Assembly: GCA_950295325.1 (NCBI GenBank)
Contig: OX485809.1
Coordinates: 25,992,144-26,056,143 of the forward strand
Origin: Polytrichum commune
Taxonomy: Eukaryota; Streptophyta; Polytrichopsida; Polytrichales; Polytrichaceae
DNA length: 64,000 nt
Reading direction: 5' to 3'
Part shown: positions 1-64,000 of the stretch, one piece after another
Layout of the letters: the number at the start of each line of letters is the position of its first letter
Numbering within the stretch: position 1 is the first letter of the stretch
Notes under the pieces: model-generated
Told to the model about the DNA's origin: nothing
Database searches by the model: none
The model's input: only the letters and a program-made list of their open reading frames with translations
Translations under genes and position numbers: made by a program

Positions 1-1
1 T

Positions 2-284
2 GCCCGTTGTTCCAAATGCGAGAAGTTGAAACGCCTTCGAGATGCACACACGATGGGGACAGAGTCCTATGCCGCACATCAAATGAACTATTTCAAGCAT
101 GTGAACATGCAAGAGGCACACCGTAATGATTACTACACAAATAGAGCTTTGTCCATCTCCAGGCCTTTGGAAGTCCTTACAATCATCCATGACAAAATGG
201 ACCATGCCAAAACAGCCTCACCATGTTTTGCAAATCGAATAAAAGCCACGGACGGCCTTTTTAAGCTTCCTGTTTCGGTTACAG
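2..284 (+). CDS. DUF7869-type putative transposase, copy 1, exon cut by window edge
   Basis: This is the 3' part of an upstream exon and its 5' end is off the window. The reading frame opens at base 2 with a C-x2-C pair (RCSKCEKL), part of a likely zinc-binding motif, and passes through the conserved IIHDKMDHAK block, which may supply a first acidic catalytic residue. The exon ends at 284 with an ACAG/GTGATT donor in phase 1 and joins the exon at 423. The same segment is found in copies 2, 3 and 4 in this window. Reading DUF7869 as an RNase-H-like transposase is an inference from its motifs and transposon context. Confidence 0.75.
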
Positions 285-312
285 GTGATTTTGATAACAA
301 TTGCATTGCATT

Positions 313-340
313 ACCTAAACACAAATTTGTGCGTTTAGGT
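313..340. repeat. Near-perfect palindrome inside the copy 1 intron
   Basis: Inside the 138-bp intron (285-422), ACCTAAAC-ACAAA is followed by TTTGTGC-GTTTAGGT. This makes an inverted repeat of about 13 bp per arm with a 2-base bulge. It resembles the position, but not the sequence, of the intron palindromes in the other elements. Only one copy is visible. Confidence 0.5.
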
Positions 341-422
341 TTGTACTTGGGGCCATACATGTACACCATGTGAATTTTTTGGTGTTATAGTTGAATATTA
401 AACCATTGGGTTGCCTTTGCAG

Positions 423-1909
423 GAATGATTGCACATGGGCATGGAGATGTCAAGTATGCTCATTATGCTCTTGATTTGTATCCGGGGGATTCAAACCACA
501 CGATAGGGTCATTTGCAAAGCTTTTACGTGATTTGGAGAAACCGCCGTCCTATTCATCAAGATTGCTATTTGAAAACTCGGGATCAACACCTCTATATGA
601 AGCGGTCTTGGATGGAAGAGATGTATGCGTGCACTCATTGCCGGAGCCACCAAGTGAAGATGTGATTGCCAAGAATTTGCCCCCAACTCTGCGTGTCCAA
701 TTGGACAATTGTGCGAAGAACAATAAAAGTAGATATGTTTTTGCATATTGGTCGTTGTTGGTTGCGAAAGGCATTTTCAAGGAGGTTTTTGTGTCCTTTC
801 TATTGGTAGGCCACACGCACGATGATATTGATGCGTCCTTTGGGCGGTGGAGCATGAAGTTGCGCGAGGAGGATTTTCCAACAATCCCATTGTTGATGAA
901 GTCGTACATGGATTTGGAGAACATTCCCGTCATCCCACATATGATTGAGGAGGTTCCAGACTTCAAGGCATTTATAGAACCGTATATTCGAAGCGGAGCT
1001 CACCGATTGATCGGGCATACGAAGGCACAACAATTTCGGTTCTACATGCGTGACGATGGTGTCCCCGCCATGCAATACAAGTTGTTGTGCACATCACAAG
1101 ACTGGAGCCCGCCGGAGGGTCTCCTTGTATGGCGTGTTGATGGGGAAGGAAGGACGATGTTGCCTGACGGAGAGCCTAAGCCTTGCAAACCAATACCCAT
1201 GAAGAATTTGGAGGACATTTGTAAAGGCATATCAGGCTTCATACAATATTGGGAGAGTTTGAGGGTAGCGGATGTTGGTGGATCGTGTTGGCTTCGTTAC
1301 GGAAGTTGGATACAATATTGGACACGTGTTCGTGGCGCTTTGGCAAACCTTCATGAAGATACACCCCTTACTTTAAGGCATGGGTTTTGGCCACAAACAC
1401 GTGTCAATGTACAAGCTTCGGAGGCTAGTCTTTTGGGAAATGGAGAGGTTCGAGAGGAGTTTGATGTGGACGACCATTACGTGGGGCCTGCTAGTAGTCG
1501 TCCGCCACCATCTTTCCGCATTGCAGTGGATTGTCATGAAGGTTATATGCTCATTTTGCGTCTTGGAGATGAGACATATGCAAAGCCAGTGTGGGTGGCA
1601 AGAGCTTTGTCCAAACCAAATTTTGTAACTTCCAGCCCTCATTTTCGACAAATACAAGTAGAGTACTACCGACCGACATCACGGAATGAAGATGTTGTTC
1701 GGCATTATACAGGCTGGGATACAAACCCTAACTTTCGGTGGAAGGTGGATTCTGAGCATGGTCCATCTTGGATAGATACAGATTCCATATTCATAGCATG
1801 GAAACCACGGAAAAATCATAGTGGATCGGTGTCCATCCCTCAAAAGTACATAACTTTTGCAAAAGACAACCTTGCTCGGATCGCAGAAGAAGCAACCCAC
1901 GTTAAATGA
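423..1909 (+). CDS. DUF7869-type putative transposase, copy 1, last exon
   Basis: The exon starts after a CTTTGCAG acceptor and stays open for about 494 codons to a TGA at 1907-1909. It begins GMIAHGHGDVKYAHY and contains the two most conserved blocks: VQLDNCAKNNKSRYVFAYW and FLLVGHTHDDIDASFGRW. These supply conserved Asp residues and a His-rich motif typical of DUF7869 proteins. With the Asp of HDKMD in the previous exon they could form a DDE/D-type active site, but this is not proven. The C-terminal 250 residues are conserved in all four copies but match no domain I know. No stop or frameshift is seen, in contrast to the close relative at 7479-8964. The likely role is transposition of the element ending at 2440. 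Confidence 0.8.
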
Positions 1910-2397
1910 GAAGTTGGTAGGATTGTGTTAGCATGATTATAGTGTAATATGTAATTCGACGAATATATATTACTCATATGTGTGCTCCTCAAACTTGGGG
2001 CAAAGTTTGGGTAGAACTTGCGAATGCTATATTGTTTGGGGTTGGATGAATATTCATTTACTATATTTCAATACAAATGTGAAGTTCATTTTTTTATTAA
2101 GTTTGGGACTAAATTGTCCATTGAAGAAAAATGCATTTATTGCATGCACTTTGTATGTTGCAATGTCTATATTTTATTGACCATGCTAATAATATAAACC
2201 ATTTTATATGTTTATTGGATGAAACTAGTTTGGAGTGCTCTACCCAAAGTGTTTTTGTTGATGAAGTTGGTGTTGAGTGCTCTACCATATGTGCTTATGT
2301 CCACACATAATAGATTTGGGATATTAGAACATATAATATATTTGAGATTGTTCGCAATATAGTTTCGGAACACGGAATGTTGTTTGATCCATATATT

Positions 2398-2440
2398 AAT
2401 TTGAGACTAGAGAAAGTCTCAATTTAACGAATATAGTGTT
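2398..2440 (-). repeat. Right terminal inverted repeat of the copy 1 element
   Basis: Read inward on the minus strand the terminus starts AACACTATATTCGTTAAATT and continues into GAGACTTT. It then forms a subterminal hairpin (TTGAGACT, 6-base loop, AGTCTCAA). The first 28 bp are identical to the ends at 6946 and 23756. Confidence 0.7.
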
Positions 2441-2638
2441 CAAAGTTTAAGCTCGTCCACGTCCAAAAACATTGAATTGAAAGGCGAAAAAATCTCAACC
2501 CGTCCCGAAACCGGTAATATCTATACAAGTTAAGTCTCCCTCAAGTTGGTACAAAATTAGGAAAAAAGAACAGAAAAAAACGAGGATGTCGACATGTGAC
2601 CACGGACATGTTAGGGACCTTGTGAAGAATCACCACTG

Positions 2639-2849
2639 CCCACGGGTGTTCACCCGTGGGACTCTCCACCTGGTGAGTGCAAAGGCCCACGGGTGTTCAC
2701 CCGTGGGCCTCTCCACCTTGTGGGTGCAAAAGCCCACGGGTGAACACCCGTGGGCACATTCAACCGGATGGGGGGAGAGGCCCACGGGTGTTCACCCGTG
2801 GGCCTCTCCACCTTGTGGGTGCAAAAGCCCACGGGTGTTCACCCGTGGG
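2639..2849. repeat. Array of five family A palindromes at 47-bp period
   Basis: Five 22-bp palindromes start at 2639, 2686, 2733, 2781 and 2828. Each has the arm CCCACGGGTG, a two-base centre (TT or AA) and the complementary arm CACCCGTGGG. Spacers are 25 bp (26 bp once), giving a period of 47 bp. The same family and period recur at 35319-35611 with unrelated spacers. Confidence 0.85.
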
Positions 2850-3278
2850 CACTTCAAATATCCACTTTCAGATAACCGCGTTCACACTAACAGAAAAATT
2901 GGGATTTATGTAATGGACACTCACCAGGGTTCTTTGGGGGGACCATGTCAAAATTCTTTCAATACGAATGTGGTTTCCTGCACAAAACAAAACACAAGAG
3001 CATTTGTTTCAAACTATGCCTACATGTGCAATACATTCATACTCTCAAACATCTCAATAGGTAAATTCTGCCCTCACATTCTTCTTGCATTCTGGTCTCA
3101 CATTTTTATGAACATAACCTCTTGTCATTCATCTTGCATTCTGATTTGAGCATTTTTCTCACATTTCAATCAACTCTTCACACCCAAGCATCACACAACT
3201 CACATGCAAATCTCTAGTATTTCTGGGTTTGAAATTCTTCAAGCAATTCAAACCCTAGTGCACCAGAAATTTGAAATG

Positions 3279-3370
3279 CAAGCAAGAGGAAGAATGCAAG
3301 CAAGAGGAAGAATGCATGCAAGAGGAGGAATGCATGCAAGAGGAAGAATGCAAGCAAGAGGAAGAATGAA
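3279..3370 (+). repeat. 18-bp minisatellite
   Basis: About five to six units of CAAGCAAGAGGAAGAATG occur in tandem with minor variation (CATGCAAGAGGAGGAATG). The short frames across it are repeat-derived and not credible as a gene. Confidence 0.7.
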
Positions 3371-3639
3371 ATTGAAAGAGAAAGCAAAAGAATGAAAGAG
3401 AGTGCAAAACATTGAAAGAGTTCAGAAACTTACAAGCTTGTGGGTTCTCAATTCTTCATGATTGGAACTTCCCTCCACTTGCTTCAAGGTCGCCTTCCTC
3501 TTCTCCACATCTCACCTCTACCACATGCTGGATTGAGCAAGAAACAACTATGCTCACCAAGAAACTATCACATATTCCAAGAAAATGCACACTGAATCTA
3601 TTCCAGGGTTTTCTTGAGAAGAGAATCAAGACAAGGAGT

Positions 3640-3815
3640 ACAATAATTGAATGAAGAGAAGAGAATGAAGAGAATGAAGAGAAGCAAAGCAAGTTCAGAA
3701 TTGTGGGAGAAGAGTTTTGCAAGAGCATTCCAGAAAAGTTGAGAGTGGTGAAGGAAAGAGAGAAAGAATTGGGAGAGGAGAATGAGAGAGAGGGAGAGAG
3801 AGGGAGAGAGAGGGT
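3640..3815 (-). other. Purine-rich block, possible CT-rich leader on the minus strand
   Basis: The + strand is almost pure A/G here (GAGAGAGGGAGAGAG units near 3780-3812), so the minus strand is CT-rich. Both ParB-like genes in the window have a CT-rich block 1-2 kb before their start codon. This one could therefore be the leader of a minus-strand gene whose A palindromes lie at 2639-2849 and whose body has been lost. This is inference from layout only. Confidence 0.3.
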
Positions 3816-4027
3816 GCGAAATGTTGCCATAATGACGAGCGGGTGGAAGTCGCATGACACATAATGCCTCATTAGTACGAAGGGACATGATGGAGGAAAT
3901 CTCGGGACGCGAAGAGATATGCGATTTGGCGGCTAAAGTACGTTTTGAGGAGGGATGGGCGGTATGATGGTATTAGGACGTAGCGATAAAAAATTATTGG
4001 TACTTTGTAAGGTTCGCCCTATTGGTA

Positions 4028-4240
4028 TGATAATTATTAGTACTTAGTAAGATATCTAAGTATTAGTGAGATAATTATTAGTACTTAGTAAGATATCTAA
4101 GTATTAGTAAGACAATTATTAGTAATTAGTAAGATAACTGCATATTAGTAAGATAATTATCAGTACTTAGTAAGATAACTCATATTAGTAAGTTCATTAT
4201 TAGTACTTATTAAGATAACTCATATTAGTATGATTGATAT
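4028..4240 (+). repeat. 41-bp AT-rich minisatellite
   Basis: The motif AGTACTTAG recurs at 4039, 4080, (AGTAATTAG) 4121, 4162 and 4202, a period of 40-41 bp. From about 4290 to 4480 it passes into a looser repeat based on TAATAGTGA. Confidence 0.7.
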
Positions 4241-4499
4241 TATTTTTATTGTTAGTAAATTGTCATATTCACTCTATTGTTAATATTAGTAATATTAGTA
4301 AAAATGATTTATAGTGATTAATAGTAATTACCAGTAATAGTAACTAATAGTAACTAATAGTGACTAGTAGTGAATAATAGTGAATGCTAGTGCTTCATAG
4401 GTCATTATAGTCATTAATAATGTTTAATAGTGATTAATAATTATGAATTACTAATGGCTGACTAGTAGTGATTTATAGTAATAATAATAATCACTTTCA

Positions 4500-6140
4500 A
4501 TCGATAAATGGTAATAGTATTGATAATGCTTAAAATAGGTTCATATTATAACATAGATTCCATACTTTAACATTCTAGTCTGTAACATAGATTCCTATTA
4601 TAACATACCAAAGTCAATTGCACATTCTCATAATATGCGTGTAAGATGCTCAATCGCGCTTGACATCAAGCATAGCTATGATTTCCAATTCCTTATTGAT
4701 GAAGTCGTGAGCATCCATAATAGGCCCACTTTCACCATAGCCCATGAACTCAAGTTCGATTGTTCTCTTGTTTTCTCTTGGACTATGAACCATTAGAGTT
4801 CCAAGAATTCAAAATTTTAAATATAACATATATTATGGCAACGAAAATAATGGCATGACATAAGAAGCGGCCATGGATACTTATAAAGCATCAAAGTTGC
4901 TGGCCATTAGAAATCATCACACATAATACTTGCCGCGCATAATGGGTACATGCCCACCTCCCATACCCAATAAACCCTACTGGATAGGTAAATACTACTA
5001 GGAATGAACATAAATCGTTTAACATAAAAAAAAAAATTAGGCAATTTTAGCATAAATCTCTTTGTGGCTTTGCCCTCACCCCCATGCATTGAGAATCACT
5101 TCATAACTTGGTTTTAAAGTCATTCTCCTAGCGTTTATTCTTGTAATTGTATCTTAAGTTATATTATTACTAGATTCATTATGTGCTCTTCATTGGCTAA
5201 GATTTTTGACGTTCATAGTCGACATCTAATATGAACACACATGCTTGCGATAACACAAATTCAAGAATGACCTTCTCAAAGGCACTAGAGTTATCATTTA
5301 TCCCACTCAAAGTTTTGGGTGGGGGTTGGTTGTTTTGCATGCAACACATATGGACTTAGCCAAAATTAGCGGTCAACTAAAGAGAAAGGACTTTGGAAAC
5401 TAACATATTGAAGTACAAGGTGATATGCAAGGCCGCGGGAGACATCGGAATCGAAATCATATTGAGAGGATGACAAAGGAGGTGGCCAACGAGTGGGCCA
5501 CATCAAGCACCACATGAATCTCGAGCAATATTGAGATTGCATCTCCATAACCATACCTCATCGATTAAAGGGAATTCTAAATGATGGCATAAGATTTACG
5601 GAAATGAGAACTTGAATAGGAAATGGGTCAAACACTTCAATGAATGAATTCATGTAAATCATGTGTACTCTATGAATTGAATGGTTTGTGGAATCTCGTA
5701 AAGATACTTTAGCGAGGAGTAGGTTAGGAATACATAAAGTCTTGAGACTCTTTCAAATTGAAATATTGAAATATAATTGAATAGAGGAAGAATAATACGT
5801 AGGTCATTCAATCCATGAAAGAGATAAAAATAACTCCATAAGTTATTAGAGATGAGAATGATTTACATGCATGAACACTTAGCTTTGACATTAATGTCTT
5901 AGGGACTCGGGGGGGGGGGGGGGCACTGGCGAAAAACGTAGGAACTACGTGCGATAAAATATAGGGTCTTGTATAAAAATTTGGCGTAAAATTTGTAAAA
6001 TTATTAGATGTAGTATAGGGTGCTTTGGGATTGTGAAACATGATTATATGTAATATAGCATTTGACAAAACATGATTAAATTACCTAAGTGGTACATATA
6101 AAATAGCATGGACAAAAAGCGATAGTTTCAAAAATTAAAT
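4500..6140. other. AT-rich stretch without recognisable genes
   Basis: I see no credible coding region. A G-run (CTCGGGG... near 5888-5922) starts a sequence resembling the ends of the foldback elements at 32144-34475, so part of this stretch may be a decayed mobile repeat. Confidence 0.4.
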
Positions 6141-6143
6141 ACT

Positions 6144-6483
6144 TTGCCACCAAAATATGGCATGTTCTATATAGGAAGGGTTCAAAAGATAAGGGTGAAG
6201 GTTGGTACTAAGTGGGGCAATTGTTGGCAACCCATTGACTTGATGAAACGTGCAGTCCAGAACGGAAATAGAGAGACGCTCTTCCCAACTACTATGGCTT
6301 ACCTCCATTGGTTAAAAAAACAGCTGGGTCTCAACAAATATAAGTATGTTGAGAGTGATTGTGTGTGGGTTGATGTGGATGCTATTCTCTCAACAGTGTC
6401 TCTAGTAACAATGAATCAACTAGCAAAATCTACACCTTAGATGAGGTAGATGCAAACTCATTGAGTGAGTTCATTTCAAATAA
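6144..6483 (+). pseudogene. Frameshifted fragment of an unrecognised gene family
   Basis: The frame contains GRVQKIRVKVGTKWGNCWQP followed by IDLM and ends early at 6440. A +1 change of frame near 6425 continues as SKIYTLDEVDANSLSEF to a stop at about 6483. The fragment matches the frame at 25248-25520, which has RDPIDLM, then a Y-D-L-T-D block, then SNVYELHPGDEKVFNDF in the same order. Two dispersed fragments of one family in non-genic DNA point to a gene piece carried by mobile repeats. I do not recognise the family and assign no function. Confidence 0.45.
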
Positions 6484-6945
6484 AAAATAAAACCTGCTAA
6501 ATTTGTACTATCTCACACATGTGGAGATATAATTTGGAGAAAGGGCTGAATGATCATTAGTATACCTTGAAATCTGTAGTAGCCATTTCAGTTCGATTAC
6601 CCTCATATCTCCCACATGTGTAAATGGTAGCCTAGCTAGTTTAGGTGGATTTTGCTTGCATGGCGTGGGATTTTCTACCAATGTGTAGGATTGGAAGATC
6701 AAGGCATCAATTGTAGGGCTTCTGCAAACCTTGTAAATGTGACTTTGAGACACATGTGGCTGGCCTGTTCTTTAAGACCTCAAGGTTTCTAACTGTGTTA
6801 TCCAACACAACTTTCATTCGTTGGCTCGTGTTGCTTAATGACATGTAATTGCAATCTTTTGTTGTTATTGTTTAGTGTTTTGCTTTGCCCGGACTTCAGT
6901 GTGACCCTGAACCCTAAACCCTAGTAAATGTTTGTTTCTCTTACT
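6484..6945. other. Non-coding stretch left of element B
   Basis: I see no gene here. A short telomere-like run (ACCCTAAACCCTAG) lies at about 6910-6923, just outside the left end of element B. Confidence 0.4.
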
Positions 6946-6984
6946 AACACTATATTCGTTAAATTGAGACTTTCTCTAGTCTCA
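6946..6984 (+). repeat. Left terminal inverted repeat of element B
   Basis: The sequence starts AACACTATATTCGTTAAATT, runs on through GAGACTTT, and then folds as a subterminal hairpin (GAGACT with AGTCTC). Bases 6946-6973 are the exact reverse complement of 23729-23756. Confidence 0.75.
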
Positions 6985-7478
6985 AATTAATATATGGATC
7001 AAACAACATGAAGATGCCTGAAACTATATTGTCAACAATCTCAAATATATTAAATGTTCTAATATCCCACACCTATGATGTGCGGACATAAGCACATATG
7101 GTAGAGCACTCAACACCAATTTCATCAACAAAAACACATTGGGTAGAGCACTCCAAACAAGTTTCACCCAAAAATATATATATAATGATTTCTATTATTA
7201 GCATGCTCCATAGAATATAGACATTGCAACATACAAAGTGCATGTAATAAATGCATATTTTTTCAATGGACAATTTAGTCCCAAACTTAATAAAAAAATG
7301 AACTTCACATTTGTATTGAAATATAGTAAATGGATATTCATCCAACTCCAAAACAATATAGTATTCGTAAGTTCTACCCAAACTCTGCCCTAATTTTGAA
7401 GAGCACACATATGAGTAATATATGTTCGTAGAATTACTGTTTACACTATAATCATGCTAACACAATCCTACCAACTTC

Positions 7479-8964
7479 TCATTCAACGTGGGTTGCTTCT
7501 TCTGCGATCCGAGCAAGGTTGTCTTTTGCAAAAGTTATGTACTTTTGAGGGATGGACACTGATCCACTATGATTTTTCCGTGGTTTCCATGCTATGAATA
7601 TGGAATCTGTATCTACCCAAGATGGACCGTGCTCAGAATCCACCTTCCACCGAAAGTTAGGGTTTGTATCCCAGCCTGTATAATGCCGAATCACATCTTC
7701 ATTCCTTCCGTCGGTCGGTAGTACTCCACTTGTATTTGTCGAAAATGAGGGCTGGAAGTTACAAAATTGGGATTGGACAAAGCTCTTGCCACCCACACTG
7801 GCTTCGCATATGTCTCGTCTCCAGGACGCAAAATGAGCATATATCCTTCATGACAATCCACTGCAATGCGGAAAGATGGTGGCGGACGACTACTAGCAGG
7901 CCCCACGTAATGGTCGTCCACATCAAACTCCTCTCGAACCTCTCCATTTCCCAAAAGACTAGCCTCTGAAGCTTGTACATCGACTCGTGTTTGTGGCCAA
8001 AATCCATGCCTCAAAATATGAGGGCTATCTTGGTGGAGGTCTACCAAGGCGGCACGAACACGTGTCCAATAATGTATCCAACTCCCATAACGATGCCAAC
8101 ATGATCCGCCAACATCCGCTATCTTCAAACTCTCCCAATATTGTATGAAGCCTGATATACCTTTCAAAATATCCTCCAAATTCTTCATGGCTATTGGCTT
8201 ACAAGGGCTAGGCTCCCCATCCGGTAACATGGTCTTCCCATCCGCATCCACGCGCCACACAAGAAGACCCTCCAGCGGGCTCCAGTCTTGTGTCGTGCAC
8301 AACAACTTGTATTGCATGGCCGGGACACCATCGTCACGCATGTAGAACCGGAATTGTTGTGCCTTCGTATGCCCGATCAATCAGTGAGCTCCACTTCGAA
8401 TATAAGGTTCTATAAATGCCTTGAAGTCTGGCACCTCCTCAATCATATGGGGGATGACGGGAACGTTCTCCAAATCCATGTACGACTTCATCAATAATGG
8501 GATTGTAGGAAAATCCTCCTCCCGCAACTTCATGCTCCACCGCCCAAAAGATGCATCAATATCATCGTGCGTGTGGCCTACCAATAGGAAGGACACAAAA
8601 ACCTCCTTGAAAATGCCTTTCGCAACCAACAACGACCAATATGCAAATACATATCTGCTTTTATTGTCCTTGGCACAATTGTCCAATTGGACACGCAAAG
8701 TTGGAGGCAACTTCTTGGCAATCACGGGTTCATTGGGTGGCTCGGGCAACGAATGCAAGCATACATCTTTTCCATCCAACACCGCTTCATATAAAGGTGT
8801 TGAACCCGTGTTCTCAAATAACAATCCTGAAGAATAGGCTGGTGGTTTCTCTAAATCACGTAAAAGCCTTGCAAATGATCCTATCGTGTGGTTTGAATCC
8901 GCTGGATACAAATCAAGAGCATAATAAGCAAACTTGACATCACCGTGTCCATGTGCAATCATTC
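7479..8964 (-). pseudogene. DUF7869-type putative transposase, copy 2, last exon, broken
   Basis: This exon closely matches the copy 1 last exon and keeps LDNCAKDNKSRYVFAYW and GHTHDDIDASFGRW. It has two lesions. A CGA-to-TGA nonsense codon at 8381-8383 interrupts the SGAH-R-LIGHTKAQQF block. A 1-base deletion near 7702-7712 shifts the frame after EYYRPT, and the tail RNEDVIRHYTGWDTN continues in another frame to a stop at 7479. The exon starts after a TTGCAG acceptor and joins 9099-10542 in phase 1. It is the putative transposase of element B, now probably inactive. Confidence 0.8.
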
Positions 8965-9098
8965 CTGCAATGCCAACCCAACGTGATTAGCATCTATGTA
9001 TGAATAAACCATTATGAAGGAATCCATGTTCTCCAGTACATCACGGAATAAAAAACCACAACATTTAGGGTATGTCATGACATTGTTTCGAAGTTCAC

Positions 9099-10542
9099 CT
9101 GTAACCGATACAGGCAACTTAAAAAACCCATCCGTGGCCTTGATTCGATTTGCAAAACATGGGGAGGTTGTTTTGGCATGGTCCATTTTGTCATGGATGA
9201 CCGTAAGAACCTCCAAGGGCCTGGAGATGGACAAAGCTCTATTTGTGTAGTAATCATTACGGTGTGCCTCTTGCATGTTTACGTGCTTGAAATAGTTCAA
9301 TTGATGCGCTGCATATGACTCGGTACCCATCGTGTGTGCATCCCGGAGGCGCTTCAACTTCTCGCAATTAGAGCACCTGGCAAATTTGTCCCCTCGTCTT
9401 TTTGTAATGTATTCGCTAAAGTTTTGTTTCTTGATTGCACTTAATTTTGACAATGAAATTGGCTCCAACCCAATCTTCTCGCCAACTGCATTAACGTCCA
9501 ACAATATGTCTTTCCATTTTGTGCCTGTGGGAAGAACTTTCTCCACAACCTTTTCACCAGTTGTGAGTGTGCGTGTTTTGTGCGGCATTGCATCAGCAAG
9601 GGGGACAATGATGGTTGCTAGAGTTGCCGTTGCTTGCCTTGTTGCTTCCCTAGGTTTCTTTAAACCCACGTTCCCATGGTGACGGGACCGGCGGCCTTCC
9701 TTGGCATAAGCAGCTTGTCTATAGAAGTCCGCCTTCGACACACCGTAAATGGTGTACCATGCCTTACAACACACGTCTATGCTTTCAATGGTGATTACCT
9801 TGCGACCCGTCCCATTCACATGTATTGCCCTATGGACATCAAGTTTTTTTGTGGATCTTAGACGAAAATCTCCAAGCCACATTTCTTCACGGATGGCCTT
9901 CAATTTATCCCTTGGAAACAATTGGCAACAACAATGCACACAACAATCCTTTGTGGCAACTTCTCTTATGGACTCCTCCCCAAGCAGCCTTTGACGTTTA
10001 CAATCAGTTGCAGATGGAGAAGGACGTGCCACAGTATCGTACTTTCTTTGACCCTTGCGTGGCCGCATGTTTGATTGCATTTCCTTTTCGAGTTGCATGT
10101 GTCGTTGCTCATGTTCATGCAAGCTAACTCCATCAGTCGTGACATTCCTCAATGGCCACCTGCGGAGGGAGAACCTATGAGTGGGATCCACCTCAGAAGG
10201 AACGAGTGACTCCAATATGACAATCCCAACGTCCTCGGTGCCAAGCGGATTTTGATCAATGCAATCTTGTGGATGGGTGTTACGACAGATACCCTCCGCC
10301 ACAACAACCCCATTGTCATTAAGAAGTAACACATCCAAATTCACCCATGAAGCTCTTGAAAGCACGGCACACTCTGGAATGGGACAGTCCGGTACGGAAC
10401 GCGAAGGTATATCGAAATGCTCTTCATCTGAACTCTCATCCATAGTAGCCTCCCCGACAATGTCTAGCTCTTCCTCAGATGCAGATGGCCAAGTGGCCAT
10501 GTCTTCTCCAGACGAATACCCTCTTCCAGTATACCCATCCAT
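9099..10542 (-). pseudogene. DUF7869-type putative transposase, copy 2, first coding exon
   Basis: The exon itself is open, but its gene is broken downstream. I start at the ATG at 10542 (MDGYTGRGYSS), which follows a possible TGTGTGTAG acceptor just as the copy 4 start follows CTCTTGTAG; an in-frame ATG at about 10560 is an alternative. In order it encodes an acidic N-terminus, a VNLDVLLLNDNG block, a basic linker, a Cys-rich motif (KDCCVHCCCQLFP), a second Cys block (DVCCKAWY), the DAMPHKTRTL segment, a C-x2-C pair (CSNCEKL) and IHDKMDHAK. The Cys motifs probably bind zinc and DNA. The donor is ACAG/GTGAAC at 9098. Confidence 0.75.
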
Positions 10543-10734
10543 TTTGCCTACACACATGAACATGGAACCTTGTAAAGAATTGACAAAAGCTATAGGGTCC
10601 AATAGAAAAACACAGAAACCTTATCATAACACATGTTGTATGAATATTATATCGATGGGTTCCAAAAAGATGGAGCGCACAACAGTTTATTCAGGATCCG
10701 TCTATGCACATCCCCATTGTGTGCATGAGGGTGG

Positions 10735-11236
10735 GTTTGGGTCGAGCAACCCAAACCTCGTGACAGGATGGGCCTGCTAATCCAGGCCCAACCCCTGACA
10801 GGGGTGGGTTTGGGTCGCTCGCCCCAAACCTCACAATGGAGGTGTGTTTGGGTCGTGCGACCCAAACCTCATGACAGGATGGGCCTGGCAATCCAGGCCC
10901 AGCGCGTGATAGCGGTGGGTTTGGGTCGCTCGACCCAAACCTCATAATGGAGGTGGGTTTGGGTCGAGCGACCCAAACCTCGTGACAGGATGGGCCTGCT
11001 AATCCAGGCCCAACCCGTGACAGGGGTGGGTTTGGGTCGCTCGACCCAAACCTCACAATGGAGGTGTGTTTGGGTCGAGCGACCCAAACCTCGTTACAGG
11101 ATGGGCTTGCTAATCCAGGCCCAACCCGTGAGAGGGGGTGGGTTTGGGTCGAGCGACCCAAACCTCGTGACAGGATGGGCTTGCTAATCCAGGCCCAGCC
11201 TGTGATAGGGGTGGGTTTGGGTCGAGCGACCCAAAC
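10735..11236. repeat. Higher-order array of nine family B palindromes
   Basis: Palindromes with arms GTTTGGGTCG and CGACCCAAAC around a 2-base centre start at 10735, 10808, 10846, 10919, 10957, 11030, 11068, 11142 and 11215. Spacings alternate 73 and 38 bp (111-bp super-unit), except for the last two (74 and 73). The long spacer holds a second inverted repeat, TGGGCCTG and CAGGCCCA. The array lies just upstream of the minus-strand copy 2 gene, in the divergent spacer of element B. Confidence 0.85.
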
Positions 11237-11239
11237 ATT

Positions 11240-13100
11240 CCGCAAATTCCGCCTTAAATTGCGGTAATCTTCCATATTCAGCTACGTGGATACTAATTGG
11301 AAGAATTCAGGCCGTGCATGGCTGTTGTAATTAGCTACTCATCAACGGATGCATACACGAACCTTGCACTCCACCACTACTTGAGAGAGCTTGCAACCAT
11401 TTCAGAATGGAGAGATGAGAAAAAAGGAGCAAAGTTTGGGGGGTTTGGTACTTTATACTACCCGCCTCCGCCTTGGCCTTCCTCTTTGGATCCCTTTCCC
11501 GCCCGAACGTAAACCCTAAACCTAAGTTCAAACCTTCTGACAGAATTTCCCGCTTCTTGTTGGTAATAGAGCATCCATATTTAGCTTGCCTCTTCGTGGC
11601 GCCAACCATCAAATGACCTTGGACAACTAACCTCCTAATTCCGCTATTAAATAACTACACAAAATATGATGTGTGGATTTGATTATATGTAGTGTTGTTA
11701 CCACCAGTGTCCGAAAAGTTTTTGAAGTTATTGAGGTTAATTGCCTACCTCTTTAAAAGGGCATAGGCTATTTCCCTCATGGCATAGGTTGCATCCTACA
11801 ATATCAAATTTTTGTAAGTTGAAAACCTTTTGAGTTTTTAAGTTACCTGCCAATTGCCTTTAAAACTAATTTTTAGTAGGTTAAAATCCTTCATATCTTT
11901 TAATGTTGTAGGCTTTAAATTCAAAATTTGAGTACTAAGTGGTATCCTTGGCAGGAATTGAACCTGGCTAAGCCCTTCACCACGTTTGAAGGCCAAGGAT
12001 TAACCAACTCCTTTTTAAAGAGTTGATTATAAGTTATGAAAGGTTGCTAAAATTCAAATGAGTTTAAGGGTGAAAGTCCTCACCATCTTCTGATTCAACC
12101 TCTATGCGGTGATGGGGCTTGGGCTGTGGTATTTGTAAAGATCGACGGGGAGGGAGTCAGGGCTATTATTGATATCCGCCTATGTGCCACTCAAGAGCCC
12201 CGAGTATTAGCCTAAAGATATGTACTTAGGCCAACTAATTTCCCAATTTGAAGAAGGATTAATGGCTAAAATCCGCTCTTTTAAAAACTTTGTAGGCAAA
12301 ATTTCCTACATGTTTTTTACCACATAGGTTGATATCCTATGTTTTAAAATTGTCCATAGGCTCTTTGTCCTACACTTTCAAAATTTTATAGGCTAAGTCA
12401 CAAATTTTGTAGGCTGCATTTACACTAGCCTTAGGCTCTTGGCGGACTATGGTTACCACCCTTACATGCTCAACATTAATTTTCAATCCTATGACAGTTA
12501 GTGTTAGAAGTAAATGTGTTGCTACCTTCTACTCTCACGTATATTTCTTCTTTTCACATCCTTACTAACACTAAATTCAAACATGTCAATGCCACATATT
12601 ACTATAGCTTATATTTAATGTTTATTACTTTCATATGGTTATTGATATATTGTGTATTCACTTGTATTTAGTGTATCAAACACTAAATATCATACTTATT
12701 GTAGTTGTGTTTTGTACCTATAGTTTTTATTGATTTGGTTTGCCAAAAAAAATGTAATCAACTTTATTTGTTTTAACAAATGTTTGATGAAAAATCTAAA
12801 CATATATAGTTGTATCTATTCAATGCAAGTTGAGCAGAACATGTCCTTAAATACATGTTGGTGTGTTCTAGTGTCACTACACTAAATAAGATATTTAGAG
12901 ATTTATACACTAAATATGAACACATCTACGACGTAACATAACATACATAACAAACATAACATGAAATGTAACCAACGTTCATGTTCATGAATTAGACTAT
13001 TGTGATATCTATATACATTTGTTTTTAGAACCACAAGCGACTTGGCCCCCTCATTTGACCTATGCGCCATTCATTTATGGCTTCGAGTGCAACAAGACAC
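11240..13100. other. AT-rich spacer of element B without genes
   Basis: I see no coding region. A CCGCC-rich patch at 11460-11515 could belong to the leader of the copy 2 gene. A tRNA-like fold at 11944-12000 is the only structured feature found. Confidence 0.4.
11944..12000 (-). other. tRNA-like three-way junction lacking a D-arm
   Basis: On the minus strand an 8-bp stem (ATCCTTGG with CCAAGGAT) closes two hairpins. One is a 5-bp stem CCTTC/GAAGG. The other is a 4-bp stem CAGG/CCTG around the 7-base loop TTCAATT, which looks like a tRNA T-arm. The object is too short for a tRNA and has no D-arm. It may be a decayed tRNA-derived repeat or a mitochondrial-like fragment. Confidence 0.35.
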
Positions 13101-13107
13101 ATTTATA

Positions 13108-13155
13108 TACCCTAAACCCTAAACCCTACACCCTACACCCTACACCCTACACCCT
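13108..13155 (+). repeat. Telomere-like run CCCTAAA/CCCTACA
   Basis: Two CCCTAAA units are followed by several CCCTACA units. It is a short interstitial run, not a chromosome end. Confidence 0.7.
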
Positions 13156-13177
13156 CGTAGTTGTTCAGGGTTGCTTC

Positions 13178-13735
13178 CCACGGGTAGGTCACTTAGTGCA
13201 TTTTAAAAACGACGTGCGGCATAATATAGAGAGGATTGAAATCATTTGAAATAAAAATTATAAAGGAATTCCAAATAATGAAGGGGCCATTAAATGTAGA
13301 CAATCCCATTATAAGTAAGTTAGATGGACATAAAATGTGGGCCATTATTTTTTTGTAAAATTAATATAGGGGCTGAAGATAAGGTTCCTAGAAGGTATGT
13401 TTAGTATAATGTTTGCTATGGTCTCCTATGTGTTTTCTTCATAACTTTGTTTGCAATGATATTATTGTTTGCACCCTTCTTTGTTTCCATGGTTTCCCTT
13501 AACAGGAAGTAGATTAGCTTTTATTACTTAAAAGGAATATAGAGTACAAAAAATTGCAGTGACTTGGACAATATAAGTAATGGAAGGGTGCAAACAAATG
13601 GGCCATTTTTGAAATTCAAGTAATTATAGGGAGGCTTTAATTCAACCCTTGAAGGTAAATAGCCCCAAAACAAAAAACCCTGAGCCGCACGTGGTGCACA
13701 AAAATGCCTTAGAGTGACCTACCCGTGTGGCTTCC
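13178..13735. mobile_element. Foldback (MITE-like) element of about 560 bp
   Basis: The left end CTTCCCACGGGTAGGTCACT and the right end, read in reverse as GGAAGCCACACGGGTAGGTC, are imperfect inverted repeats that continue for about 45 bp to GACGTGCGGC and CACGTGCGGC. There is no coding region. A target duplication was not identified. Confidence 0.45.
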
Positions 13736-13739
13736 ATAT

Positions 13740-14600
13740 AGAACACCATCTACTGTAATTTGTGCCTCATTTCCTAATAAGATATGTTGTTTAATATATG
13801 TGGAGGGATCATCCAACAACAAAGTGATTGCTTAAATGGCTTCATATAATGTTGAACTCCACATATTAGTATTTGATAGCTTCATATTTGTATACATGGT
13901 GCTTCTCTCATTTACTATCACTATATTCAATATTTGTAGACTTTATCTTGTCTCAACTAAATATATGAACAACAACAACATTGTCTAATGTTTGGGTCGT
14001 CCTACCTAAACCATCTTCATATGAGTTCTTAATTGGGTTCTTCAGCAAAAACACCCGCTTCAATATATTTGTATCTCATAAATATGTAAACTTGTAAATA
14101 AGTATGTTAATGTTCCATCATGCTATAAATCAAACAACATCTTTGTTGCTTTTCGCAAACAACAATGATATTAAGTTGTCAACACTTAATATTGCATAAT
14201 TCCATATTATAATGAATGACACTACATAAACTTGTATAATTAGATTTAGTTCAATGGTATGTGTTAACGGATCCATCGTAGGCTATAGCATTGTCCTTTA
14301 CCAACAACCTTCATAGATAATTACAATATATAACTCGAAACCATTCATTGTGTAAATGGTTACCATAGTTATATTATTCCATTATGTAATTGCCTACGAG
14401 GATTGCAATATAATTATTAAATACTCCTCTTAGTCTAGTATCTATCATTCTCGATTCATGCATATGTGTAGATTACTAAAATTACAAAACCAATACAGTT
14501 TCATTATTTGATATTAGCAAATCCATCGGGGGACCATTAAATTAAAAACCTTAGGCTATAAAGGTTTTTTAGTATCCTCAAGGATGGTATGGGATAGGTG
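13740..14600. other. AT-rich spacer with a terminus-like sequence
   Basis: No gene is visible. At 13919 CACTATATTCAATATTT is followed by GTAGACTTT and GTCTCAA, resembling the element termini with several changes. A degenerate B palindrome (GTTTGGGTCG then CTACCTAAAC) lies at about 13990. This may be an internal remnant of another transposon end. Confidence 0.35.
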
Positions 14601-14767
14601 GCTAAAGGATACCCACCTGCGAGGCCTATCGACCGTCGATGGGCCTGGGGCTCTCCAATGGCTCAGATTGTGTATTCGTTTGGGCCATGGAGCGCCCCGT
14701 GACACGTGGCGGCCATGAGCCGAACGGACACGAAAGGCGCCGGCCCGAATGGGTCCCGCCCTTGAGT

Positions 14768-15005
14768 GACCTTCCCCCTTTCACTCTCCCCTCCGCACTT
14801 TCTCCTTCTCTCTCCTCCGCTCCAAGCTCCTCCTCCTTTGTACGTTCCTCATACTTTCTGGAGGCGCCGCCGCTCTTGAAAGCGCCGCCTCCTCCCTTGC
14901 ATTCTCTCTCTCCTTGTCGAACTCGCATTCCCTCTCTCCTTCCCTCTTCATCATTATCTCATTCTCTCTTTCACTCCTCCTCTTCTTTTGATCTATTTTG
15001 TTGTT
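14768..15005 (+). promoter_or_regulatory. CT-rich block, probable 5' leader of the ParB-like gene
   Basis: The block is pyrimidine-rich (CTCCTCC, CTCTCTC units) and lies about 1.3 kb before the start codon at 16298. The related gene at 60047 has a similar CT-rich block 1.5-1.8 kb upstream. In both cases the start codon follows directly on a splice acceptor, so a non-coding first exon in this area is likely. No convincing TATA box was found. Confidence 0.4.
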
Positions 15006-15643
15006 CATTGAGTGCGCATTGACCGAGTTCTGAGTGTAGTATGAGTTTAGGGTTTGTTTTTGTATTAAAGTCTATACATTTTAGCCATTTCAGAACGTCT
15101 TTGTTGTTTTGGAGTGTGAGTGTTGTTTCAAAGTGGTTGTGTCAGTTCCTCCTGGTCTTAGAAACATTCATGTGTGAGTGTAGAGTGATTTCGGAATTAG
15201 AATGATTGTTCGGAAATCAGGATGCATGTGTGGCCTTCAGATAGCTTCTTTGTTCATGTTTGTAAACACTTGTTACATTCAGAGTGAATGTTTGTGAGGG
15301 ATTGTTTAATTCTGAGTGAATGTTTGTGAAAGCTTCTTCAATTCAGAGTGAATGTTTGTGAGGCGTTCTTAGTTTTCTGATATCCAATCCTTTCTAGAAT
15401 CAGCTTCCAAGACTAGCTTGTTAGAACTGCTTCCAACAGCAGCTTGTTGTGTAGTTTGCAAAGCAAGGTGATTTCTTCAACTTCTTTATGTGTGTCAATT
15501 TCTTTAGAGTTTCGCAGCATCTACAATGCATAAGCATTGTATATGCTGCGTAAACACATTATAAAGGTCTCTGGAATCAAAAGTGTTTCGAGAGACGACC
15601 CAAACTTCAGTTTGAAACCCTAAAACACTAAACTCTGCAGCTG

Positions 15644-16273
15644 GTTTGGGTAGAGCGACCCAAACTCTCCAGCTGGTTTGGATCGTTCGACCCAAACCAT
15701 AAGCATTGTTTGGGTCTAGGGTTTAGCCAAACTCCGCATCAAATGTTCATTTATAATTAATTTAATCATCATCTTGGGTGAATATCTAACCCTATCGACC
15801 CAATCCATCTGCAGAGTTTGGGTCGCTCGACCCAATCCATCTGCAGAGTTTGGGTCGTTCGACCCAAACAGCGCATGAAATGGTAATTCATAATTTAGGT
15901 AATCATCATCTTGGGTATGATCTAAGGCCATAGCCGATCATTCCATACCGCTACAAAGTTTGGGTCGAACGACCCAAACTCTGCGTAAATTTTTACTGCT
16001 TACGAACAATACTTACACTTATAAACAACAACTCAAACACCCAAGCAATAATGAAATGACCCACAACTAGAACACTAGCTCGTGATGATTGTTGTATCCA
16101 TGAACTTAAAGATTGGTTTTCGTAGCCAAATAATATATTATTCATTAGCCATTGTAGGCACAGGTTTGGGTCGTTCGACCCAAACCTGTGAAAAGTAACC
16201 CCATATATAAATGTTACTAAACCCAGACATAAGCCTATATGATTTGAAAGAGTTTGGGTCGCCCGACCGAAAC
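15644..16273. repeat. Leader cluster of seven family B palindromes
   Basis: Sites start at 15644, 15676, 15816, 15848, 15958, 16164 and 16252. Centres vary (CT, TT, AA, AG, CC) while the arms GTTTGGGTCG and CGACCCAAAC are largely kept. They occupy the probable leader intron directly before the first coding exon of the ParB-like gene. The last site has a mismatch in the right arm. Confidence 0.8.
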
Positions 16274-16297
16274 TAACATATGTATTTCTACTTGCAG

Positions 16298-17626
16298 ATG
16301 CCCCCCAAGAAAAGACCTGGAGAACGATGGTTCAAGCCGGCACCAGACGCGATCTGGCAGGAGCACGAAACTCCTAAAAACCAATCCTACGTAGCAAAAG
16401 AAGACCTTGTAATTGCATGGTCCTTTCTTGTAGTAAAGGCAGCTCAATTCAAAATCCTCCTTGTTTTGAAGGTTGGCACGGAGGAGCAATACACATGGGA
16501 TGCTTTGACGGGATGGGAGGTGGCATCAGTTCATGCTCTAGGAGAGCACGTTGACGTCATCCTGGAAAACTCTTCTCTGGAAAATGTGCACATGTTCATG
16601 CATGAGCAAGCCGAGCCATTCGATCCGGTATACGTGAAGGAATCCTGCGCTGAGCCAGACATTGTTAAACCGGATACAATCTTCATAGATGCGATCATTT
16701 CAAACACGAAGGTTGCAACCAGGTTCACTAAACTTAAGCAGGCAATCAACGCAATAAACAAGACCCAGCAAAGCAAGTCAAAATCTCAACAAGCTGTGAG
16801 GCGCAAGGCGACTGCTGAAGAGGGCGCAGGGTCGTCAAGACCTCAAACAGTGAGGAAGCCCCGACCGGTTCCAGCTGACTCGAGGAGAACAACACCTACG
16901 GCAACTCCTGCTGATAGTGAAACACCGACGCCATCACAAAGCCGGCAGACGACACCATCTAAAAGGCCGAGAGAGTCAGTATCTGCCATGACAGATGAGC
17001 CTGTTTCACCGGAGCTACGTATGCCCAAGCCCGGGGAAGGAGTGGAGCCATCGGAGATCCAGAAAATACTCAACAATTTCGACACCAAGTGTTTACATTG
17101 TTTTTTCATGGGCAGAGAATTCAAGTTTGATGTCAACATCGCACAATGCCACCTAGCGCCACCAGAGAAGTGCGTTCGGGCAAAGGAAGATGCGTATGTT
17201 GATTGGTTAATCGCCCAGATGGTGAGCGACCAGTTTAAACATGATAGGCAGACTATTGTTGTCATGCCTCAGGGACACAAAAGAATGCCTACACCGGATA
17301 TGTGGCCTTCTATAGAGAAAGGCGATTTTTGGCTGATTGACAGTCAGCACAGTGTTGAAGCTTCAAAGAAACTTCAACTGATGACGGAGTGGAATGATCC
17401 TAATGGTCTAAAGGAAAAATTGAAGGTATGGAAGGCATTGGTCGTGTGGTCGGACGACGAAACCCGGCTGAGCGATATCTCCCGCTATTTCAACATGAAT
17501 AACAAGAAGCGGGCATATCAAGCTTCTTGGATTAGGAACATCATGGCATCGCGGGATGTGTGGGAGTTCTACGGCCGGCCTCCCAAGGAAAGGGAGAATG
17601 CAAAAGACAAGAATCCAAAGTGGGAG
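16298..17626 (+). CDS. ParB/DGQHR-like domain protein of element B, exon 1
   Basis: The ATG at 16298 follows the acceptor CTACTTGCAG and opens 443 codons in phase 0 to the donor GAG/GTGAGC. Residues about 20-115 form a conserved but unnamed N-terminal region shared with the gene at 60047. Residues about 150-250 are a low-complexity Ser/Pro/Thr linker. Residues about 260-440 resemble the ParB/DndB-type fold: at residue 348 WLIDSQHSVEASKKL matches the D-G-Q-H-R pattern, with S replacing G and S replacing R. It is followed by a KALVVWSDDE strand and a YFNMNNKK motif like the ParB 'N-x-N' helix. In bacteria such domains bind or process DNA or nucleotides; the function here is unknown. Confidence 0.75.
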
Positions 17627-17649
17627 GTGAGCATTGTTTCTCAAACAGA

Positions 17650-17791
17650 GTTTGGGTCGCTCAACCCAAACTTTGGGTTTCTTCATACAGTTTGGGTCGC
17701 TCGACCCAAACTTTGCGTTTCTTCATACAGTTTGGGTCGCTCGACCCAAACCTTGTGTTTCTTCATACAGTTTGGGTCGCTCGACCCAAAC
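17650..17791. repeat. Four intronic B palindromes at exactly 40-bp period
   Basis: Sites start at 17650, 17690, 17730 and 17770 inside intron 1 (17627-17899), separated by an 18-bp spacer ending CTTCATACA. The first site has one mismatch (TCAACCC). Confidence 0.85.
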
Positions 17792-17899
17792 CTTGTGTTT
17801 TAGTTTGTGTTTGTCTACGCAGTTTGTTGTTCATCATTTTTCTTCTTTGTTTGGAAACAACATATTAAGAATTAACACGCATTCTATGCTCTTGTGCAG

Positions 17900-19231
17900 C
17901 TTTTCAAATACCAAATGATAAACAAGTTCTCCTCAATTGACAATTCAAGTCACAAGCAAAAGAAGTACAATGAGCTAAGAGGAGAGATCTAGTTGATTAC
18001 ATCATCCGACATGGTTTGGCAGAAGTAGAAGACAGTGTTTGAGAAACACGAGACAGGGGATCTCATGGATCCTGACACATGCAACCTCTTCAACTCGTCC
18101 TCTCGATTCAAGGCGATGAAGCCTCTCATGAGAGAATTCTTTAGAAGTCTGCAGGGTCTTTCGGAGGCGGAAATGGGGAAGGCGGCAACGCACATCTTGC
18201 ACAACAACCCGACCCCTAAGAGATTTTGGGTGTACCCCAAAATAGTCTTCACCAAGCCGAAATCCTTTGTTCCTTCATGCTACACAATGAAGGAATGGGC
18301 GGAGAATAGGAAGAAGAAAACAACGATCGTCCAGGAGCTGTAGAAGCTAATCCCGGAAAAGAACATTTTTGTCGATGACGAGGTGAACGAGGTGAACTGG
18401 AGAGCGTTCAAGGCTGAATACAACTTCACCAGTGCATCCATGGCAGCTCTGATCAGGGAGGCAGGAGAAAACTTCCTAAAGTCAAAACTGGTGAAGGGTG
18501 GGAAGAACCTGGCTCTTCCAGAACACTCGACGCGTGCCTTCTCGAACTTTATAAAGGAGAAGAAGATTGTAAGTTTTGAGGGGGATGCGCATTTCAACCT
18601 TGTCGCTTTTGACCCTATTAAAATCCAGGGATGGCCCGGCCTTGATTCCAGGAAAGAAATACGAGTAAGAGCAGCGGACCGGTTCCCCTTTGGTATAATA
18701 GACTTCCGGAGCATTCCTGGGAGTACGTTTGAGGGCACAATGGGTACACCCTTCTACGAGCCCTTCATGTCGAAGTTCGTGGAGTATGCAAGCCCTAAGC
18801 TTAGGGAGGTCGATATGTGGCTGTGGATAGTAGAGGATAGGAGAGCAGAGCAGGTGTATGAAATTGTGAGGAAATTGCAGCCTGAGTATGCGGTGTCTAA
18901 GTCTCACTACATTGCTGCACCGGCGGAGGGGGTGTACACGACACTAAAGGACAAGAAAACCAAAGTCATGAATTTGTTGTGCTTGTACTTTGTGTTCAAA
19001 GCAACCTTGCTGAAGGTGGAGAACCACCCCATAACCCAGATGCAGAAACTATTCCAAGTTCCAGAAGGCCTGGGCGCAAGTAAGTCCCTCTACGACGAGG
19101 CAAAATATGCCATATACCATTCGGACGAGTTGCGGATGGAATTCTATCTCCGAATAATGAGGGCCTTGACGAGAAGAGGGGACTGTATATTCAACGTCTT
19201 CGGCGGCACCAAGCCCGTCTTCGCTGGCATG
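17900..19231 (+). pseudogene. Methyltransferase-like region of the ParB-like gene, exon 2, with three in-frame TAG codons
   Basis: The exon lies between TTGTGCAG and ATG/GTAAGC (444 codons, phase 0) and aligns throughout with the open exon at 61451-62770. It has TAG codons after GEI, after VWQK and after IVQEL (the last at 18341-18343). These align with Lys, Trp and Ser of the intact relative, and no TAA or TGA is present. The second half has a strand-like FGIIDFRSIPGS, then DMWLWIVEDRR, then IFNVFGGTKPVFAG at the end. This order resembles a beta-class amino-methyltransferase, in which the D-P-P-Y motif precedes the F-x-G-x-G SAM motif, but D-P-P-Y is replaced by D-F-R-S-I-P. The homology is inferred. 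Confidence 0.6.
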
Positions 19232-19260
19232 GTAAGCTCATTACCATAATTGTTTTCATA

Positions 19261-19354
19261 GTTTGGGTCGAGCGACCCAAACTAACACCGATGCTAGTTT
19301 GGGTCGCTCGACCCAAACTAACACTGATGCTAGTTTGGGTCGCTCGACCCAAAC
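19261..19354. repeat. Three intronic B palindromes at 36-bp period
   Basis: Sites start at 19261, 19297 and 19333 within intron 2 (19232-19453), with the spacer TAACACCGATGCTA. The intron falls between VFAGM and MLGL, inside the presumed SAM-binding motif. Confidence 0.85.
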
Positions 19355-19453
19355 TATAACCTTTGCAATTGATATTAGGTCTTGTATGTACTTCCCCTTT
19401 TCGGTGGAATCACATGTTATGCCATATAATAACATCTGGTGGGATTTCTGCAG

Positions 19454-20953
19454 ATGCTGGGGCTGAACGTGTACAGCTATGTAGACCTTAATGACATCCA
19501 ATTCTACAAGGCCCAAAAATCATTGGCGAAGAAGATGGATATACTAGACTGGATCCCTGGGAGCTACGCCGAGGAGACTGTTGAAGGGGGTGAGAGCCCG
19601 CTGGATAAGGCGAGGCGTGTCAACCCTGAAGAATTGGCCATAAAGGTTCCAGTTGCTGTACCAGAGCCTCTGGTCCAAGTGCATCCAGGCACATCCTCTC
19701 GGCGACCGCGTGACGAGGAGGGGGAGGAGGAGGAGGAGGATGAGGAGGTGGAAGAGGAGGAAGAAGAGGCTAACGTGGAGGGCGAGGTCGAAGAAGGGGG
19801 AACAGGCTTCACTCAGGAATCTGAAGCCCCTCAACGAAAGAAGGCAATGCGGGTAGCAACTCCACAAAGTAAGTTGGTGCCCGTCCTGACGGTTGATGAT
19901 GCCCGCAACATGTACTCCAGGGATGCGACTGCCGCGTTCAGGGAGAGGAGGAAACTAAAAGGCAAGAAACTCTATGGCGACTATGCCATCGAGGAGACAA
20001 TTGCCATTAGCAGCGAAGACGAGGACGACATGGAGCTCGCGAAACGGCTCAGGTCGGACCCTCCCTCTCCAGGTGCCTTCGCAGGGATGGTGAAGGTGAA
20101 GCCGGAAGTCCTCACCGTGCAAGAAGCCAACGAGAAGATGTTAAGGGACGAAGAACAACGCGTCCGCTTGCAAAAGGCCGTTGCTGAAGAACCCTCAGTG
20201 CGGAACGAAGTCGCAGAGCTAAGGGCTCTCTTATTGGAGCAAGAGCGACTGCGGGCATTGGCGCAACCTCCAACTAGTGCGGACTTGATCACGCAAGTGA
20301 TTCGAGGCATGTGGGCGCAGGGTTTGGTGGTAGCTCCCCCGGGCTCATTTCCACACTTGCCCCCCGGCTTCCCTCCCCAGAACATTCCTCCGCAGCCCGT
20401 GCCGCAATCCTCCTTCAGCTTTCAGCACATGGTTCCCCCCCACGTCCGTCCGTATCCGCCGGTTCAACAAGCGGATGACCCCAATATATGGCGCCTTCCC
20501 GGGTCTTCTAGACCTGTGACCCCCCCACCACTTCGGCCGCCCCTGGTGATCCCCCCGCCCCATCAGCAGGACGACCCCCACATGTTTGGGTTGTCCGACC
20601 CAAACCCGCCCCCCCTTACAGTGCAACAAGGCCAATCTCATGATGCACGAGAGTTTGGGTCGGCCGACCCAAACCCCGTTACCGCTCAGTCTTCAATGGA
20701 CCAGCATGGGTCTGAAAGAGACACACCCATGCCTGATGTTGAAGGACCTCGAGGGCCTGGTGATACCTCTACTCCTATCCCAATCGATGAACCTATGCAT
20801 GATGCACATGCGGAGGTTGGGTTAGGAGAAGGTCCTGACACTGAGCGCTTGCAGGAGAGGGGTGCTGACATCGTCGGAGAAGGCGGTGGCGAGAGAGAAC
20901 GACAAGCGGAGGCGGTGGAGGCTTCCATGGCGTCCAGGCATGACCAGGGAGAG
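19454..20953 (+). CDS. ParB-like gene of element B, exon 3: end of methyltransferase-like motif, acidic, coiled-coil and Pro-rich tail
   Basis: The exon starts after TTTCTGCAG with MLGLNVYSYVDLND, which completes the methyltransferase-like motif begun in exon 2. It runs 500 codons in phase 0 to the donor GAG/GTAATA. A Glu/Asp-rich tract lies at about codons 85-115, a likely coiled coil (NEKMLRDEEQRVRLQKAVAE, then ELRALLLEQERLRAL) at about 225-275, and a Pro-rich region at about 290-390. The parallel exon at 62968 also ends in a coiled coil before a Pro/Met-rich tail. Two B palindromes are embedded in the coding sequence. The tail may mediate oligomerisation, but no function can be assigned. 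Confidence 0.7.
20584..20674. repeat. Two B palindromes inside a coding exon
   Basis: GTTTGGGT-TGTCCG-ACCCAAAC at 20584 and GTTTGGGTCG-GC-CGACCCAAAC at 20653 lie in frame within exon 3. They encode the related peptides FGLSDPN and FGSADPN. All other B sites are in introns, leaders or spacers. Confidence 0.8.
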
Positions 20954-20975
20954 GTAATACACTGAGACCTCCTCA

Positions 20976-20997
20976 GTTTGGGTCGCTCGACCCAAAC
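20976..20997. repeat. Single B palindrome in intron 3
   Basis: The site has the consensus arms with centre CT and lies 22 bp past the donor at 20954, so each of the first three introns carries at least one perfect or near-perfect site. Confidence 0.8.
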
Positions 20998-21443
20998 TCC
21001 TGGTCTATTGTCTTGTTGCCGTGGTCATGTCCCCCCTAGCTAGGAGGAACTGCCCCCACCCCGTCCATCCGCTCTCGCATCCCTTCAGCCCCCCCCCCCC
21101 GACGATCACTAACGTCGCCCGTCCCACGATTTTACTCGAACTTGGAGGCGTGCACACAATTTTGTAGATGTTGAATTAGGATAGTTTGAACGGATCATTC
21201 AACGCGGCTTCGCACCCCTAGGCATTTTGTACATAGAGCATTGCAAACAATAAAATTATTATTTTGTGCCCTTATGTTTGTTTTCGTGTTCAAATGTATA
21301 TTTTTTCCTCTTGCCCCCTCTTGCATTTGTATGGCCGCCTATGCATAGTGGTTCTTGTATTTTTCACAGAAAATATTGTATTCACTTTAAGTGGACATAG
21401 CATGACATAGTCTTCCCCCGCCTTATGTCGCTCGTCTCCACAG

Positions 21444-22256
21444 GGATCGGAGCATAGCGTCGCGGCTCCCCGCCGGGCCTCTCCAAGAAGCGAGGAAAGT
21501 AGCGCGATGGTCCCCCCCATTTTACCCGTTCCACCTTTGCCGCCTAAGACCCGGTTCCTGGTGTTAGACCTCAACGGGGTCCTCGTCCAATGCGTTCATT
21601 GCCCGAGGACCCCCACGGTGCCCTTTTGCAAGCCCGAGGACGCGAATTACGACAGGCCGCCCACGTTCATAAAGAGCAAGCTAATTCACCTCCGCCCGTG
21701 GCTTCGGACCTTCCTCCAGATCGCCCAACAACGATGGTGGGTGGTCGTGTGGAGCTCCATGAAGGCCGAGAACACCAATGCAGTCGTGGAGTTCATTTTC
21801 AAGGGCATCGAGCCCCCCTGCATGGTCCTAGCACAGGAAGCCTGTAGAATATTGTACACACCGGACGGCAAAGTCGTCAAAAAACCAAACAACCCCGCTT
21901 CCCCCCAATACCTCAAGGTCTTGAAGCCCATTTTTTGGGACCAGCGTCCGTCATTGATAGGTGTCCCCTACGACGTCCGTCCCACCCGGGAGAACACGCT
22001 CATGGTGGACGACAGCACCGCAAAGAACATGTTGAACCCGACGGCCAACTTAATAGTTTGCCCTACGTGGACGGTCGAGAAGGTCCGGGACCGATTTTTG
22101 TTAGACCTTAGTAAATACCTCCAGGCGCTCAGGGGAAGCGGACTACCTGTAAACAATTTTGTTAGGAATAATCCGATAGGCGAGAGATACTTGGATCCAC
22201 GAGACCATTTGTACAGAGAGTTGTTCTCTCACGCGAAATTTAACAAGCTCATTTGA
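21444..22256 (+). CDS. FCP1-like HAD phosphatase exon
   Basis: After the acceptor GTCTCCACAG the frame is open in the phase that joins exon 3 (GAG then GGA) and reaches TGA at 22254-22256. An internal ATG at 21507 could also start a separate gene. The FCP1/NIF-type HAD domain covers TRFLVLDLNGVLVQ (motif I with nucleophile Asp; the usual second Asp is Asn, as in some plant FCP1-like proteins), HLRPWLRTFL, WWVVVWSSMKAEN (motif II), KPIFWDQ and TLMVDDSTAKN (motif III with Asp-Asp). Family members remove phosphate from RNA polymerase II tails and other proteins. Its presence inside a transposon suggests capture or a role in expression, but this is inference. Confidence 0.75.
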   Translation, partial: GSEHSVAAPRRASPRSEESSAMVPPILPVPPLPPKTRFLVLDLNGVLVQCVHCPRTPTVPFCKPEDANYDRPPTFIKSKLIHLRPWLRTFLQIAQQRWWVVVWSSMKAENTNAVVEFIFKGIEPPCMVLAQEACRILYTPDGKVVKKPNNPASPQYLKVLKPIFWDQRPSLIGVPYDVRPTRENTLMVDDSTAKNMLNPTANLIVCPTWTVEKVRDRFLLDLSKYLQALRGSGLPVNNFVRNNPIGERYLDPRDHLYRELFSHAKFNKLI

Positions 22257-22260
22257 GGCA

Positions 22261-22264
<4 letters not shown>

Positions 22265-22292
<28 letters not shown>
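22265..22292 (+). repeat. GT microsatellite
   Basis: About fourteen GT units lie directly after the FCP1-like stop codon. Confidence 0.9.
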
Positions 22293-22295
<3 letters not shown>

Positions 22296-22401
22296 CGCCC
22301 GCCCACTTTGTGTAATATATGCTTCATATGTATCTTGATTTTCACGCGCTCTAGCAAACCCTCTTCCTTTGGGTTTTGTTTCGTTTCCTTTTTTGCGCCA
22401 G

Positions 22402-22755
22402 CGTTTGGAGCCCTCGATTGACATCGTCAGCGAGTCAGAGTTGGGGAGCTTCTTCTACGAGACCGTTTACGACGCCGCGTCAACCATTGACTACTCCAAG
22501 GAGCCTATTGACGCCGGCGTCGTCGATAGCCCCCCACCCAAGCAAATCTTACGGCGATCTCCGTCCCCGTCGCCGCTCAAGGGCATAAATCGCAAATGCG
22601 TCCGGACATCCCCCTCTCGGCCCGGCGGAAGTATTACACCTCAACGGCGGCTGCGGATGGACGCACGGCCAACGAAGAGTGGAACCCTTCCTATTCCTTT
22701 GCGGGACGCCTTGCCCCTCCTTGCCAACTCCGATGGGAACGCCCCCGGTGACAAG
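22402..22755 (+). CDS. Downstream exon of unknown function in the ParB/FCP1 transcription unit
   Basis: The exon starts after TTTTTTGCGCCAG and encodes 118 codons (RLEPSIDIVSESELGSFFYE, later Pro/Ser/Arg-rich) to a GACAAG/GTGAAC donor, phase 0. How it joins the phosphatase exon is unclear, because that exon has a stop before any good donor. A donor at CCT/GTAAAC (about 22148) would skip the phosphatase tail. Otherwise this is a separate small gene. No domain is recognised. Confidence 0.45.
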
Positions 22756-22889
22756 GTGAACCCCCCCCCCTCTCTAAAACATGGTTAATCGCGCATTACA
22801 ATCATTTTGCACTTAAAAAATGATCGTGTGACACGTTTGGGTCTTCCTCCCTAAACTAACACATGTGGTCTTGCAATGACGCGTTGCAG

Positions 22890-23204
22890 GTTGCTCCCAC
22901 CCGTAAACCTATGCGGTCTAGTGCGTCCATCGAGTTCGAGCGTATGTACGCCATGACCATAAATGCGAGACAATCCACTTCATCGTATTCGAATTCTTTG
23001 ACGTATATTTCGGGCGGCCGATGGACTCCAAAATGTCTTATGGATGGCGGTCACCCCAAGAATGGCTATAGTCGCGGGGCGGAGATTTTCAGGAATGTTG
23101 AAGCAATGCGAGCAAAAGAAGCCGCAGCAAAAGAAAAAGAGGCAAAAGAAAAAGATAAAAAAGATAAAAAAAGCAAAAGAAAAAGAGGCAATCTCCGAGG
23201 CTAG
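22890..23204 (+). CDS. Terminal Lys-rich exon of element B
   Basis: The exon begins after GACGCGTTGCAG with VAPTRKPMRSS and ends RKRGNLRG plus TAG. The final 35 residues are an Ala/Lys/Glu-rich helix turning strongly basic (KEKDKKDKKSKRKR), resembling a nuclear localisation signal. The preceding intron (22756-22889) holds a degenerate B palindrome at 22835-22856. It is the last coding exon before the right end of the element. Confidence 0.5.
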   Translation, partial: VAPTRKPMRSSASIEFERMYAMTINARQSTSSYSNSLTYISGGRWTPKCLMDGGHPKNGYSRGAEIFRNVEAMRAKEAAAKEKEAKEKDKKDKKSKRKRGNLRG

Positions 23205-23349
23205 ATAGGCCATAGTAGGCGTAGGGTTTTGGGCCATAGGCAACATCATTTTGGGTCGCACTATCCAATGTATGTGTGGTGTTAGCATGCTATGCATTTT
23301 ACATGCCATACTTTGTATGTTTTTTTTGCAATAATATAAGTGTCACATG

Positions 23350-23600
23350 ATTTCCCCTTCAATATGGTCCAAGGTTTGGATTGCCCTAACTAAACCATCA
23401 CAAATATGAGTTTGGAATATTTTGTATGTTATATTATATTGGTTCACATAGTTCCCCTTCAATATGGTCTAAGGGTTTGGAGTGCCCTACCTAAAACATA
23501 TTCATACAAGATCTCATATTTTGTGTGCGATAATATGAATGTTTTAAGATTTCCCCTTCAATTTGGCCTAAGGTTTGGATTGCGCATCCTAAACAATCCC
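23350..23600 (+). repeat. Three 100-bp tandem units with degenerate B palindromes
   Basis: TTCCCCTTCAATATGGTC-like segments begin near 23352, 23452 and 23551. Each is followed by GGTTTGGATTG and a CC(T/A)AAC half, a decayed form of the B palindrome. They lie between the last exon and the right end. Confidence 0.65.
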
Positions 23601-23728
23601 AAATATGAGTTATTAATGGGGTTCTTGTTCTAAATACCCGACACAAAGTGTTCGCATCTTACAACTTTCTCCAATATGTGTTCCATTTATCCTTGTTCTT
23701 ATTTATGTGAATGTCTCAAAATGCCCAA

Positions 23729-23756
23729 AAAGTCTCAATTTAACGAATATAGTGTT
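23729..23756 (-). repeat. Right terminal inverted repeat of element B
   Basis: Bases 23729-23756 are the exact reverse complement of 6946-6973 and are followed by TACT at 23757-23760, matching TACT at 6942-6945. Confidence 0.75.
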
Positions 23757-23760
23757 TACT

Positions 23761-24650
23761 TTGTACACGTGCTTCTAACGAGAATTCTACTGTATCATAC
23801 ACTTTAAGGAATGGGGGCAATCAGGGGGGGAAAATTGCATATAAGTAATATAGGGTACCATAAAATCAACCATCCAAGAATTTATAATTACCAATAGGGT
23901 GCAAATAATCACAACAATTTACCATTATTTCAAAAATTAGCATCCCTTATAATCCTTTCTCATAGGTAAATAGCCCCCATTTTAATAGGTCATTATCGCA
24001 GGTGTATGCAAAATATACAAGGGAATCCCCCCCCCCCCGAGCTTAGGGAACATCAACTTGAATTCTAAAGGCACTGACTCACTTAAGAATTATTGGACAA
24101 GGATATCATATTGAGATTGGAAATTAGTAAACATATGATCACAGATCCTCAACATAGTTCACATGCCAACCCATACCCCATTGTATGCCAGACTATCTCT
24201 TCATATGTGAACGCTACATGAGGTATAACTTAGAGCCATGTCATGATGATGGATGAGTTCATCCATTGACCTTCTCATGTTAGCAACTTGTGATGCAACA
24301 TTGTCATGGATGATTGCTATATTGTCTACTGTGATATAGTGATAACGTACATGTTCATATTAAACGGTTTTGTTAATTCCCACTACATTCCCAAGGGTAA
24401 GATGCTTAAGCTCACTATTGGCAAGTGTCATGTGTTTCATTTTAATATTTAAGAGGAATACATCCTTAAGCATACTAATGGCATGTCATGTCAAGATTTT
24501 AATAAGTGCACTCAAACACCCAGTGTCATGTGACGACACTTACGGTGTTGTTGTTAATCTGCAATATAACATAGCATACCCTTCAAAATAGGGGTTTCCA
24601 TTACTGTGGGTTTTTCATCTGTATATTTGGATGAAAATCCAATCTAAGGC
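23761..24650. other. Non-coding AT-rich stretch
   Basis: No gene is visible. A C-run with CCCCGAG at about 24026-24041 resembles the ends of the foldback family described at 32144-34475. Confidence 0.35.
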
Positions 24651-24842
24651 AAGGAAAGTACAATAATATTACAGTGGGCCACACTAAAAATGAACAACAG
24701 AACTTAGAATAATATAAGGTTTCAAAAATGGCAATGGACATCTTTAAAGTACTATAGGGTATGGAAGAATATGTAATTTGGAATTATATGAAATGCAAGG
24801 CTTTTTCTATTAATCCAAGGTTGAAAATGCTAATGAAATAAA

Positions 24843-24875
24843 TAACCCTAAACCCTAAACCCTAAACTCTAAACC
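24843..24875 (+). repeat. Short telomere-like run
   Basis: ACCCTAAACCCTAAACCCTA followed by AACTCTAAACCC lies at the inner edge of the foldback left arm. A similar run sits at the same place in the paralogous arm (about 32372-32392). Confidence 0.7.
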
Positions 24876-25028
24876 CATTAGTGTGGTAGTCCACTTAGTG
24901 TCGGACCTTACTAGTTGCTCGCCATCTATTTGTGTCCTACTCATATGCAATTAGGAGTCTAGTAACAACTAATTCTCTTTTATCGCGCATCCATGTGCAA
25001 ACAACCACTATTTTATATGGGGTTATTA

Positions 25029-25763
25029 CTCGGGGGGTGCACTGTACTAAACATGTACGAGTATACGTGAGTGCACATGAGGGGTATTGATTTGGACCTT
25101 GCCGTATTACGTATACATATGGTATACATGTTATAATTTATAGTTACGTACATATATGGAAGGCCTTTAAAAAGTATACAATAATTGTACTTGTATGGTA
25201 CTGTTACCATACTACATATCATAAGTTTTCATATTGGATGAAATCGTTTGGAAATCGTTTGGAAATCATTTGGTAATCGTTTGGTGGAGTATAGGGATCC
25301 AATTGACTTGATGGACCATCCATCAAACGTGGAGATTGGTTTATGTTGGTATCAAAAAGGGGCTAACAACAAGTGGACATATGATCTTACTGATCATTTA
25401 ATGGTAGACTTAGAAACAATAATTGTATTGGCTACAATGACATATATTGGTGAATCAAATGTTTATGAGTTACATCCGGGAGATGAAAAAGTTTTCAACG
25501 ACTTTGCTGATGAAAGCTAGGATATTTTGTTATACATATTATAGGGGTTGATTATTGTTCAAAAGTATATTTGTATACATATGTTAATGACTATATATGA
25601 ATGGATGTTTTTTTGTGTATACATATTGTCACTTGTATATTTATTGTTGCAATTGTATGTGTATTACTTCATTTCACAAAAAATAACTTGTATATAGGGG
25701 GTTTTTAGAGTATGCAGTGAACGCACGTGATTCTAGGTTTTAATGAAAGGTGCACCCCCCGAG
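25029..25763. mobile_element. 735-bp hAT-like element with 8-bp target duplication
   Basis: The terminal inverted repeats are CTCGGGGGGTGCAC (25029-25042) and its complement (25750-25763). GGTTATTA flanks both sides (25021-25028 and 25764-25771). Eight-base duplications are typical of the hAT superfamily. The related foldback arm at about 34165-34205 runs through the equivalent position without the insertion. No transposase is present, so the element is non-autonomous. Confidence 0.75.
25248..25520 (+). CDS. Gene fragment carried by the hAT-like element
   Basis: This is a 90-codon frame ending TAG. From about residue 13 it contains EYRDPIDLMDHPSN, CWYQKGANNKWTYDLTDHL, VDLETIIVLA and SNVYELHPGDEKVFNDF. 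It shares these blocks in order with the frameshifted fragment at 6144-6483. The start is probably not real, as the preceding residues are a simple TTTGGAAATCG repeat. The family is not recognised; it could be a captured exon fragment or a piece of the parent transposon's gene. Confidence 0.4.
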   Translation: MEIVWKSFGNRLVEYRDPIDLMDHPSNVEIGLCWYQKGANNKWTYDLTDHLMVDLETIIVLATMTYIGESNVYELHPGDEKVFNDFADES

Positions 25764-25999
25764 GGTTATTACTTTCAATTTTTTTCTTCACATGCTATGA
25801 TTATGTAGTTTTCTTAGTCGGGTTAGTAGAAAAGGGCCTTGCATTAATTACAAATCCAAATAATCGATTTGTTCCATACCCTATAGTACTTTAATGATGC
25901 CCAGTGTCATTTTTGACACCCCATATTATATTTGCTTTAACATGGGCGGACGTTAAATACCCCCTCACGAACTTTTGGAGGTATCTAATCTGGGTTGGG

Positions 26000-28900
26000 G
26001 CAATCTTGTAGAGAAAATTTCTAAACCCGACCAAAAATTGCATTCTTGAAGGCTGCTTGACTACAAATCCCATATTGAGTGCACTAAAATCCGCTTGACT
26101 TACCATAAATAACTTATATTTGTCATTCTAATGATAGATTAGTGCAAGTGTTTATAAGAGAATAAGGTATAAATAAATGATATGTTATTTGGAATTAGAC
26201 TCGTGGGACAACGTTATAGATGGGGTATATATTACTGAGAAAATCATAAGTTTCTGACTATAGCCTATCTGAATTATTTAATAATTTATCCTCATCACAT
26301 ATTGTATTATCTTTCAAATCACATAGTGTATAACCGTTACTTTTAAATAAATATAATTATATGATACTAATACTAATATTAATACTAATATTAATATTAA
26401 TACTAATACTATTATGCAAATACTAATAATAACAATACTAATACTAATATTGAATTGAGTTTTTTAGTTCACCAATTTATCATAAGGTGATATATATTAT
26501 TGTGCCATATTACAAATGTTTGAACAATCACACATGTGCAAAATAAATGAATTATGAACAAAAAGATGTCTATGACAACACTTCATAATTATATATTGCA
26601 CACATTGATATCTTACAATATTTATCAAAATAACCATGTGAAATTCAAAGCCACATCATGGCCTTGGAAACATCTCATGGGAGGTTGGAAAATAGGCTTA
26701 GAGCATCCAAGGCCACATCATTGCCCCTTGCCAACAAATTAATATTTATAAAATAACTATGAGGGAGAAAGTAGGTCTTACATGCCAACTCGGAGGTATT
26801 TCACTAAAGTAAGCTCCATCCGAGCTTCTTGATGGACTCATCCGATTTTTGTTACCGGATGACTTTACTTGAGTGCCACGAATCCCCGGCCATTTCAAGT
26901 GGGCTTGTACGGTTAAGGTATTTGTTGACTTTCATATTTACGGCCTCGAATGTCCTTCCCAAAGTGCACATCTAAGGGTACTCATGTAAGTATAACCATG
27001 CTATCACATAGAGCCTTATTATAACCTAACATAGTCAATCGCACACTCTCAAAATATTTTCGGTCATTGTAGGGTCGATAGTGCACATGGATTGACAACC
27101 TAAGTACCAAAGTACTAAATTTGAGCAACAACAAATCCCACATGGATGCAACATCTATGGCTACACGGTCCAAAATTGAGCTTTTATATTCTCCTTAAAG
27201 GTGATTTCAAAAATACTTTATGGCAAGTCCACAAGTCATACCCATGGATTGGAGCATGACATTATGGAAAGGTTACTTAAAGGTTACTCAAAGGTATTTG
27301 ACCCCGATTTTAAAGAGTAGTTTAATAATCTCTAAATAGAAATCTCTAGTCCTATTGTTACCAATGCTTTCGACTTCCCCTCCCTTGGTCTCCCTCCCCT
27401 TAGTAGATGTTGTATTGAATCATCCCATGATACCTACCTATGGTGCAACAATTAGAGTTTATTGCATTGAGTACTGACTGTTGTTTTGAGAGCTCACATG
27501 CTACATAACTAAATAAATTCATTTTTATTTTAGCAATTAGTTAAAAAAGACAATTAGTTAACAAAGATAATAAATTCATTTTTTTTATTTTTTTTCCCAA
27601 AGCGGGTCACGGGGGCTTATGAGTGGGGCTATGTGCGTACATGCACATGAAGGTTTTACAGGGGCATGGGCATATGGTTTGCAAGGGTTAATGTATGTGG
27701 TTGGGTTCATGCAAGATATGAACCCAAAATGATTCATACAAACTGGTGTAATGGGTCAGGATGGCACATGCCCAAACTAATAAGGTATGTGGGGCTCATT
27801 GATAGTTGTAGTTTGAGGAGGGAAACTTGACTAGCTTGGTATTCTAGCACATGGAAATTGATTTTCATTTGAGCGGAGAAACCTTGGTTTTTATATACAT
27901 TGTTAGTGTGAACCATAATTTGTTGTATTTACATTGAGAGTTCATGATGCCATGTTCTTACTATTCAAACCTTGCCCAAAGTTTTCTTAATTTATGGAGA
28001 TTTTGTTTTTCATTTTTCTAGCATCCCATGATTAAAAATCAATCAGTCTAGTCAATCAACAACTAAAGTGCGTCAGTACAAGGATGGCCACGTTTCAACT
28101 TGTGTTTTGGGCAACGAGCCGAATCTGCTACCCCCCCCCCCCCCAACCACCATTGCCACTCCACATGGGAGTGCTCAGTCCAAAAGATGCTTGAAGATAC
28201 CGGCAAAACCTTCACCAACGTCAGAGAACTCTATTTTGTTTCACCAAAACGATTGGTACATGAAAGTGTGCCCTAACTTGGGCTAGACTAATTTGGGGTC
28301 AATTCAACTAAATAGGGTTTCCAATAAACTTTGAAAAATAACCTCCTTACTACATACTAGTTTAAAGTTTCATTGTTGGATGAATGAGAGTAATATGCTC
28401 GTATGCGATAATCCCATTTCGTTGGCCAAAAAAACATTGATATGTATATAGGGCCTCACATTAGAAGCCCAAGCCCTTGAGGATGTAAATGCTATCACAA
28501 ATTCCCCATGCGTAGGCAAAGCCTATCAATCCGAGGGCAAAGACAAGAAAACCTGCTCACATACAAGCACACCCAACATTCATCCAAAAACATTTTATTT
28601 AAAAATTCAATTGGTTTGACACCGTAATTAGCTTCAAAGTTACGGAATTAGTCTAAACCAAGGGGGTTTAGTTTTATATTTTTTGTTGGATCGATGAGAG
28701 GTACTCTTGAATGTGAGGTTTTTCTCCACATATGGAAGAGCACATCCTGAAAAGGGGAAGAAATTTTTATTAGGAAAAATTGAGTATGTTTGCTCTATAA
28801 TGTACATGAGTTTGGGGGTGGTGGGGGGGGGGGCTCATTATAGGGCTTATTGCCTTCCTTTTGGAAGCCGGGCTATGTTGGGTGCAACTATCTATTTGGG

Positions 28901-29298
28901 GCATCCAAGTTTGGGAAGAGGGGGTTGACATTGCAACCATTGTATCTCATTGCATCTATTAAGGGGTTTGTATGTGTTTGTTTTGTATTGTTGTTTCAAT
29001 GTATGTGTTGTGGCATAAGGTTTAGGTTAAGGAGTATATGTCCTCTAGTTGCATTGGGAGTTCCAATCACACACGTGGTGTCCAAACTAAGTCTACCCAA
29101 ACATGTGCATTATCCAAGGACATGTCAAATGATTGGAGTCGCGTTTTTCTACAGCCTTGTCGATCGGTCAGCCTTAAGCCATCATTTCGACATGGGATCT
29201 CAAAACGGTCATCCAAAGGGCATAAGTGGTGGGCCCATAAGTATATAGCGTAAAACCTAGGAAGTGCAGCTAGAAATGTAGTGGACACATACCGGGGG
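26000..29298. other. AT-rich stretch without recognisable genes
   Basis: Only short frames without domain signatures are present. A TACTAA/TACTAT simple repeat lies at 26363-26450, a C-run at about 28131-28145 and a G-run at about 28824-28834, probably ends of decayed foldback repeats. Confidence 0.4.
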
Positions 29299-29303
29299 GG
29301 GGG

Positions 29304-32143
29304 TGTGAACCCTTTGAGTGGTCCACCACTCTGCGGGATCACTTTTAGTTAGAATGTTAGCATTAAAAGTTAGAATTGATAGGGAATTTAGGAAAAATTA
29401 GTTCATTTAGCATTTAGCCTAGAAGAAGGAAGGTCAAAATGAAACTAAGTAGTGCTAGAAGATAGCAAAGTAGAAAAAATGTGCTAGCTAGTAAAAACAA
29501 CTAGCTAAGCAAATATTAGTAGATGCTAGTTATTAAGCAAATGTTAGTAGATGCTAGCTAAGCAAGTGTTAGTTTATTAGTTAGTGTGAGGCACACAAGA
29601 CTATTGGAGGTGTTTTACGTAAGAAGATAAAATCGGCGTGAAGAATTTTGAAGACAAAAAAGAAAGAGAGCAAGGGGGATACTTGCCCACTTGCCCCCTT
29701 GCCAACTCGATGGCGGAAAAATTAGAAAGATTTCTAAAGGTTTTTTGTCGGAGCCACCTCGGCGAGAGGGTGGCAACCTCAACCGGGAAAACCCCCGAGC
29801 CAAAATTTCGGGAAAGGGTTTGAAAAATGGATCCGGTGGAAGAGGGGTCCAACCCTTTTGTGAGAGGGTTTAAAAACCCCTCCTTCCACCTTGTAGCTCT
29901 CTCTCTTTCTCTAGTTTTTGGGCGAAGCCCTGCTTCAATGTAGTTAGAAAAAAATCCTTTAGCATGTATTCTCAATGGTCTAGAAGAAAGGCTTGAGAAC
30001 CTCCTCTACTCTCTCTCTCCTAGTTAGGTTGTGTGTTTATTAACACACCAACAAAATTATTCCTTCTTTTGTAGAGGTAGGTTGGATGGTAGAGTTTTGA
30101 GTAGAGGCATTATAGACCTCATCTGCCAATGCCCTGAAGGCTTAGTTCAAAAGCTAGAACAAGATACTTATCATTTTTCTCTTAGAGAGATTTCATATAG
30201 CCATCCATAGCCGTTTCCCATTTGTGATTTGGTTGAGATGACAATTAGTTATGGATTTTCAAAGATGGAGTAGAAAAAACTGGGTGGTCTTGTGGGTAGC
30301 GGCTGCTGGATCAGACCTGCGAGCCCAATAGGAATTTTAATTCCAAGAAATTATATTTTTCCCAAGTAGAACTTTTGTGTAGCTTTCCAAAATGGCTTAG
30401 AACATTTGATTTGAGCATGATTTGAATTAGATATGAATTGTGCAAGATGGGACACATAGTTTGAGAACTTTTGGTTGACTGCTGCATTACAGAGGACCTG
30501 CTGGGTTCACTTCGGCTTACCTTTCTAATCACATATTTTTATCAAATACATCTTTTTAATATCTCTCCAGGGTCATATAGAACGTTTGATTTGACTAAGA
30601 TTTGAATTAGATATGAATTGTTGAAGGCGAGATACATAGTTTAAGCCTTCTTGATTGACTGCTGTGTTACAAGGAGTCCGCTGAATTTCTATTAGCTTAA
30701 CCTGCTGATGTCATAATTTTTCTAGTTAGAGCTTGTTCATAGCTTTCCAATGGTATAAGGAAAGCCTAGATCCAAGTAGTAAGGAATGTGCTATGAATTT
30801 TTGAAGTTAGAAGGTAGATAGGTGGGTTGGAAGGGTCGGTTGAATCGACCTCACACTTCCAACCCTCATAACTTTTGCATTTCTTATCCGATTAGAGTGA
30901 TTTTTAGATCATTGGAAAGATAATTTGGTGCACTAAGTATAAATATTATGCTTAGGATTAAATTACAGGGCAGAATAACACTTTATATTTTAATTGTTAA
31001 CTAAGGTACGCTTACTACCAAACTAGTTACAAAGAAGGAGGCAAGGTCGACGCTCGGAAAGTGGAGCAAGGAAGGAGGTAGCGGCTCGGCCTACATCAAG
31101 CCCAAATCAACCGAGGAAAATTGAGGTAAATTAACTAACCTTAAGCCTTCCATTTAGGATTGGAGGGAGCACGGCTAAGGTACGCATTTCTAAACCCACT
31201 CACCTATCCCGTAAGGTCAAGTGGCTTGACCACTTGACCGCCAAGGGAGTACCCAATTCCATTGTTTTCGGGGCCCTTGGTATGTTTTGTGGTAGTAGCT
31301 TCATTTATTAGCAAGTTTCATGTGTGGTAAGTCGGATTAATCACCGACATAACCACTCTGAATGTTGTTGGTGGAAAGGTGGGGTTAATGACCCGCGAAT
31401 CCACTATTATGTTGTTGGCCCCATAGATTGGGAGTAATGGCCCCAATTTATGAAGATTGCGCAACAGGTTGAACCTACAGGTCGCCCGTCACCCTGGTCC
31501 CATTGAGTTGCATTTCGTGGTCTATCCAGTGTAAACACATTTAACAATCAAAACATACAAAATAAATCGTAAACCCTTGTTGGCAAGAGACCCGAGGTAA
31601 GGGGTGATGCCTAATATGTTAATGTAGTGAGTTAGGACGTGCAAACAAAAGTAAGTAATTAAGAAGGAATTTGTGTGAAGGGTGGGACTTAGGCCAAGTT
31701 CCCCCGCTTAGAAAACTAAATAGAACTAAATAAAGAAATAGGAAGAATTGAATGGTCCATCAAATTGTCGTTATTCCGTTCGTTGAGTTAGGGTGGTATG
31801 AGTCACAACCGGTTGGGTGTATCAGAACCATCCCAATTCACAAATTAGGATTGCCTTGGTTTCAAGGCTGGTGCGTCTGCGCGTAGAATAGGTTGTAGGT
31901 TAAGGTTAGAACTAGATATGAAATTGGTTAGTGGAGTTTAAAGCCACACTAGTAAAAAACTAAGGCCTAACCTCCGGAGGTATTACGACGCATATTTAAT
32001 CTCCCTTAAAAATCTAACTACTCACGTTATACACCTATCATCCGGGTTCGGCTTGGGCGCCTGCAAATGCAGGCCACCTTCACCGAAGGGCTTGTGTGAT
32101 ACTTTTAGGCTCCCTCGAAAGGGGGTGGCCCAAAAGTACCACA
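29304..32143 (+). mobile_element. Possible solo LTR or LTR-element remnant
   Basis: The segment starts TGTGAACCC, ends AGTACCACA (TG...CA) and is flanked by GGGGG on both sides. A run like GGAGCACGGCTAAGGTACG at about 31166 resembles GGAGCGCGGCGAAGGTACG in the leader of the retrotransposon at 39928. It has no coding region. The G-run makes the target duplication weak evidence, because the insertion appears to sit inside the G-run end of the next foldback element. Confidence 0.35.
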
Positions 32144-34475
32144 GGGGGGTTGTGATGTATTGGAGTAGAAATATACGTGCGAAAAATTGAGAGGGTATAT
32201 GGGGACGTAAAATGAACAAAATGATTTAGAATAATATAGGGTGTCAAAAATGGCATTGGACATCTTTAAAGTACTATAGGGTTTGAAATAATAGGTAACT
32301 TGGAAATATAAGTAATGCAAGGCCCTATCCTACTAACCCAGAGCTGAAAATGCTAAGGAAATAAATAACCTTAAACCCTAAACCCTAAACCGGTTTATAA
32401 ATGGATCAACATCTCTAGCGTAGTGCTATAAATTTGATGATTTCCCCAGTGTAAATAGGGCATTGACGCCCGAGTTGGCCACATATATATATATATATAT
32501 ACATACATATAGACACACACACACATATTTGTGGCAAAGGAACTCTATGGTATGTTGCTACATGTCCAACATCATGATTGATAAGAATGACAAGTGATGC
32601 TAAAAGATGAAAAATGGGTTGTGCAAATCAAAGAGGTGCCATGAAAATGGACTCTCTCTCCCTCTCTCTCTCTCTTTGGTGGCATTTTGCATGTTTCAGT
32701 CAATACATGCAAATTCATTTTGTAACATGTGGCGCTTTCAAGTCAAAGATGGATTAACCCTAGGCTTGAGCTATTGGGAGAAGGGTCGAATTGTCAAATT
32801 GTGTATAATGCCATAGTAGGAGTCTAGGTAGGTATTGAGTCATCACATCCTATATCATACTATTAATGGGGGTGGGCGAGGCAAGGTTGTGGCAAGTTGA
32901 CAAGGCTGGGCATGGTCACGAATCATTGGTGCTAAATTTGAGGTCACATGAGAAAGTTATTAAATGGGCATCTTGGATAACTTAACTTGATAAAACCACC
33001 ACAAGCCATTGTGAACCGTTGATGATGAGGTTGAGGTTGTTTGGGAAGAGTGTTCAACAATCATCTTGGATAACTTAACTTGAAAAAACTGCCGTGAACC
33101 ATCGGGGTTTAGGTTGAGTTTGAGGTTAAGGTTGAGATTGTTTGGGAAAGGTGGTCCACTTAACTTCATAAGTATAAATTCAAGGTTTTATGTTTTGATG
33201 TAATAATTCTCAATGGTCATCTTCGATAACTTAAGTACATGATTGTGACCTTAGGGTTTTGATGTTTAATATTTCAAAGTCGTGAACAAAACCAAGAGGT
33301 TTATAAAGGAAAGTGACACATACTCCTTTGGTAAGATGAATCCACAAAAGTGCAAACTCAAATTCATGATTTAACAAAGCAATTTAGCGATAGGTTCTTC
33401 CAATTTCATTGGAAATATGAACCAAGTTCATTATTTAAACAACCAATTTCAGTACATGTTGTGAACAATTTCATGATTTGGTACCCATATTCAAAACTTC
33501 ACAAAATCAATTTTAGGAAATGCATAACTCTATTTCACAAAGAACATTACATCATGTATAGGATTATGCTAGTAAACAAATTGCTCCCTATTCCGCACAA
33601 CTATACACTACACTCCAAAAACGTTATGCGCTTTGCTCACGCTACCAACACTCTTCCCATAATCAAACCCCCAACTACACTACGTACACTCTCAAACCCA
33701 TGAGATTACACACTCCAACTATGTTGGGTATGAGTTGTTTGCTTTGATGTACAATAATCAAAGACCAAAGGAAAAATGACATTGCTTGCTTCTAACTCCA
33801 AGGTAGTGTAATGAAGACCAAAGAAAATTTGACATCAAGGCTAGAGGCTTCCAAGTAAATACAAAACAATGAGAAGGCAAAGAATGCGAAATGAGGCGGC
33901 GAGAATTTGAGAAATAAAAAAACCATAAAGTGTGAACTTGATATGGAAGATTCACAAAGTTGATAAAGATAAATGTCCACTATCATGAAATTGAGGTGTG
34001 CCACATGTCAAGTCGGTTAAGAAGAATGATCATGGGGATACAACAAAACATTTGCTCATGAAATACAACATTGGACAATGGGGTGGAGCGAGGCAAGTTG
34101 ACAAGGCTAGGAAAGTATAAGTATCTTGGGGGGGGGGGGGGCAGTGTGTTAAAAAGTTAAGGATATAGGTGCGAACAACCATTATTTTATAGGGGGGGTG
34201 TTACTTTCAATTCTCTTATTTTTCTCACAATGATGCTATCATTATGTAAATTTCTACTTTGGGTTAATAGAAAAATGGCTTGCATTACTTATAATTCCAA
34301 ATTACCTATTATTCCATACCCTATAGGACTTTAAAGCTGTCAAGTGTCATGGTTGATACCCTATATTACTCTTAACTCCATTTATAATTTTTAGCCCCCA
34401 TGTTTTTAAAATACCCTATCATTTGTTCGCACGTATATTGCTACTCCAACCAATGACTACCCCCCCCCCCCCCCG
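32144..34475. mobile_element. 2.3-kb foldback element with about 250-bp inverted arms
   Basis: The left arm (GGGGGG, then ATTGGAGTAGAAATATACGT at about 32157-32176, then ATAGGGTGTCAAAAATGG and TAATGCAAGGCC) is the imperfect reverse complement of the right arm (GCATTACTTATAATTCC, ACGTATATTGCTACTCCAA near 34430, then a C-run ending CCCGAG). The interior has microsatellites (TA/CA at 32484-32526, CT at 32650-32675) and no credible gene. Confidence 0.5.
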
Positions 34476-34479
34476 AGAG

Positions 34480-35110
34480 AAGTATATGAAACTATTCCGA
34501 AGTTGCAACACAATGGGCCACAATGCTAGTTGCTCTAAAAGGAGCAGGCTAGTGTTGAGCTTCAAACCTCGAATTTGGGTGCAATCATATTCCCAAATTA
34601 GACTGCAATCATGAAAGATAATAGTAGCTTTGACCGGGTTATCCTTGCACCTTGCCCACAAAATAGGCATCCTATTCACAATTATAAAATATAAAGGAAC
34701 TATAACTCTGGTGAGAGAATCCCATGTCGTTGTTAACTCTTGCGGATGAAACAATACCTAACCTTCATACTATTCATTTTGCAAGGGTGCCCATCATAAG
34801 TGGTGGACCTGTTATGTGTGCACATGTCCTTATGTAATTTTGGCATGAGTATGCTTGGTAGTGGTATGAGGTGTATGCAAAGGTTATCCAATGATCATTG
34901 GTACCGCAAAGACTCTCCTTCGCCTTGTAAAATTTTTTCACTCCATGTACATACGATGTAGAACCCCACTACCGAAGGTCATCATTATTCAATATGAGGA
35001 AGGTTAGAACGTGATTAGCTAATAGCGATAGGAATTGGAGGGAATGACGTCTATGTACTTACGAATTTGGAGGGAATGCCTTGTACTTCCTCATGAGAAG
35101 TTGATGGCCA
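34480..35110. other. Non-coding stretch upstream of copy 3
   Basis: No gene or strong repeat is visible. It ends at the promoter-like TATATAAA of the copy 3 gene. Confidence 0.35.
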
Positions 35111-35121
35111 TGCTCACGACC

Positions 35122-35129
35122 TATATAAA
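35122..35129 (+). promoter_or_regulatory. TATA box upstream of the copy 3 DUF7869 gene
   Basis: TATATAAA is followed about 30 bp later by a CT-rich stretch (TTTCTTTCTCCTC) suitable for transcription start, and then by an ATG in good context (CAACCATGG) at 35200. It is the clearest core promoter of the four DUF7869 genes. Confidence 0.5.
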
Positions 35130-35199
35130 GGCCACCATTTGGAGGGTCATTTCTTTCTCCTCATTTGAGTCCACCCCCCTTCACCCTTGAGGAGCAACC

Positions 35200-35229
35200 A
35201 TGGAGAGCGTGCCTCACATGAGTGAAGAG
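35200..35229 (+). CDS. Possible first coding exon of copy 3
   Basis: ATG at 35200 gives MESVPHMSEE up to a possible donor GAG/GTTGGT in phase 0, which fits the phase-0 acceptor at 36171. The donor is weak and the peptide has no clear match in the other copies, so this is tentative. Confidence 0.3.
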
Positions 35230-35318
35230 GTTGGTTTTATAACCCCAATGTGCATCCACTTTCCCACGGGTGCACCCGTGACAACACTCTAGCCGTACCC
35301 CTCCTGTACGGCCAGTCT

Positions 35319-35611
35319 GCCACGGGTGTTCACCCGTGGGAGACTCTGGCACCCGGTTTGGGGCCCCCACGGGTGTTCACCCGTGGGAGCTTATGGTTTT
35401 TATTTCGGTTATCCTAGCATATGTCAGAATAGAAGTTATCCATATGCTCATGTGTGTGACAAACTTTCTAGTAGTAGATGTCAGCATGGTAGCCTCCCAC
35501 GGGTGAACACCCGTGGGAGAATCCGGCACCAGCATGGAAGCCCCCACGGGTGAACACCCGTGGGAGAATCCGGCACCAGCATGGAAGCCCCCACGGGTGT
35601 TCACCCGTGGC
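35319..35611. repeat. Two blocks of family A palindromes, again at 47-bp spacing
   Basis: Sites start at 35319, 35366, 35496, 35543 and 35590. Within each block the step is exactly 47 bp (22-bp site plus 25-bp spacer). The spacers (for example AGAATCCGGCACCAGCATGG) are unrelated to those at 2639-2849. A centre-less site lies at about 35263-35280 and a further site at 36105-36126. All lie in the probable leader intron of copy 3. Confidence 0.85.
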
Positions 35612-36170
35612 AGTTCATGATTTGTATTTTAGTTCTCCCTACATATGTGTGGTTATAAGATAGGCATGTATCATGTGTGTGACATACTCAATAGTTGTAT
35701 ATGCAATTATGCTTATTTGTAAATTTCCTGCTGAGTATGTGAAATATGTTGTCAATGGGTAATTGGTACATATTATTACGAGTTGGGAGTTTCGTGATGC
35801 ATTATGATAAATGATGACGATGATATTCGTTAAACTGGAATGTTGACACTATCCTGAATGGCAACTATTTCGCTTGCACTTGGGCCAGCAGATGTGACAC
35901 CTACATGCATAGTAATAATTGTACACAAGTAAGTGTTAGGGGTGATAGTTTTGGTGTTTGGGCTTTGTGGAAACTGGTAATAAGGGTCATTCTCCCAATG
36001 GGGATATGATAAGTAACACATACTTCACTTGAGTTGTGTGAAGTGAGGTGTAGAGCTCACCCCTATATGTATGTAAATATTCTGCTGAGATGTCAATGTT
36101 GTCCCCCACGGGTGAACACCCGTGAGCTTTTGGTCAATGTGTGTTGACATACTTTGATATCTATGTTCAG

Positions 36171-37809
36171 ATTCCACATTACATTGGACTGTCGAGGACG
36201 GACTTGAAGGGGAAGGCCGTTGTGCTCTTTGATGATGAGGGCCATGCTTTGTGTGATGGATTGATTTGCAACACAAATCCGTTGGATTGTGTTGACAATA
36301 GCATCCTAGGGGCTGAGGATGTTGGAGTTATTATCTTGAACCCAACTGACAATGTTATTTCGCGGGATTGGGAGAATACGCTGCACCGATGGCCACTTTC
36401 ACTCACCAAATTTGAAGGACATACATTAGCGGAAATATTGTTGGTCCATCATAATGCGACCCGCGAAGTTCAAAGTCATCGGCGCTTGCTTGGAAAACGC
36501 CAATACAACACTGTGAGGATGTGTGCACCTTGGCCACCTGGGAAGAAAATTTGGGGAGCCACTGAGGAGCATGCGCGGATGTTATCAGCGGTGGATTGTT
36601 GTTCCGAGCATTGTTGCCAGGTATTCCCAAGGCCTTTGTTGATGAGTATTCGGGAACACTACTTCGCATTGCCATTCAATGCTCGGAAGCTCATAGCCCT
36701 GTCGGTGTTCCAATCGATCCAGAAACATGAGCACAACGGACGTGAAATGGTGCAGTTGGAAGGGAGAACAATATGCACTCGAGCATGGATGAACATCTAT
36801 ATGATATCAAGGGCACAATATAATAGGAACAAGGCTGAAAGCTTGATGGGGGTTAGATCTCGAGATCATGGAAATACAGGAACTAGAAAACCACGGGCGA
36901 ATACAGTGCAAGCACGAGCCACCCTTGGAGTATTGGTTGAGGGTAGGGCGGACGCCATGCCCCATATGACTCGGACTCTTCCAACTGGTGAGAAGATAGG
37001 GACGGAGATGCTCCCTGTGGGAACAACGTGGTGCAACCTATTGCAGGAAGTGAACAACTTGGACGGAGACCTAGGGTACACGCCTATCTCCACGTCCACC
37101 TTTAGCTGCCTACATCGACAACATTTCAAGCAGTATGTTATAAAGAGCCCCGGCGACAACTTCTCGCGTTGTGGAACTTGTGCAGCATTCAAGGATTTGT
37201 TGCGAATACACACAAAGAACACAACTGGTCACTTGGCCATCTCGAATGCTAGCCTTCGTCATCTAACATTGCAGGAGGCTCATAGAAACAGTTACTATAA
37301 AGATAGGATTTTGTCAAAGTATGCTCCCAATGAGGTGCTTTGTATAATCCATGACAAAATGGATTATGGGAAAACGGCTCTTCCCGTCTTCGCGCACAAA
37401 AACAAACGTGTTGACAAATACGAGCGATTCCCCATATCCATTGCGGGGATGATTGCACATGGTCACTCAGATGTGAATTATGCGCATTATGTCCTTGATA
37501 TGTACCCATCCGATGCCAACTTCACTATCACCTCGATGATGAAGTTGCTTTGTCAACTTGAGGTACAACCTGTTTGCTCTAGTAGACACATTCCGATTTC
37601 GTCCATAGGTGATCCTTTACACGACGCATTGGTGGTTGGTGTAGAGAAGTGTTCAGGAGTACTTCCCTTGCCACCGCCCGCAAGTATTCCTCCTACAGGT
37701 TTGCCACCCCTCCTCCTTGTTCAAATGGACAATTGTGCGAAGGACAACAAATCAAAATACAACATGTTGTTTTGGTCAGCTCTGACTGCAAAGGGAATTT
37801 TTCGGGAAG
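36171..37809 (+). CDS. DUF7869-type putative transposase, copy 3, first main exon, interrupted by a retrotransposon
   Basis: The exon follows the acceptor TCTATGTTCAG and is open until the retrotransposon at 37810. It carries the Cys-rich motif VDCCSEHCCQVFP, a second Cys block (TICTRAW), the DAMPHMTRTL segment, CGTCAAF, IIHDKMDYGK and VQMDNCAKDNKSKY. The three other copies have an intron before the MIAHGH block; here SIAGMIAHGH is continuous. The frame continues at 48811 with the GHTHEDVDAMFGR block, showing that the retrotransposon cut a formerly open exon. It is the most divergent of the four copies and is linked with family A palindromes. Confidence 0.8.
37805..37809 (+). repeat. 5-bp target duplication (left)
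   Basis: GGAAG immediately precedes the 5' LTR and recurs immediately after the 3' LTR at 48806-48810. Confidence 0.9.
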
Positions 37810-39702
37810 TGTGAGCCCAAAAGGGTGCCCACATTTAGTCTTAGACCCTTGAAACGTTAGTTGATGCACTTTGAAGTAGCATGTTACTTCACAAAAATAT
37901 AAAAAGAGTGAAATGTTAGTCTTAGAAGTACCATGTTGTAAGAGGCTAGGATGTGAGTTGTTATTGTGTTTTTACCTTCGGAAGGATTTGAGTGAATGAG
38001 GATAGGTAAGAAGAACTTGGATTGAGTAGTTAGTGAGTAGGCTAGTACAAATGGATGGAGACAACCAAAGTGACTCAAGAGGCAAGTGCATTCGAATTGG
38101 GATGAATGGAGGATCACATGGAGCGCACAAGTGGACCACCTCATCATGGCCACTTAATGGGGAAGGCCCAAGGAAGAATGCAAGGTGGAGGATAAGCAAA
38201 TTCTCAAAGCACCAATCAAATCACGAGTTAAGCATCGTGGTTTGAATTAAGTGGTGAGCGACGATTTGGGAAAGTAAGGGGAGAAAGTTATGGCGGCGGA
38301 AAGCGAAGGAGGCTAAGTTTGGGTTGAAGCATCCCAAGTTTGGTAAAGTGTGGTAGGTAGAAAGCCAAGGCTAGTTAAATGTTCGAATTAGGATCCTTGT
38401 TGATTATTTGAGGGAGGAAGGCTTAGAAGATAGGATTGGCGCCTACTAAGTAGGAGGAAATCTCAAGGGCTTATCGTGAGCCTTGAGGGTGCTCACCCCC
38501 TCAAGCTTACTATATAATCCCTCATTCTTCCCTCACTCATCCTCTCTTTCCTTTGTGCTCCAAGGCACCCCACGAGTTATAAGTGTGGGTGTGGGAAGCC
38601 ATATTGGAGCACATGTGTGTGCTTAGTTTTTAGTTTGAGAGCCAAGGCTTGTTAGCCTTGAAGAGGGCTTGACCTCTTGGTAGAATTAGTGTTGACGTGA
38701 AAGATTTTAAAGTTAATTCATGATTCCAATTTGTGGTACTTTAAGTTCATGTTTTGAATACACGTGGTTGCAAGTTCCATGTTTAAGAGTTGAGCACTTG
38801 ATGTTGTGATGAGTGCAAAAATATACTTGTGTGGATTAGTTAGTCTTAGTGAAGTTAGGAAATTCTCTCTCCCCCTCTCCTCTCTAGGATTTTAGGATTT
38901 TAGGATTAGAGAAGAATTGTGTGATTAGAAAGGGGTTGTTAGTAGAATTAGGGAAATTAGGTAGGAAGATTAGTTAAGGGCTTGAATAATTAGTGAGGTA
39001 GTTGGGGATTACAACTACAAAGTTGTGGGTTTATGAAGGAGCTGGGTTTATGAAGGAGCTGGGTTTGTTTAGTTAGAAAGTAAAGAGCTGGGTTTATGAA
39101 GGACCTGGGTTTGTTTAGTTAGAAGCTAAGGAGCTGGGTTCATGAAGGACCTGGGTTTATGAAGGACCTGGGTTTGTTTAGTTAGAAGCTAAGGAGCTGG
39201 GTTTATGAAGGAGCTGGGTTTATGAAGGAGCTGGGTTTGTTTAGTTAGAAGCTAAGAAGCTGGGTTTATGAAGGATCTGGGTTTATGAAGGAGCTAGGTT
39301 TATGTAATTAGAAAGTAAAGAGATGGGTTCATGAAGGAGCTTAGTAGATAGCCTACCTAATTAGCTCATAGACAAGTAGTTAGTTACATTATGCTAGTTA
39401 GTGTTATGTGTGGCTTTCACAAGTAAATGTATTTGAGATTGACTATAGAGAATAGTGTTTTTTTTAACACTTGCATCCTCTCTTTAAAAATAAACCACGT
39501 GCACAACTTAATGGAGAATGTGGAGCACTCTCGCGATGGCAAGACAAAGGAAGCAAAGACCAAAGTTAAATCCAAGACCACTTGAAGGGTGAACCTTGCA
39601 CTATGGACTCATCCAAGTCCAAATCCAATACCGCGGAGGAATGTGAGCCCAAACCCACTACTCGGACTACGGACGCTTAAGGGTGGGGGGTTTGGCCTCA
39701 CA
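37810..39702 (+). repeat. 5' LTR
   Basis: It starts TGTGAGCCC and ends GGCCTCACA. A TATA box (TATATAA) lies at 38511-38517, about 700 bp in, followed by a pyrimidine-rich stretch. A 17-18-bp minisatellite (GAGCTGGGTTTATGAAG) fills about 39026-39345. Compared with the 3' LTR I count substitutions near 38011, 38338, 38405, 38701, 39203 and 39276. Confidence 0.95.
38511..38517 (+). promoter_or_regulatory. LTR TATA box
   Basis: TATATAA occurs in a suitable position before CT-rich sequence. The identical box of the 3' LTR is at 47614-47620 and could drive transcription into the 3' part of the copy 3 gene. Confidence 0.6.
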
Positions 39703-39706
39703 TAAT

Positions 39707-39724
39707 TGGTGCGTCCGCCGGGAG
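39707..39724 (+). promoter_or_regulatory. Candidate primer binding site
   Basis: TGGTGCGTCCGCCGGGAG starts 4 bases after the 5' LTR. TGG pairs with a tRNA CCA end. I could not assign the tRNA with confidence. Confidence 0.5.
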
Positions 39725-40611
39725 CGAAGCGGAAGGTAGTTACAAGACTTGGAGGCGACTAGGAGACTTGGAGGCAACTAGGAAAAATTGGAGACACAAA
39801 CTTGAGAGAAGGGAAGGAGCACCCGAAACTCGGTAAGTATTCTCTCTTTGGGTTACATTTGAATTCATTGTATTTCAACTATTCCTTGGAATGAATTGCA
39901 TTGTCAATTACGCAAATTCATTTTTGAGGAAGGAGCGCGGCGAAGGTACGTCCTCAACCTTTTTGGGGATTTGCTAAGAACTTAAAAGGAACCTATAACC
40001 GAGTAGCTCATTAAAACATTAGAGGGTAAATTCACCTTAGGACATTGAACTTTGACACTCACCTCGGGGTGAGTCTCAAAGTTTTGGGAGTTGTCATTTC
40101 ATGCTCTAGATTAAATTAATATTTCACAAAGTTTATGGTGTTGTTACATTGAGTCACGATTGAGGGGAGTGCTAACTCACAGGGGGATGCGATTGCTCAA
40201 GGTATGTTTATTTCTTCAAAGTGAACTCATTAACTAATTAAGGAATGCCTTTTGTACTCGTGATTGTTGTTATCCGTTGTAGAGGGTAATTCCCGAATTG
40301 TGGATGGTGTGAGAAGTTGAAGGGTGAAGCCTCGACTTTTAACATAATCTACTCGGAAGGTCACCCCCTCACAATCGGTATTGTGGTGAGTGTTAATTTG
40401 CGGGAAGGTGCGGAGGTGATGCTCCGACTTAACCAAAAAATTAACATGAACATGCCTATCCCCTATTGGGATTCTTTCACCTAAGTGGGCTTGCAGGTTC
40501 TTTTCCTCACCTCCTAAAAAAATTATAACCACACCAAGACAAGTGAAAATATTAAGAGGGGAATTGCTAGGATTATGTGTGGTCAAGTGAGGGTCGATCG
40601 ATTCTTATGGA
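39725..40611 (+). other. Retrotransposon leader
   Basis: About 890 bp of non-coding sequence lies between the primer site and the gag-pol start. It has no domain-bearing frame and probably holds packaging and dimerisation signals. Confidence 0.5.
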
Positions 40612-43600
40612 ATGCAAGGTAGGACTCGCTCACAAAAACCAAGTTTGATAGTAGGACTAGAGAAATCTACTCGAAAGAGGCGGTCCTCTAAAATCAGTGA
40701 TAGATTAGAACAAGATAATGTTAGAATAGAGAGTTGTTTGAACGTCGAACCTAGGACTAGGTCAATTCTAGACACCTTAGAACTTGGAGCTCAACTTGAA
40801 GAGGAGATCACTCCCTCCAAATTGAGTGGTGAAACTTCTTCGGAAAATTACACACTTAGAGAAGAATTCCCGGTAGAAGTTGATAGGGGATTGTTGAATA
40901 GTTCACCGGTCACCATGGCCGAGGAACGGGGGATGGATCCACCACCCATACCCCCAATTCCGCCCATACCTCCTATACCTCCAATAGACCCATTGGTTAG
41001 GCCAAGAGGCCTACCAATTGTGGTTCCACAAAATTTAGCGGCGATGGATATGCCATCTCATCTCCCTAAATTTTATGGGACCAAGGATGAGGACCCCTCT
41101 CGGCACATGGAACGGTATATCGAACGGTTGGCTAGCTTCCTCATAACCGACCCGGGTTATTGGTTAGTGTGGTTTCCTACCACTCTAGAGGGGGAAGCCT
41201 ATGAATGGTATCGGGATCATGCCGAGGGACATTTTAGGGGATGGGAACAATTACAAAGGGAGTTTCTTAACGAATTTAGGCCGGAAGTGGGTCAAAGTAC
41301 CGCATTAAGGGCATTGTCGTCATTGAAGCAAGGAAGGGAGAAAGAAATTTCGGCTTACATTAGGAGGTTTGATTTAGTGTGCACTAGATTTGTGGGTACC
41401 ATGCTCAACGACGACACGCTAAAGCAATTTTTCATTCAAGGGTTTTTTAAGTCCGGAACTATTAGGGGTGTTCTAGAAAGGAATCCCTTGACCTTGGCGG
41501 ATGCCAAGCGTGCGGCTAGAGATATTGAAAACTTGGATAAAGATCACGAAAGGCTATGGAGAAGGGAGGATGAATTGATCCCACAATTCATCCCCATACG
41601 CCCTAGGGTGGTAGCGGTAGAACCCGCTAAGTATGAGAACCAAATTCCATATGCCATTGTGGACACCGGTCCCCGACCTTTAGCGGTTAGGGAACCGGCA
41701 CCTCTTTTGGCACTACCGGCCCCTAGAACGGATCCACACTTGGAGGAGGTTGAGAGAAGACTAGGTGCTAGCCAACTAGGATTCCAAGAGGCTATGATAA
41801 AACAAATGCAAAGCCTCACGGATCAAATGTCATTAATGATCCGGAGTCAACAACCGGGGCCTCCACCCCCGGTTGAGTCGGGTAGGCATTCTTCCGGATT
41901 ATGGTGTGTCCAATGTGGCCAACCGGGCCACACGCGTCAATTTTGTAGAAGTGGACAAAACCGTGACCAAAGAGGAAACGGTAACCCACCTCAACAAAAT
42001 CAACGAGGTCAAGCGCCACCTCACTATGGAAATGGAAGCAATAGAGGACCACAACCTAGAGGGCAAGGTGGCCAAAATTTAGAGAAGAAGGAATTTCATC
42101 CCTTTTGTGGAAGGTGGCACGCTCAAGGACAATGTTGGTCCGAAGGTCAAGAGTTTAATTGTAGCAATTGTGGAGGAAGTCATCCCTCGGATACGTGTCG
42201 CCAACCGGACAAAATAATTAATGTCCCTTACCCGGTGGCTAATCCACAACAACAAGCAAGGGATAATATGCGAGGTGCTAGGCCACAAGGAGTACCGGCC
42301 AATGAACTTAGGCCACCTAACTTATACTATGACCATAGTAATGCTAGGCAAACTTTTCATCCACCGGCGGGCTTGCAAACTACAACCGGTTACATTCCAA
42401 TACAAAATAGACAAGGAGTTCCACCTAATGGTAGTAACGGGAGACAAGCGCCTCCAACGGATCCGGGACCATCTAACTCCCAAGATGTTAGGTTCATGGA
42501 TGGAGTGTTGGAGGCCACATGTGATGACATGCTTCCTCTCCCAACGAGAATTGGAGAGGAGCAAAGTCAATGGCCTCCTCACACCAATGCTATTACATAT
42601 GAGTTAGTGAAGGGTAAGGGTGTGGTTGAAGAAGCACCTGCACTAGCGGTAACTACTAGGGCTAGGAGAGGGGATGCCCCGTTGGAGGTAGGAATAGGAG
42701 AGCAAGGAAATTACTCTTCGGATGAAGAGATTAATCTCTCCGAGTTGGATAGGGTAGCTAGAAGAGCTACTAAGGATGTGGAGAGGGAAAATATAATTTT
42801 ACAAGATAGGGAGAGGACTAATGCGGTACATGACTTGGATAATAGCGATGTGGGTGAATGGGAAGGACCGGGGGTTCCCGTAGACGAATTCGACGTAGTG
42901 GGTAATTCTAAGGTGGAAAGATCTACCGGGTACGACTTGTGGGCGGACCTTAGTACACTCAAGGCGGATATTACTTTCGGCCAACTATTGGAAATTTCAC
43001 CCACGGCAAGGAAAACATTAAAGGAGGGAATGCCGGTACACAAGAGGATGAGGAAGGTGAAAGCTAAAATAGCCGCTAGGATCCAATCACAAGGTGGAAG
43101 AGACGTGAAAGCTATAGAAATAGAAGTTGTTATAGTAGATAAGGTGGTTCCTAATGTGCTAGTCGACGGAGGGAGTAGTCTAAATATACTACCGGAGGAT
43201 ACTATGAAAAAATTGGGACTTGGACTCACGGGGCCTTCACCTTTGGTCATAAATATGGCAAATCAAAGTTCGACTACGCCTTTGGGGATGATCAAGGATT
43301 GTAGAATGACTACGGGAGGTGAGGAGTACTTGGTCACCTTCCATGTCATTAAAATGCACTCCAACAAGGACACCTTCCCCATTTTGCTAGGTAGGCCTTG
43401 GTTGCGGATGGCGAATGCTATGGTCAATTGGGGTGGACCTAAACCATCCATCACTTATGGTCCGGAGGGTAATAGGGTCATAGTGTCCATTGGTTCATTA
43501 GAAGGATGGATGAAGAAGGAGATGTATTTGCCATTGGAGAAGGAAATTGATGACTTAAACGAGAATGAGATTGGCAAGGCATTGGTGGGAGTCGTCCATC

Positions 43601-46600
43601 CCGAAGGTCAAAGGGTTGTTATAGATTCGGGCTCGGGAAGTCTAGGTCCTAATTTTTACAATTATGGGGATAATGGGGATTATGCCCAATGGCTAAGGGA
43701 GTACCCCGAGTCCGAGGTTGATGTAATGGTTACATTTCACCAAGTAGGCTTAGGGAGTGAATTTCCTAGTGTTAGTTTAGGAGAGGGCTCATTGTTGGAG
43801 CCATGTGAGGTGCTCACCGAGGAAGAGTGGGTTAGCGGTGGGTTAACACCTTGGGTAGATGACGTGGAAGAGGGTGAGGTTAGTTTAATTCATGTAGATG
43901 GGACTCAAGAGGAGGATGTGATTATTGAGTCATCGAAATTGGAGGAGCCTTTACATTTCAAGACCACGTCTACGGGGATAGTTGTAGGTCAAGATGTGAA
44001 AGATTACCCCAATGTGCCTTCCGATTGGTATCGGAACAAAGAGGAACAAGCACATGTGTCGGAAGCGGATTGGCGGTACGTGGATGTGAAATTAAAGAAT
44101 GGAAAAACCCGACAAATGAAGATGGGCTCCAAATTGGGGGAGAAAGAGGTTAGGGAGTATAGCAATTTGGTGGATGAGTTTAGTGATACTTTTGCATGGT
44201 CCTACGATGAGCTTAAGGGAATTCCTAGGGAAATGGTAGAGCACCGGATTCCTTTAATTCCGGGGGCGAGGCCAATTAGACAAAAGGAGAGGAGGATGAA
44301 TCCTCAATTGCAATTGTTGGTGAAAGCGGAATTGGAAAGGTTATTGAAGGCCGGGTTTATCAAGCCGGTGGAAATCACGGATTGGGTTTCTCCTATGGTC
44401 TTAGTAAAGAAAAAAAATGGGAAATTAAGGGTTTGTGTCGACTATAGGAAATTGAATTCGTGCACACAAAAGGATCACTTCCCCTTACCTTTTATCACCT
44501 TGTTGCTTGAGGAGGTTGGAGGTCATTCGCGATATACCTTTATGGATGGGTATGCGGGTTATAATCAAATTTCCATAGCCCTCCAAGATATCCATAAAAC
44601 GGCTTTTACTACACCTTGGGGTACTTTTGTGTGGGTAGTGATGCCATTTGGGTTATGTAATGCCCCGGCTACTTTCCAACGATTAGTAATGTATATCTTC
44701 ACCGACTTGTTGTTCAAATCCATGACCGTCTTTGTGGACGATTTTAGCACACAAAGAAATGTGGATGATCACCTACATTGTGTTAGGGAGGCATTGGTTA
44801 GGTGTAGGAAGATGAGGTTAGCATTGAACCCGGATAAGACATTTTTGGGAGTGAATAAGGGAGTGTTGTTGGGTTATGTTGTTAGTGAGAAAGGTAGAGA
44901 ACCCGATCCGGATAAGATTGCGGCCATAAGCGACTTGGCAACTCCAACCAATTCCAAGGGGATCTCTAAGTTGTTAGGACATGTGGGATGGTACCGGGAA
45001 CTTATTCCTAATTTTTCAAAGATAGCGGTGCCCATTACCCATTTGCTCAAAAAGGATGTCAAATTCGAGTGGACGGATGCTTGTCAAAAAGCCTTTGAGG
45101 AATTGCGGGATAGGTTGAGCACCTATCCGGTGTTGATACCACCCAATTGGGGTAAACCTTTTCACGTCTATTGTGATGCTAGTAATGTGGCAATAGGGAG
45201 TGCGCTTTGTCAAGCAACGGGAGAAAAAGAGAAGGATCAACCTATAGCTTATGCGAGTAAGCAATTGACCCCCGCCGAAAGAAACTACTCTACAACGGAG
45301 AGGGAGTGCCTAGCCATGGTGTTTTCCGTTAAAAAGTTTAGGCATTACCTCATGTGCAACCCGGTTGTATTTTTTGTTGACCACATGGCTATCAAGTATC
45401 TAATTAACAAGGCGGAGTTAAGTGGTAGGTTAGCTAGGTGGGTTTTGTTATTAGAAGAATTCGACTACACGGTGGAATATAAACCGGGTCGTATGCATTT
45501 ACAAGCGGACCACTTGTCTAGGTTGTCGGAGGAGATAGGAAAAAATCCGGTAAATGATATGTTAGTAGATGATAGCCTCTTTGTGGTCACTTCTACACCG
45601 GAGTGGTATGCGGGCATAGTGGAATTTCTAACAACCCACAAGTTGCCCAAAGAGTGGACAAAAGAAGAGAGAAGGAAGGTGAGGGTAAATAGTAGGCAAT
45701 TTGTTGTAGTGGGCCATAGGTTGTTTAGAAGGGGGTCCGATGGTATTTTACGACGATGCGTGTCAAAAACGGAGGTTGAAGCGATTTTAATCGCTTGCCA
45801 CGATAGCGCTTGCGGCGGTCACTTCTCGGGTCAACTCACCGGGCAAAAAATACTTAGAGCGGGCTACTTTTGGCCTACACTATTTAAGGACGCCCATGAC
45901 TATGTAAGGAAATGCGACGCTTGCCAACGGTATGCCCGAAACGACCTTAGAATGGAGATGCCTTTACATGTATCATTACCCTTAATTCCTTTCGAAAAAT
46001 GGGGCATCGACTATGTGGGTGAGGTCCATCCCCAATCTTCAAAAGGAATGAAATATATTGTGGTGGCAACCGAGTACCTCACCAAGTGGGCGGAAGCCAA
46101 AGCGGTGAAGACCGACACGGCGGAACACGCGGCAACATTTATGTACGAAAACATAATTTCGCGGTTCGGGGTGCCGAAGATCCTAGTAAGCGATAGGGGT
46201 ACTCACTTTTTGAATGACTTGATTCGAGAGATGACAGAGAAATTTAAAATTGATCACCGGAAGACTACTCCCTACCACCCACAAACCAATGGACAAACGG
46301 AAAGGGTTAACGGAATTTTGGTGAGTATACTACGCAAGACGGTTATAGACTCGAAGCGGGATTGGGATACGAAACTAACGGCGGCACTTTGGGCATACCG
46401 TACAACCTATAAGGTAACTACGCGTGCTACACCATTTTCCTTAGTCTATGGTCTTGAAGCGACACTACCAATCGAATATGAAGTCGAGTCACTTAGGGTG
46501 GCCGTGAGTACGAGACTTACCGAAAGTCAATCCTTACGAAATCGACTAACCGATTTGGAAGCACTTGACGAAGGGAGGAGAATGGCGGCTCAACATATTG

Positions 46601-46851
46601 AGGCAATCCAAAGAAGGAGAAAGATTACTTTCGACAAACGACATAAGAGAAGGGCCCTAACACCGGGAATGATGGTCATGATTCAAGACGCACGAAAGCT
46701 TGAATTTCCGGCGAAATTCAATGCGGTATGGTTAGGACCTTACCTTGTCTATGAGGTCTTTCCTAATAATTCAATTCAATTGGAAACGTTGAATGGTGAG
46801 CTCTTTCCTACCCGTACATCGGGAAGTAGATGTAAGGAGTACCGAGCTTGA
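40612..46851 (+). CDS. Gag-Pol polyprotein, Ty3/gypsy
   Basis: A single open frame of 2079 residues. Gag (retrotrans_gag domain, about 150-315) is followed by a zinc knuckle C-x2-C-x4-H-x4-C at 432-445 and a second Cys/His cluster at about 517. The aspartic protease has VDGGSSLNIL (catalytic Asp 852, D-G-G variant seen in plant elements). Reverse transcriptase has FVDD at 1374-1377 instead of the usual Y-x-D-D. RNase H starts near CDAS (Asp 1522). Integrase has an H-H-C-C zinc region ending CDACQR and a D,D(35)E core (Asp 1800, Asp 1861, Glu 1897). No frameshift separates gag from pol. The frame appears coding-competent, and the product should copy and integrate the element. Confidence 0.95.
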   Translation: MQGRTRSQKPSLIVGLEKSTRKRRSSKISDRLEQDNVRIESCLNVEPRTRSILDTLELGAQLEEEITPSKLSGETSSENYTLREEFPVEVDRGLLNSSPVTMAEERGMDPPPIPPIPPIPPIPPIDPLVRPRGLPIVVPQNLAAMDMPSHLPKFYGTKDEDPSRHMERYIERLASFLITDPGYWLVWFPTTLEGEAYEWYRDHAEGHFRGWEQLQREFLNEFRPEVGQSTALRALSSLKQGREKEISAYIRRFDLVCTRFVGTMLNDDTLKQFFIQGFFKSGTIRGVLERNPLTLADAKRAARDIENLDKDHERLWRREDELIPQFIPIRPRVVAVEPAKYENQIPYAIVDTGPRPLAVREPAPLLALPAPRTDPHLEEVERRLGASQLGFQEAMIKQMQSLTDQMSLMIRSQQPGPPPPVESGRHSSGLWCVQCGQPGHTRQFCRSGQNRDQRGNGNPPQQNQRGQAPPHYGNGSNRGPQPRGQGGQNLEKKEFHPFCGRWHAQGQCWSEGQEFNCSNCGGSHPSDTCRQPDKIINVPYPVANPQQQARDNMRGARPQGVPANELRPPNLYYDHSNARQTFHPPAGLQTTTGYIPIQNRQGVPPNGSNGRQAPPTDPGPSNSQDVRFMDGVLEATCDDMLPLPTRIGEEQSQWPPHTNAITYELVKGKGVVEEAPALAVTTRARRGDAPLEVGIGEQGNYSSDEEINLSELDRVARRATKDVERENIILQDRERTNAVHDLDNSDVGEWEGPGVPVDEFDVVGNSKVERSTGYDLWADLSTLKADITFGQLLEISPTARKTLKEGMPVHKRMRKVKAKIAARIQSQGGRDVKAIEIEVVIVDKVVPNVLVDGGSSLNILPEDTMKKLGLGLTGPSPLVINMANQSSTTPLGMIKDCRMTTGGEEYLVTFHVIKMHSNKDTFPILLGRPWLRMANAMVNWGGPKPSITYGPEGNRVIVSIGSLEGWMKKEMYLPLEKEIDDLNENEIGKALVGVVHPEGQRVVIDSGSGSLGPNFYNYGDNGDYAQWLREYPESEVDVMVTFHQVGLGSEFPSVSLGEGSLLEPCEVLTEEEWVSGGLTPWVDDVEEGEVSLIHVDGTQEEDVIIESSKLEEPLHFKTTSTGIVVGQDVKDYPNVPSDWYRNKEEQAHVSEADWRYVDVKLKNGKTRQMKMGSKLGEKEVREYSNLVDEFSDTFAWSYDELKGIPREMVEHRIPLIPGARPIRQKERRMNPQLQLLVKAELERLLKAGFIKPVEITDWVSPMVLVKKKNGKLRVCVDYRKLNSCTQKDHFPLPFITLLLEEVGGHSRYTFMDGYAGYNQISIALQDIHKTAFTTPWGTFVWVVMPFGLCNAPATFQRLVMYIFTDLLFKSMTVFVDDFSTQRNVDDHLHCVREALVRCRKMRLALNPDKTFLGVNKGVLLGYVVSEKGREPDPDKIAAISDLATPTNSKGISKLLGHVGWYRELIPNFSKIAVPITHLLKKDVKFEWTDACQKAFEELRDRLSTYPVLIPPNWGKPFHVYCDASNVAIGSALCQATGEKEKDQPIAYASKQLTPAERNYSTTERECLAMVFSVKKFRHYLMCNPVVFFVDHMAIKYLINKAELSGRLARWVLLLEEFDYTVEYKPGRMHLQADHLSRLSEEIGKNPVNDMLVDDSLFVVTSTPEWYAGIVEFLTTHKLPKEWTKEERRKVRVNSRQFVVVGHRLFRRGSDGILRRCVSKTEVEAILIACHDSACGGHFSGQLTGQKILRAGYFWPTLFKDAHDYVRKCDACQRYARNDLRMEMPLHVSLPLIPFEKWGIDYVGEVHPQSSKGMKYIVVATEYLTKWAEAKAVKTDTAEHAATFMYENIISRFGVPKILVSDRGTHFLNDLIREMTEKFKIDHRKTTPYHPQTNGQTERVNGILVSILRKTVIDSKRDWDTKLTAALWAYRTTYKVTTRATPFSLVYGLEATLPIEYEVESLRVAVSTRLTESQSLRNRLTDLEALDEGRRMAAQHIEAIQRRRKITFDKRHKRRALTPGMMVMIQDARKLEFPAKFNAVWLGPYLVYEVFPNNSIQLETLNGELFPTRTSGSRCKEYRA

Positions 46852-46912
46852 CTAGGCAACTTACCCTTGGAGCAAGAGATGTTTGGATTCATCCCCCGAT
46901 GGTCGCCAATTA

Positions 46913-48805
46913 TGTGAGCCCAAAAGGGTGCCCACATTTAGTCTTAGACCCTTGAAACGTTAGTTGATGCACTTTGAAGTAGCATGTTACTTCACAAAAA
47001 TATAAAAAGAGTGAAATGTTAGTCTTAGAAGTACCATGTTGTAAGAGGCTAGGATGTGAGTTGTTATTGTGTTTTTACCTTCGGAAGGATTTGAGTGAAT
47101 GAGGATAGGTAAGGAGAACTTGGATTGAGTAGTTAGTGAGTAGGCTAGTACAAATGGATGGAGACAACCAAAGTGACTCAAGAGGCAAGTGCATTCGAAT
47201 TGGGATGAATGGAGGATCACATGGAGCGCACAAGTGGACCACCTCATCATGGCCACTTAATGGGGAAGGCCCAAGGAAGAATGCAAGGTGGAGGATAAGC
47301 AAATTCTCAAAGCACCAATCAAATCACGAGTTAAGCATCGTGGTTTGAATTAAGTGGTGAGCGACGATTTGGGAAAGTAAGGGGAGAAAGTTATGGCGGC
47401 GGAAAGCGAAGGAGGCTAAGTTTGGGTTGAAGCATCCCAAATTTGGTAAAGTGTGGTAGGTAGAAAGCCAAGGCTAGTTAAATGTTCGAATTAGGATCCT
47501 TGTTGATCATTTGAGGGAGGAAGGCTTAGAAGATAGGATTGGCGCCTACTAAGTAGGAGGAAATCTCAAGGGCTTATCGTGAGCCTTGAGGGTGCTCACC
47601 CCCTCAAGCTTACTATATAATCCCTCATTCTTCCCTCACTCATCCTCTCTTTCCTTTGTGCTCCAAGGCACCCCACGAGTTATAAGTGTGGGTGTGGGAA
47701 GCCATATTGGAGCACATGTGTGTGCTTAGTTTTTAGTTTGAGAGCCAAGGCTTGTTAGCCTTGAAGAGGGCTTGACCTCTTGGTAGAATTAGTGTTGACG
47801 TGAAGGATTTTAAAGTTAATTCATGATTCCAATTTGTGGTACTTTAAGTTCATGTTTTGAATACACGTGGTTGCAAGTTCCATGTTTAAGAGTTGAGCAC
47901 TTGATGTTGTGATGAGTGCAAAAATATACTTGTGTGGATTAGTTAGTCTTAGTGAAGTTAGGAAATTCTCTCTCCCCCTCTCCTCTCTAGGATTTTAGGA
48001 TTTTAGGATTAGAGAAGAATTGTGTGATTAGAAAGGGGTTGTTAGTAGAATTAGGGAAATTAGGTAGGAAGATTAGTTAAGGGCTTGAATAATTAGTGAG
48101 GTAGTTGGGGATTACAACTACAAAGTTGTGGGTTTATGAAGGAGCTGGGTTTATGAAGGAGCTGGGTTTGTTTAGTTAGAAAGTAAAGAGCTGGGTTTAT
48201 GAAGGACCTGGGTTTGTTTAGTTAGAAGCTAAGGAGCTGGGTTCATGAAGGACCTGGGTTTATGAAGGACCTGGGTTTGTTTAGTTAGAAGCTAAGGAGC
48301 TGGGTTCATGAAGGAGCTGGGTTTATGAAGGAGCTGGGTTTGTTTAGTTAGAAGCTAAGAAGCTGGGTTTATGAAGGAGCTGGGTTTATGAAGGAGCTAG
48401 GTTTATGTAATTAGAAAGTAAAGAGATGGGTTCATGAAGGAGCTTAGTAGATAGCCTACCTAATTAGCTCATAGACAAGTAGTTAGTTACATTATGCTAG
48501 TTAGTGTTATGTGTGGCTTTCACAAGTAAATGTATTTGAGATTGACTATAGAGAATAGTGTTTTTTTTAACACTTGCATCCTCTCTTTAAAAATAAACCA
48601 CGTGCACAACTTAATGGAGAATGTGGAGCACTCTCGCGATGGCAAGACAAAGGAAGCAAAGACCAAAGTTAAATCCAAGACCACTTGAAGGGTGAACCTT
48701 GCACTATGGACTCATCCAAGTCCAAATCCAATACCGCGGAGGAATGTGAGCCCAAACCCACTACTCGGACTACGGACGCTTAAGGGTGGGGGGTTTGGCC
48801 TCACA
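46913..48805 (+). repeat. 3' LTR
   Basis: The same 1893-bp sequence as the 5' LTR with about six differences. The 61 bp between the gag-pol stop and the LTR has no clear polypurine tract and ends CCAATTA. Confidence 0.95.
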
Positions 48806-48810
48806 GGAAG

Positions 48811-49200
48811 TCAGGGTGTCTTTCCTTATTGTTGGACATACGCATGAGGATGTGGATGCAATGTTTGGGAGGTTTGGACAAAGGCTGAAGATTGAGGATT
48901 GCCATACACTCCCATACCTCATGGCATCGTTCATGGTTGTTGGGGAACCCACTATTGTCCCCTCCTTAATTCACGAGGTTGCAGATTTCAAGGAATGGGT
49001 GAAGGGATACTACAATGAGTATGGTCAAGATCGACTTATTGGGCATTCCAAGGCGCACCAATTCCGTTTTTATGTAGATCCTCAAGGAGTGCCATTGATG
49101 CAGTACAAAGTGTATTGTACAGATCCAAGTTGGGTGCCTGATGGAGGAATTGCTCTTTGGAAGGTGGACCCTATCACAAAGAAGACCATGGTCCCAACAG
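48811..49200 (+). CDS. DUF7869-type putative transposase, copy 3, rest of the interrupted exon
   Basis: Directly after the right target duplication the frame resumes with VSFLIVGHTHEDVDAMFGRF, the block that follows KGIFKEV in copies 1, 2 and 4. It continues through DRLIGHSKAHQFRFY to VPT and a donor at ACAG/GTTAGT (phase 1). The reading frame matches the exon before the insertion. Copies 1, 2 and 4 have no intron at the point where this exon ends. Confidence 0.8.
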
Positions 49201-49267
49201 GTTAGTGGGTCCCTTGTTTGTATTGCTTTGGAAGTGCACTAGAAAATACATGGTGTGAAGTATGTGG

Positions 49268-49289
49268 CCCACGGGTGATCACCCGTGGG
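49268..49289. repeat. Family A palindrome inside a copy-3-specific intron
   Basis: CCCACGGGTG-AT-CACCCGTGGG lies in the 139-bp intron 49201-49339. With its AT centre the site is perfectly symmetric over all 22 bases. Confidence 0.85.
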
Positions 49290-49339
49290 CAGTTAGTCCG
49301 TGGTATTGCTCCGAGCTCATTGTATGTTTGTTTTTGTAG

Positions 49340-50121
49340 GGTGCCCCCGTCCCGTTCCAAAAAGGGAGATGAAAGATTCCGTGAACATAAAGCTTGGGGT
49401 GCAAGGTTTTATTAAGTATTGGAAGGATACGGCAGATCAAGATAGTTCGGGTCAATATATGGAGTCCATTGCACCAACAATTTTATATTGGGAGAATGTG
49501 CTTGCGGCTATGGATCAACCTTTACTCCCAACTCCATCTGAACTTAGCGAGCCATTCTGGCCAGCTACACGGTTCTCCATTGCACCAACCCTCCATGTGG
49601 ATAATGTGCATCTACTTGAGGAAAACATCACTGATTATGCTTACGTGGGGCCAGCTAGTTGTCGACCTGTTGAGACCTTCCGTCCCGGCGCACATATCAG
49701 GGTTGGCCATTATATGTTACTACGTCCTAGTGAGGATTGTCCTAATCCAGTGTGGATGGGACGAGTGATTTCTGAGCCGAATTTGGCACATATCGGTCCT
49801 AATCCTCGTTCCATTGAGATTGTCTATTATGTACCGGTCCTTGGCCAAAGGAACAAGAAGACCTTAGACGAACGTTATGAGGAATGGGACACGGCAAAAT
49901 CTTTTCGATGGACGAGGCTCAAGGACTATGCACCACAACATCAATCCCTAGATTGTGTTGTGGCATCATGGGCAAGACAAAGGAATGCGTCCGATGACAA
50001 TGTTCTCATCCCAGCTCGGCAAATTCTTTTCGCAAAGGATAATTTAGATCGATGCACTAGAGGTGAGAAAATGACTGATGGAGATACTTTCGAGGATGGG
50101 GTACCAACAGAAGACCTCTAG
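49340..50121 (+). CDS. DUF7869-type putative transposase, copy 3, last exon
   Basis: After a GTTTTTGTAG acceptor the phase-1 join gives GCPRPVPKREMKDSV, which aligns with DGEPSPCKPIAMKNL of copy 2. LGVQGFIKYWKD, DYAYVGPASCRPVETFRPG, a DPNP-like KNPVWMGR segment and LFAKDNLDRC follow the order of the other copies to TAG at 50121. No lesion is visible other than the retrotransposon upstream. Without that insertion the gene would be open from 36171 on. Confidence 0.75.
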
Positions 50122-50342
50122 ATTAAAGTTGCCTTGCTCATTCCTGGGTATCTACGGGTGGACTCTCATGGGTGGGCTAGATGGTTGACACCATCTAGCA
50201 TGTTTGGAGCTCAATTTTAATTTTGTGAGCATTAATTAGAGAGCCGTAGACATTGACATTTGTCCCACGGATGTTCAAACTACCACTTTTAAAGGCATCT
50301 TTTTTTGTGAATTTTCATGTGCATTGTCATATTAGCCAACAT
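50122..50342. other. Truncated 3' flank of copy 3
   Basis: Only 221 bp separate the copy 3 stop from the left end of element C, against about 530 bp from stop to terminus in copies 1 and 2. No AACACTA-type terminus is seen in the expected orientation, so element C probably inserted into the tail of the copy 3 element. Confidence 0.45.
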
Positions 50343-50382
50343 AACACTATATTCGTTAATTGGAGACTTTGGAAAGTCTCAA
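50343..50382 (+). repeat. Left terminal inverted repeat of element C
   Basis: AACACTATATTCGTTAATTG is followed by a perfect subterminal palindrome GAGACTTT-GG-AAAGTCTC. It has the arms-plus-dinucleotide form of the internal palindromes but a different sequence. Confidence 0.65.
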
Positions 50383-50582
50383 AATAAATTGGACCCGTAG
50401 TTTCGGATGTGAATATTGTGAACGTAGCGAACATGGGGAACATGGGGAACAATGGCAACATAATGTTTTAAAGATCCATATGTGATGAATATATATGTTT
50501 CTAAATATAGTAATTATTTAGTTGATAATCAAAACTATGCCAACACAATATTCCAATGACACGAAATTGCAAATTAGCATCT

Positions 50583-50764
50583 GCAATATAATTATATAGT
50601 TTAGGGTCCACATCCGTAAAAACACAGACATAAAAAACATTTGGATTCCACATCCGTAAATCAATGCATCCATGCAATATAATTATATAGTTTAGGGTCC
50701 ACATCCGTAATAACACAAACATAAAAAACATTTGGATTCCACATCCGTAAATCAATGCATCCAT
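50583..50764 (+). repeat. 91-bp tandem duplication with C half-sites
   Basis: Two 91-bp units start at 50583 and 50674 and a third begins at 50765. Each holds two copies of CACATCCGTAA, half of the C palindrome. They lie between the left end and the stop of copy 4. Confidence 0.75.
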
Positions 50765-50890
50765 GCAATATAATTGTAATCTATAAAATTGCTATAAAAT
50801 GTGTCTAATATAGTATTCGACCCCAATGTCATATATTTTATGAAAAACCAATACACATTCAAATATCTTTGGTCCAAACCTACGTCAATA

Positions 50891-52413
50891 TCATTCACCA
50901 TCTTCATCTTCTGTTTCATTTCCATTCTCGACATTGTTTTCTGCAGCAGCAATACGTGCCAAGTTGTCTTTGGCAAAATCTATATGTTTTTGGGGGATGG
51001 TCATTGTTTCAGTTTTGGAACCTTTGCGTGGTTTCCAAGCACAAAGTATGGTATCCGTGTTTATCCATATTGGTTCGTATGATGAGTCCATTGTCCATTT
51101 GAAACCTTTTTTCGTATCCCACCCTAAATATGTGCGGAGCACATTTTGATCTTTGGTGCTTGGACAGCAATATTCCACCTCAATTTGACGAAAATTTGGG
51201 CTAGTTGGAACAAAATTTGGTGATGACAATGCTTTCACCAACCAAATCGGTTTAGGATGTTCCTCATCTCCAGGACGTACGAGGACCATATAACCTTCGT
51301 AGCAATCAATAGCCACACGAAATGATGGAGCCGGGCGATTACGAGCAGGGCCAACATAATGGTCGTCCGCCGCGAACTCTTCACGAACGTCCTCATTGTT
51401 GAAGAACATGGCCTCAGATTCCACGATTGTCACTCGACTTAGTGGCCAAAAACCTTGTGTCAAACATGATGGTCTATCGTCTTCGGGTGCTAGCAACGCT
51501 GAGCGGATGCGATCCCAATACGCAATCAATGGTTCGTGGGTATCCCGAACACGTCTTGTGATGTCTTCCTCGCACAAATCTTTCCAGTACTCGATGAATC
51601 CAGATATACCTTTGATGATTTCTGGTCCATTCCTCATGGGGTTGGGTTTGCAGGGCTTCGGCTCCCCATCAGGTAGCATACATTTGCCATCTTCGTTTTG
51701 GCGCCATACGAGTATCCCTTCCTCTGGGCCCCAATTCGGGGAGGTACACAAAACTTTGAATTGCATGGCCGGCAGACCATCATCACGCATATAGAATCGG
51801 AATTGTTGAGCCTTGGTATGGCCCACTAAGCGGTCACCTCCCTTAAGAATGAATGGTTTGATAAACGATTTAAAATCGGGCACTTCTTCAATCAAATGCG
51901 GGATGACTGGCACATTATCCAAATCCATGTACGATTTCATGAGAAGAGGAATTGTGGGAAAATCCTCCTCGAGCAACTTCATACTCCAACGTCCAAATGA
52001 AGCGTCAATGTCATCGTGCGTGTGGCCAACCATCAAAAAAGACACAAACACTTCTTTGAAAATGCCCTTGGCTACGAGCAATGACCAAAAACAAAATACG
52101 TATCGACATTTGTTGTCCTTGGCACAATTGTCAAGTTGCACGTGTAGAGTTGGAGGCAAAGGTTTAGCAAGAACGGGTTGTTCAGGCGGTTCTTGCAGTG
52201 AAGATAGGCAAACCTCCTTCCCCTCTAGCACAGCCTCATAAATCGGTGTTGTTCCACATCCAACAAAAAGAGCACGAGAGGATGATGTGGGCGGACTCTC
52301 AAGATCTCGTAGAAGTTTTGCAAAAGACCCTACGGTATGATTGGCGTCGCCAGGATAGAAATCCAAGCCATAATGTGCATATTTCACGTCCACATGACCA
52401 TGTGCGATCATAC
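50891..52413 (-). CDS. DUF7869-type putative transposase, copy 4, last exon
   Basis: The exon begins after AAATGCAG (acceptor for the phase-1 join before MIAHGHVDVKYAHYG) and is open to TAA/TGA-type termination at 50891. It contains VQLDNCAKDNKCRYVFCFW (Asp at about residue 563 of the spliced protein), FLMVGHTHDDIDASFGRW (about 590-607) and the conserved C-terminal region ending in an acidic tail (NGNETEDEDGE). Joined with 52562-53966 it gives 975 residues without a lesion. It is the best candidate for an active transposase in the window. Confidence 0.85.
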
Positions 52414-52486
52414 CTGCATTTAGCCACACAAATCGTATATATGAATGAAATTCAAAAATTTCCCCAAGCAAGCAAAAAAATGTACA

Positions 52487-52508
52487 CTTACGGACGTACA
52501 TCCGTAAA
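52487..52508. repeat. Degenerate C palindrome in the copy 4 intron
   Basis: CTTACGGACG-TA-CATCCGTAAA lies within the intron 52414-52561. It keeps most of both arms. Confidence 0.65.
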
Positions 52509-52561
52509 TCTTAACAATGAGTATGTGGGCGCGCAAAAAATAAATGTGAAAACCAACAAAC

Positions 52562-53966
52562 CTGTGACAGATATTGGAAGCTTGAAATATCCATCTGTAG
52601 CCTTTATTTTCCGCGCATAACAAGGGCACGCCGTCTTTGCATGGTCCATTTTGTCATGAATGATTGTCAAAACCTCATTCGGCCTCATTATCGATAATGC
52701 GCGATTCTTGTAGTAGTCTTGACGGTGTGCCTCCTGGTTGTTGACATGCTCAATGTATTTCAGTTGATGTCGGTTGTGGGACTCAGTCCCAATGGGATGT
52801 GCATCTCGAAGGCCTTTATATTTCTCACAAGCAGAACACCTGGCAAACTTATCCCCAGGTCTCTTCGTAATGTATTCTGCGAATTGTTGATTCTTGATCA
52901 CACTCAATTTTGACAACGAAATCGACCCACATCCAGCCTTTTCGCCAACTTCATTAACATCCATAAGTATGTTCTTCCATTTTGTCCCTGTAGGCAAAAC
53001 CATCTGAACAACCTTTTCCCCCGACGGCAGAGTTCGCGTCTTGTGTGGCATCGCATCTGCCAATGGCATAATGATGGTTGATAGTGTTGCAGCCGCTTGG
53101 AGTGTTGCCTCCCTAGGCTTCTTTGTGCCAGAGTTGCCATGGAACCGAGAACGGCGTCCTTGCATCGAGTAGTTCCGGAACCTATAAAAATCTGCCTTTG
53201 AAACTGCATGTATAATGTACCATGACTTGCAACATATCTCGACATTTTCCAAGGTCACAACCTTACGACCTTCGACATCAAGATGCATGTTGCGATGGAC
53301 TTCAAGTTTCTTTGCAGATCGCATACGAAAGTCCGCGAGCCACATCTCTTGTCTCAAAGATTTGATCTTGTCACGGGGAAATAGTTGGCAACATCTTTTT
53401 GCACAACAATCATTTGTTGCTACGGACCTAATAGATGCATCTCCCAATGTTTGATCTCGACGACGTTGCGTGGGTTCACGAGGCAAACGAACGGAATCAT
53501 ATTTACGCCGACCCATTCTAGGGCGCATTGTGGAGAACAATGCCGATTGCATTTGATCAAAACGGCGGGAATGATTCCACAAGCTGACACCATCATGAAG
53601 AACACTGCGCAACGGCCATCGACGAAGAGAGAATCTCCAACCAGAAGGCACTTCCAACGGATGTAAGGAATTCAGAATGCACACTCCCACATCTTCTTCC
53701 CCAAGGGGATTTGCATCAATACAATCCGTAGGATTCGAGTTCCGACAAACACCATCGGCCACGGGGACACCACATCCATTGAGGAGGACGACATCAAGAT
53801 CAATCCACTGCTCCCGGGAATAACCCTCACATGGTGGGAGGAATTCATCCTCTACATTGGCGACACCAATTGTAGTTTCTTGTTCCACGACAACTTCAAA
53901 CTCGCTAGCATAGCTTGACGCTTCCGACGAAAAATCAACCCCACTATCACTGACGTTGGAATCCAT
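52562..53966 (-). CDS. DUF7869-type putative transposase, copy 4, first coding exon
   Basis: The ATG at 53966 lies in the context GGCCATGG just after a CTCTCTTGTAG acceptor, so the 5' leader is spliced. The N-terminal 60 residues are Ser/Glu-rich (MDSNVSDSGVDFSSEASS). DLDVVLLNGCG, a basic linker, NDCCAKRCCQLFP, VEICCKSWY, DAMPHKTRTL, CSACEKY and IIHDKMDHAK (Asp at residues 438 and 441) follow. The donor is CACAG/GTTTGT (phase 1). The paired Cys motifs suggest a zinc-binding DNA-recognition region. The product is predicted to act on the ends or palindromes of element C. Confidence 0.85.
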
Positions 53967-54110
53967 GGCCACTACAAGAGAGCCAAATGAAGAGTATGTC
54001 AAAATATCCCATTCAATAAATGTCATGGATAGCCCTAACGCTTATTATTGTCAATGAAACACAATGTGAACACTAGTGGATTTCATGGCTTGAAAACAAA
54101 ACTAGCATTG

Positions 54111-54945
54111 GTATACGAACGTGCGTCCGTATACCTCCATGTAATAACATCAGCAGCGCAAGCACACGCGCATACGGATACATTGATGTGTTCATAGGAG
54201 CGGAAAGGAGGAGGCAAAAAAAACATCACTGGTTTATGGACGCGCATCCGTAAATCGGCTCGTACACAGAGTTCAGTTAAACCCTCAACCAAAACAAAGG
54301 TATACGGACGCGCGTCCATAAACATCCGTATGACAAACATCAATGTAGTCCTAGACAGAGGTTCAAGGAAGCAAGAGGTCCTCCAAACACGGCCATGTAT
54401 ACACAGGCCTGACGACTCATGAAATTTGAAGAGGTTTGAACACGCCCATACGCGCTTCCTAAAATGTTTAATCACTGTCAAATTATTATAGTATGACACA
54501 TAGGGTGATGTAGGCTAAGGGATGCGAGCTCCCAACCCTTCATGACCGTACAGTCTCACTGCAGTCTCAGTCTACATGGCACATTATGGTAACAAAGATT
54601 TCCAGGTTTACGGACGCGCGTCCGTAAACCTCTGTGGACCTCATTCCTAGCATAAAGACAGTGATCGATGGAATACACCTCTGTGGACATCATTACTAGC
54701 CTAAATACAATGTCCAACGCGCCAAGGGGTTTACGGACGCGCGTCCGTAAACTTCCATGGTAATATATTGTCGTTGTGGTGCTCTACACGACAGGTGGTG
54801 TAGGTGACCTACAGAACTATAGCACCAAAGGTATGCAGGTTTACGGACGCGCGTCCGTAAACCTCAACGTACATGAGTATTGGCTCAAACAAATAAAGGT
54901 TCAATGAACCAATATGTTTAAGGTTTACGGACGCGCGTCCGTAAC
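54111..54945. repeat. Cluster of C palindromes upstream of copy 4
   Basis: Sites start at about 54111, 54232, 54300, 54606, 54729, 54839 and 54923. The consensus arms are GTTTACGGACG and CGTCCGTAAAC around a central CG, TG or CA. The site at 54111 has TATAC in place of TTTAC in both arms, so symmetry is kept. Spacing is irregular (roughly 70-300 bp). Confidence 0.85.
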
Positions 54946-54949
54946 TCTC

Positions 54950-57900
54950 CGTGATTTGCGGCGTGAAAATAGGATCATTGCACCAGAAAGGATAACTGTC
55001 CGAAATTTTAAAAAAATCAGCACACTACAAGGAGAGTGCAACCCAAATACAAATTGTGTACCCTAATGGGCTCAGGACTTCGGGTTTAGGGTATAATAGG
55101 TCCATTGCAATAGGATCTTTACCTGCACAAAATCTGTAGCAGGAGCACACTACAAGAGCGCAACCCACAGCTGAGATGCAAAAAGAGTCCCGACGGTGGG
55201 GGGTGTCCCCTTAAGTACTGATCGCTTTACCTTGGATCCGTTTTCCAACATAGGATACCAGCCACCAACTATGTCCTATAAATACAAACCTAGCATTACT
55301 ACATTCCGTGTGCCAGCCTTACAATGGAATGTGTATTCATGTGGACTACATGCATAGACCATGAGTCCACATAATGACAAAGAAAAAGGCATCTATGTAT
55401 TTGTGGTATACAACAAAGTAAATTGGCTAATATTATATGAGCAATAAACATTGTTGAGGGGTGGTTTATAATATTGGAGTACCTAATATGAAGAGTACAT
55501 TTTAAAAAACGTAGACAACAAAATTAAATTAGCAACAACAATAGTACATGGAGTATAAAAATACATGTAATCAAAATTAAATTAGCAACTACTTTATTGT
55601 TTTGCATACAATGTAATGGTATTGACCATAATATCATGCTATCTCCTCTCATCTTGCATTTAATATTATAATTACATTGGCCACCACCTAACCATCCAAC
55701 ATTTTTAATTTACCCACCTATACACACCTATACATAATTGTATTTATATCTGATACAGAAACTTTGATTACCGTAAGGCCATGATAGTAGCACATCTATT
55801 GTCCTAGGTAACATGGGTTGCATTAAATTCAATATTATCAATTTTCTCTCTAAACCTTAGGGGCCCCTTCCGTACATCAACATTTACTTCAAAAAAACTA
55901 ATTATACTAGCCTTCTTCATGTACTATACGTGAGGAAAAACATATTTTAGTACCCCATGTACATTACCTACATTAATTAATACTCAAACAATACCAATTG
56001 TTGCTCCAAGTAACATTCTTACCCTCAACCCTAAACCCTATAACCACCCAAACCTAAACAAACATATGGACATAGAGATGCAAGCATGGTTAACTGAACA
56101 ACTCTTGATACATGTCAAGGCTTAAGTGGAAAGTAATTCAAAACAAGCAAGCAAACAATTATACCAATTGTTGTTCTACGTAATACTATTAACCCATAAA
56201 ATATAATGGACAGAAAGGGAGGGTAGGGTATCTAAATAGTAATAAGGCAACCAATATTAAGTCGGTGACACAAGGGGGATACTCTTAACCCTAAACCCTA
56301 AACCTTAAACCGTATAAACGACTCCCGACTCATGTCAAGGCTTAAAATTCTCTAAAACAAAACCATCAAGATTTCAAAAGTCAAGCAAATTTATGTTTAC
56401 AAATTATTCTTGAAGACATGGTAAGTGGTGAAAAAGTAGGTGACATAGAACAAAGATTTATCAAATTGTGAATGGCAATCCGATATGTGGTCTTAATTTG
56501 GCTAAGGAAAAAGGTACATGGGTTGCGTAACCTTACCTTTCATTTTTTTAATCTTTGTTTGCCTGGGTAAAATCCACCCCTTAGAGGCAAGTACAAGATT
56601 TAGCCGAGACTTGTTATTCTTTGATGGGATACAATATGAAAACAATTAAGCCTTCAAAACATTTAAGATCATCAAAGTTATGTTCTAAGTCATATTTATC
56701 CATTTGCTTTAAACCTTTACTTTTGAAGATAGGTTTTGAACATCATATATTGGTATTCTATAATCGAATACTTAACACAACCATACATGTCGTGGAAACA
56801 AAACTCCAATATAAACAACAATTTGCTACTACTTATAGGCGATAATACAAGCTCATGCCTAGGTTTGGAAGGATTGCATGAATCCTGAAGGTTGTTTAAT
56901 GGACAAGAGGGATGTAAATTCAACACCTACCCATTCCTTTTGTTCTAATACAAGCTTAGACCTATGTGCAGAGGGATTGAATTAACCCCTAACGTTGTTT
57001 AAGATATTATAAGCATTTGATCTTAACCCATATTATCTCGATGTTTGGTTTTGTTAATTGTGTTTCAAACATGCTTAATTTAAATATCATTAATAATGAT
57101 ATTCACATCAAAGCATCCCAAGTGTCCAACTTCAATAAAGTCCCCAAGTTGCTATTGATAGTATAATTTAGGTTGAAAATCCCCTTTCACAAATTATTGC
57201 GATAATTGAGGGATTCATAAGGGTGTAGGGGTTTAGGGTTAATTGAATTTTTGGCCAATGGGTATATTATTGTCCCAATTGCATTTGAATCCCACCTTTG
57301 TGGTAAAAAATTACAAAATGCTTTATTTTTTTAATTATTGATGTTATTTAATTGATGCCAATGACATAATATACAATGAATAGTTAATATAGCATTCCAT
57401 AATTCTAAATATTAAGCAATACTACTTATAATATTTAGTGTACTAGTAATTTAAAGCCCGCTTACCTTCATATTACAACAAGTCCACAAAGAAAATCTTA
57501 CACTTGAGTTACTCAACCTCAACCCATACTTCAAAATTATGTTTACTATTGGGCCTAGATGGTTATTATAATTTGAGCATTGAGATTCCTTTATTTTTGG
57601 TCAGCAATTGTTTTTGGTATTCGTTTTTGGACTCACCACATACAATCCATCCTCTATAAATGTTATGCTCTGGAATATAATTTTCCTTACATTTATTGTG
57701 AGTTAACATTGTAACAACTATAAAGGGAGCTTTTTGAATGCTTAACAAATTTGATTCATTACAATTATGGAGGGAGAGTTTTGCAAAATTATAAATTATA
57801 AAATATGTGTATCAATCACAATATAACCCATATTAATAATTTGATCACAAAAGTCAAATTTGGTGGCTTTTGCCACTTTGAAAGGTTGTGACTCAATGTA

Positions 57901-58240
57901 ATGGATGTCATCTCACAATATTGGATGTAGTTCGTAGGTTAACATTTATAAGTGGCAAATTAACAAAGAGGGGAATAAATTATTCTTAACATGTAACAAA
58001 GTTTACATTCTAGTTAGCAATATGAGAGGAGTACGAATTTGTTAACAAATACAATTATGAGTTAACATGTGGAAGTGTAACATTTATCGAGGGTGGACTC
58101 TAGCAATCACAAAATAGACCAATAGACATATGCCACGTAAGGGTTACATGTGGCCTTTGGGCGCGGGTTGATGGGACGTCTAGGTAGGGAGTGGATGTGA
58201 CGTTTAGGGTTTAGGGTTTCGATACACTCCCTTGCTCTTT
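54950..58240. other. AT-rich spacer of element C
   Basis: No credible gene is present. Short telomere-like runs occur at about 56026-56041, 56285-56310 and 58203-58222. The rest is AT-rich with short frames lacking domain signatures. Confidence 0.4.
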
Positions 58241-58244
58241 GCTC

Positions 58245-58555
58245 CTTTCGCTCCTTTTTGCTCATTTTGCTCCTTTCGCTTACTCCCTTTCGCTCCTTTC
58301 CTCCTCGCCCACCATTGTTCCTTTCCTCCTCGCCCTTGCTCCTCGCCCTTGCTGCTCCTCCTTCTCCTCCTTCTCCCTTGCTGCTGCTGCTCCTTCTCCT
58401 CCTTCTCCCTTGCTACTATTACTGGTCCTCCTTCTCCCTTGCTGGTCCTCCTTCTCCTCCTCCTCCTCCTTCTTGTTGTTTCTCCTCTTTCTCCTCCTCC
58501 TTGCTCTTCCTTTGTTGTTTCTCCTCCTCCTTGCTCTTAGTTCCATAAGAGCGCC
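58245..58555 (+). promoter_or_regulatory. CT-rich block, probable leader of the element C ParB-like gene
   Basis: The block consists almost entirely of CTCCTT/CTCCTCC units and lies 1.5-1.8 kb before the start codon at 60047. It matches in composition and placement the CT-rich block before the element B gene. Leu/Ser/Pro-rich frames across it are composition artefacts. Confidence 0.4.
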
Positions 58556-59373
58556 AGGAGCTCCAGGCAGGTGCTTTTTTCTTTCCCTCTTTGCTAGATG
58601 TGCTGTTCCAGGTGCTAATTAGGTGATTTGAGTTTATGTATTGATGCACAAGAGGAGGATTGTGAGTATTGTGTGAGCATGCAATGTTTTGTTGCACTCA
58701 CAATTGCAAGTAACATCAGAAATTGAGTAGTTTTTTGCTTGCAGTCTCATTAGGACATTAATGGAGTAGTTTCAGTTGTTGCAAGGGTTTTAGGGTTGGA
58801 GTATTTCAGTTGTTTCAGAGTGCTCCTCCTTTCAGTTTGTAATTGTCTTCACTTCATTTGAATTCACTTTTTCCAAGTTCTATGAAATCATATGTTTTGC
58901 TTTGTTCACTTCTATCTGATGTCAATGTTCAATCCAGTGCAATCTTTGTAGTAGGGTTTTTTTGGTGGGTTTGATGCATTTTAGGAGCAACACACAGTTT
59001 AGTTGAATCTTGAATGTGCACATTGCATTACCAGAGGTTTCTAACTTCAATTTTATTGTTAATTTGCAGTCTGTCCTAGCTGCTGCAGCTGTGGTTGAGC
59101 AGCAAACATTGTACAAAGGTAAGTGTTTCTAGTACATTGCAAATTGAAATGGAACATTCTTCTTAGTTTGGAGTATAGAATCTGCTATTGCAATGCAACA
59201 CCTGATATATTCTAATTTGGAGTGCAAATCCATGTTGCATTCCAAGTAAAGATGAACATTGCACATGAATGGAATGCAACAAAAAACCTGTTCCGAAAAT
59301 TTCGGAGCAATATCCAGAAACACAGTAATTGTGCAAAGTAATTAAATTCAGAGTAATTAAAAAATGGCCTGAA

Positions 59374-59992
59374 GTTTACGGACGCGCGTCCGTAAACTTC
59401 AGGGAACCCTGGGAATATGCATCGCACTATGTGTGAACAGTTTACGGACGCACGTCCGTAAATTGTAGATATATTTAAAAAGAACTATTTAAAAACATGA
59501 ATGATAAGTTTACGGACGTGCGTCCGTAAACTTGAAATATCTAAGTACACTAAATGTGGTACATGATACATGTGCAGAGTTTACGGACGCGCGTCCGTAA
59601 ACTAGGCAGCAAAAGCTATGAAAATCTCAGAGTATAATACATGTCATGGGTTTTCAAAATAAGTTCTACAAAATATACAAGTTCTACACAACAAAAATGA
59701 ACTTATTTTCCAAGAATTTACGGACGCACGTCCGTAAATTAGGGCTACATAATAATAAAAAACATATTATATTAATGGAATATAGAAATAGAAACTTTTG
59801 GATGATATATGTGCAGAGTTTACGGACGCGCGTCCGTAAACTCTGCACATATATCATGTATGTGATTTCTTTTTATAAGATATCTCAAGTTTACGGACAT
59901 GCGTCCGTAAATTTGACATGTACTATAACATAATACATAACCACATTATATAGGAAAGGGTACGCAAAGGTTTACGACCACGCGTTCGTAAG
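59374..59992. repeat. Leader cluster of eight C palindromes
   Basis: Sites start at 59374, 59440, 59508, 59579, 59716, 59818, 59889 and 59970. Steps are mostly near 68 bp (66, 68, 71, 137, 102, 71, 81). Central dinucleotides vary (CG, CA, TG). The last site is degenerate. They occupy the probable leader intron just before the start codon, as the B sites do in element B. Confidence 0.85.
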
Positions 59993-60046
59993 ATAGGCTC
60001 TGCATCCCCAGACCTTAATACTGACTTGTATATTTTACATTTGCAG

Positions 60047-61333
60047 ATGGAATCTACAAAAAGACCCGCTATTGATTTATTCGCAGAGCTTGTCCATCCT
60101 CCGCTTCCAAAAGCCATCAAAGACATAAGCCACAACGACCATTACAAGCCACGCGAAGACATTGTAGATAACTGGACAGTTATTGTAGAAAAAGACGAAA
60201 ATGATATATTTGTCCTTAGATTTGCCTATCAAATAAAAGCAGATATACATGAATCCGAGAAGTGGATGAAGGTAAAAAACTGGACAGTAGAGTGTGCGGT
60301 AGCCCAAGGTGATTATGTTGTCATTGACCTTGAAAAGAAAAATGATAGGATCACATTCATTTTGCACGAGTTGTACCATCCGTTTAACAAAAATGAATGT
60401 GAAAATGCCAGCCCAGATACGTCTTGCTTCAATTTACAGAATGAATTCCAAGACTATGCATGCAATGCACCCTGGACGGGTAAACGGCTTGGACGTCTCT
60501 TGAACAATGTGACAAGAGTAAATGGGGCATTACTGGAAGCCAAGAAAGGAAAGGCGAAAAAACCAGTTCCTGAACGACCTAAACGTGTTCCTAAACACGT
60601 GCCAGAAGCCTCGAGACCCTCACAGAGTGGGGCATCAAGAGGGAGCAAGCAGACTAGTAAACGCTCCCACTCACAGATGGAGTCGTCAGGGCTAACAGAG
60701 GGTCCAGATGTGAGCTCTACTCTTACTGTCGCACCACTCCTGAAGAAAGGACAACGCCCTGACGCCGAACTTTCCACAAAGATTTTCCAAGAGTTCGACG
60801 AGAAGACAAAGGGCTGCTGGCCACTTGGAAGATATTTTACGTTTGATGTGGATGTCTACAAATGCCACAAGGGCACGGAGAGTATGAATACTCGTGCCAA
60901 AGAAGAGACCGGGGTGTGGTGGCAAATGAATAACATTATGAACAACCCCAAATTTGATAGGCAAACCATATGTGTGACACCAAAGGATCGTGTGGTTGAA
61001 GTCACAGCGCAAAACTGGCCAATTCTCAAAGATGGAGAGTTCTACATAGTCGACGGCCAACATAGTGTGATGGCTGCAAAAGCTCTCCTAGAGGACGATG
61101 AGTGGAAGAGCCCTTTGAAAGAGACAATCCGATACTGGAAGGCATTCGTCGTCCATTCCAAAGACTCGAACCAGCTCATCGCAATATCTGCCTTCATGAA
61201 CCAAGGGAATAAAGTGAGGCAGTTCGAGGCTTCATGGGCTGCCAACATCGTGGCTGGAAGGACCTTGTGGGTAGAGCACGATTGTCCCCCAAAAGAGAGG
61301 GAGAATGCAGTCATCAAAAATCCCAAATGGCAG
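60047..61333 (+). CDS. ParB/DGQHR-like domain protein of element C, exon 1
   Basis: The ATG at 60047 follows the acceptor TTACATTTGCAG and opens 429 codons in phase 0 to TGGCAG/GTATGT. The layout equals the element B gene: N-terminal conserved region (about 20-115, YKPREDIVDNWTVIVEKD), Ser/Pro/Lys linker (about 160-235) and ParB/DndB-like region (about 240-429). The last has YIVDGQHSVMAAKAL (Asp 336) close to the D-G-Q-H-R signature, KAFVVHSKDSNQL and AFMNQGNK. The D-G-Q-H part is better kept than in element B. In bacteria, ParB-type and DndB-type domains act in DNA partition or in DNA-modification and restriction systems. Binding to the C palindromes is a hypothesis. Confidence 0.8.
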
Positions 61334-61349
61334 GTATGTCTCAGTATAA

Positions 61350-61373
61350 TTTTACGAACGCGCGTCCGTAAAC
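61350..61373. repeat. C palindrome in intron 1
   Basis: TTTTACGAACG-CG-CGTCCGTAAAC lies in the 117-bp intron 61334-61450. The same intron in element B holds four B palindromes. Confidence 0.8.
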
Positions 61374-61450
61374 TTCTTCCCATCTCCTTCCAATTCTTTA
61401 ATTCCTTTGATTTAAGCTCTGCTGATTTCTTGTAATACATGGCATTGCAG

Positions 61451-62770
61451 ACATTCAGCAATGCCATCTTGACAAAGTTCTCCAGCATTGACTTGAAGAC
61501 AAGCGGCATGAAGACGGTGCAGGAGCTGAAGGGGGAACTTAAGCTCATCACCGCCACAGAAGAGACATGGGCAATTTGGTTGCGCCTATTCGATGCCCAC
61601 AACAACGGAGACCTTATCAATCCGGATGCAGAAAACACGTACAAGAGCGACTCGAAGGTTAAGGTGCCACCTATCCTGAGAGAGTTCTTTCGTCCCCTCC
61701 AAGGATTGCTCGACTCCGAATTGTACAGAGCGGCACAACACATCCTATTGGAGACTCCGAGGAGGACACTGCCCTACCCCAAAATCTTCCTGAAGCGGCC
61801 GAAGCACATGAAGCCTTCCACGTACCACATTAAGGAATGGTGCGAATACAGGAAGAAGAAGACCATGGCTATAAGGGAAATTAGCAAGCTGTTGCCCTCC
61901 CACAACCTCACTGATACAGATGGTGAAATAATGTGGGAAAACTGGAGGACGCTCAAGGAGGAATATCACATCAATGGGGTCTCCATGCGATCATTGATAA
62001 GAGGCGCATCTCCCTTCCTAGCCCAAAGATCTAGGAGGAACGAGAAGAAAGGGTCTATCGACGAAAGAGAGACGGCGTTGTACGTCCATTTCCTTGACAG
62101 AAAAAAGAAAGCAAAATTCGAAGGGGTCGCAAGATTCTGCACTGTTACAACGGCCTTGAAGTTTGGCACATGGGACACACATGCTTCAAGAGCCTCTGTG
62201 AGAGATGACCCCCGGGGTTGTCCGTTCGCACTATTTGATTTCCGTGCATTTCCCGGATCTTGGAGACAAAACGCTAGCGGGACCGCTTTCTATGACAACT
62301 TCTTCAAGGCCTTCAAGAGCTATCGGTCGCCTGCCCTCTTCGAGCCAAATGTGTGGCTCTGGATCGTAGATCAAGAGAGGTCCGCATCGGTCGTCCAGCT
62401 TTACACATCGACGATGAACCTCCAATACGACCTTTACCACAACACATACATCCCCGCGAAGACGGAAGGGATCAGTGTTATTGAAGAGGCAAGAGGGGCG
62501 AAGCAGGTCGGGGCTTTGGCACTTTATTTCTTGACACACAAGTCTTCACCAAGTGGGCGGATGCCTATCAAAGCGCAGAACGTGTTCAAGAAAGTATACT
62601 CGTTGCCACCACCACACCCCAAGGAGCTTGTCGCGGAGACTATGTATGCAATCTACCCGGCGTACGAGCTCCGAATGGATTTTTATATTGGAGTCTTGAA
62701 GGCTGTGACTGTGATGAGTGAAACAGTTTACAACGTCTTCGGAGGCACCAAATTTGTTTATGCGGCATTG
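61451..62770 (+). CDS. Methyltransferase-like region of the element C gene, exon 2
   Basis: The exon has 440 open codons in phase 0 between CATTGCAG and GCATTG/GTAAGT. It aligns with the stop-containing exon at 17900-19231. In order it holds a helical region (FSSIDLKTSGMKTVQ), PYPKIFLKRPKH, MWENWRTLKEEYHI, FALFDFRAFPGS (about residue 686 of the protein), FEPNVWLWIVDQER (about 727) and TVYNVFGGTKFVYAAL (about 853). FGGTK plus AALMLG from the next exon resembles the F-x-G-x-G SAM motif of N4/N6 amino-methyltransferases, with the D-P-P-Y position occupied by D-F-R-A-F-P. If the homology is right, the catalytic motif is lost, so a binding role is more likely. Confidence 0.65.
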
Positions 62771-62815
62771 GTAAGTACTTGTATGCACCTCTTTCCATGG
62801 TTCATCTGAATTGAA

Positions 62816-62888
62816 ATTTACGGCCGCGCGTCCGTAACATTGGCCACACAAATATGCAATGTAAATTTACGGCCGCGCGTCCGTAAAT
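62816..62888. repeat. Two C palindromes in intron 2
   Basis: Sites at about 62816-62839 and 62865-62888 both read TTTACGGCCG-CG-CGTCCGTAA, sharing the same A-to-C change in the left arm, so they probably arose by local duplication or conversion. Intron 2 is 62771-62967. Confidence 0.8.
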
Positions 62889-62967
62889 TGCAGTGCTTCA
62901 TGATTATATTTGTCCTCATACTTGCTTGCAACAATGGAATGACTATAATTTCCTTGTTTTGGTGCAG

Positions 62968-64000
62968 ATGCTTGGGTTGCAGGTAAATTCGTTTGTGGAG
63001 GCTCGCGACATGGATGAGGCGAATACTCATAGGGTTCTTGCCTCGAAAATGGATATCGAAGACATCATCGATGTCCTTACCCCCCATCCTGTGGTGCCTC
63101 TTGCCTCAAGAGAAGAGGGAACTCCTGCGACGAAGTGGGACAGTGACGGAGACCAAGAGCCCGTCTCCCCAAGAGAGCAGCCAGCCAGACAAGATCACGT
63201 GCCCGGCCTTGTTCGTGATCCTGTTCATCCTCATCAATTTGTCTTGGGCGAAGACCACATGGATACAGAGGGGGCGCAGGAAGACTTCACTCCAATAAGG
63301 GTCCATCCTACCCCTATTCCCTCTCCCTTTGGGACTCCCACTTCTCGAGTTGGGTTTCCTTCCACTGCGGGTCCATCGCGTGCTGCTGGGCTTATGGCAG
63401 AGAAGGATGTGGACGTTGCGATAGAAGCCGGATGCACAGCCTCATCTGGAGGGGGATCTGAACAGGCAGAGCTACCACCTATGGAGGGTAGAGATGTGTT
63501 GGAGTTGATTTTGAGGCCGGATATCGCCTCATACCGTGAGAGTCGTCGACAGAGGAAGAAGACTCCTTACAACGAGTACCCTGAAGGCGCCGTCTTGGAA
63601 CTCTCCGATGAAGACGAGGATGAGGTTAGGATGTACAATGCCCTCTCTGCGTTGCCTTCTGAACCTGGCAAGGTGAAGAAAGAACCGATGTCTGTGGCCG
63701 AATTGGACGAGAAACTGGAGAAGAGAATGAAGGAAGAACTTGACCAACGGCTTCGAGAAGCTAACGAGGAGCACGCCAGAAAGATGGCCGCCATCCAAGC
63801 TGAGATGGAGGAGGCTAGGTTGGAGTCTGCTAGAAGGCACGCCGATCTCATGGCTCAAAATCAACAATTCTTGGCCCAGAGCCAACAATTTATGAGCCTC
63901 ATGCAGAGCTTGCAAGCAAGACCCCCAGTAATGTATGCAGCTCCCGAAGCCGGCATGTCGATGCCTCCCACTCTCATGCGGCCTCCGTCTAGTAGCCATA
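62968..64000 (+). CDS. ParB-like gene of element C, exon 3, open to window end
   Basis: After the acceptor TTGGTGCAG the frame begins MLGLQVNSFVEARDMDEANT, completing the methyltransferase-like motif, and stays open for 344 codons to the window edge. A Pro/Ser-rich acidic region (about codons 35-190) is followed by ELSDEDEDEVRMYN and a long charged coiled coil (LDEKLEKRMKEELDQRLREA and onward, about 245-305). A Gln/Met/Pro-rich segment ends the visible part. By comparison with element B, an FCP1-like phosphatase exon may follow outside the window. Confidence 0.75.
   Translation, partial: MLGLQVNSFVEARDMDEANTHRVLASKMDIEDIIDVLTPHPVVPLASREEGTPATKWDSDGDQEPVSPREQPARQDHVPGLVRDPVHPHQFVLGEDHMDTEGAQEDFTPIRVHPTPIPSPFGTPTSRVGFPSTAGPSRAAGLMAEKDVDVAIEAGCTASSGGGSEQAELPPMEGRDVLELILRPDIASYRESRRQRKKTPYNEYPEGAVLELSDEDEDEVRMYNALSALPSEPGKVKKEPMSVAELDEKLEKRMKEELDQRLREANEEHARKMAAIQAEMEEARLESARRHADLMAQNQQFLAQSQQFMSLMQSLQARPPVMYAAPEAGMSMPPTLMRPPSSSH

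Follow-up and report, generated by a model that had tools for sequence, protein, structure and literature searches.

The question raised by this locus is why three related transposable elements should each carry many copies of a palindrome with the same geometry but a sequence of its own, and what kind of protein, if any, would read it. In the 64-kb window (that is, the whole stretch of DNA analysed here), palindromes were called at up to three mismatches over the 20 arm positions of a 10-2-10 arrangement (22 bp), which gave 12 sites of family A, 27 of B and 18 of C, with 9, 18 and 9 perfect copies, respectively. All 36 perfect 10-2-10 palindromes of the window belong to one of these families, and three first-order Markov shuffles of the window contained none each, in agreement with the three families proposed by the first-pass annotation. 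The annotation had also assigned one family to each element, and within the window this holds for 57 of 57 sites at this threshold: the 27 B sites all lie within 6946-23756, the 18 C sites within 50343-64000, and the 12 A sites outside both ranges, in two blocks (2639-2849 and 35319-49289). Relaxing the scan to 4-5 mismatches adds eight weaker matches (A 1, B 5, C 2), located at 50151 for A, at 2228 (in the B-type fragment e1), 22835, 23249, 23374 and 23573 for B, and at 59971 and 21933 for C, the last being the one off-element match as it falls in element B.

The sequence indicates that the elements are related, partly nested, and bounded by CACTA-like termini (Table 1). The CACTA..TAGTG termini stand in inverted repeat, and their 24-bp repeat shows no mismatch at either end of B or at the right end of e1 (AGTCTCAATTTAACGAATATAGTG at 2415-2438), and two mismatches at the left end of C; AA precedes the CACTA-type terminus in all four ends seen (both of B, right of e1, left of C). 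Element B, the sole element that allows its two flanks to be compared, shows a candidate 4-bp duplication, TACT (6942-6945 / 23757-23760), if the terminus is AACACTA, and no target-site duplication if it is CACTA. Fragment e1 shares 89.6% identity with the opposite strand of 6946-9382. No termini of element A were identified in the window; A was probably split by nested insertions, and minus-strand pyrimidine-rich stretches (3251-3425 and 3626-3900) have counterparts in B and C, which suggests that the array at 2639-2849 is on the accessory-gene side of A. Alone among the genes found, the DUF7869 gene, presumed to encode the transposase, accompanies all three families and is also present in e1. 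The copy of element B (Pfam PF25273, E 3.2e-38, for 8381-8962) has an in-frame stop at 8381-8383 and matches A, C and e1 by tblastn.

Table 1. Coordinates of elements, genes, palindromes and half-sites in the 64-kb window.
Feature	Positions	Strand	Remarks
Element e1, 3' part of B-type element (DUF7869 gene)	1-2440	+	right terminus 2415-2440
Five A palindromes, 47-48 bp tandem array	2639-2849	-	probably accessory-gene side of element A
Element B, 16.8 kb	6946-23756		terminal inverted repeats AACACTATATTCGTTAAATTGAGACT
Element B DUF7869 gene	7694-10542	-	coding blocks 9097-10542 and 7694-8980
Nine B palindromes, 111-bp tandem array upstream of B DUF7869 gene	10735-11236	-	
Single B palindrome in element B spacer	13990		
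Seven B palindromes upstream of B ParB-like gene	15644-16273	+	
Element B ParB-like gene	16298-20962	+	coding blocks 16298-17629, 18029-19246, 19454-20962
Four B palindromes in intron 1 of B ParB-like gene	17650-17791	+	GT..AG intron around them
Three B palindromes in intron 2 of B ParB-like gene	19261-19354	+	
Three B palindromes at end of B ParB-like gene	20584-20997	+	
Right subterminal part of element B, with half-sites and degenerate B sites at 4-5 mismatches	22835-23594		
Six A palindromes, presumed first intron / 5' region of A DUF7869 gene	35319-36126	+	intron by reading
Element A DUF7869 gene	36171-50118	+	split by Ty3/gypsy-type element 37810-48805
A palindrome in intron (about 49201-49338) of A DUF7869 gene	49268		
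Three A half-sites adjoining presumed right end of element A	50151-50273		
Element C	50343-64000		left terminus AACACTATATTCGTTAATTGGAGACT; right end beyond window
Left subterminal tandem repeats of element C, with three C half-sites CATCCGTAAA and one CATCCGTAAT	50611-50751	+	
Element C DUF7869 gene	50943-53939	-	coding blocks 52560-53939 and 50943-52417
C palindrome in intron of C DUF7869 gene	52487		
Seven C palindromes upstream of C DUF7869 gene	54112-54945	-	
Seven C palindromes upstream of C ParB-like gene	59375-59911	+	
Element C ParB-like gene	60047-64000	+	blocks 60047-61336, about 61450-62779, 62968 to window end
C palindrome in intron 1 of C ParB-like gene	61351-61372	+	
Two C palindromes in intron 2 of C ParB-like gene	62817-62887	+	

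Elements B and C are laid out alike: the DUF7869 gene is followed by palindromes, a spacer, further palindromes and a divergent three-exon gene for a ParB-like accessory protein, whose introns 1 and 2 hold palindromes in both elements, each in the sequence of its own family. In total, 55 of the 57 sites fall in noncoding sequence (coding blocks occupy 45% of element B and 47% of element C); the B palindromes at 20584 and 20653 fall inside the last ParB-like open reading frame (ORF) and that at 20976 just past its stop. The sites fall into 12 flank groups for the 27 of B and 15 for the 18 of C, but just 4 for the 12 of A; that is, the many unrelated flanks in B and C show that the dyad itself has been kept and not merely a longer repeat. 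Tandem arrays with unit lengths of 47, 111, 40 and 36 bp also carry palindromes, and many sites are array copies (e.g., a B array of nine and an A array of five).

The palindromes depart in three respects from what had been proposed. The central dinucleotide, described as variable, is preferred by family (AA/TT in 11 of 12 A sites, AG/CT in 18 of 27 B sites and CG in 12 of 18 C sites, counts that include array copies and hence are not independent), and an A variant at about 35262 lacks it altogether. The common geometry stands, although 10 bp is no sharp arm limit since pairing continues to the next base outwards in 16 of the 27 B sites and 12 of the 18 C sites (from a reading of the pairing strings). 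The outward half-sites (A, CACCCGTGGG; B, CGACCCAAAC; C, CGTCCGTAAA) do differ, B from C at 4 of 10 positions, but "unrelated" is too strong a word for them: all three have cytosine at positions 1, 4 and 5 (three identical columns, p = 0.029), and their summed pairwise identity of 14 has a permutation p of 0.016. Finally, the suggestion of recombinase crossover sites is not supported, given up to 27 sites in a single element and a family-preferred centre.

Half-sites extend the pattern to the element ends. In five subterminal stretches, picked after viewing the half-site scan of the window, 16 own-family half-sites were seen against 1.06 expected (maximum of 6 in 300 shuffles), compared with 1 other-family half-site against 1.51 expected; because the e1 right and B left ends are homologous and the C left and B right ends hold tandem repeats, these 16 represent fewer independent events. 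Element B has own-family half-sites at each of its ends, and A, C and e1 have them at their single visible end, while half-sites at two mismatches over the entire window are near expectation.

The two element genes have diverged unequally. Identity in DUF7869 amounts to 65-68% for B against C and, by block, to 34-51% for A against B, whereas the ParB-like blocks of B and C are 31% and 37% identical. The proposed co-evolution of protein and site is thus plausible, with the ParB-like gene diverging far faster than DUF7869, as a comparison of two, since only B and C carry an accessory gene in the window. The B copy of this gene is decayed, with an in-frame stop at 18341-18343 and, by reading, two additional TAG stops that follow the intron 1 acceptor and precede 18029. 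Block 1 of the C copy contains the motif IVDGQHSVMAAKAL, and the accessory protein matches eight phage DUF6551/ParB-like proteins by hhalign (probability 95%, E 3e-8, 26 columns; score reached by 0 of 40 column shuffles), an E-value flattered by the choice of a comparison family that matches the ParB/sulfiredoxin-type motif itself. The motif (DGQHR / GxxR type) has the form DGQHS in element C and DSQHS in element B, with R replaced by S in both, and no helix-turn-helix or other DNA-binding domain scored above cut-off in Pfam, NCBIfam or PHROGs; the parS-like reading keeps its ParB/sulfiredoxin-type motif but lacks a recognised helix-turn-helix. Two structure predictions (mean pLDDT 33.1 and 34.1) were too low to use. 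Block 2 has an FGG stretch that lines up with the one in phage ParB-methyltransferase fusions; an N6/N4 methyltransferase domain reached an hhalign probability of only 0.4-0.5% (score reached by 1 of 40 shuffles), and by eye DFR stands in B and C where a DPPY-type motif would be expected. The Pfam scan took in 20 of the 64 ORFs of at least 100 aa in the window; DUF7869 was the only domain matched by element ORFs, with neither ParA nor a CACTA transposase domain among the matches. The sole recombinase-type match in these 20 ORFs is the integrase of the unrelated retroelement, which likewise lends no support to crossover sites.

We favor as reasonably probable the hypothesis that the palindromes of each element are read specifically by a dimeric DNA-binding protein which that element encodes, most likely the ParB-like product, acting in a VANC- or TNPA-like manner. 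Perfect dyads in unrelated flanks, like intron positions in B and C, and the subterminal half-sites are consistent with the dimeric, element-specific binder that had been suggested. Under this hypothesis, a homodimer would bind the palindromes with high affinity: it would occupy the dyads of the two promoter/5' regions, those within introns and those where the last ORF ends, as well as the subterminal half-sites. Once bound, the protein would sustain expression of the element genes, the most plausible route being the exclusion of host silencing in the manner of VANC in VANDAL elements; like TNPA of CACTA elements, it may also help to bring the ends together for transposition. As lineages split, protein and sites would change in concert, so that every element would end up with its own palindrome while the dimer geometry stayed common to all.

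Alternatively, the ParB-like gene might have some other role and the palindromes be cis sites bound by the DUF7869 protein itself, serving transposition or autoregulation. Its presence with all three families and e1, the subterminal half-sites, and its divergence between A and B as well would suit such a role; however, its 65-68% identity between B and C despite half-sites that differ at 4 of 10 positions, with the ParB-like gene diverged far more, and the internal position of the perfect sites (promoters and introns, away from the termini) make this rather unlikely. A host transcription factor, insulator protein or silencing machinery acting on promoter or insulator sequences that the transposons had picked up would likewise account for sites in promoters and introns and for the shared cytosines, but three sequences each private to one element in the window, with own-family half-sites near the ends, render a host binder quite improbable.

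Two further explanations dispense with a DNA-binding protein. All sites are perfect or near-perfect inverted repeats and most would lie in transcripts, as expected of RNA hairpins (for processing, termination or dsRNA for silencing). Among the 570 arm-pair cells, however, 27 are off consensus, of which 18 abolish pairing, 8 would read as G-U pairs in the presumed transcript (somewhat above the 17% expected by chance among single changes) and 1 is compensatory; that is, the primary sequence is what is kept, and Rfam gave no match at gathering score, so that we regard hairpins as very improbable. Passive amplification of satellite-like or target-site repeats, with no binder, could have produced the tandem arrays but hardly the many single sites in unrelated flanks, the like intron positions or the half-sites near ends, and appears to be the least probable explanation.

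Compared with known systems, bacterial ParB-parS likewise combines a ParB/Srx-type protein motif with palindromic sites in one element, while here the motif is altered, no helix-turn-helix is recognised and the Pfam matches of the 20 ORFs scanned include no ParA. We know of no use of ParB-parS for partition in a eukaryotic transposon. It is rather doubtful, in our estimate, that a eukaryotic transposon lineage adopted a ParB-type protein together with parS-like palindromes as a means of self-recognition, in which the protein would load at private palindromes, spread along or coat the element, and protect it from silencing or mark it for transposition, with the site code switching rapidly between lineages. 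According to the accessible part of PMC12477816, the brown-algal Sola1 transposon Sola1-1_Ec32 encodes a ParB-like plus methyltransferase accessory protein, with similar ones in green and red algae, and that part mentions no cis sites for them. As far as that text goes, the likeness is that, in a large transposon, the gene lying opposite to that of the transposase encodes a ParB-like motif; the insignificant methyltransferase match, with DFR instead of DPPY, is a difference. If our preferred reading is true, the palindromes provide candidate cis sites for such algal proteins.

CACTA/EnSpm elements with TNPA or TNP1 appear, from the available portions of the literature, to share with the present elements the CACTA termini, subterminal motifs that differ between elements (as do their TNPA-like proteins; PMC2613891, in part) and a second element-encoded protein. 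The TNPA-type feature of a repeated motif in both subterminal regions is found here, with putative binding. In contrast to CACTA/EnSpm, the strong sites are internal and the subterminal ones half-sites or degenerate sites only, the candidate duplication is of 4 rather than 3 bp, and Pfam matches include no CACTA transposase domain. The accessible text of PMC12730594 gives 2-5 bp target-site duplications for the wider CMCT group and C(2)C and H(3-4)H motifs for the EnSpm-type transposase domain; by eye, there is no C(2)C between QLDNC and GHTHDD in DUF7869, and we speak of CACTA-like termini and assign no superfamily.

Finally, the palindrome system may work like VANC of the Mutator-like VANDAL elements, although we claim no membership in the VANC type and an anti-silencing role is putative. 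In the sections available of PMC5735166, VANC21 motifs lie upstream of VANA21, in VANB21 and VANC21 introns, and in tandem arrays, and VANC6 motifs differ; different VANC proteins recognise different motifs (PMC5735166 and PMC10398659, both in part). To that extent, the systems are alike in element-specific short motifs (as seen within this window), partly arrayed and situated in noncoding DNA, both ahead of the transposase gene and within the introns of element genes. They differ in that the VANC motif is a 9-base direct motif and the present one a 22-bp dyad, and in the presumed transposase (DUF7869), the CACTA-like termini and the accessory gene with a ParB/Srx-type motif. If the reading is true, three related elements with three site codes at one locus would make the co-evolution of a selfish DNA-binding protein and its sites directly testable, raise the question of how a site code changes without loss of function, and represent an independent parallel to VANC in elements with another terminus and another presumed transposase.

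All 36 perfect 10-2-10 palindromes of the window belong to the three 22-bp families A, B and C, and three shuffles of the window yielded none, so the geometry described in the first-pass annotation is real. Allowing up to three mismatches over the 20 arm positions, we counted 12 A, 27 B and 18 C sites in the window, of which 9, 18 and 9, respectively, are perfect. At 4-5 mismatches eight extra matches appeared, seven in or beside their own element type and one, a C-like match at 21933, inside element B. Each family has a typical central dinucleotide (AA/TT in 11/12 A, AG/CT in 18/27 B and CG in 12/18 C sites); an A-family site at 35262 lacks it, its two half-sites directly abutting. The flanking sequences form 4 groups among the 12 A sites, 12 among the 27 B sites and 15 among the 18 C sites, and thus B and C sites retain the dyad in many different and unrelated surroundings. 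The families indeed differ in sequence, as first described, but are not wholly unrelated: the outward half-sites of all three have C at positions 1, 4 and 5 (p = 0.029 for three identical columns and p = 0.016 for summed half-site identity, with letters permuted within half-sites), and those of B and C are identical at 6/10 positions. This likeness fits, as modest evidence, a single ancestral site that later diverged. No exact match of the terminal repeat or the three palindromes was found in IMG/VR, a viral collection that says little on the host, and no earlier report of these palindromes was found in the literature searched for DUF7869 and for ParB in relation to CACTA elements, DNA transposons, plant genomes, algae and bryophytes.

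With its AAACCCT-type repeats, a Ty3/gypsy-type element and spliced genes, the window has a eukaryotic, plant-like appearance; its features are collected in the table. The terminal repeat of element B is preceded by AA, and TACT flanks the element on both sides, a possible 4-bp duplication. Elements B and C have a common layout, that is, a minus-strand DUF7869 gene (the presumed transposase gene), palindromes, a spacer of ~4.4 kb, palindromes, and a plus-strand three-exon, ParB-like accessory gene, whose last exon in C is cut by the window end; one B site (13990) lies inside the spacer of B. The A sites fall into two blocks, and the retroelement that splits the DUF7869 gene of A is probably a young insertion. 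The pyrimidine-rich stretches on the A, B and C sides make up four of the six in the window, the other two being within element B ORFs; upstream of the ParB-side palindromes, pyrimidine content reaches up to 89%, a promoter-like or regulatory feature. Because mirrored stretches occur near the first A block, we infer that 2441-6945 and 23757-50342 are one older element A with B inserted within it, e1 (the 3' part of a B-type element) lying to the left and C to the right; neither an accessory gene of A nor either A terminus was seen in the window.

Coordinates of the features in the window
Feature	Position	Strand	Remarks
e1, end of B-type element	1-2440	plus	89.6% identical to left part of B
First block of A sites	2639-2849		five sites
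Mirror-image pyrimidine-rich stretches near first A block	3251-3425, 3626-3900	minus	
Element B	6946-23756		16.8 kb; exact 24-bp inverted repeat CACTATATTCGTTAAATTGAGACT at both ends
Pyrimidine-rich stretch before ParB-side palindromes of B	14751-15025	plus	
NLI-interacting-factor/FCP1-like phosphatase domain in B	21507-22256		downstream of ParB-like gene; Pfam NIF, E 1.8e-15
Dispersed repeat	24684-24867, 25763-25929, 32144-32390, 34195-34465	both	77-86% identical
Second block of A sites	35319-49289		seven sites
DUF7869 gene of element A	36171-50118	plus	split by retroelement
Ty3/gypsy-type retroelement	37810-48805		terminal repeats 37810-39702 and 46913-48805, 1.9 kb, 99.7% identical
Element C	starts 50343, continues beyond window		terminal repeat as in B, with 2 mismatches
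Pyrimidine-rich stretch before ParB-side palindromes of C	58201-58600	plus	
N6/N4-methyltransferase-like part of ParB-like block 2	61439-62806, 18344-19246		around NVFGGTK, without DPPY; not significant

At 0.74-0.77, the CpG observed/expected ratio of e1, B and C (50343-64000) exceeds the 0.47-0.51 of the intervening stretches 2441-6945 and 23757-35100, suggesting that e1, B and C are either younger or less methylated. The dispersed repeat is perhaps a short non-autonomous element. A PDB search at 1e-3 gave no match to the phosphatase-domain protein of element B; as transposon cargo, a gene of the CTD-phosphatase-like type could influence how element B is transcribed.

Coding blocks make up 45% of B and 47% of C, and 55 of the 57 sites lie outside them, the two exceptions (20584 and 20653) being in the last B ORF. 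In both B and C, palindromes of the element's own family stand in the first two introns of the ParB-like gene, which have GT..AG borders; a DUF7869 intron holds one palindrome in A and one in C, and none was present in the B DUF7869 intron examined. Element B is decayed, since ParB-like block 2 and DUF7869 block 2 carry in-frame stops, and its palindromes are mostly perfect (18/27) despite these decayed genes, perhaps because the decay is recent or because the sites are used in trans.

Half-sites of the element's own family also recur near the element ends. With palindromes masked and at most two mismatches allowed, five subterminal stretches held 16 own-family half-sites vs. 1.06 expected (maximum of 6 in 300 shuffles), although these represent fewer independent events because e1-right and B-left are homologous and C-left and B-right contain tandem repeats. 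Specifically, there were four in C-left, two in B-left, four in B-right, three in A-right and three (of family B) in e1-right, counts reached by 0, 6, 2, 0 and 0 of 300 shuffles, respectively; the stretches were picked by the analyst, and later narrowing of A-right, B-right and e1-right left the counts the same. Other-family half-sites in the same stretches numbered 1 vs. 1.51 expected, and over the whole window half-sites were near expectation (29, 57 and 33 vs. 37, 52 and 36 for A, B and C at two mismatches).

Alternatively, the palindromes could act as RNA hairpins. Departures from consensus affect 27 of 570 arm-pair cells; 8 of them would give G-U in the presumed transcript, somewhat above the 17% expected for a random single change, the majority (18) break the pair and one is compensatory. 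Because primary sequence, not pairing, is conserved, these data favor a DNA site, and the hairpin reading was set aside on the pair counts; Rfam and tRNA scans gave no match. Recombinase crossover sites, also likened to the palindromes initially, are disfavored by the many sites per element and by the sole recombinase recognised in the 20 ORFs scanned with Pfam being the integrase of the retroelement. As to the suggested likeness to parS, a ParB/sulfiredoxin-type motif in the accessory protein is supported, but a full ParB is not. Block 1 of C gave weak, sub-threshold matches, all on the single motif DGEFYIVDGQHSVMAAKAL (PHROG ParB-like partition protein, E 0.016; DUF1015, 0.099; DUF6551, 0.12), none of which was seen in the corresponding part of B. 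A tblastn search against phages returned, at E 4, four records over 20 residues, all Staphylococcus phages, and eight relatives aligned with the matched protein as starting point all match DUF6551. Against these eight, hhalign gave a probability of 95% over 26 columns for the motif region and 94% over 23 columns for whole block 1, with none of 40 column-shuffled controls near the score (56.5 vs. a maximum of 17.6), the E-value being flattered because the phage family was picked through the motif; block 2 reached 0.3%. The phage alignment (A6) matched sulfiredoxin (E 0.023) and Noc (E 0.056) weakly in PDB.

A ParB-methyltransferase fusion is a lead only. NVFGGTK of block 2 aligned with the methyltransferase FGG in correct order, at 0.4-0.5% by hhalign and with 1 of 40 shuffles equally good, and tblastn with a portion of block 2 from element C gave no match in phages. 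Phage ParB_N-methyltransferase fusions reached only 1.5% against the motif region. Such ParB_N + N6_N4_Mtase proteins occur in gut phages (L011, 2746-4011; L012, 2758-4011), one of them matching 717 phage records by tblastn, 285 at at least 80% of its length; Hades gp69, tried as a control, is in fact a C5 methylase and hence not of the family required.

Between B and C, DUF7869 is 65% and 68% identical in its two blocks, and the ParB-like gene, in this comparison of two accessory genes, 31% and 37% in blocks 1 and 2, block 3 being alignable in fragments only; DUF7869 blocks of A and B are 34-51% identical. Single-protein scans of IMG/VR found no match to the DUF7869 or ParB-like block of B; alignment A1 (block 1) matched 162 stretches there, none a relative by tblastn. 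PDB sequence searches with the window proteins gave no relevant match, AlphaFold2 models of the ParB-like protein (two sequences each) had mean pLDDT of 33.1 (block 1) and 34.1 (C-terminal part), values too low to be informative, and no paper was found under the name DUF7869.

The best reading, in our view, is that a transposon-encoded dimer would recognise the private dyads and half-sites of its element, and, once bound, would keep the element expressed and assist transposition, acting like VANC and TNPA; binding, dimerisation, anti-silencing and transposition are roles we infer for the element protein. ParB-like accessory proteins are described for large algal transposons, with the suggestion that they bind the element that encodes them and modify it (PMC12477816). 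Among the papers listed on ParB in relation to CACTA elements, DNA transposons, plant genomes, algae and bryophytes, only this one, on Ectocarpus, appeared relevant by title and start of abstract; it cites two works for green and red algae, and no mention of ParB was found in PMC8226300. As far as the available parts of the respective reports describe them, the proposed dimer can be likened to TNPA of CACTA elements (PMC2613891), and VANC motifs, which are found within introns and ahead of the transposase gene, form tandem arrays and are family-specific (PMC5735166; PMC10398659), resemble the sites described here in upstream and intron placement, tandem arrays and family specificity.
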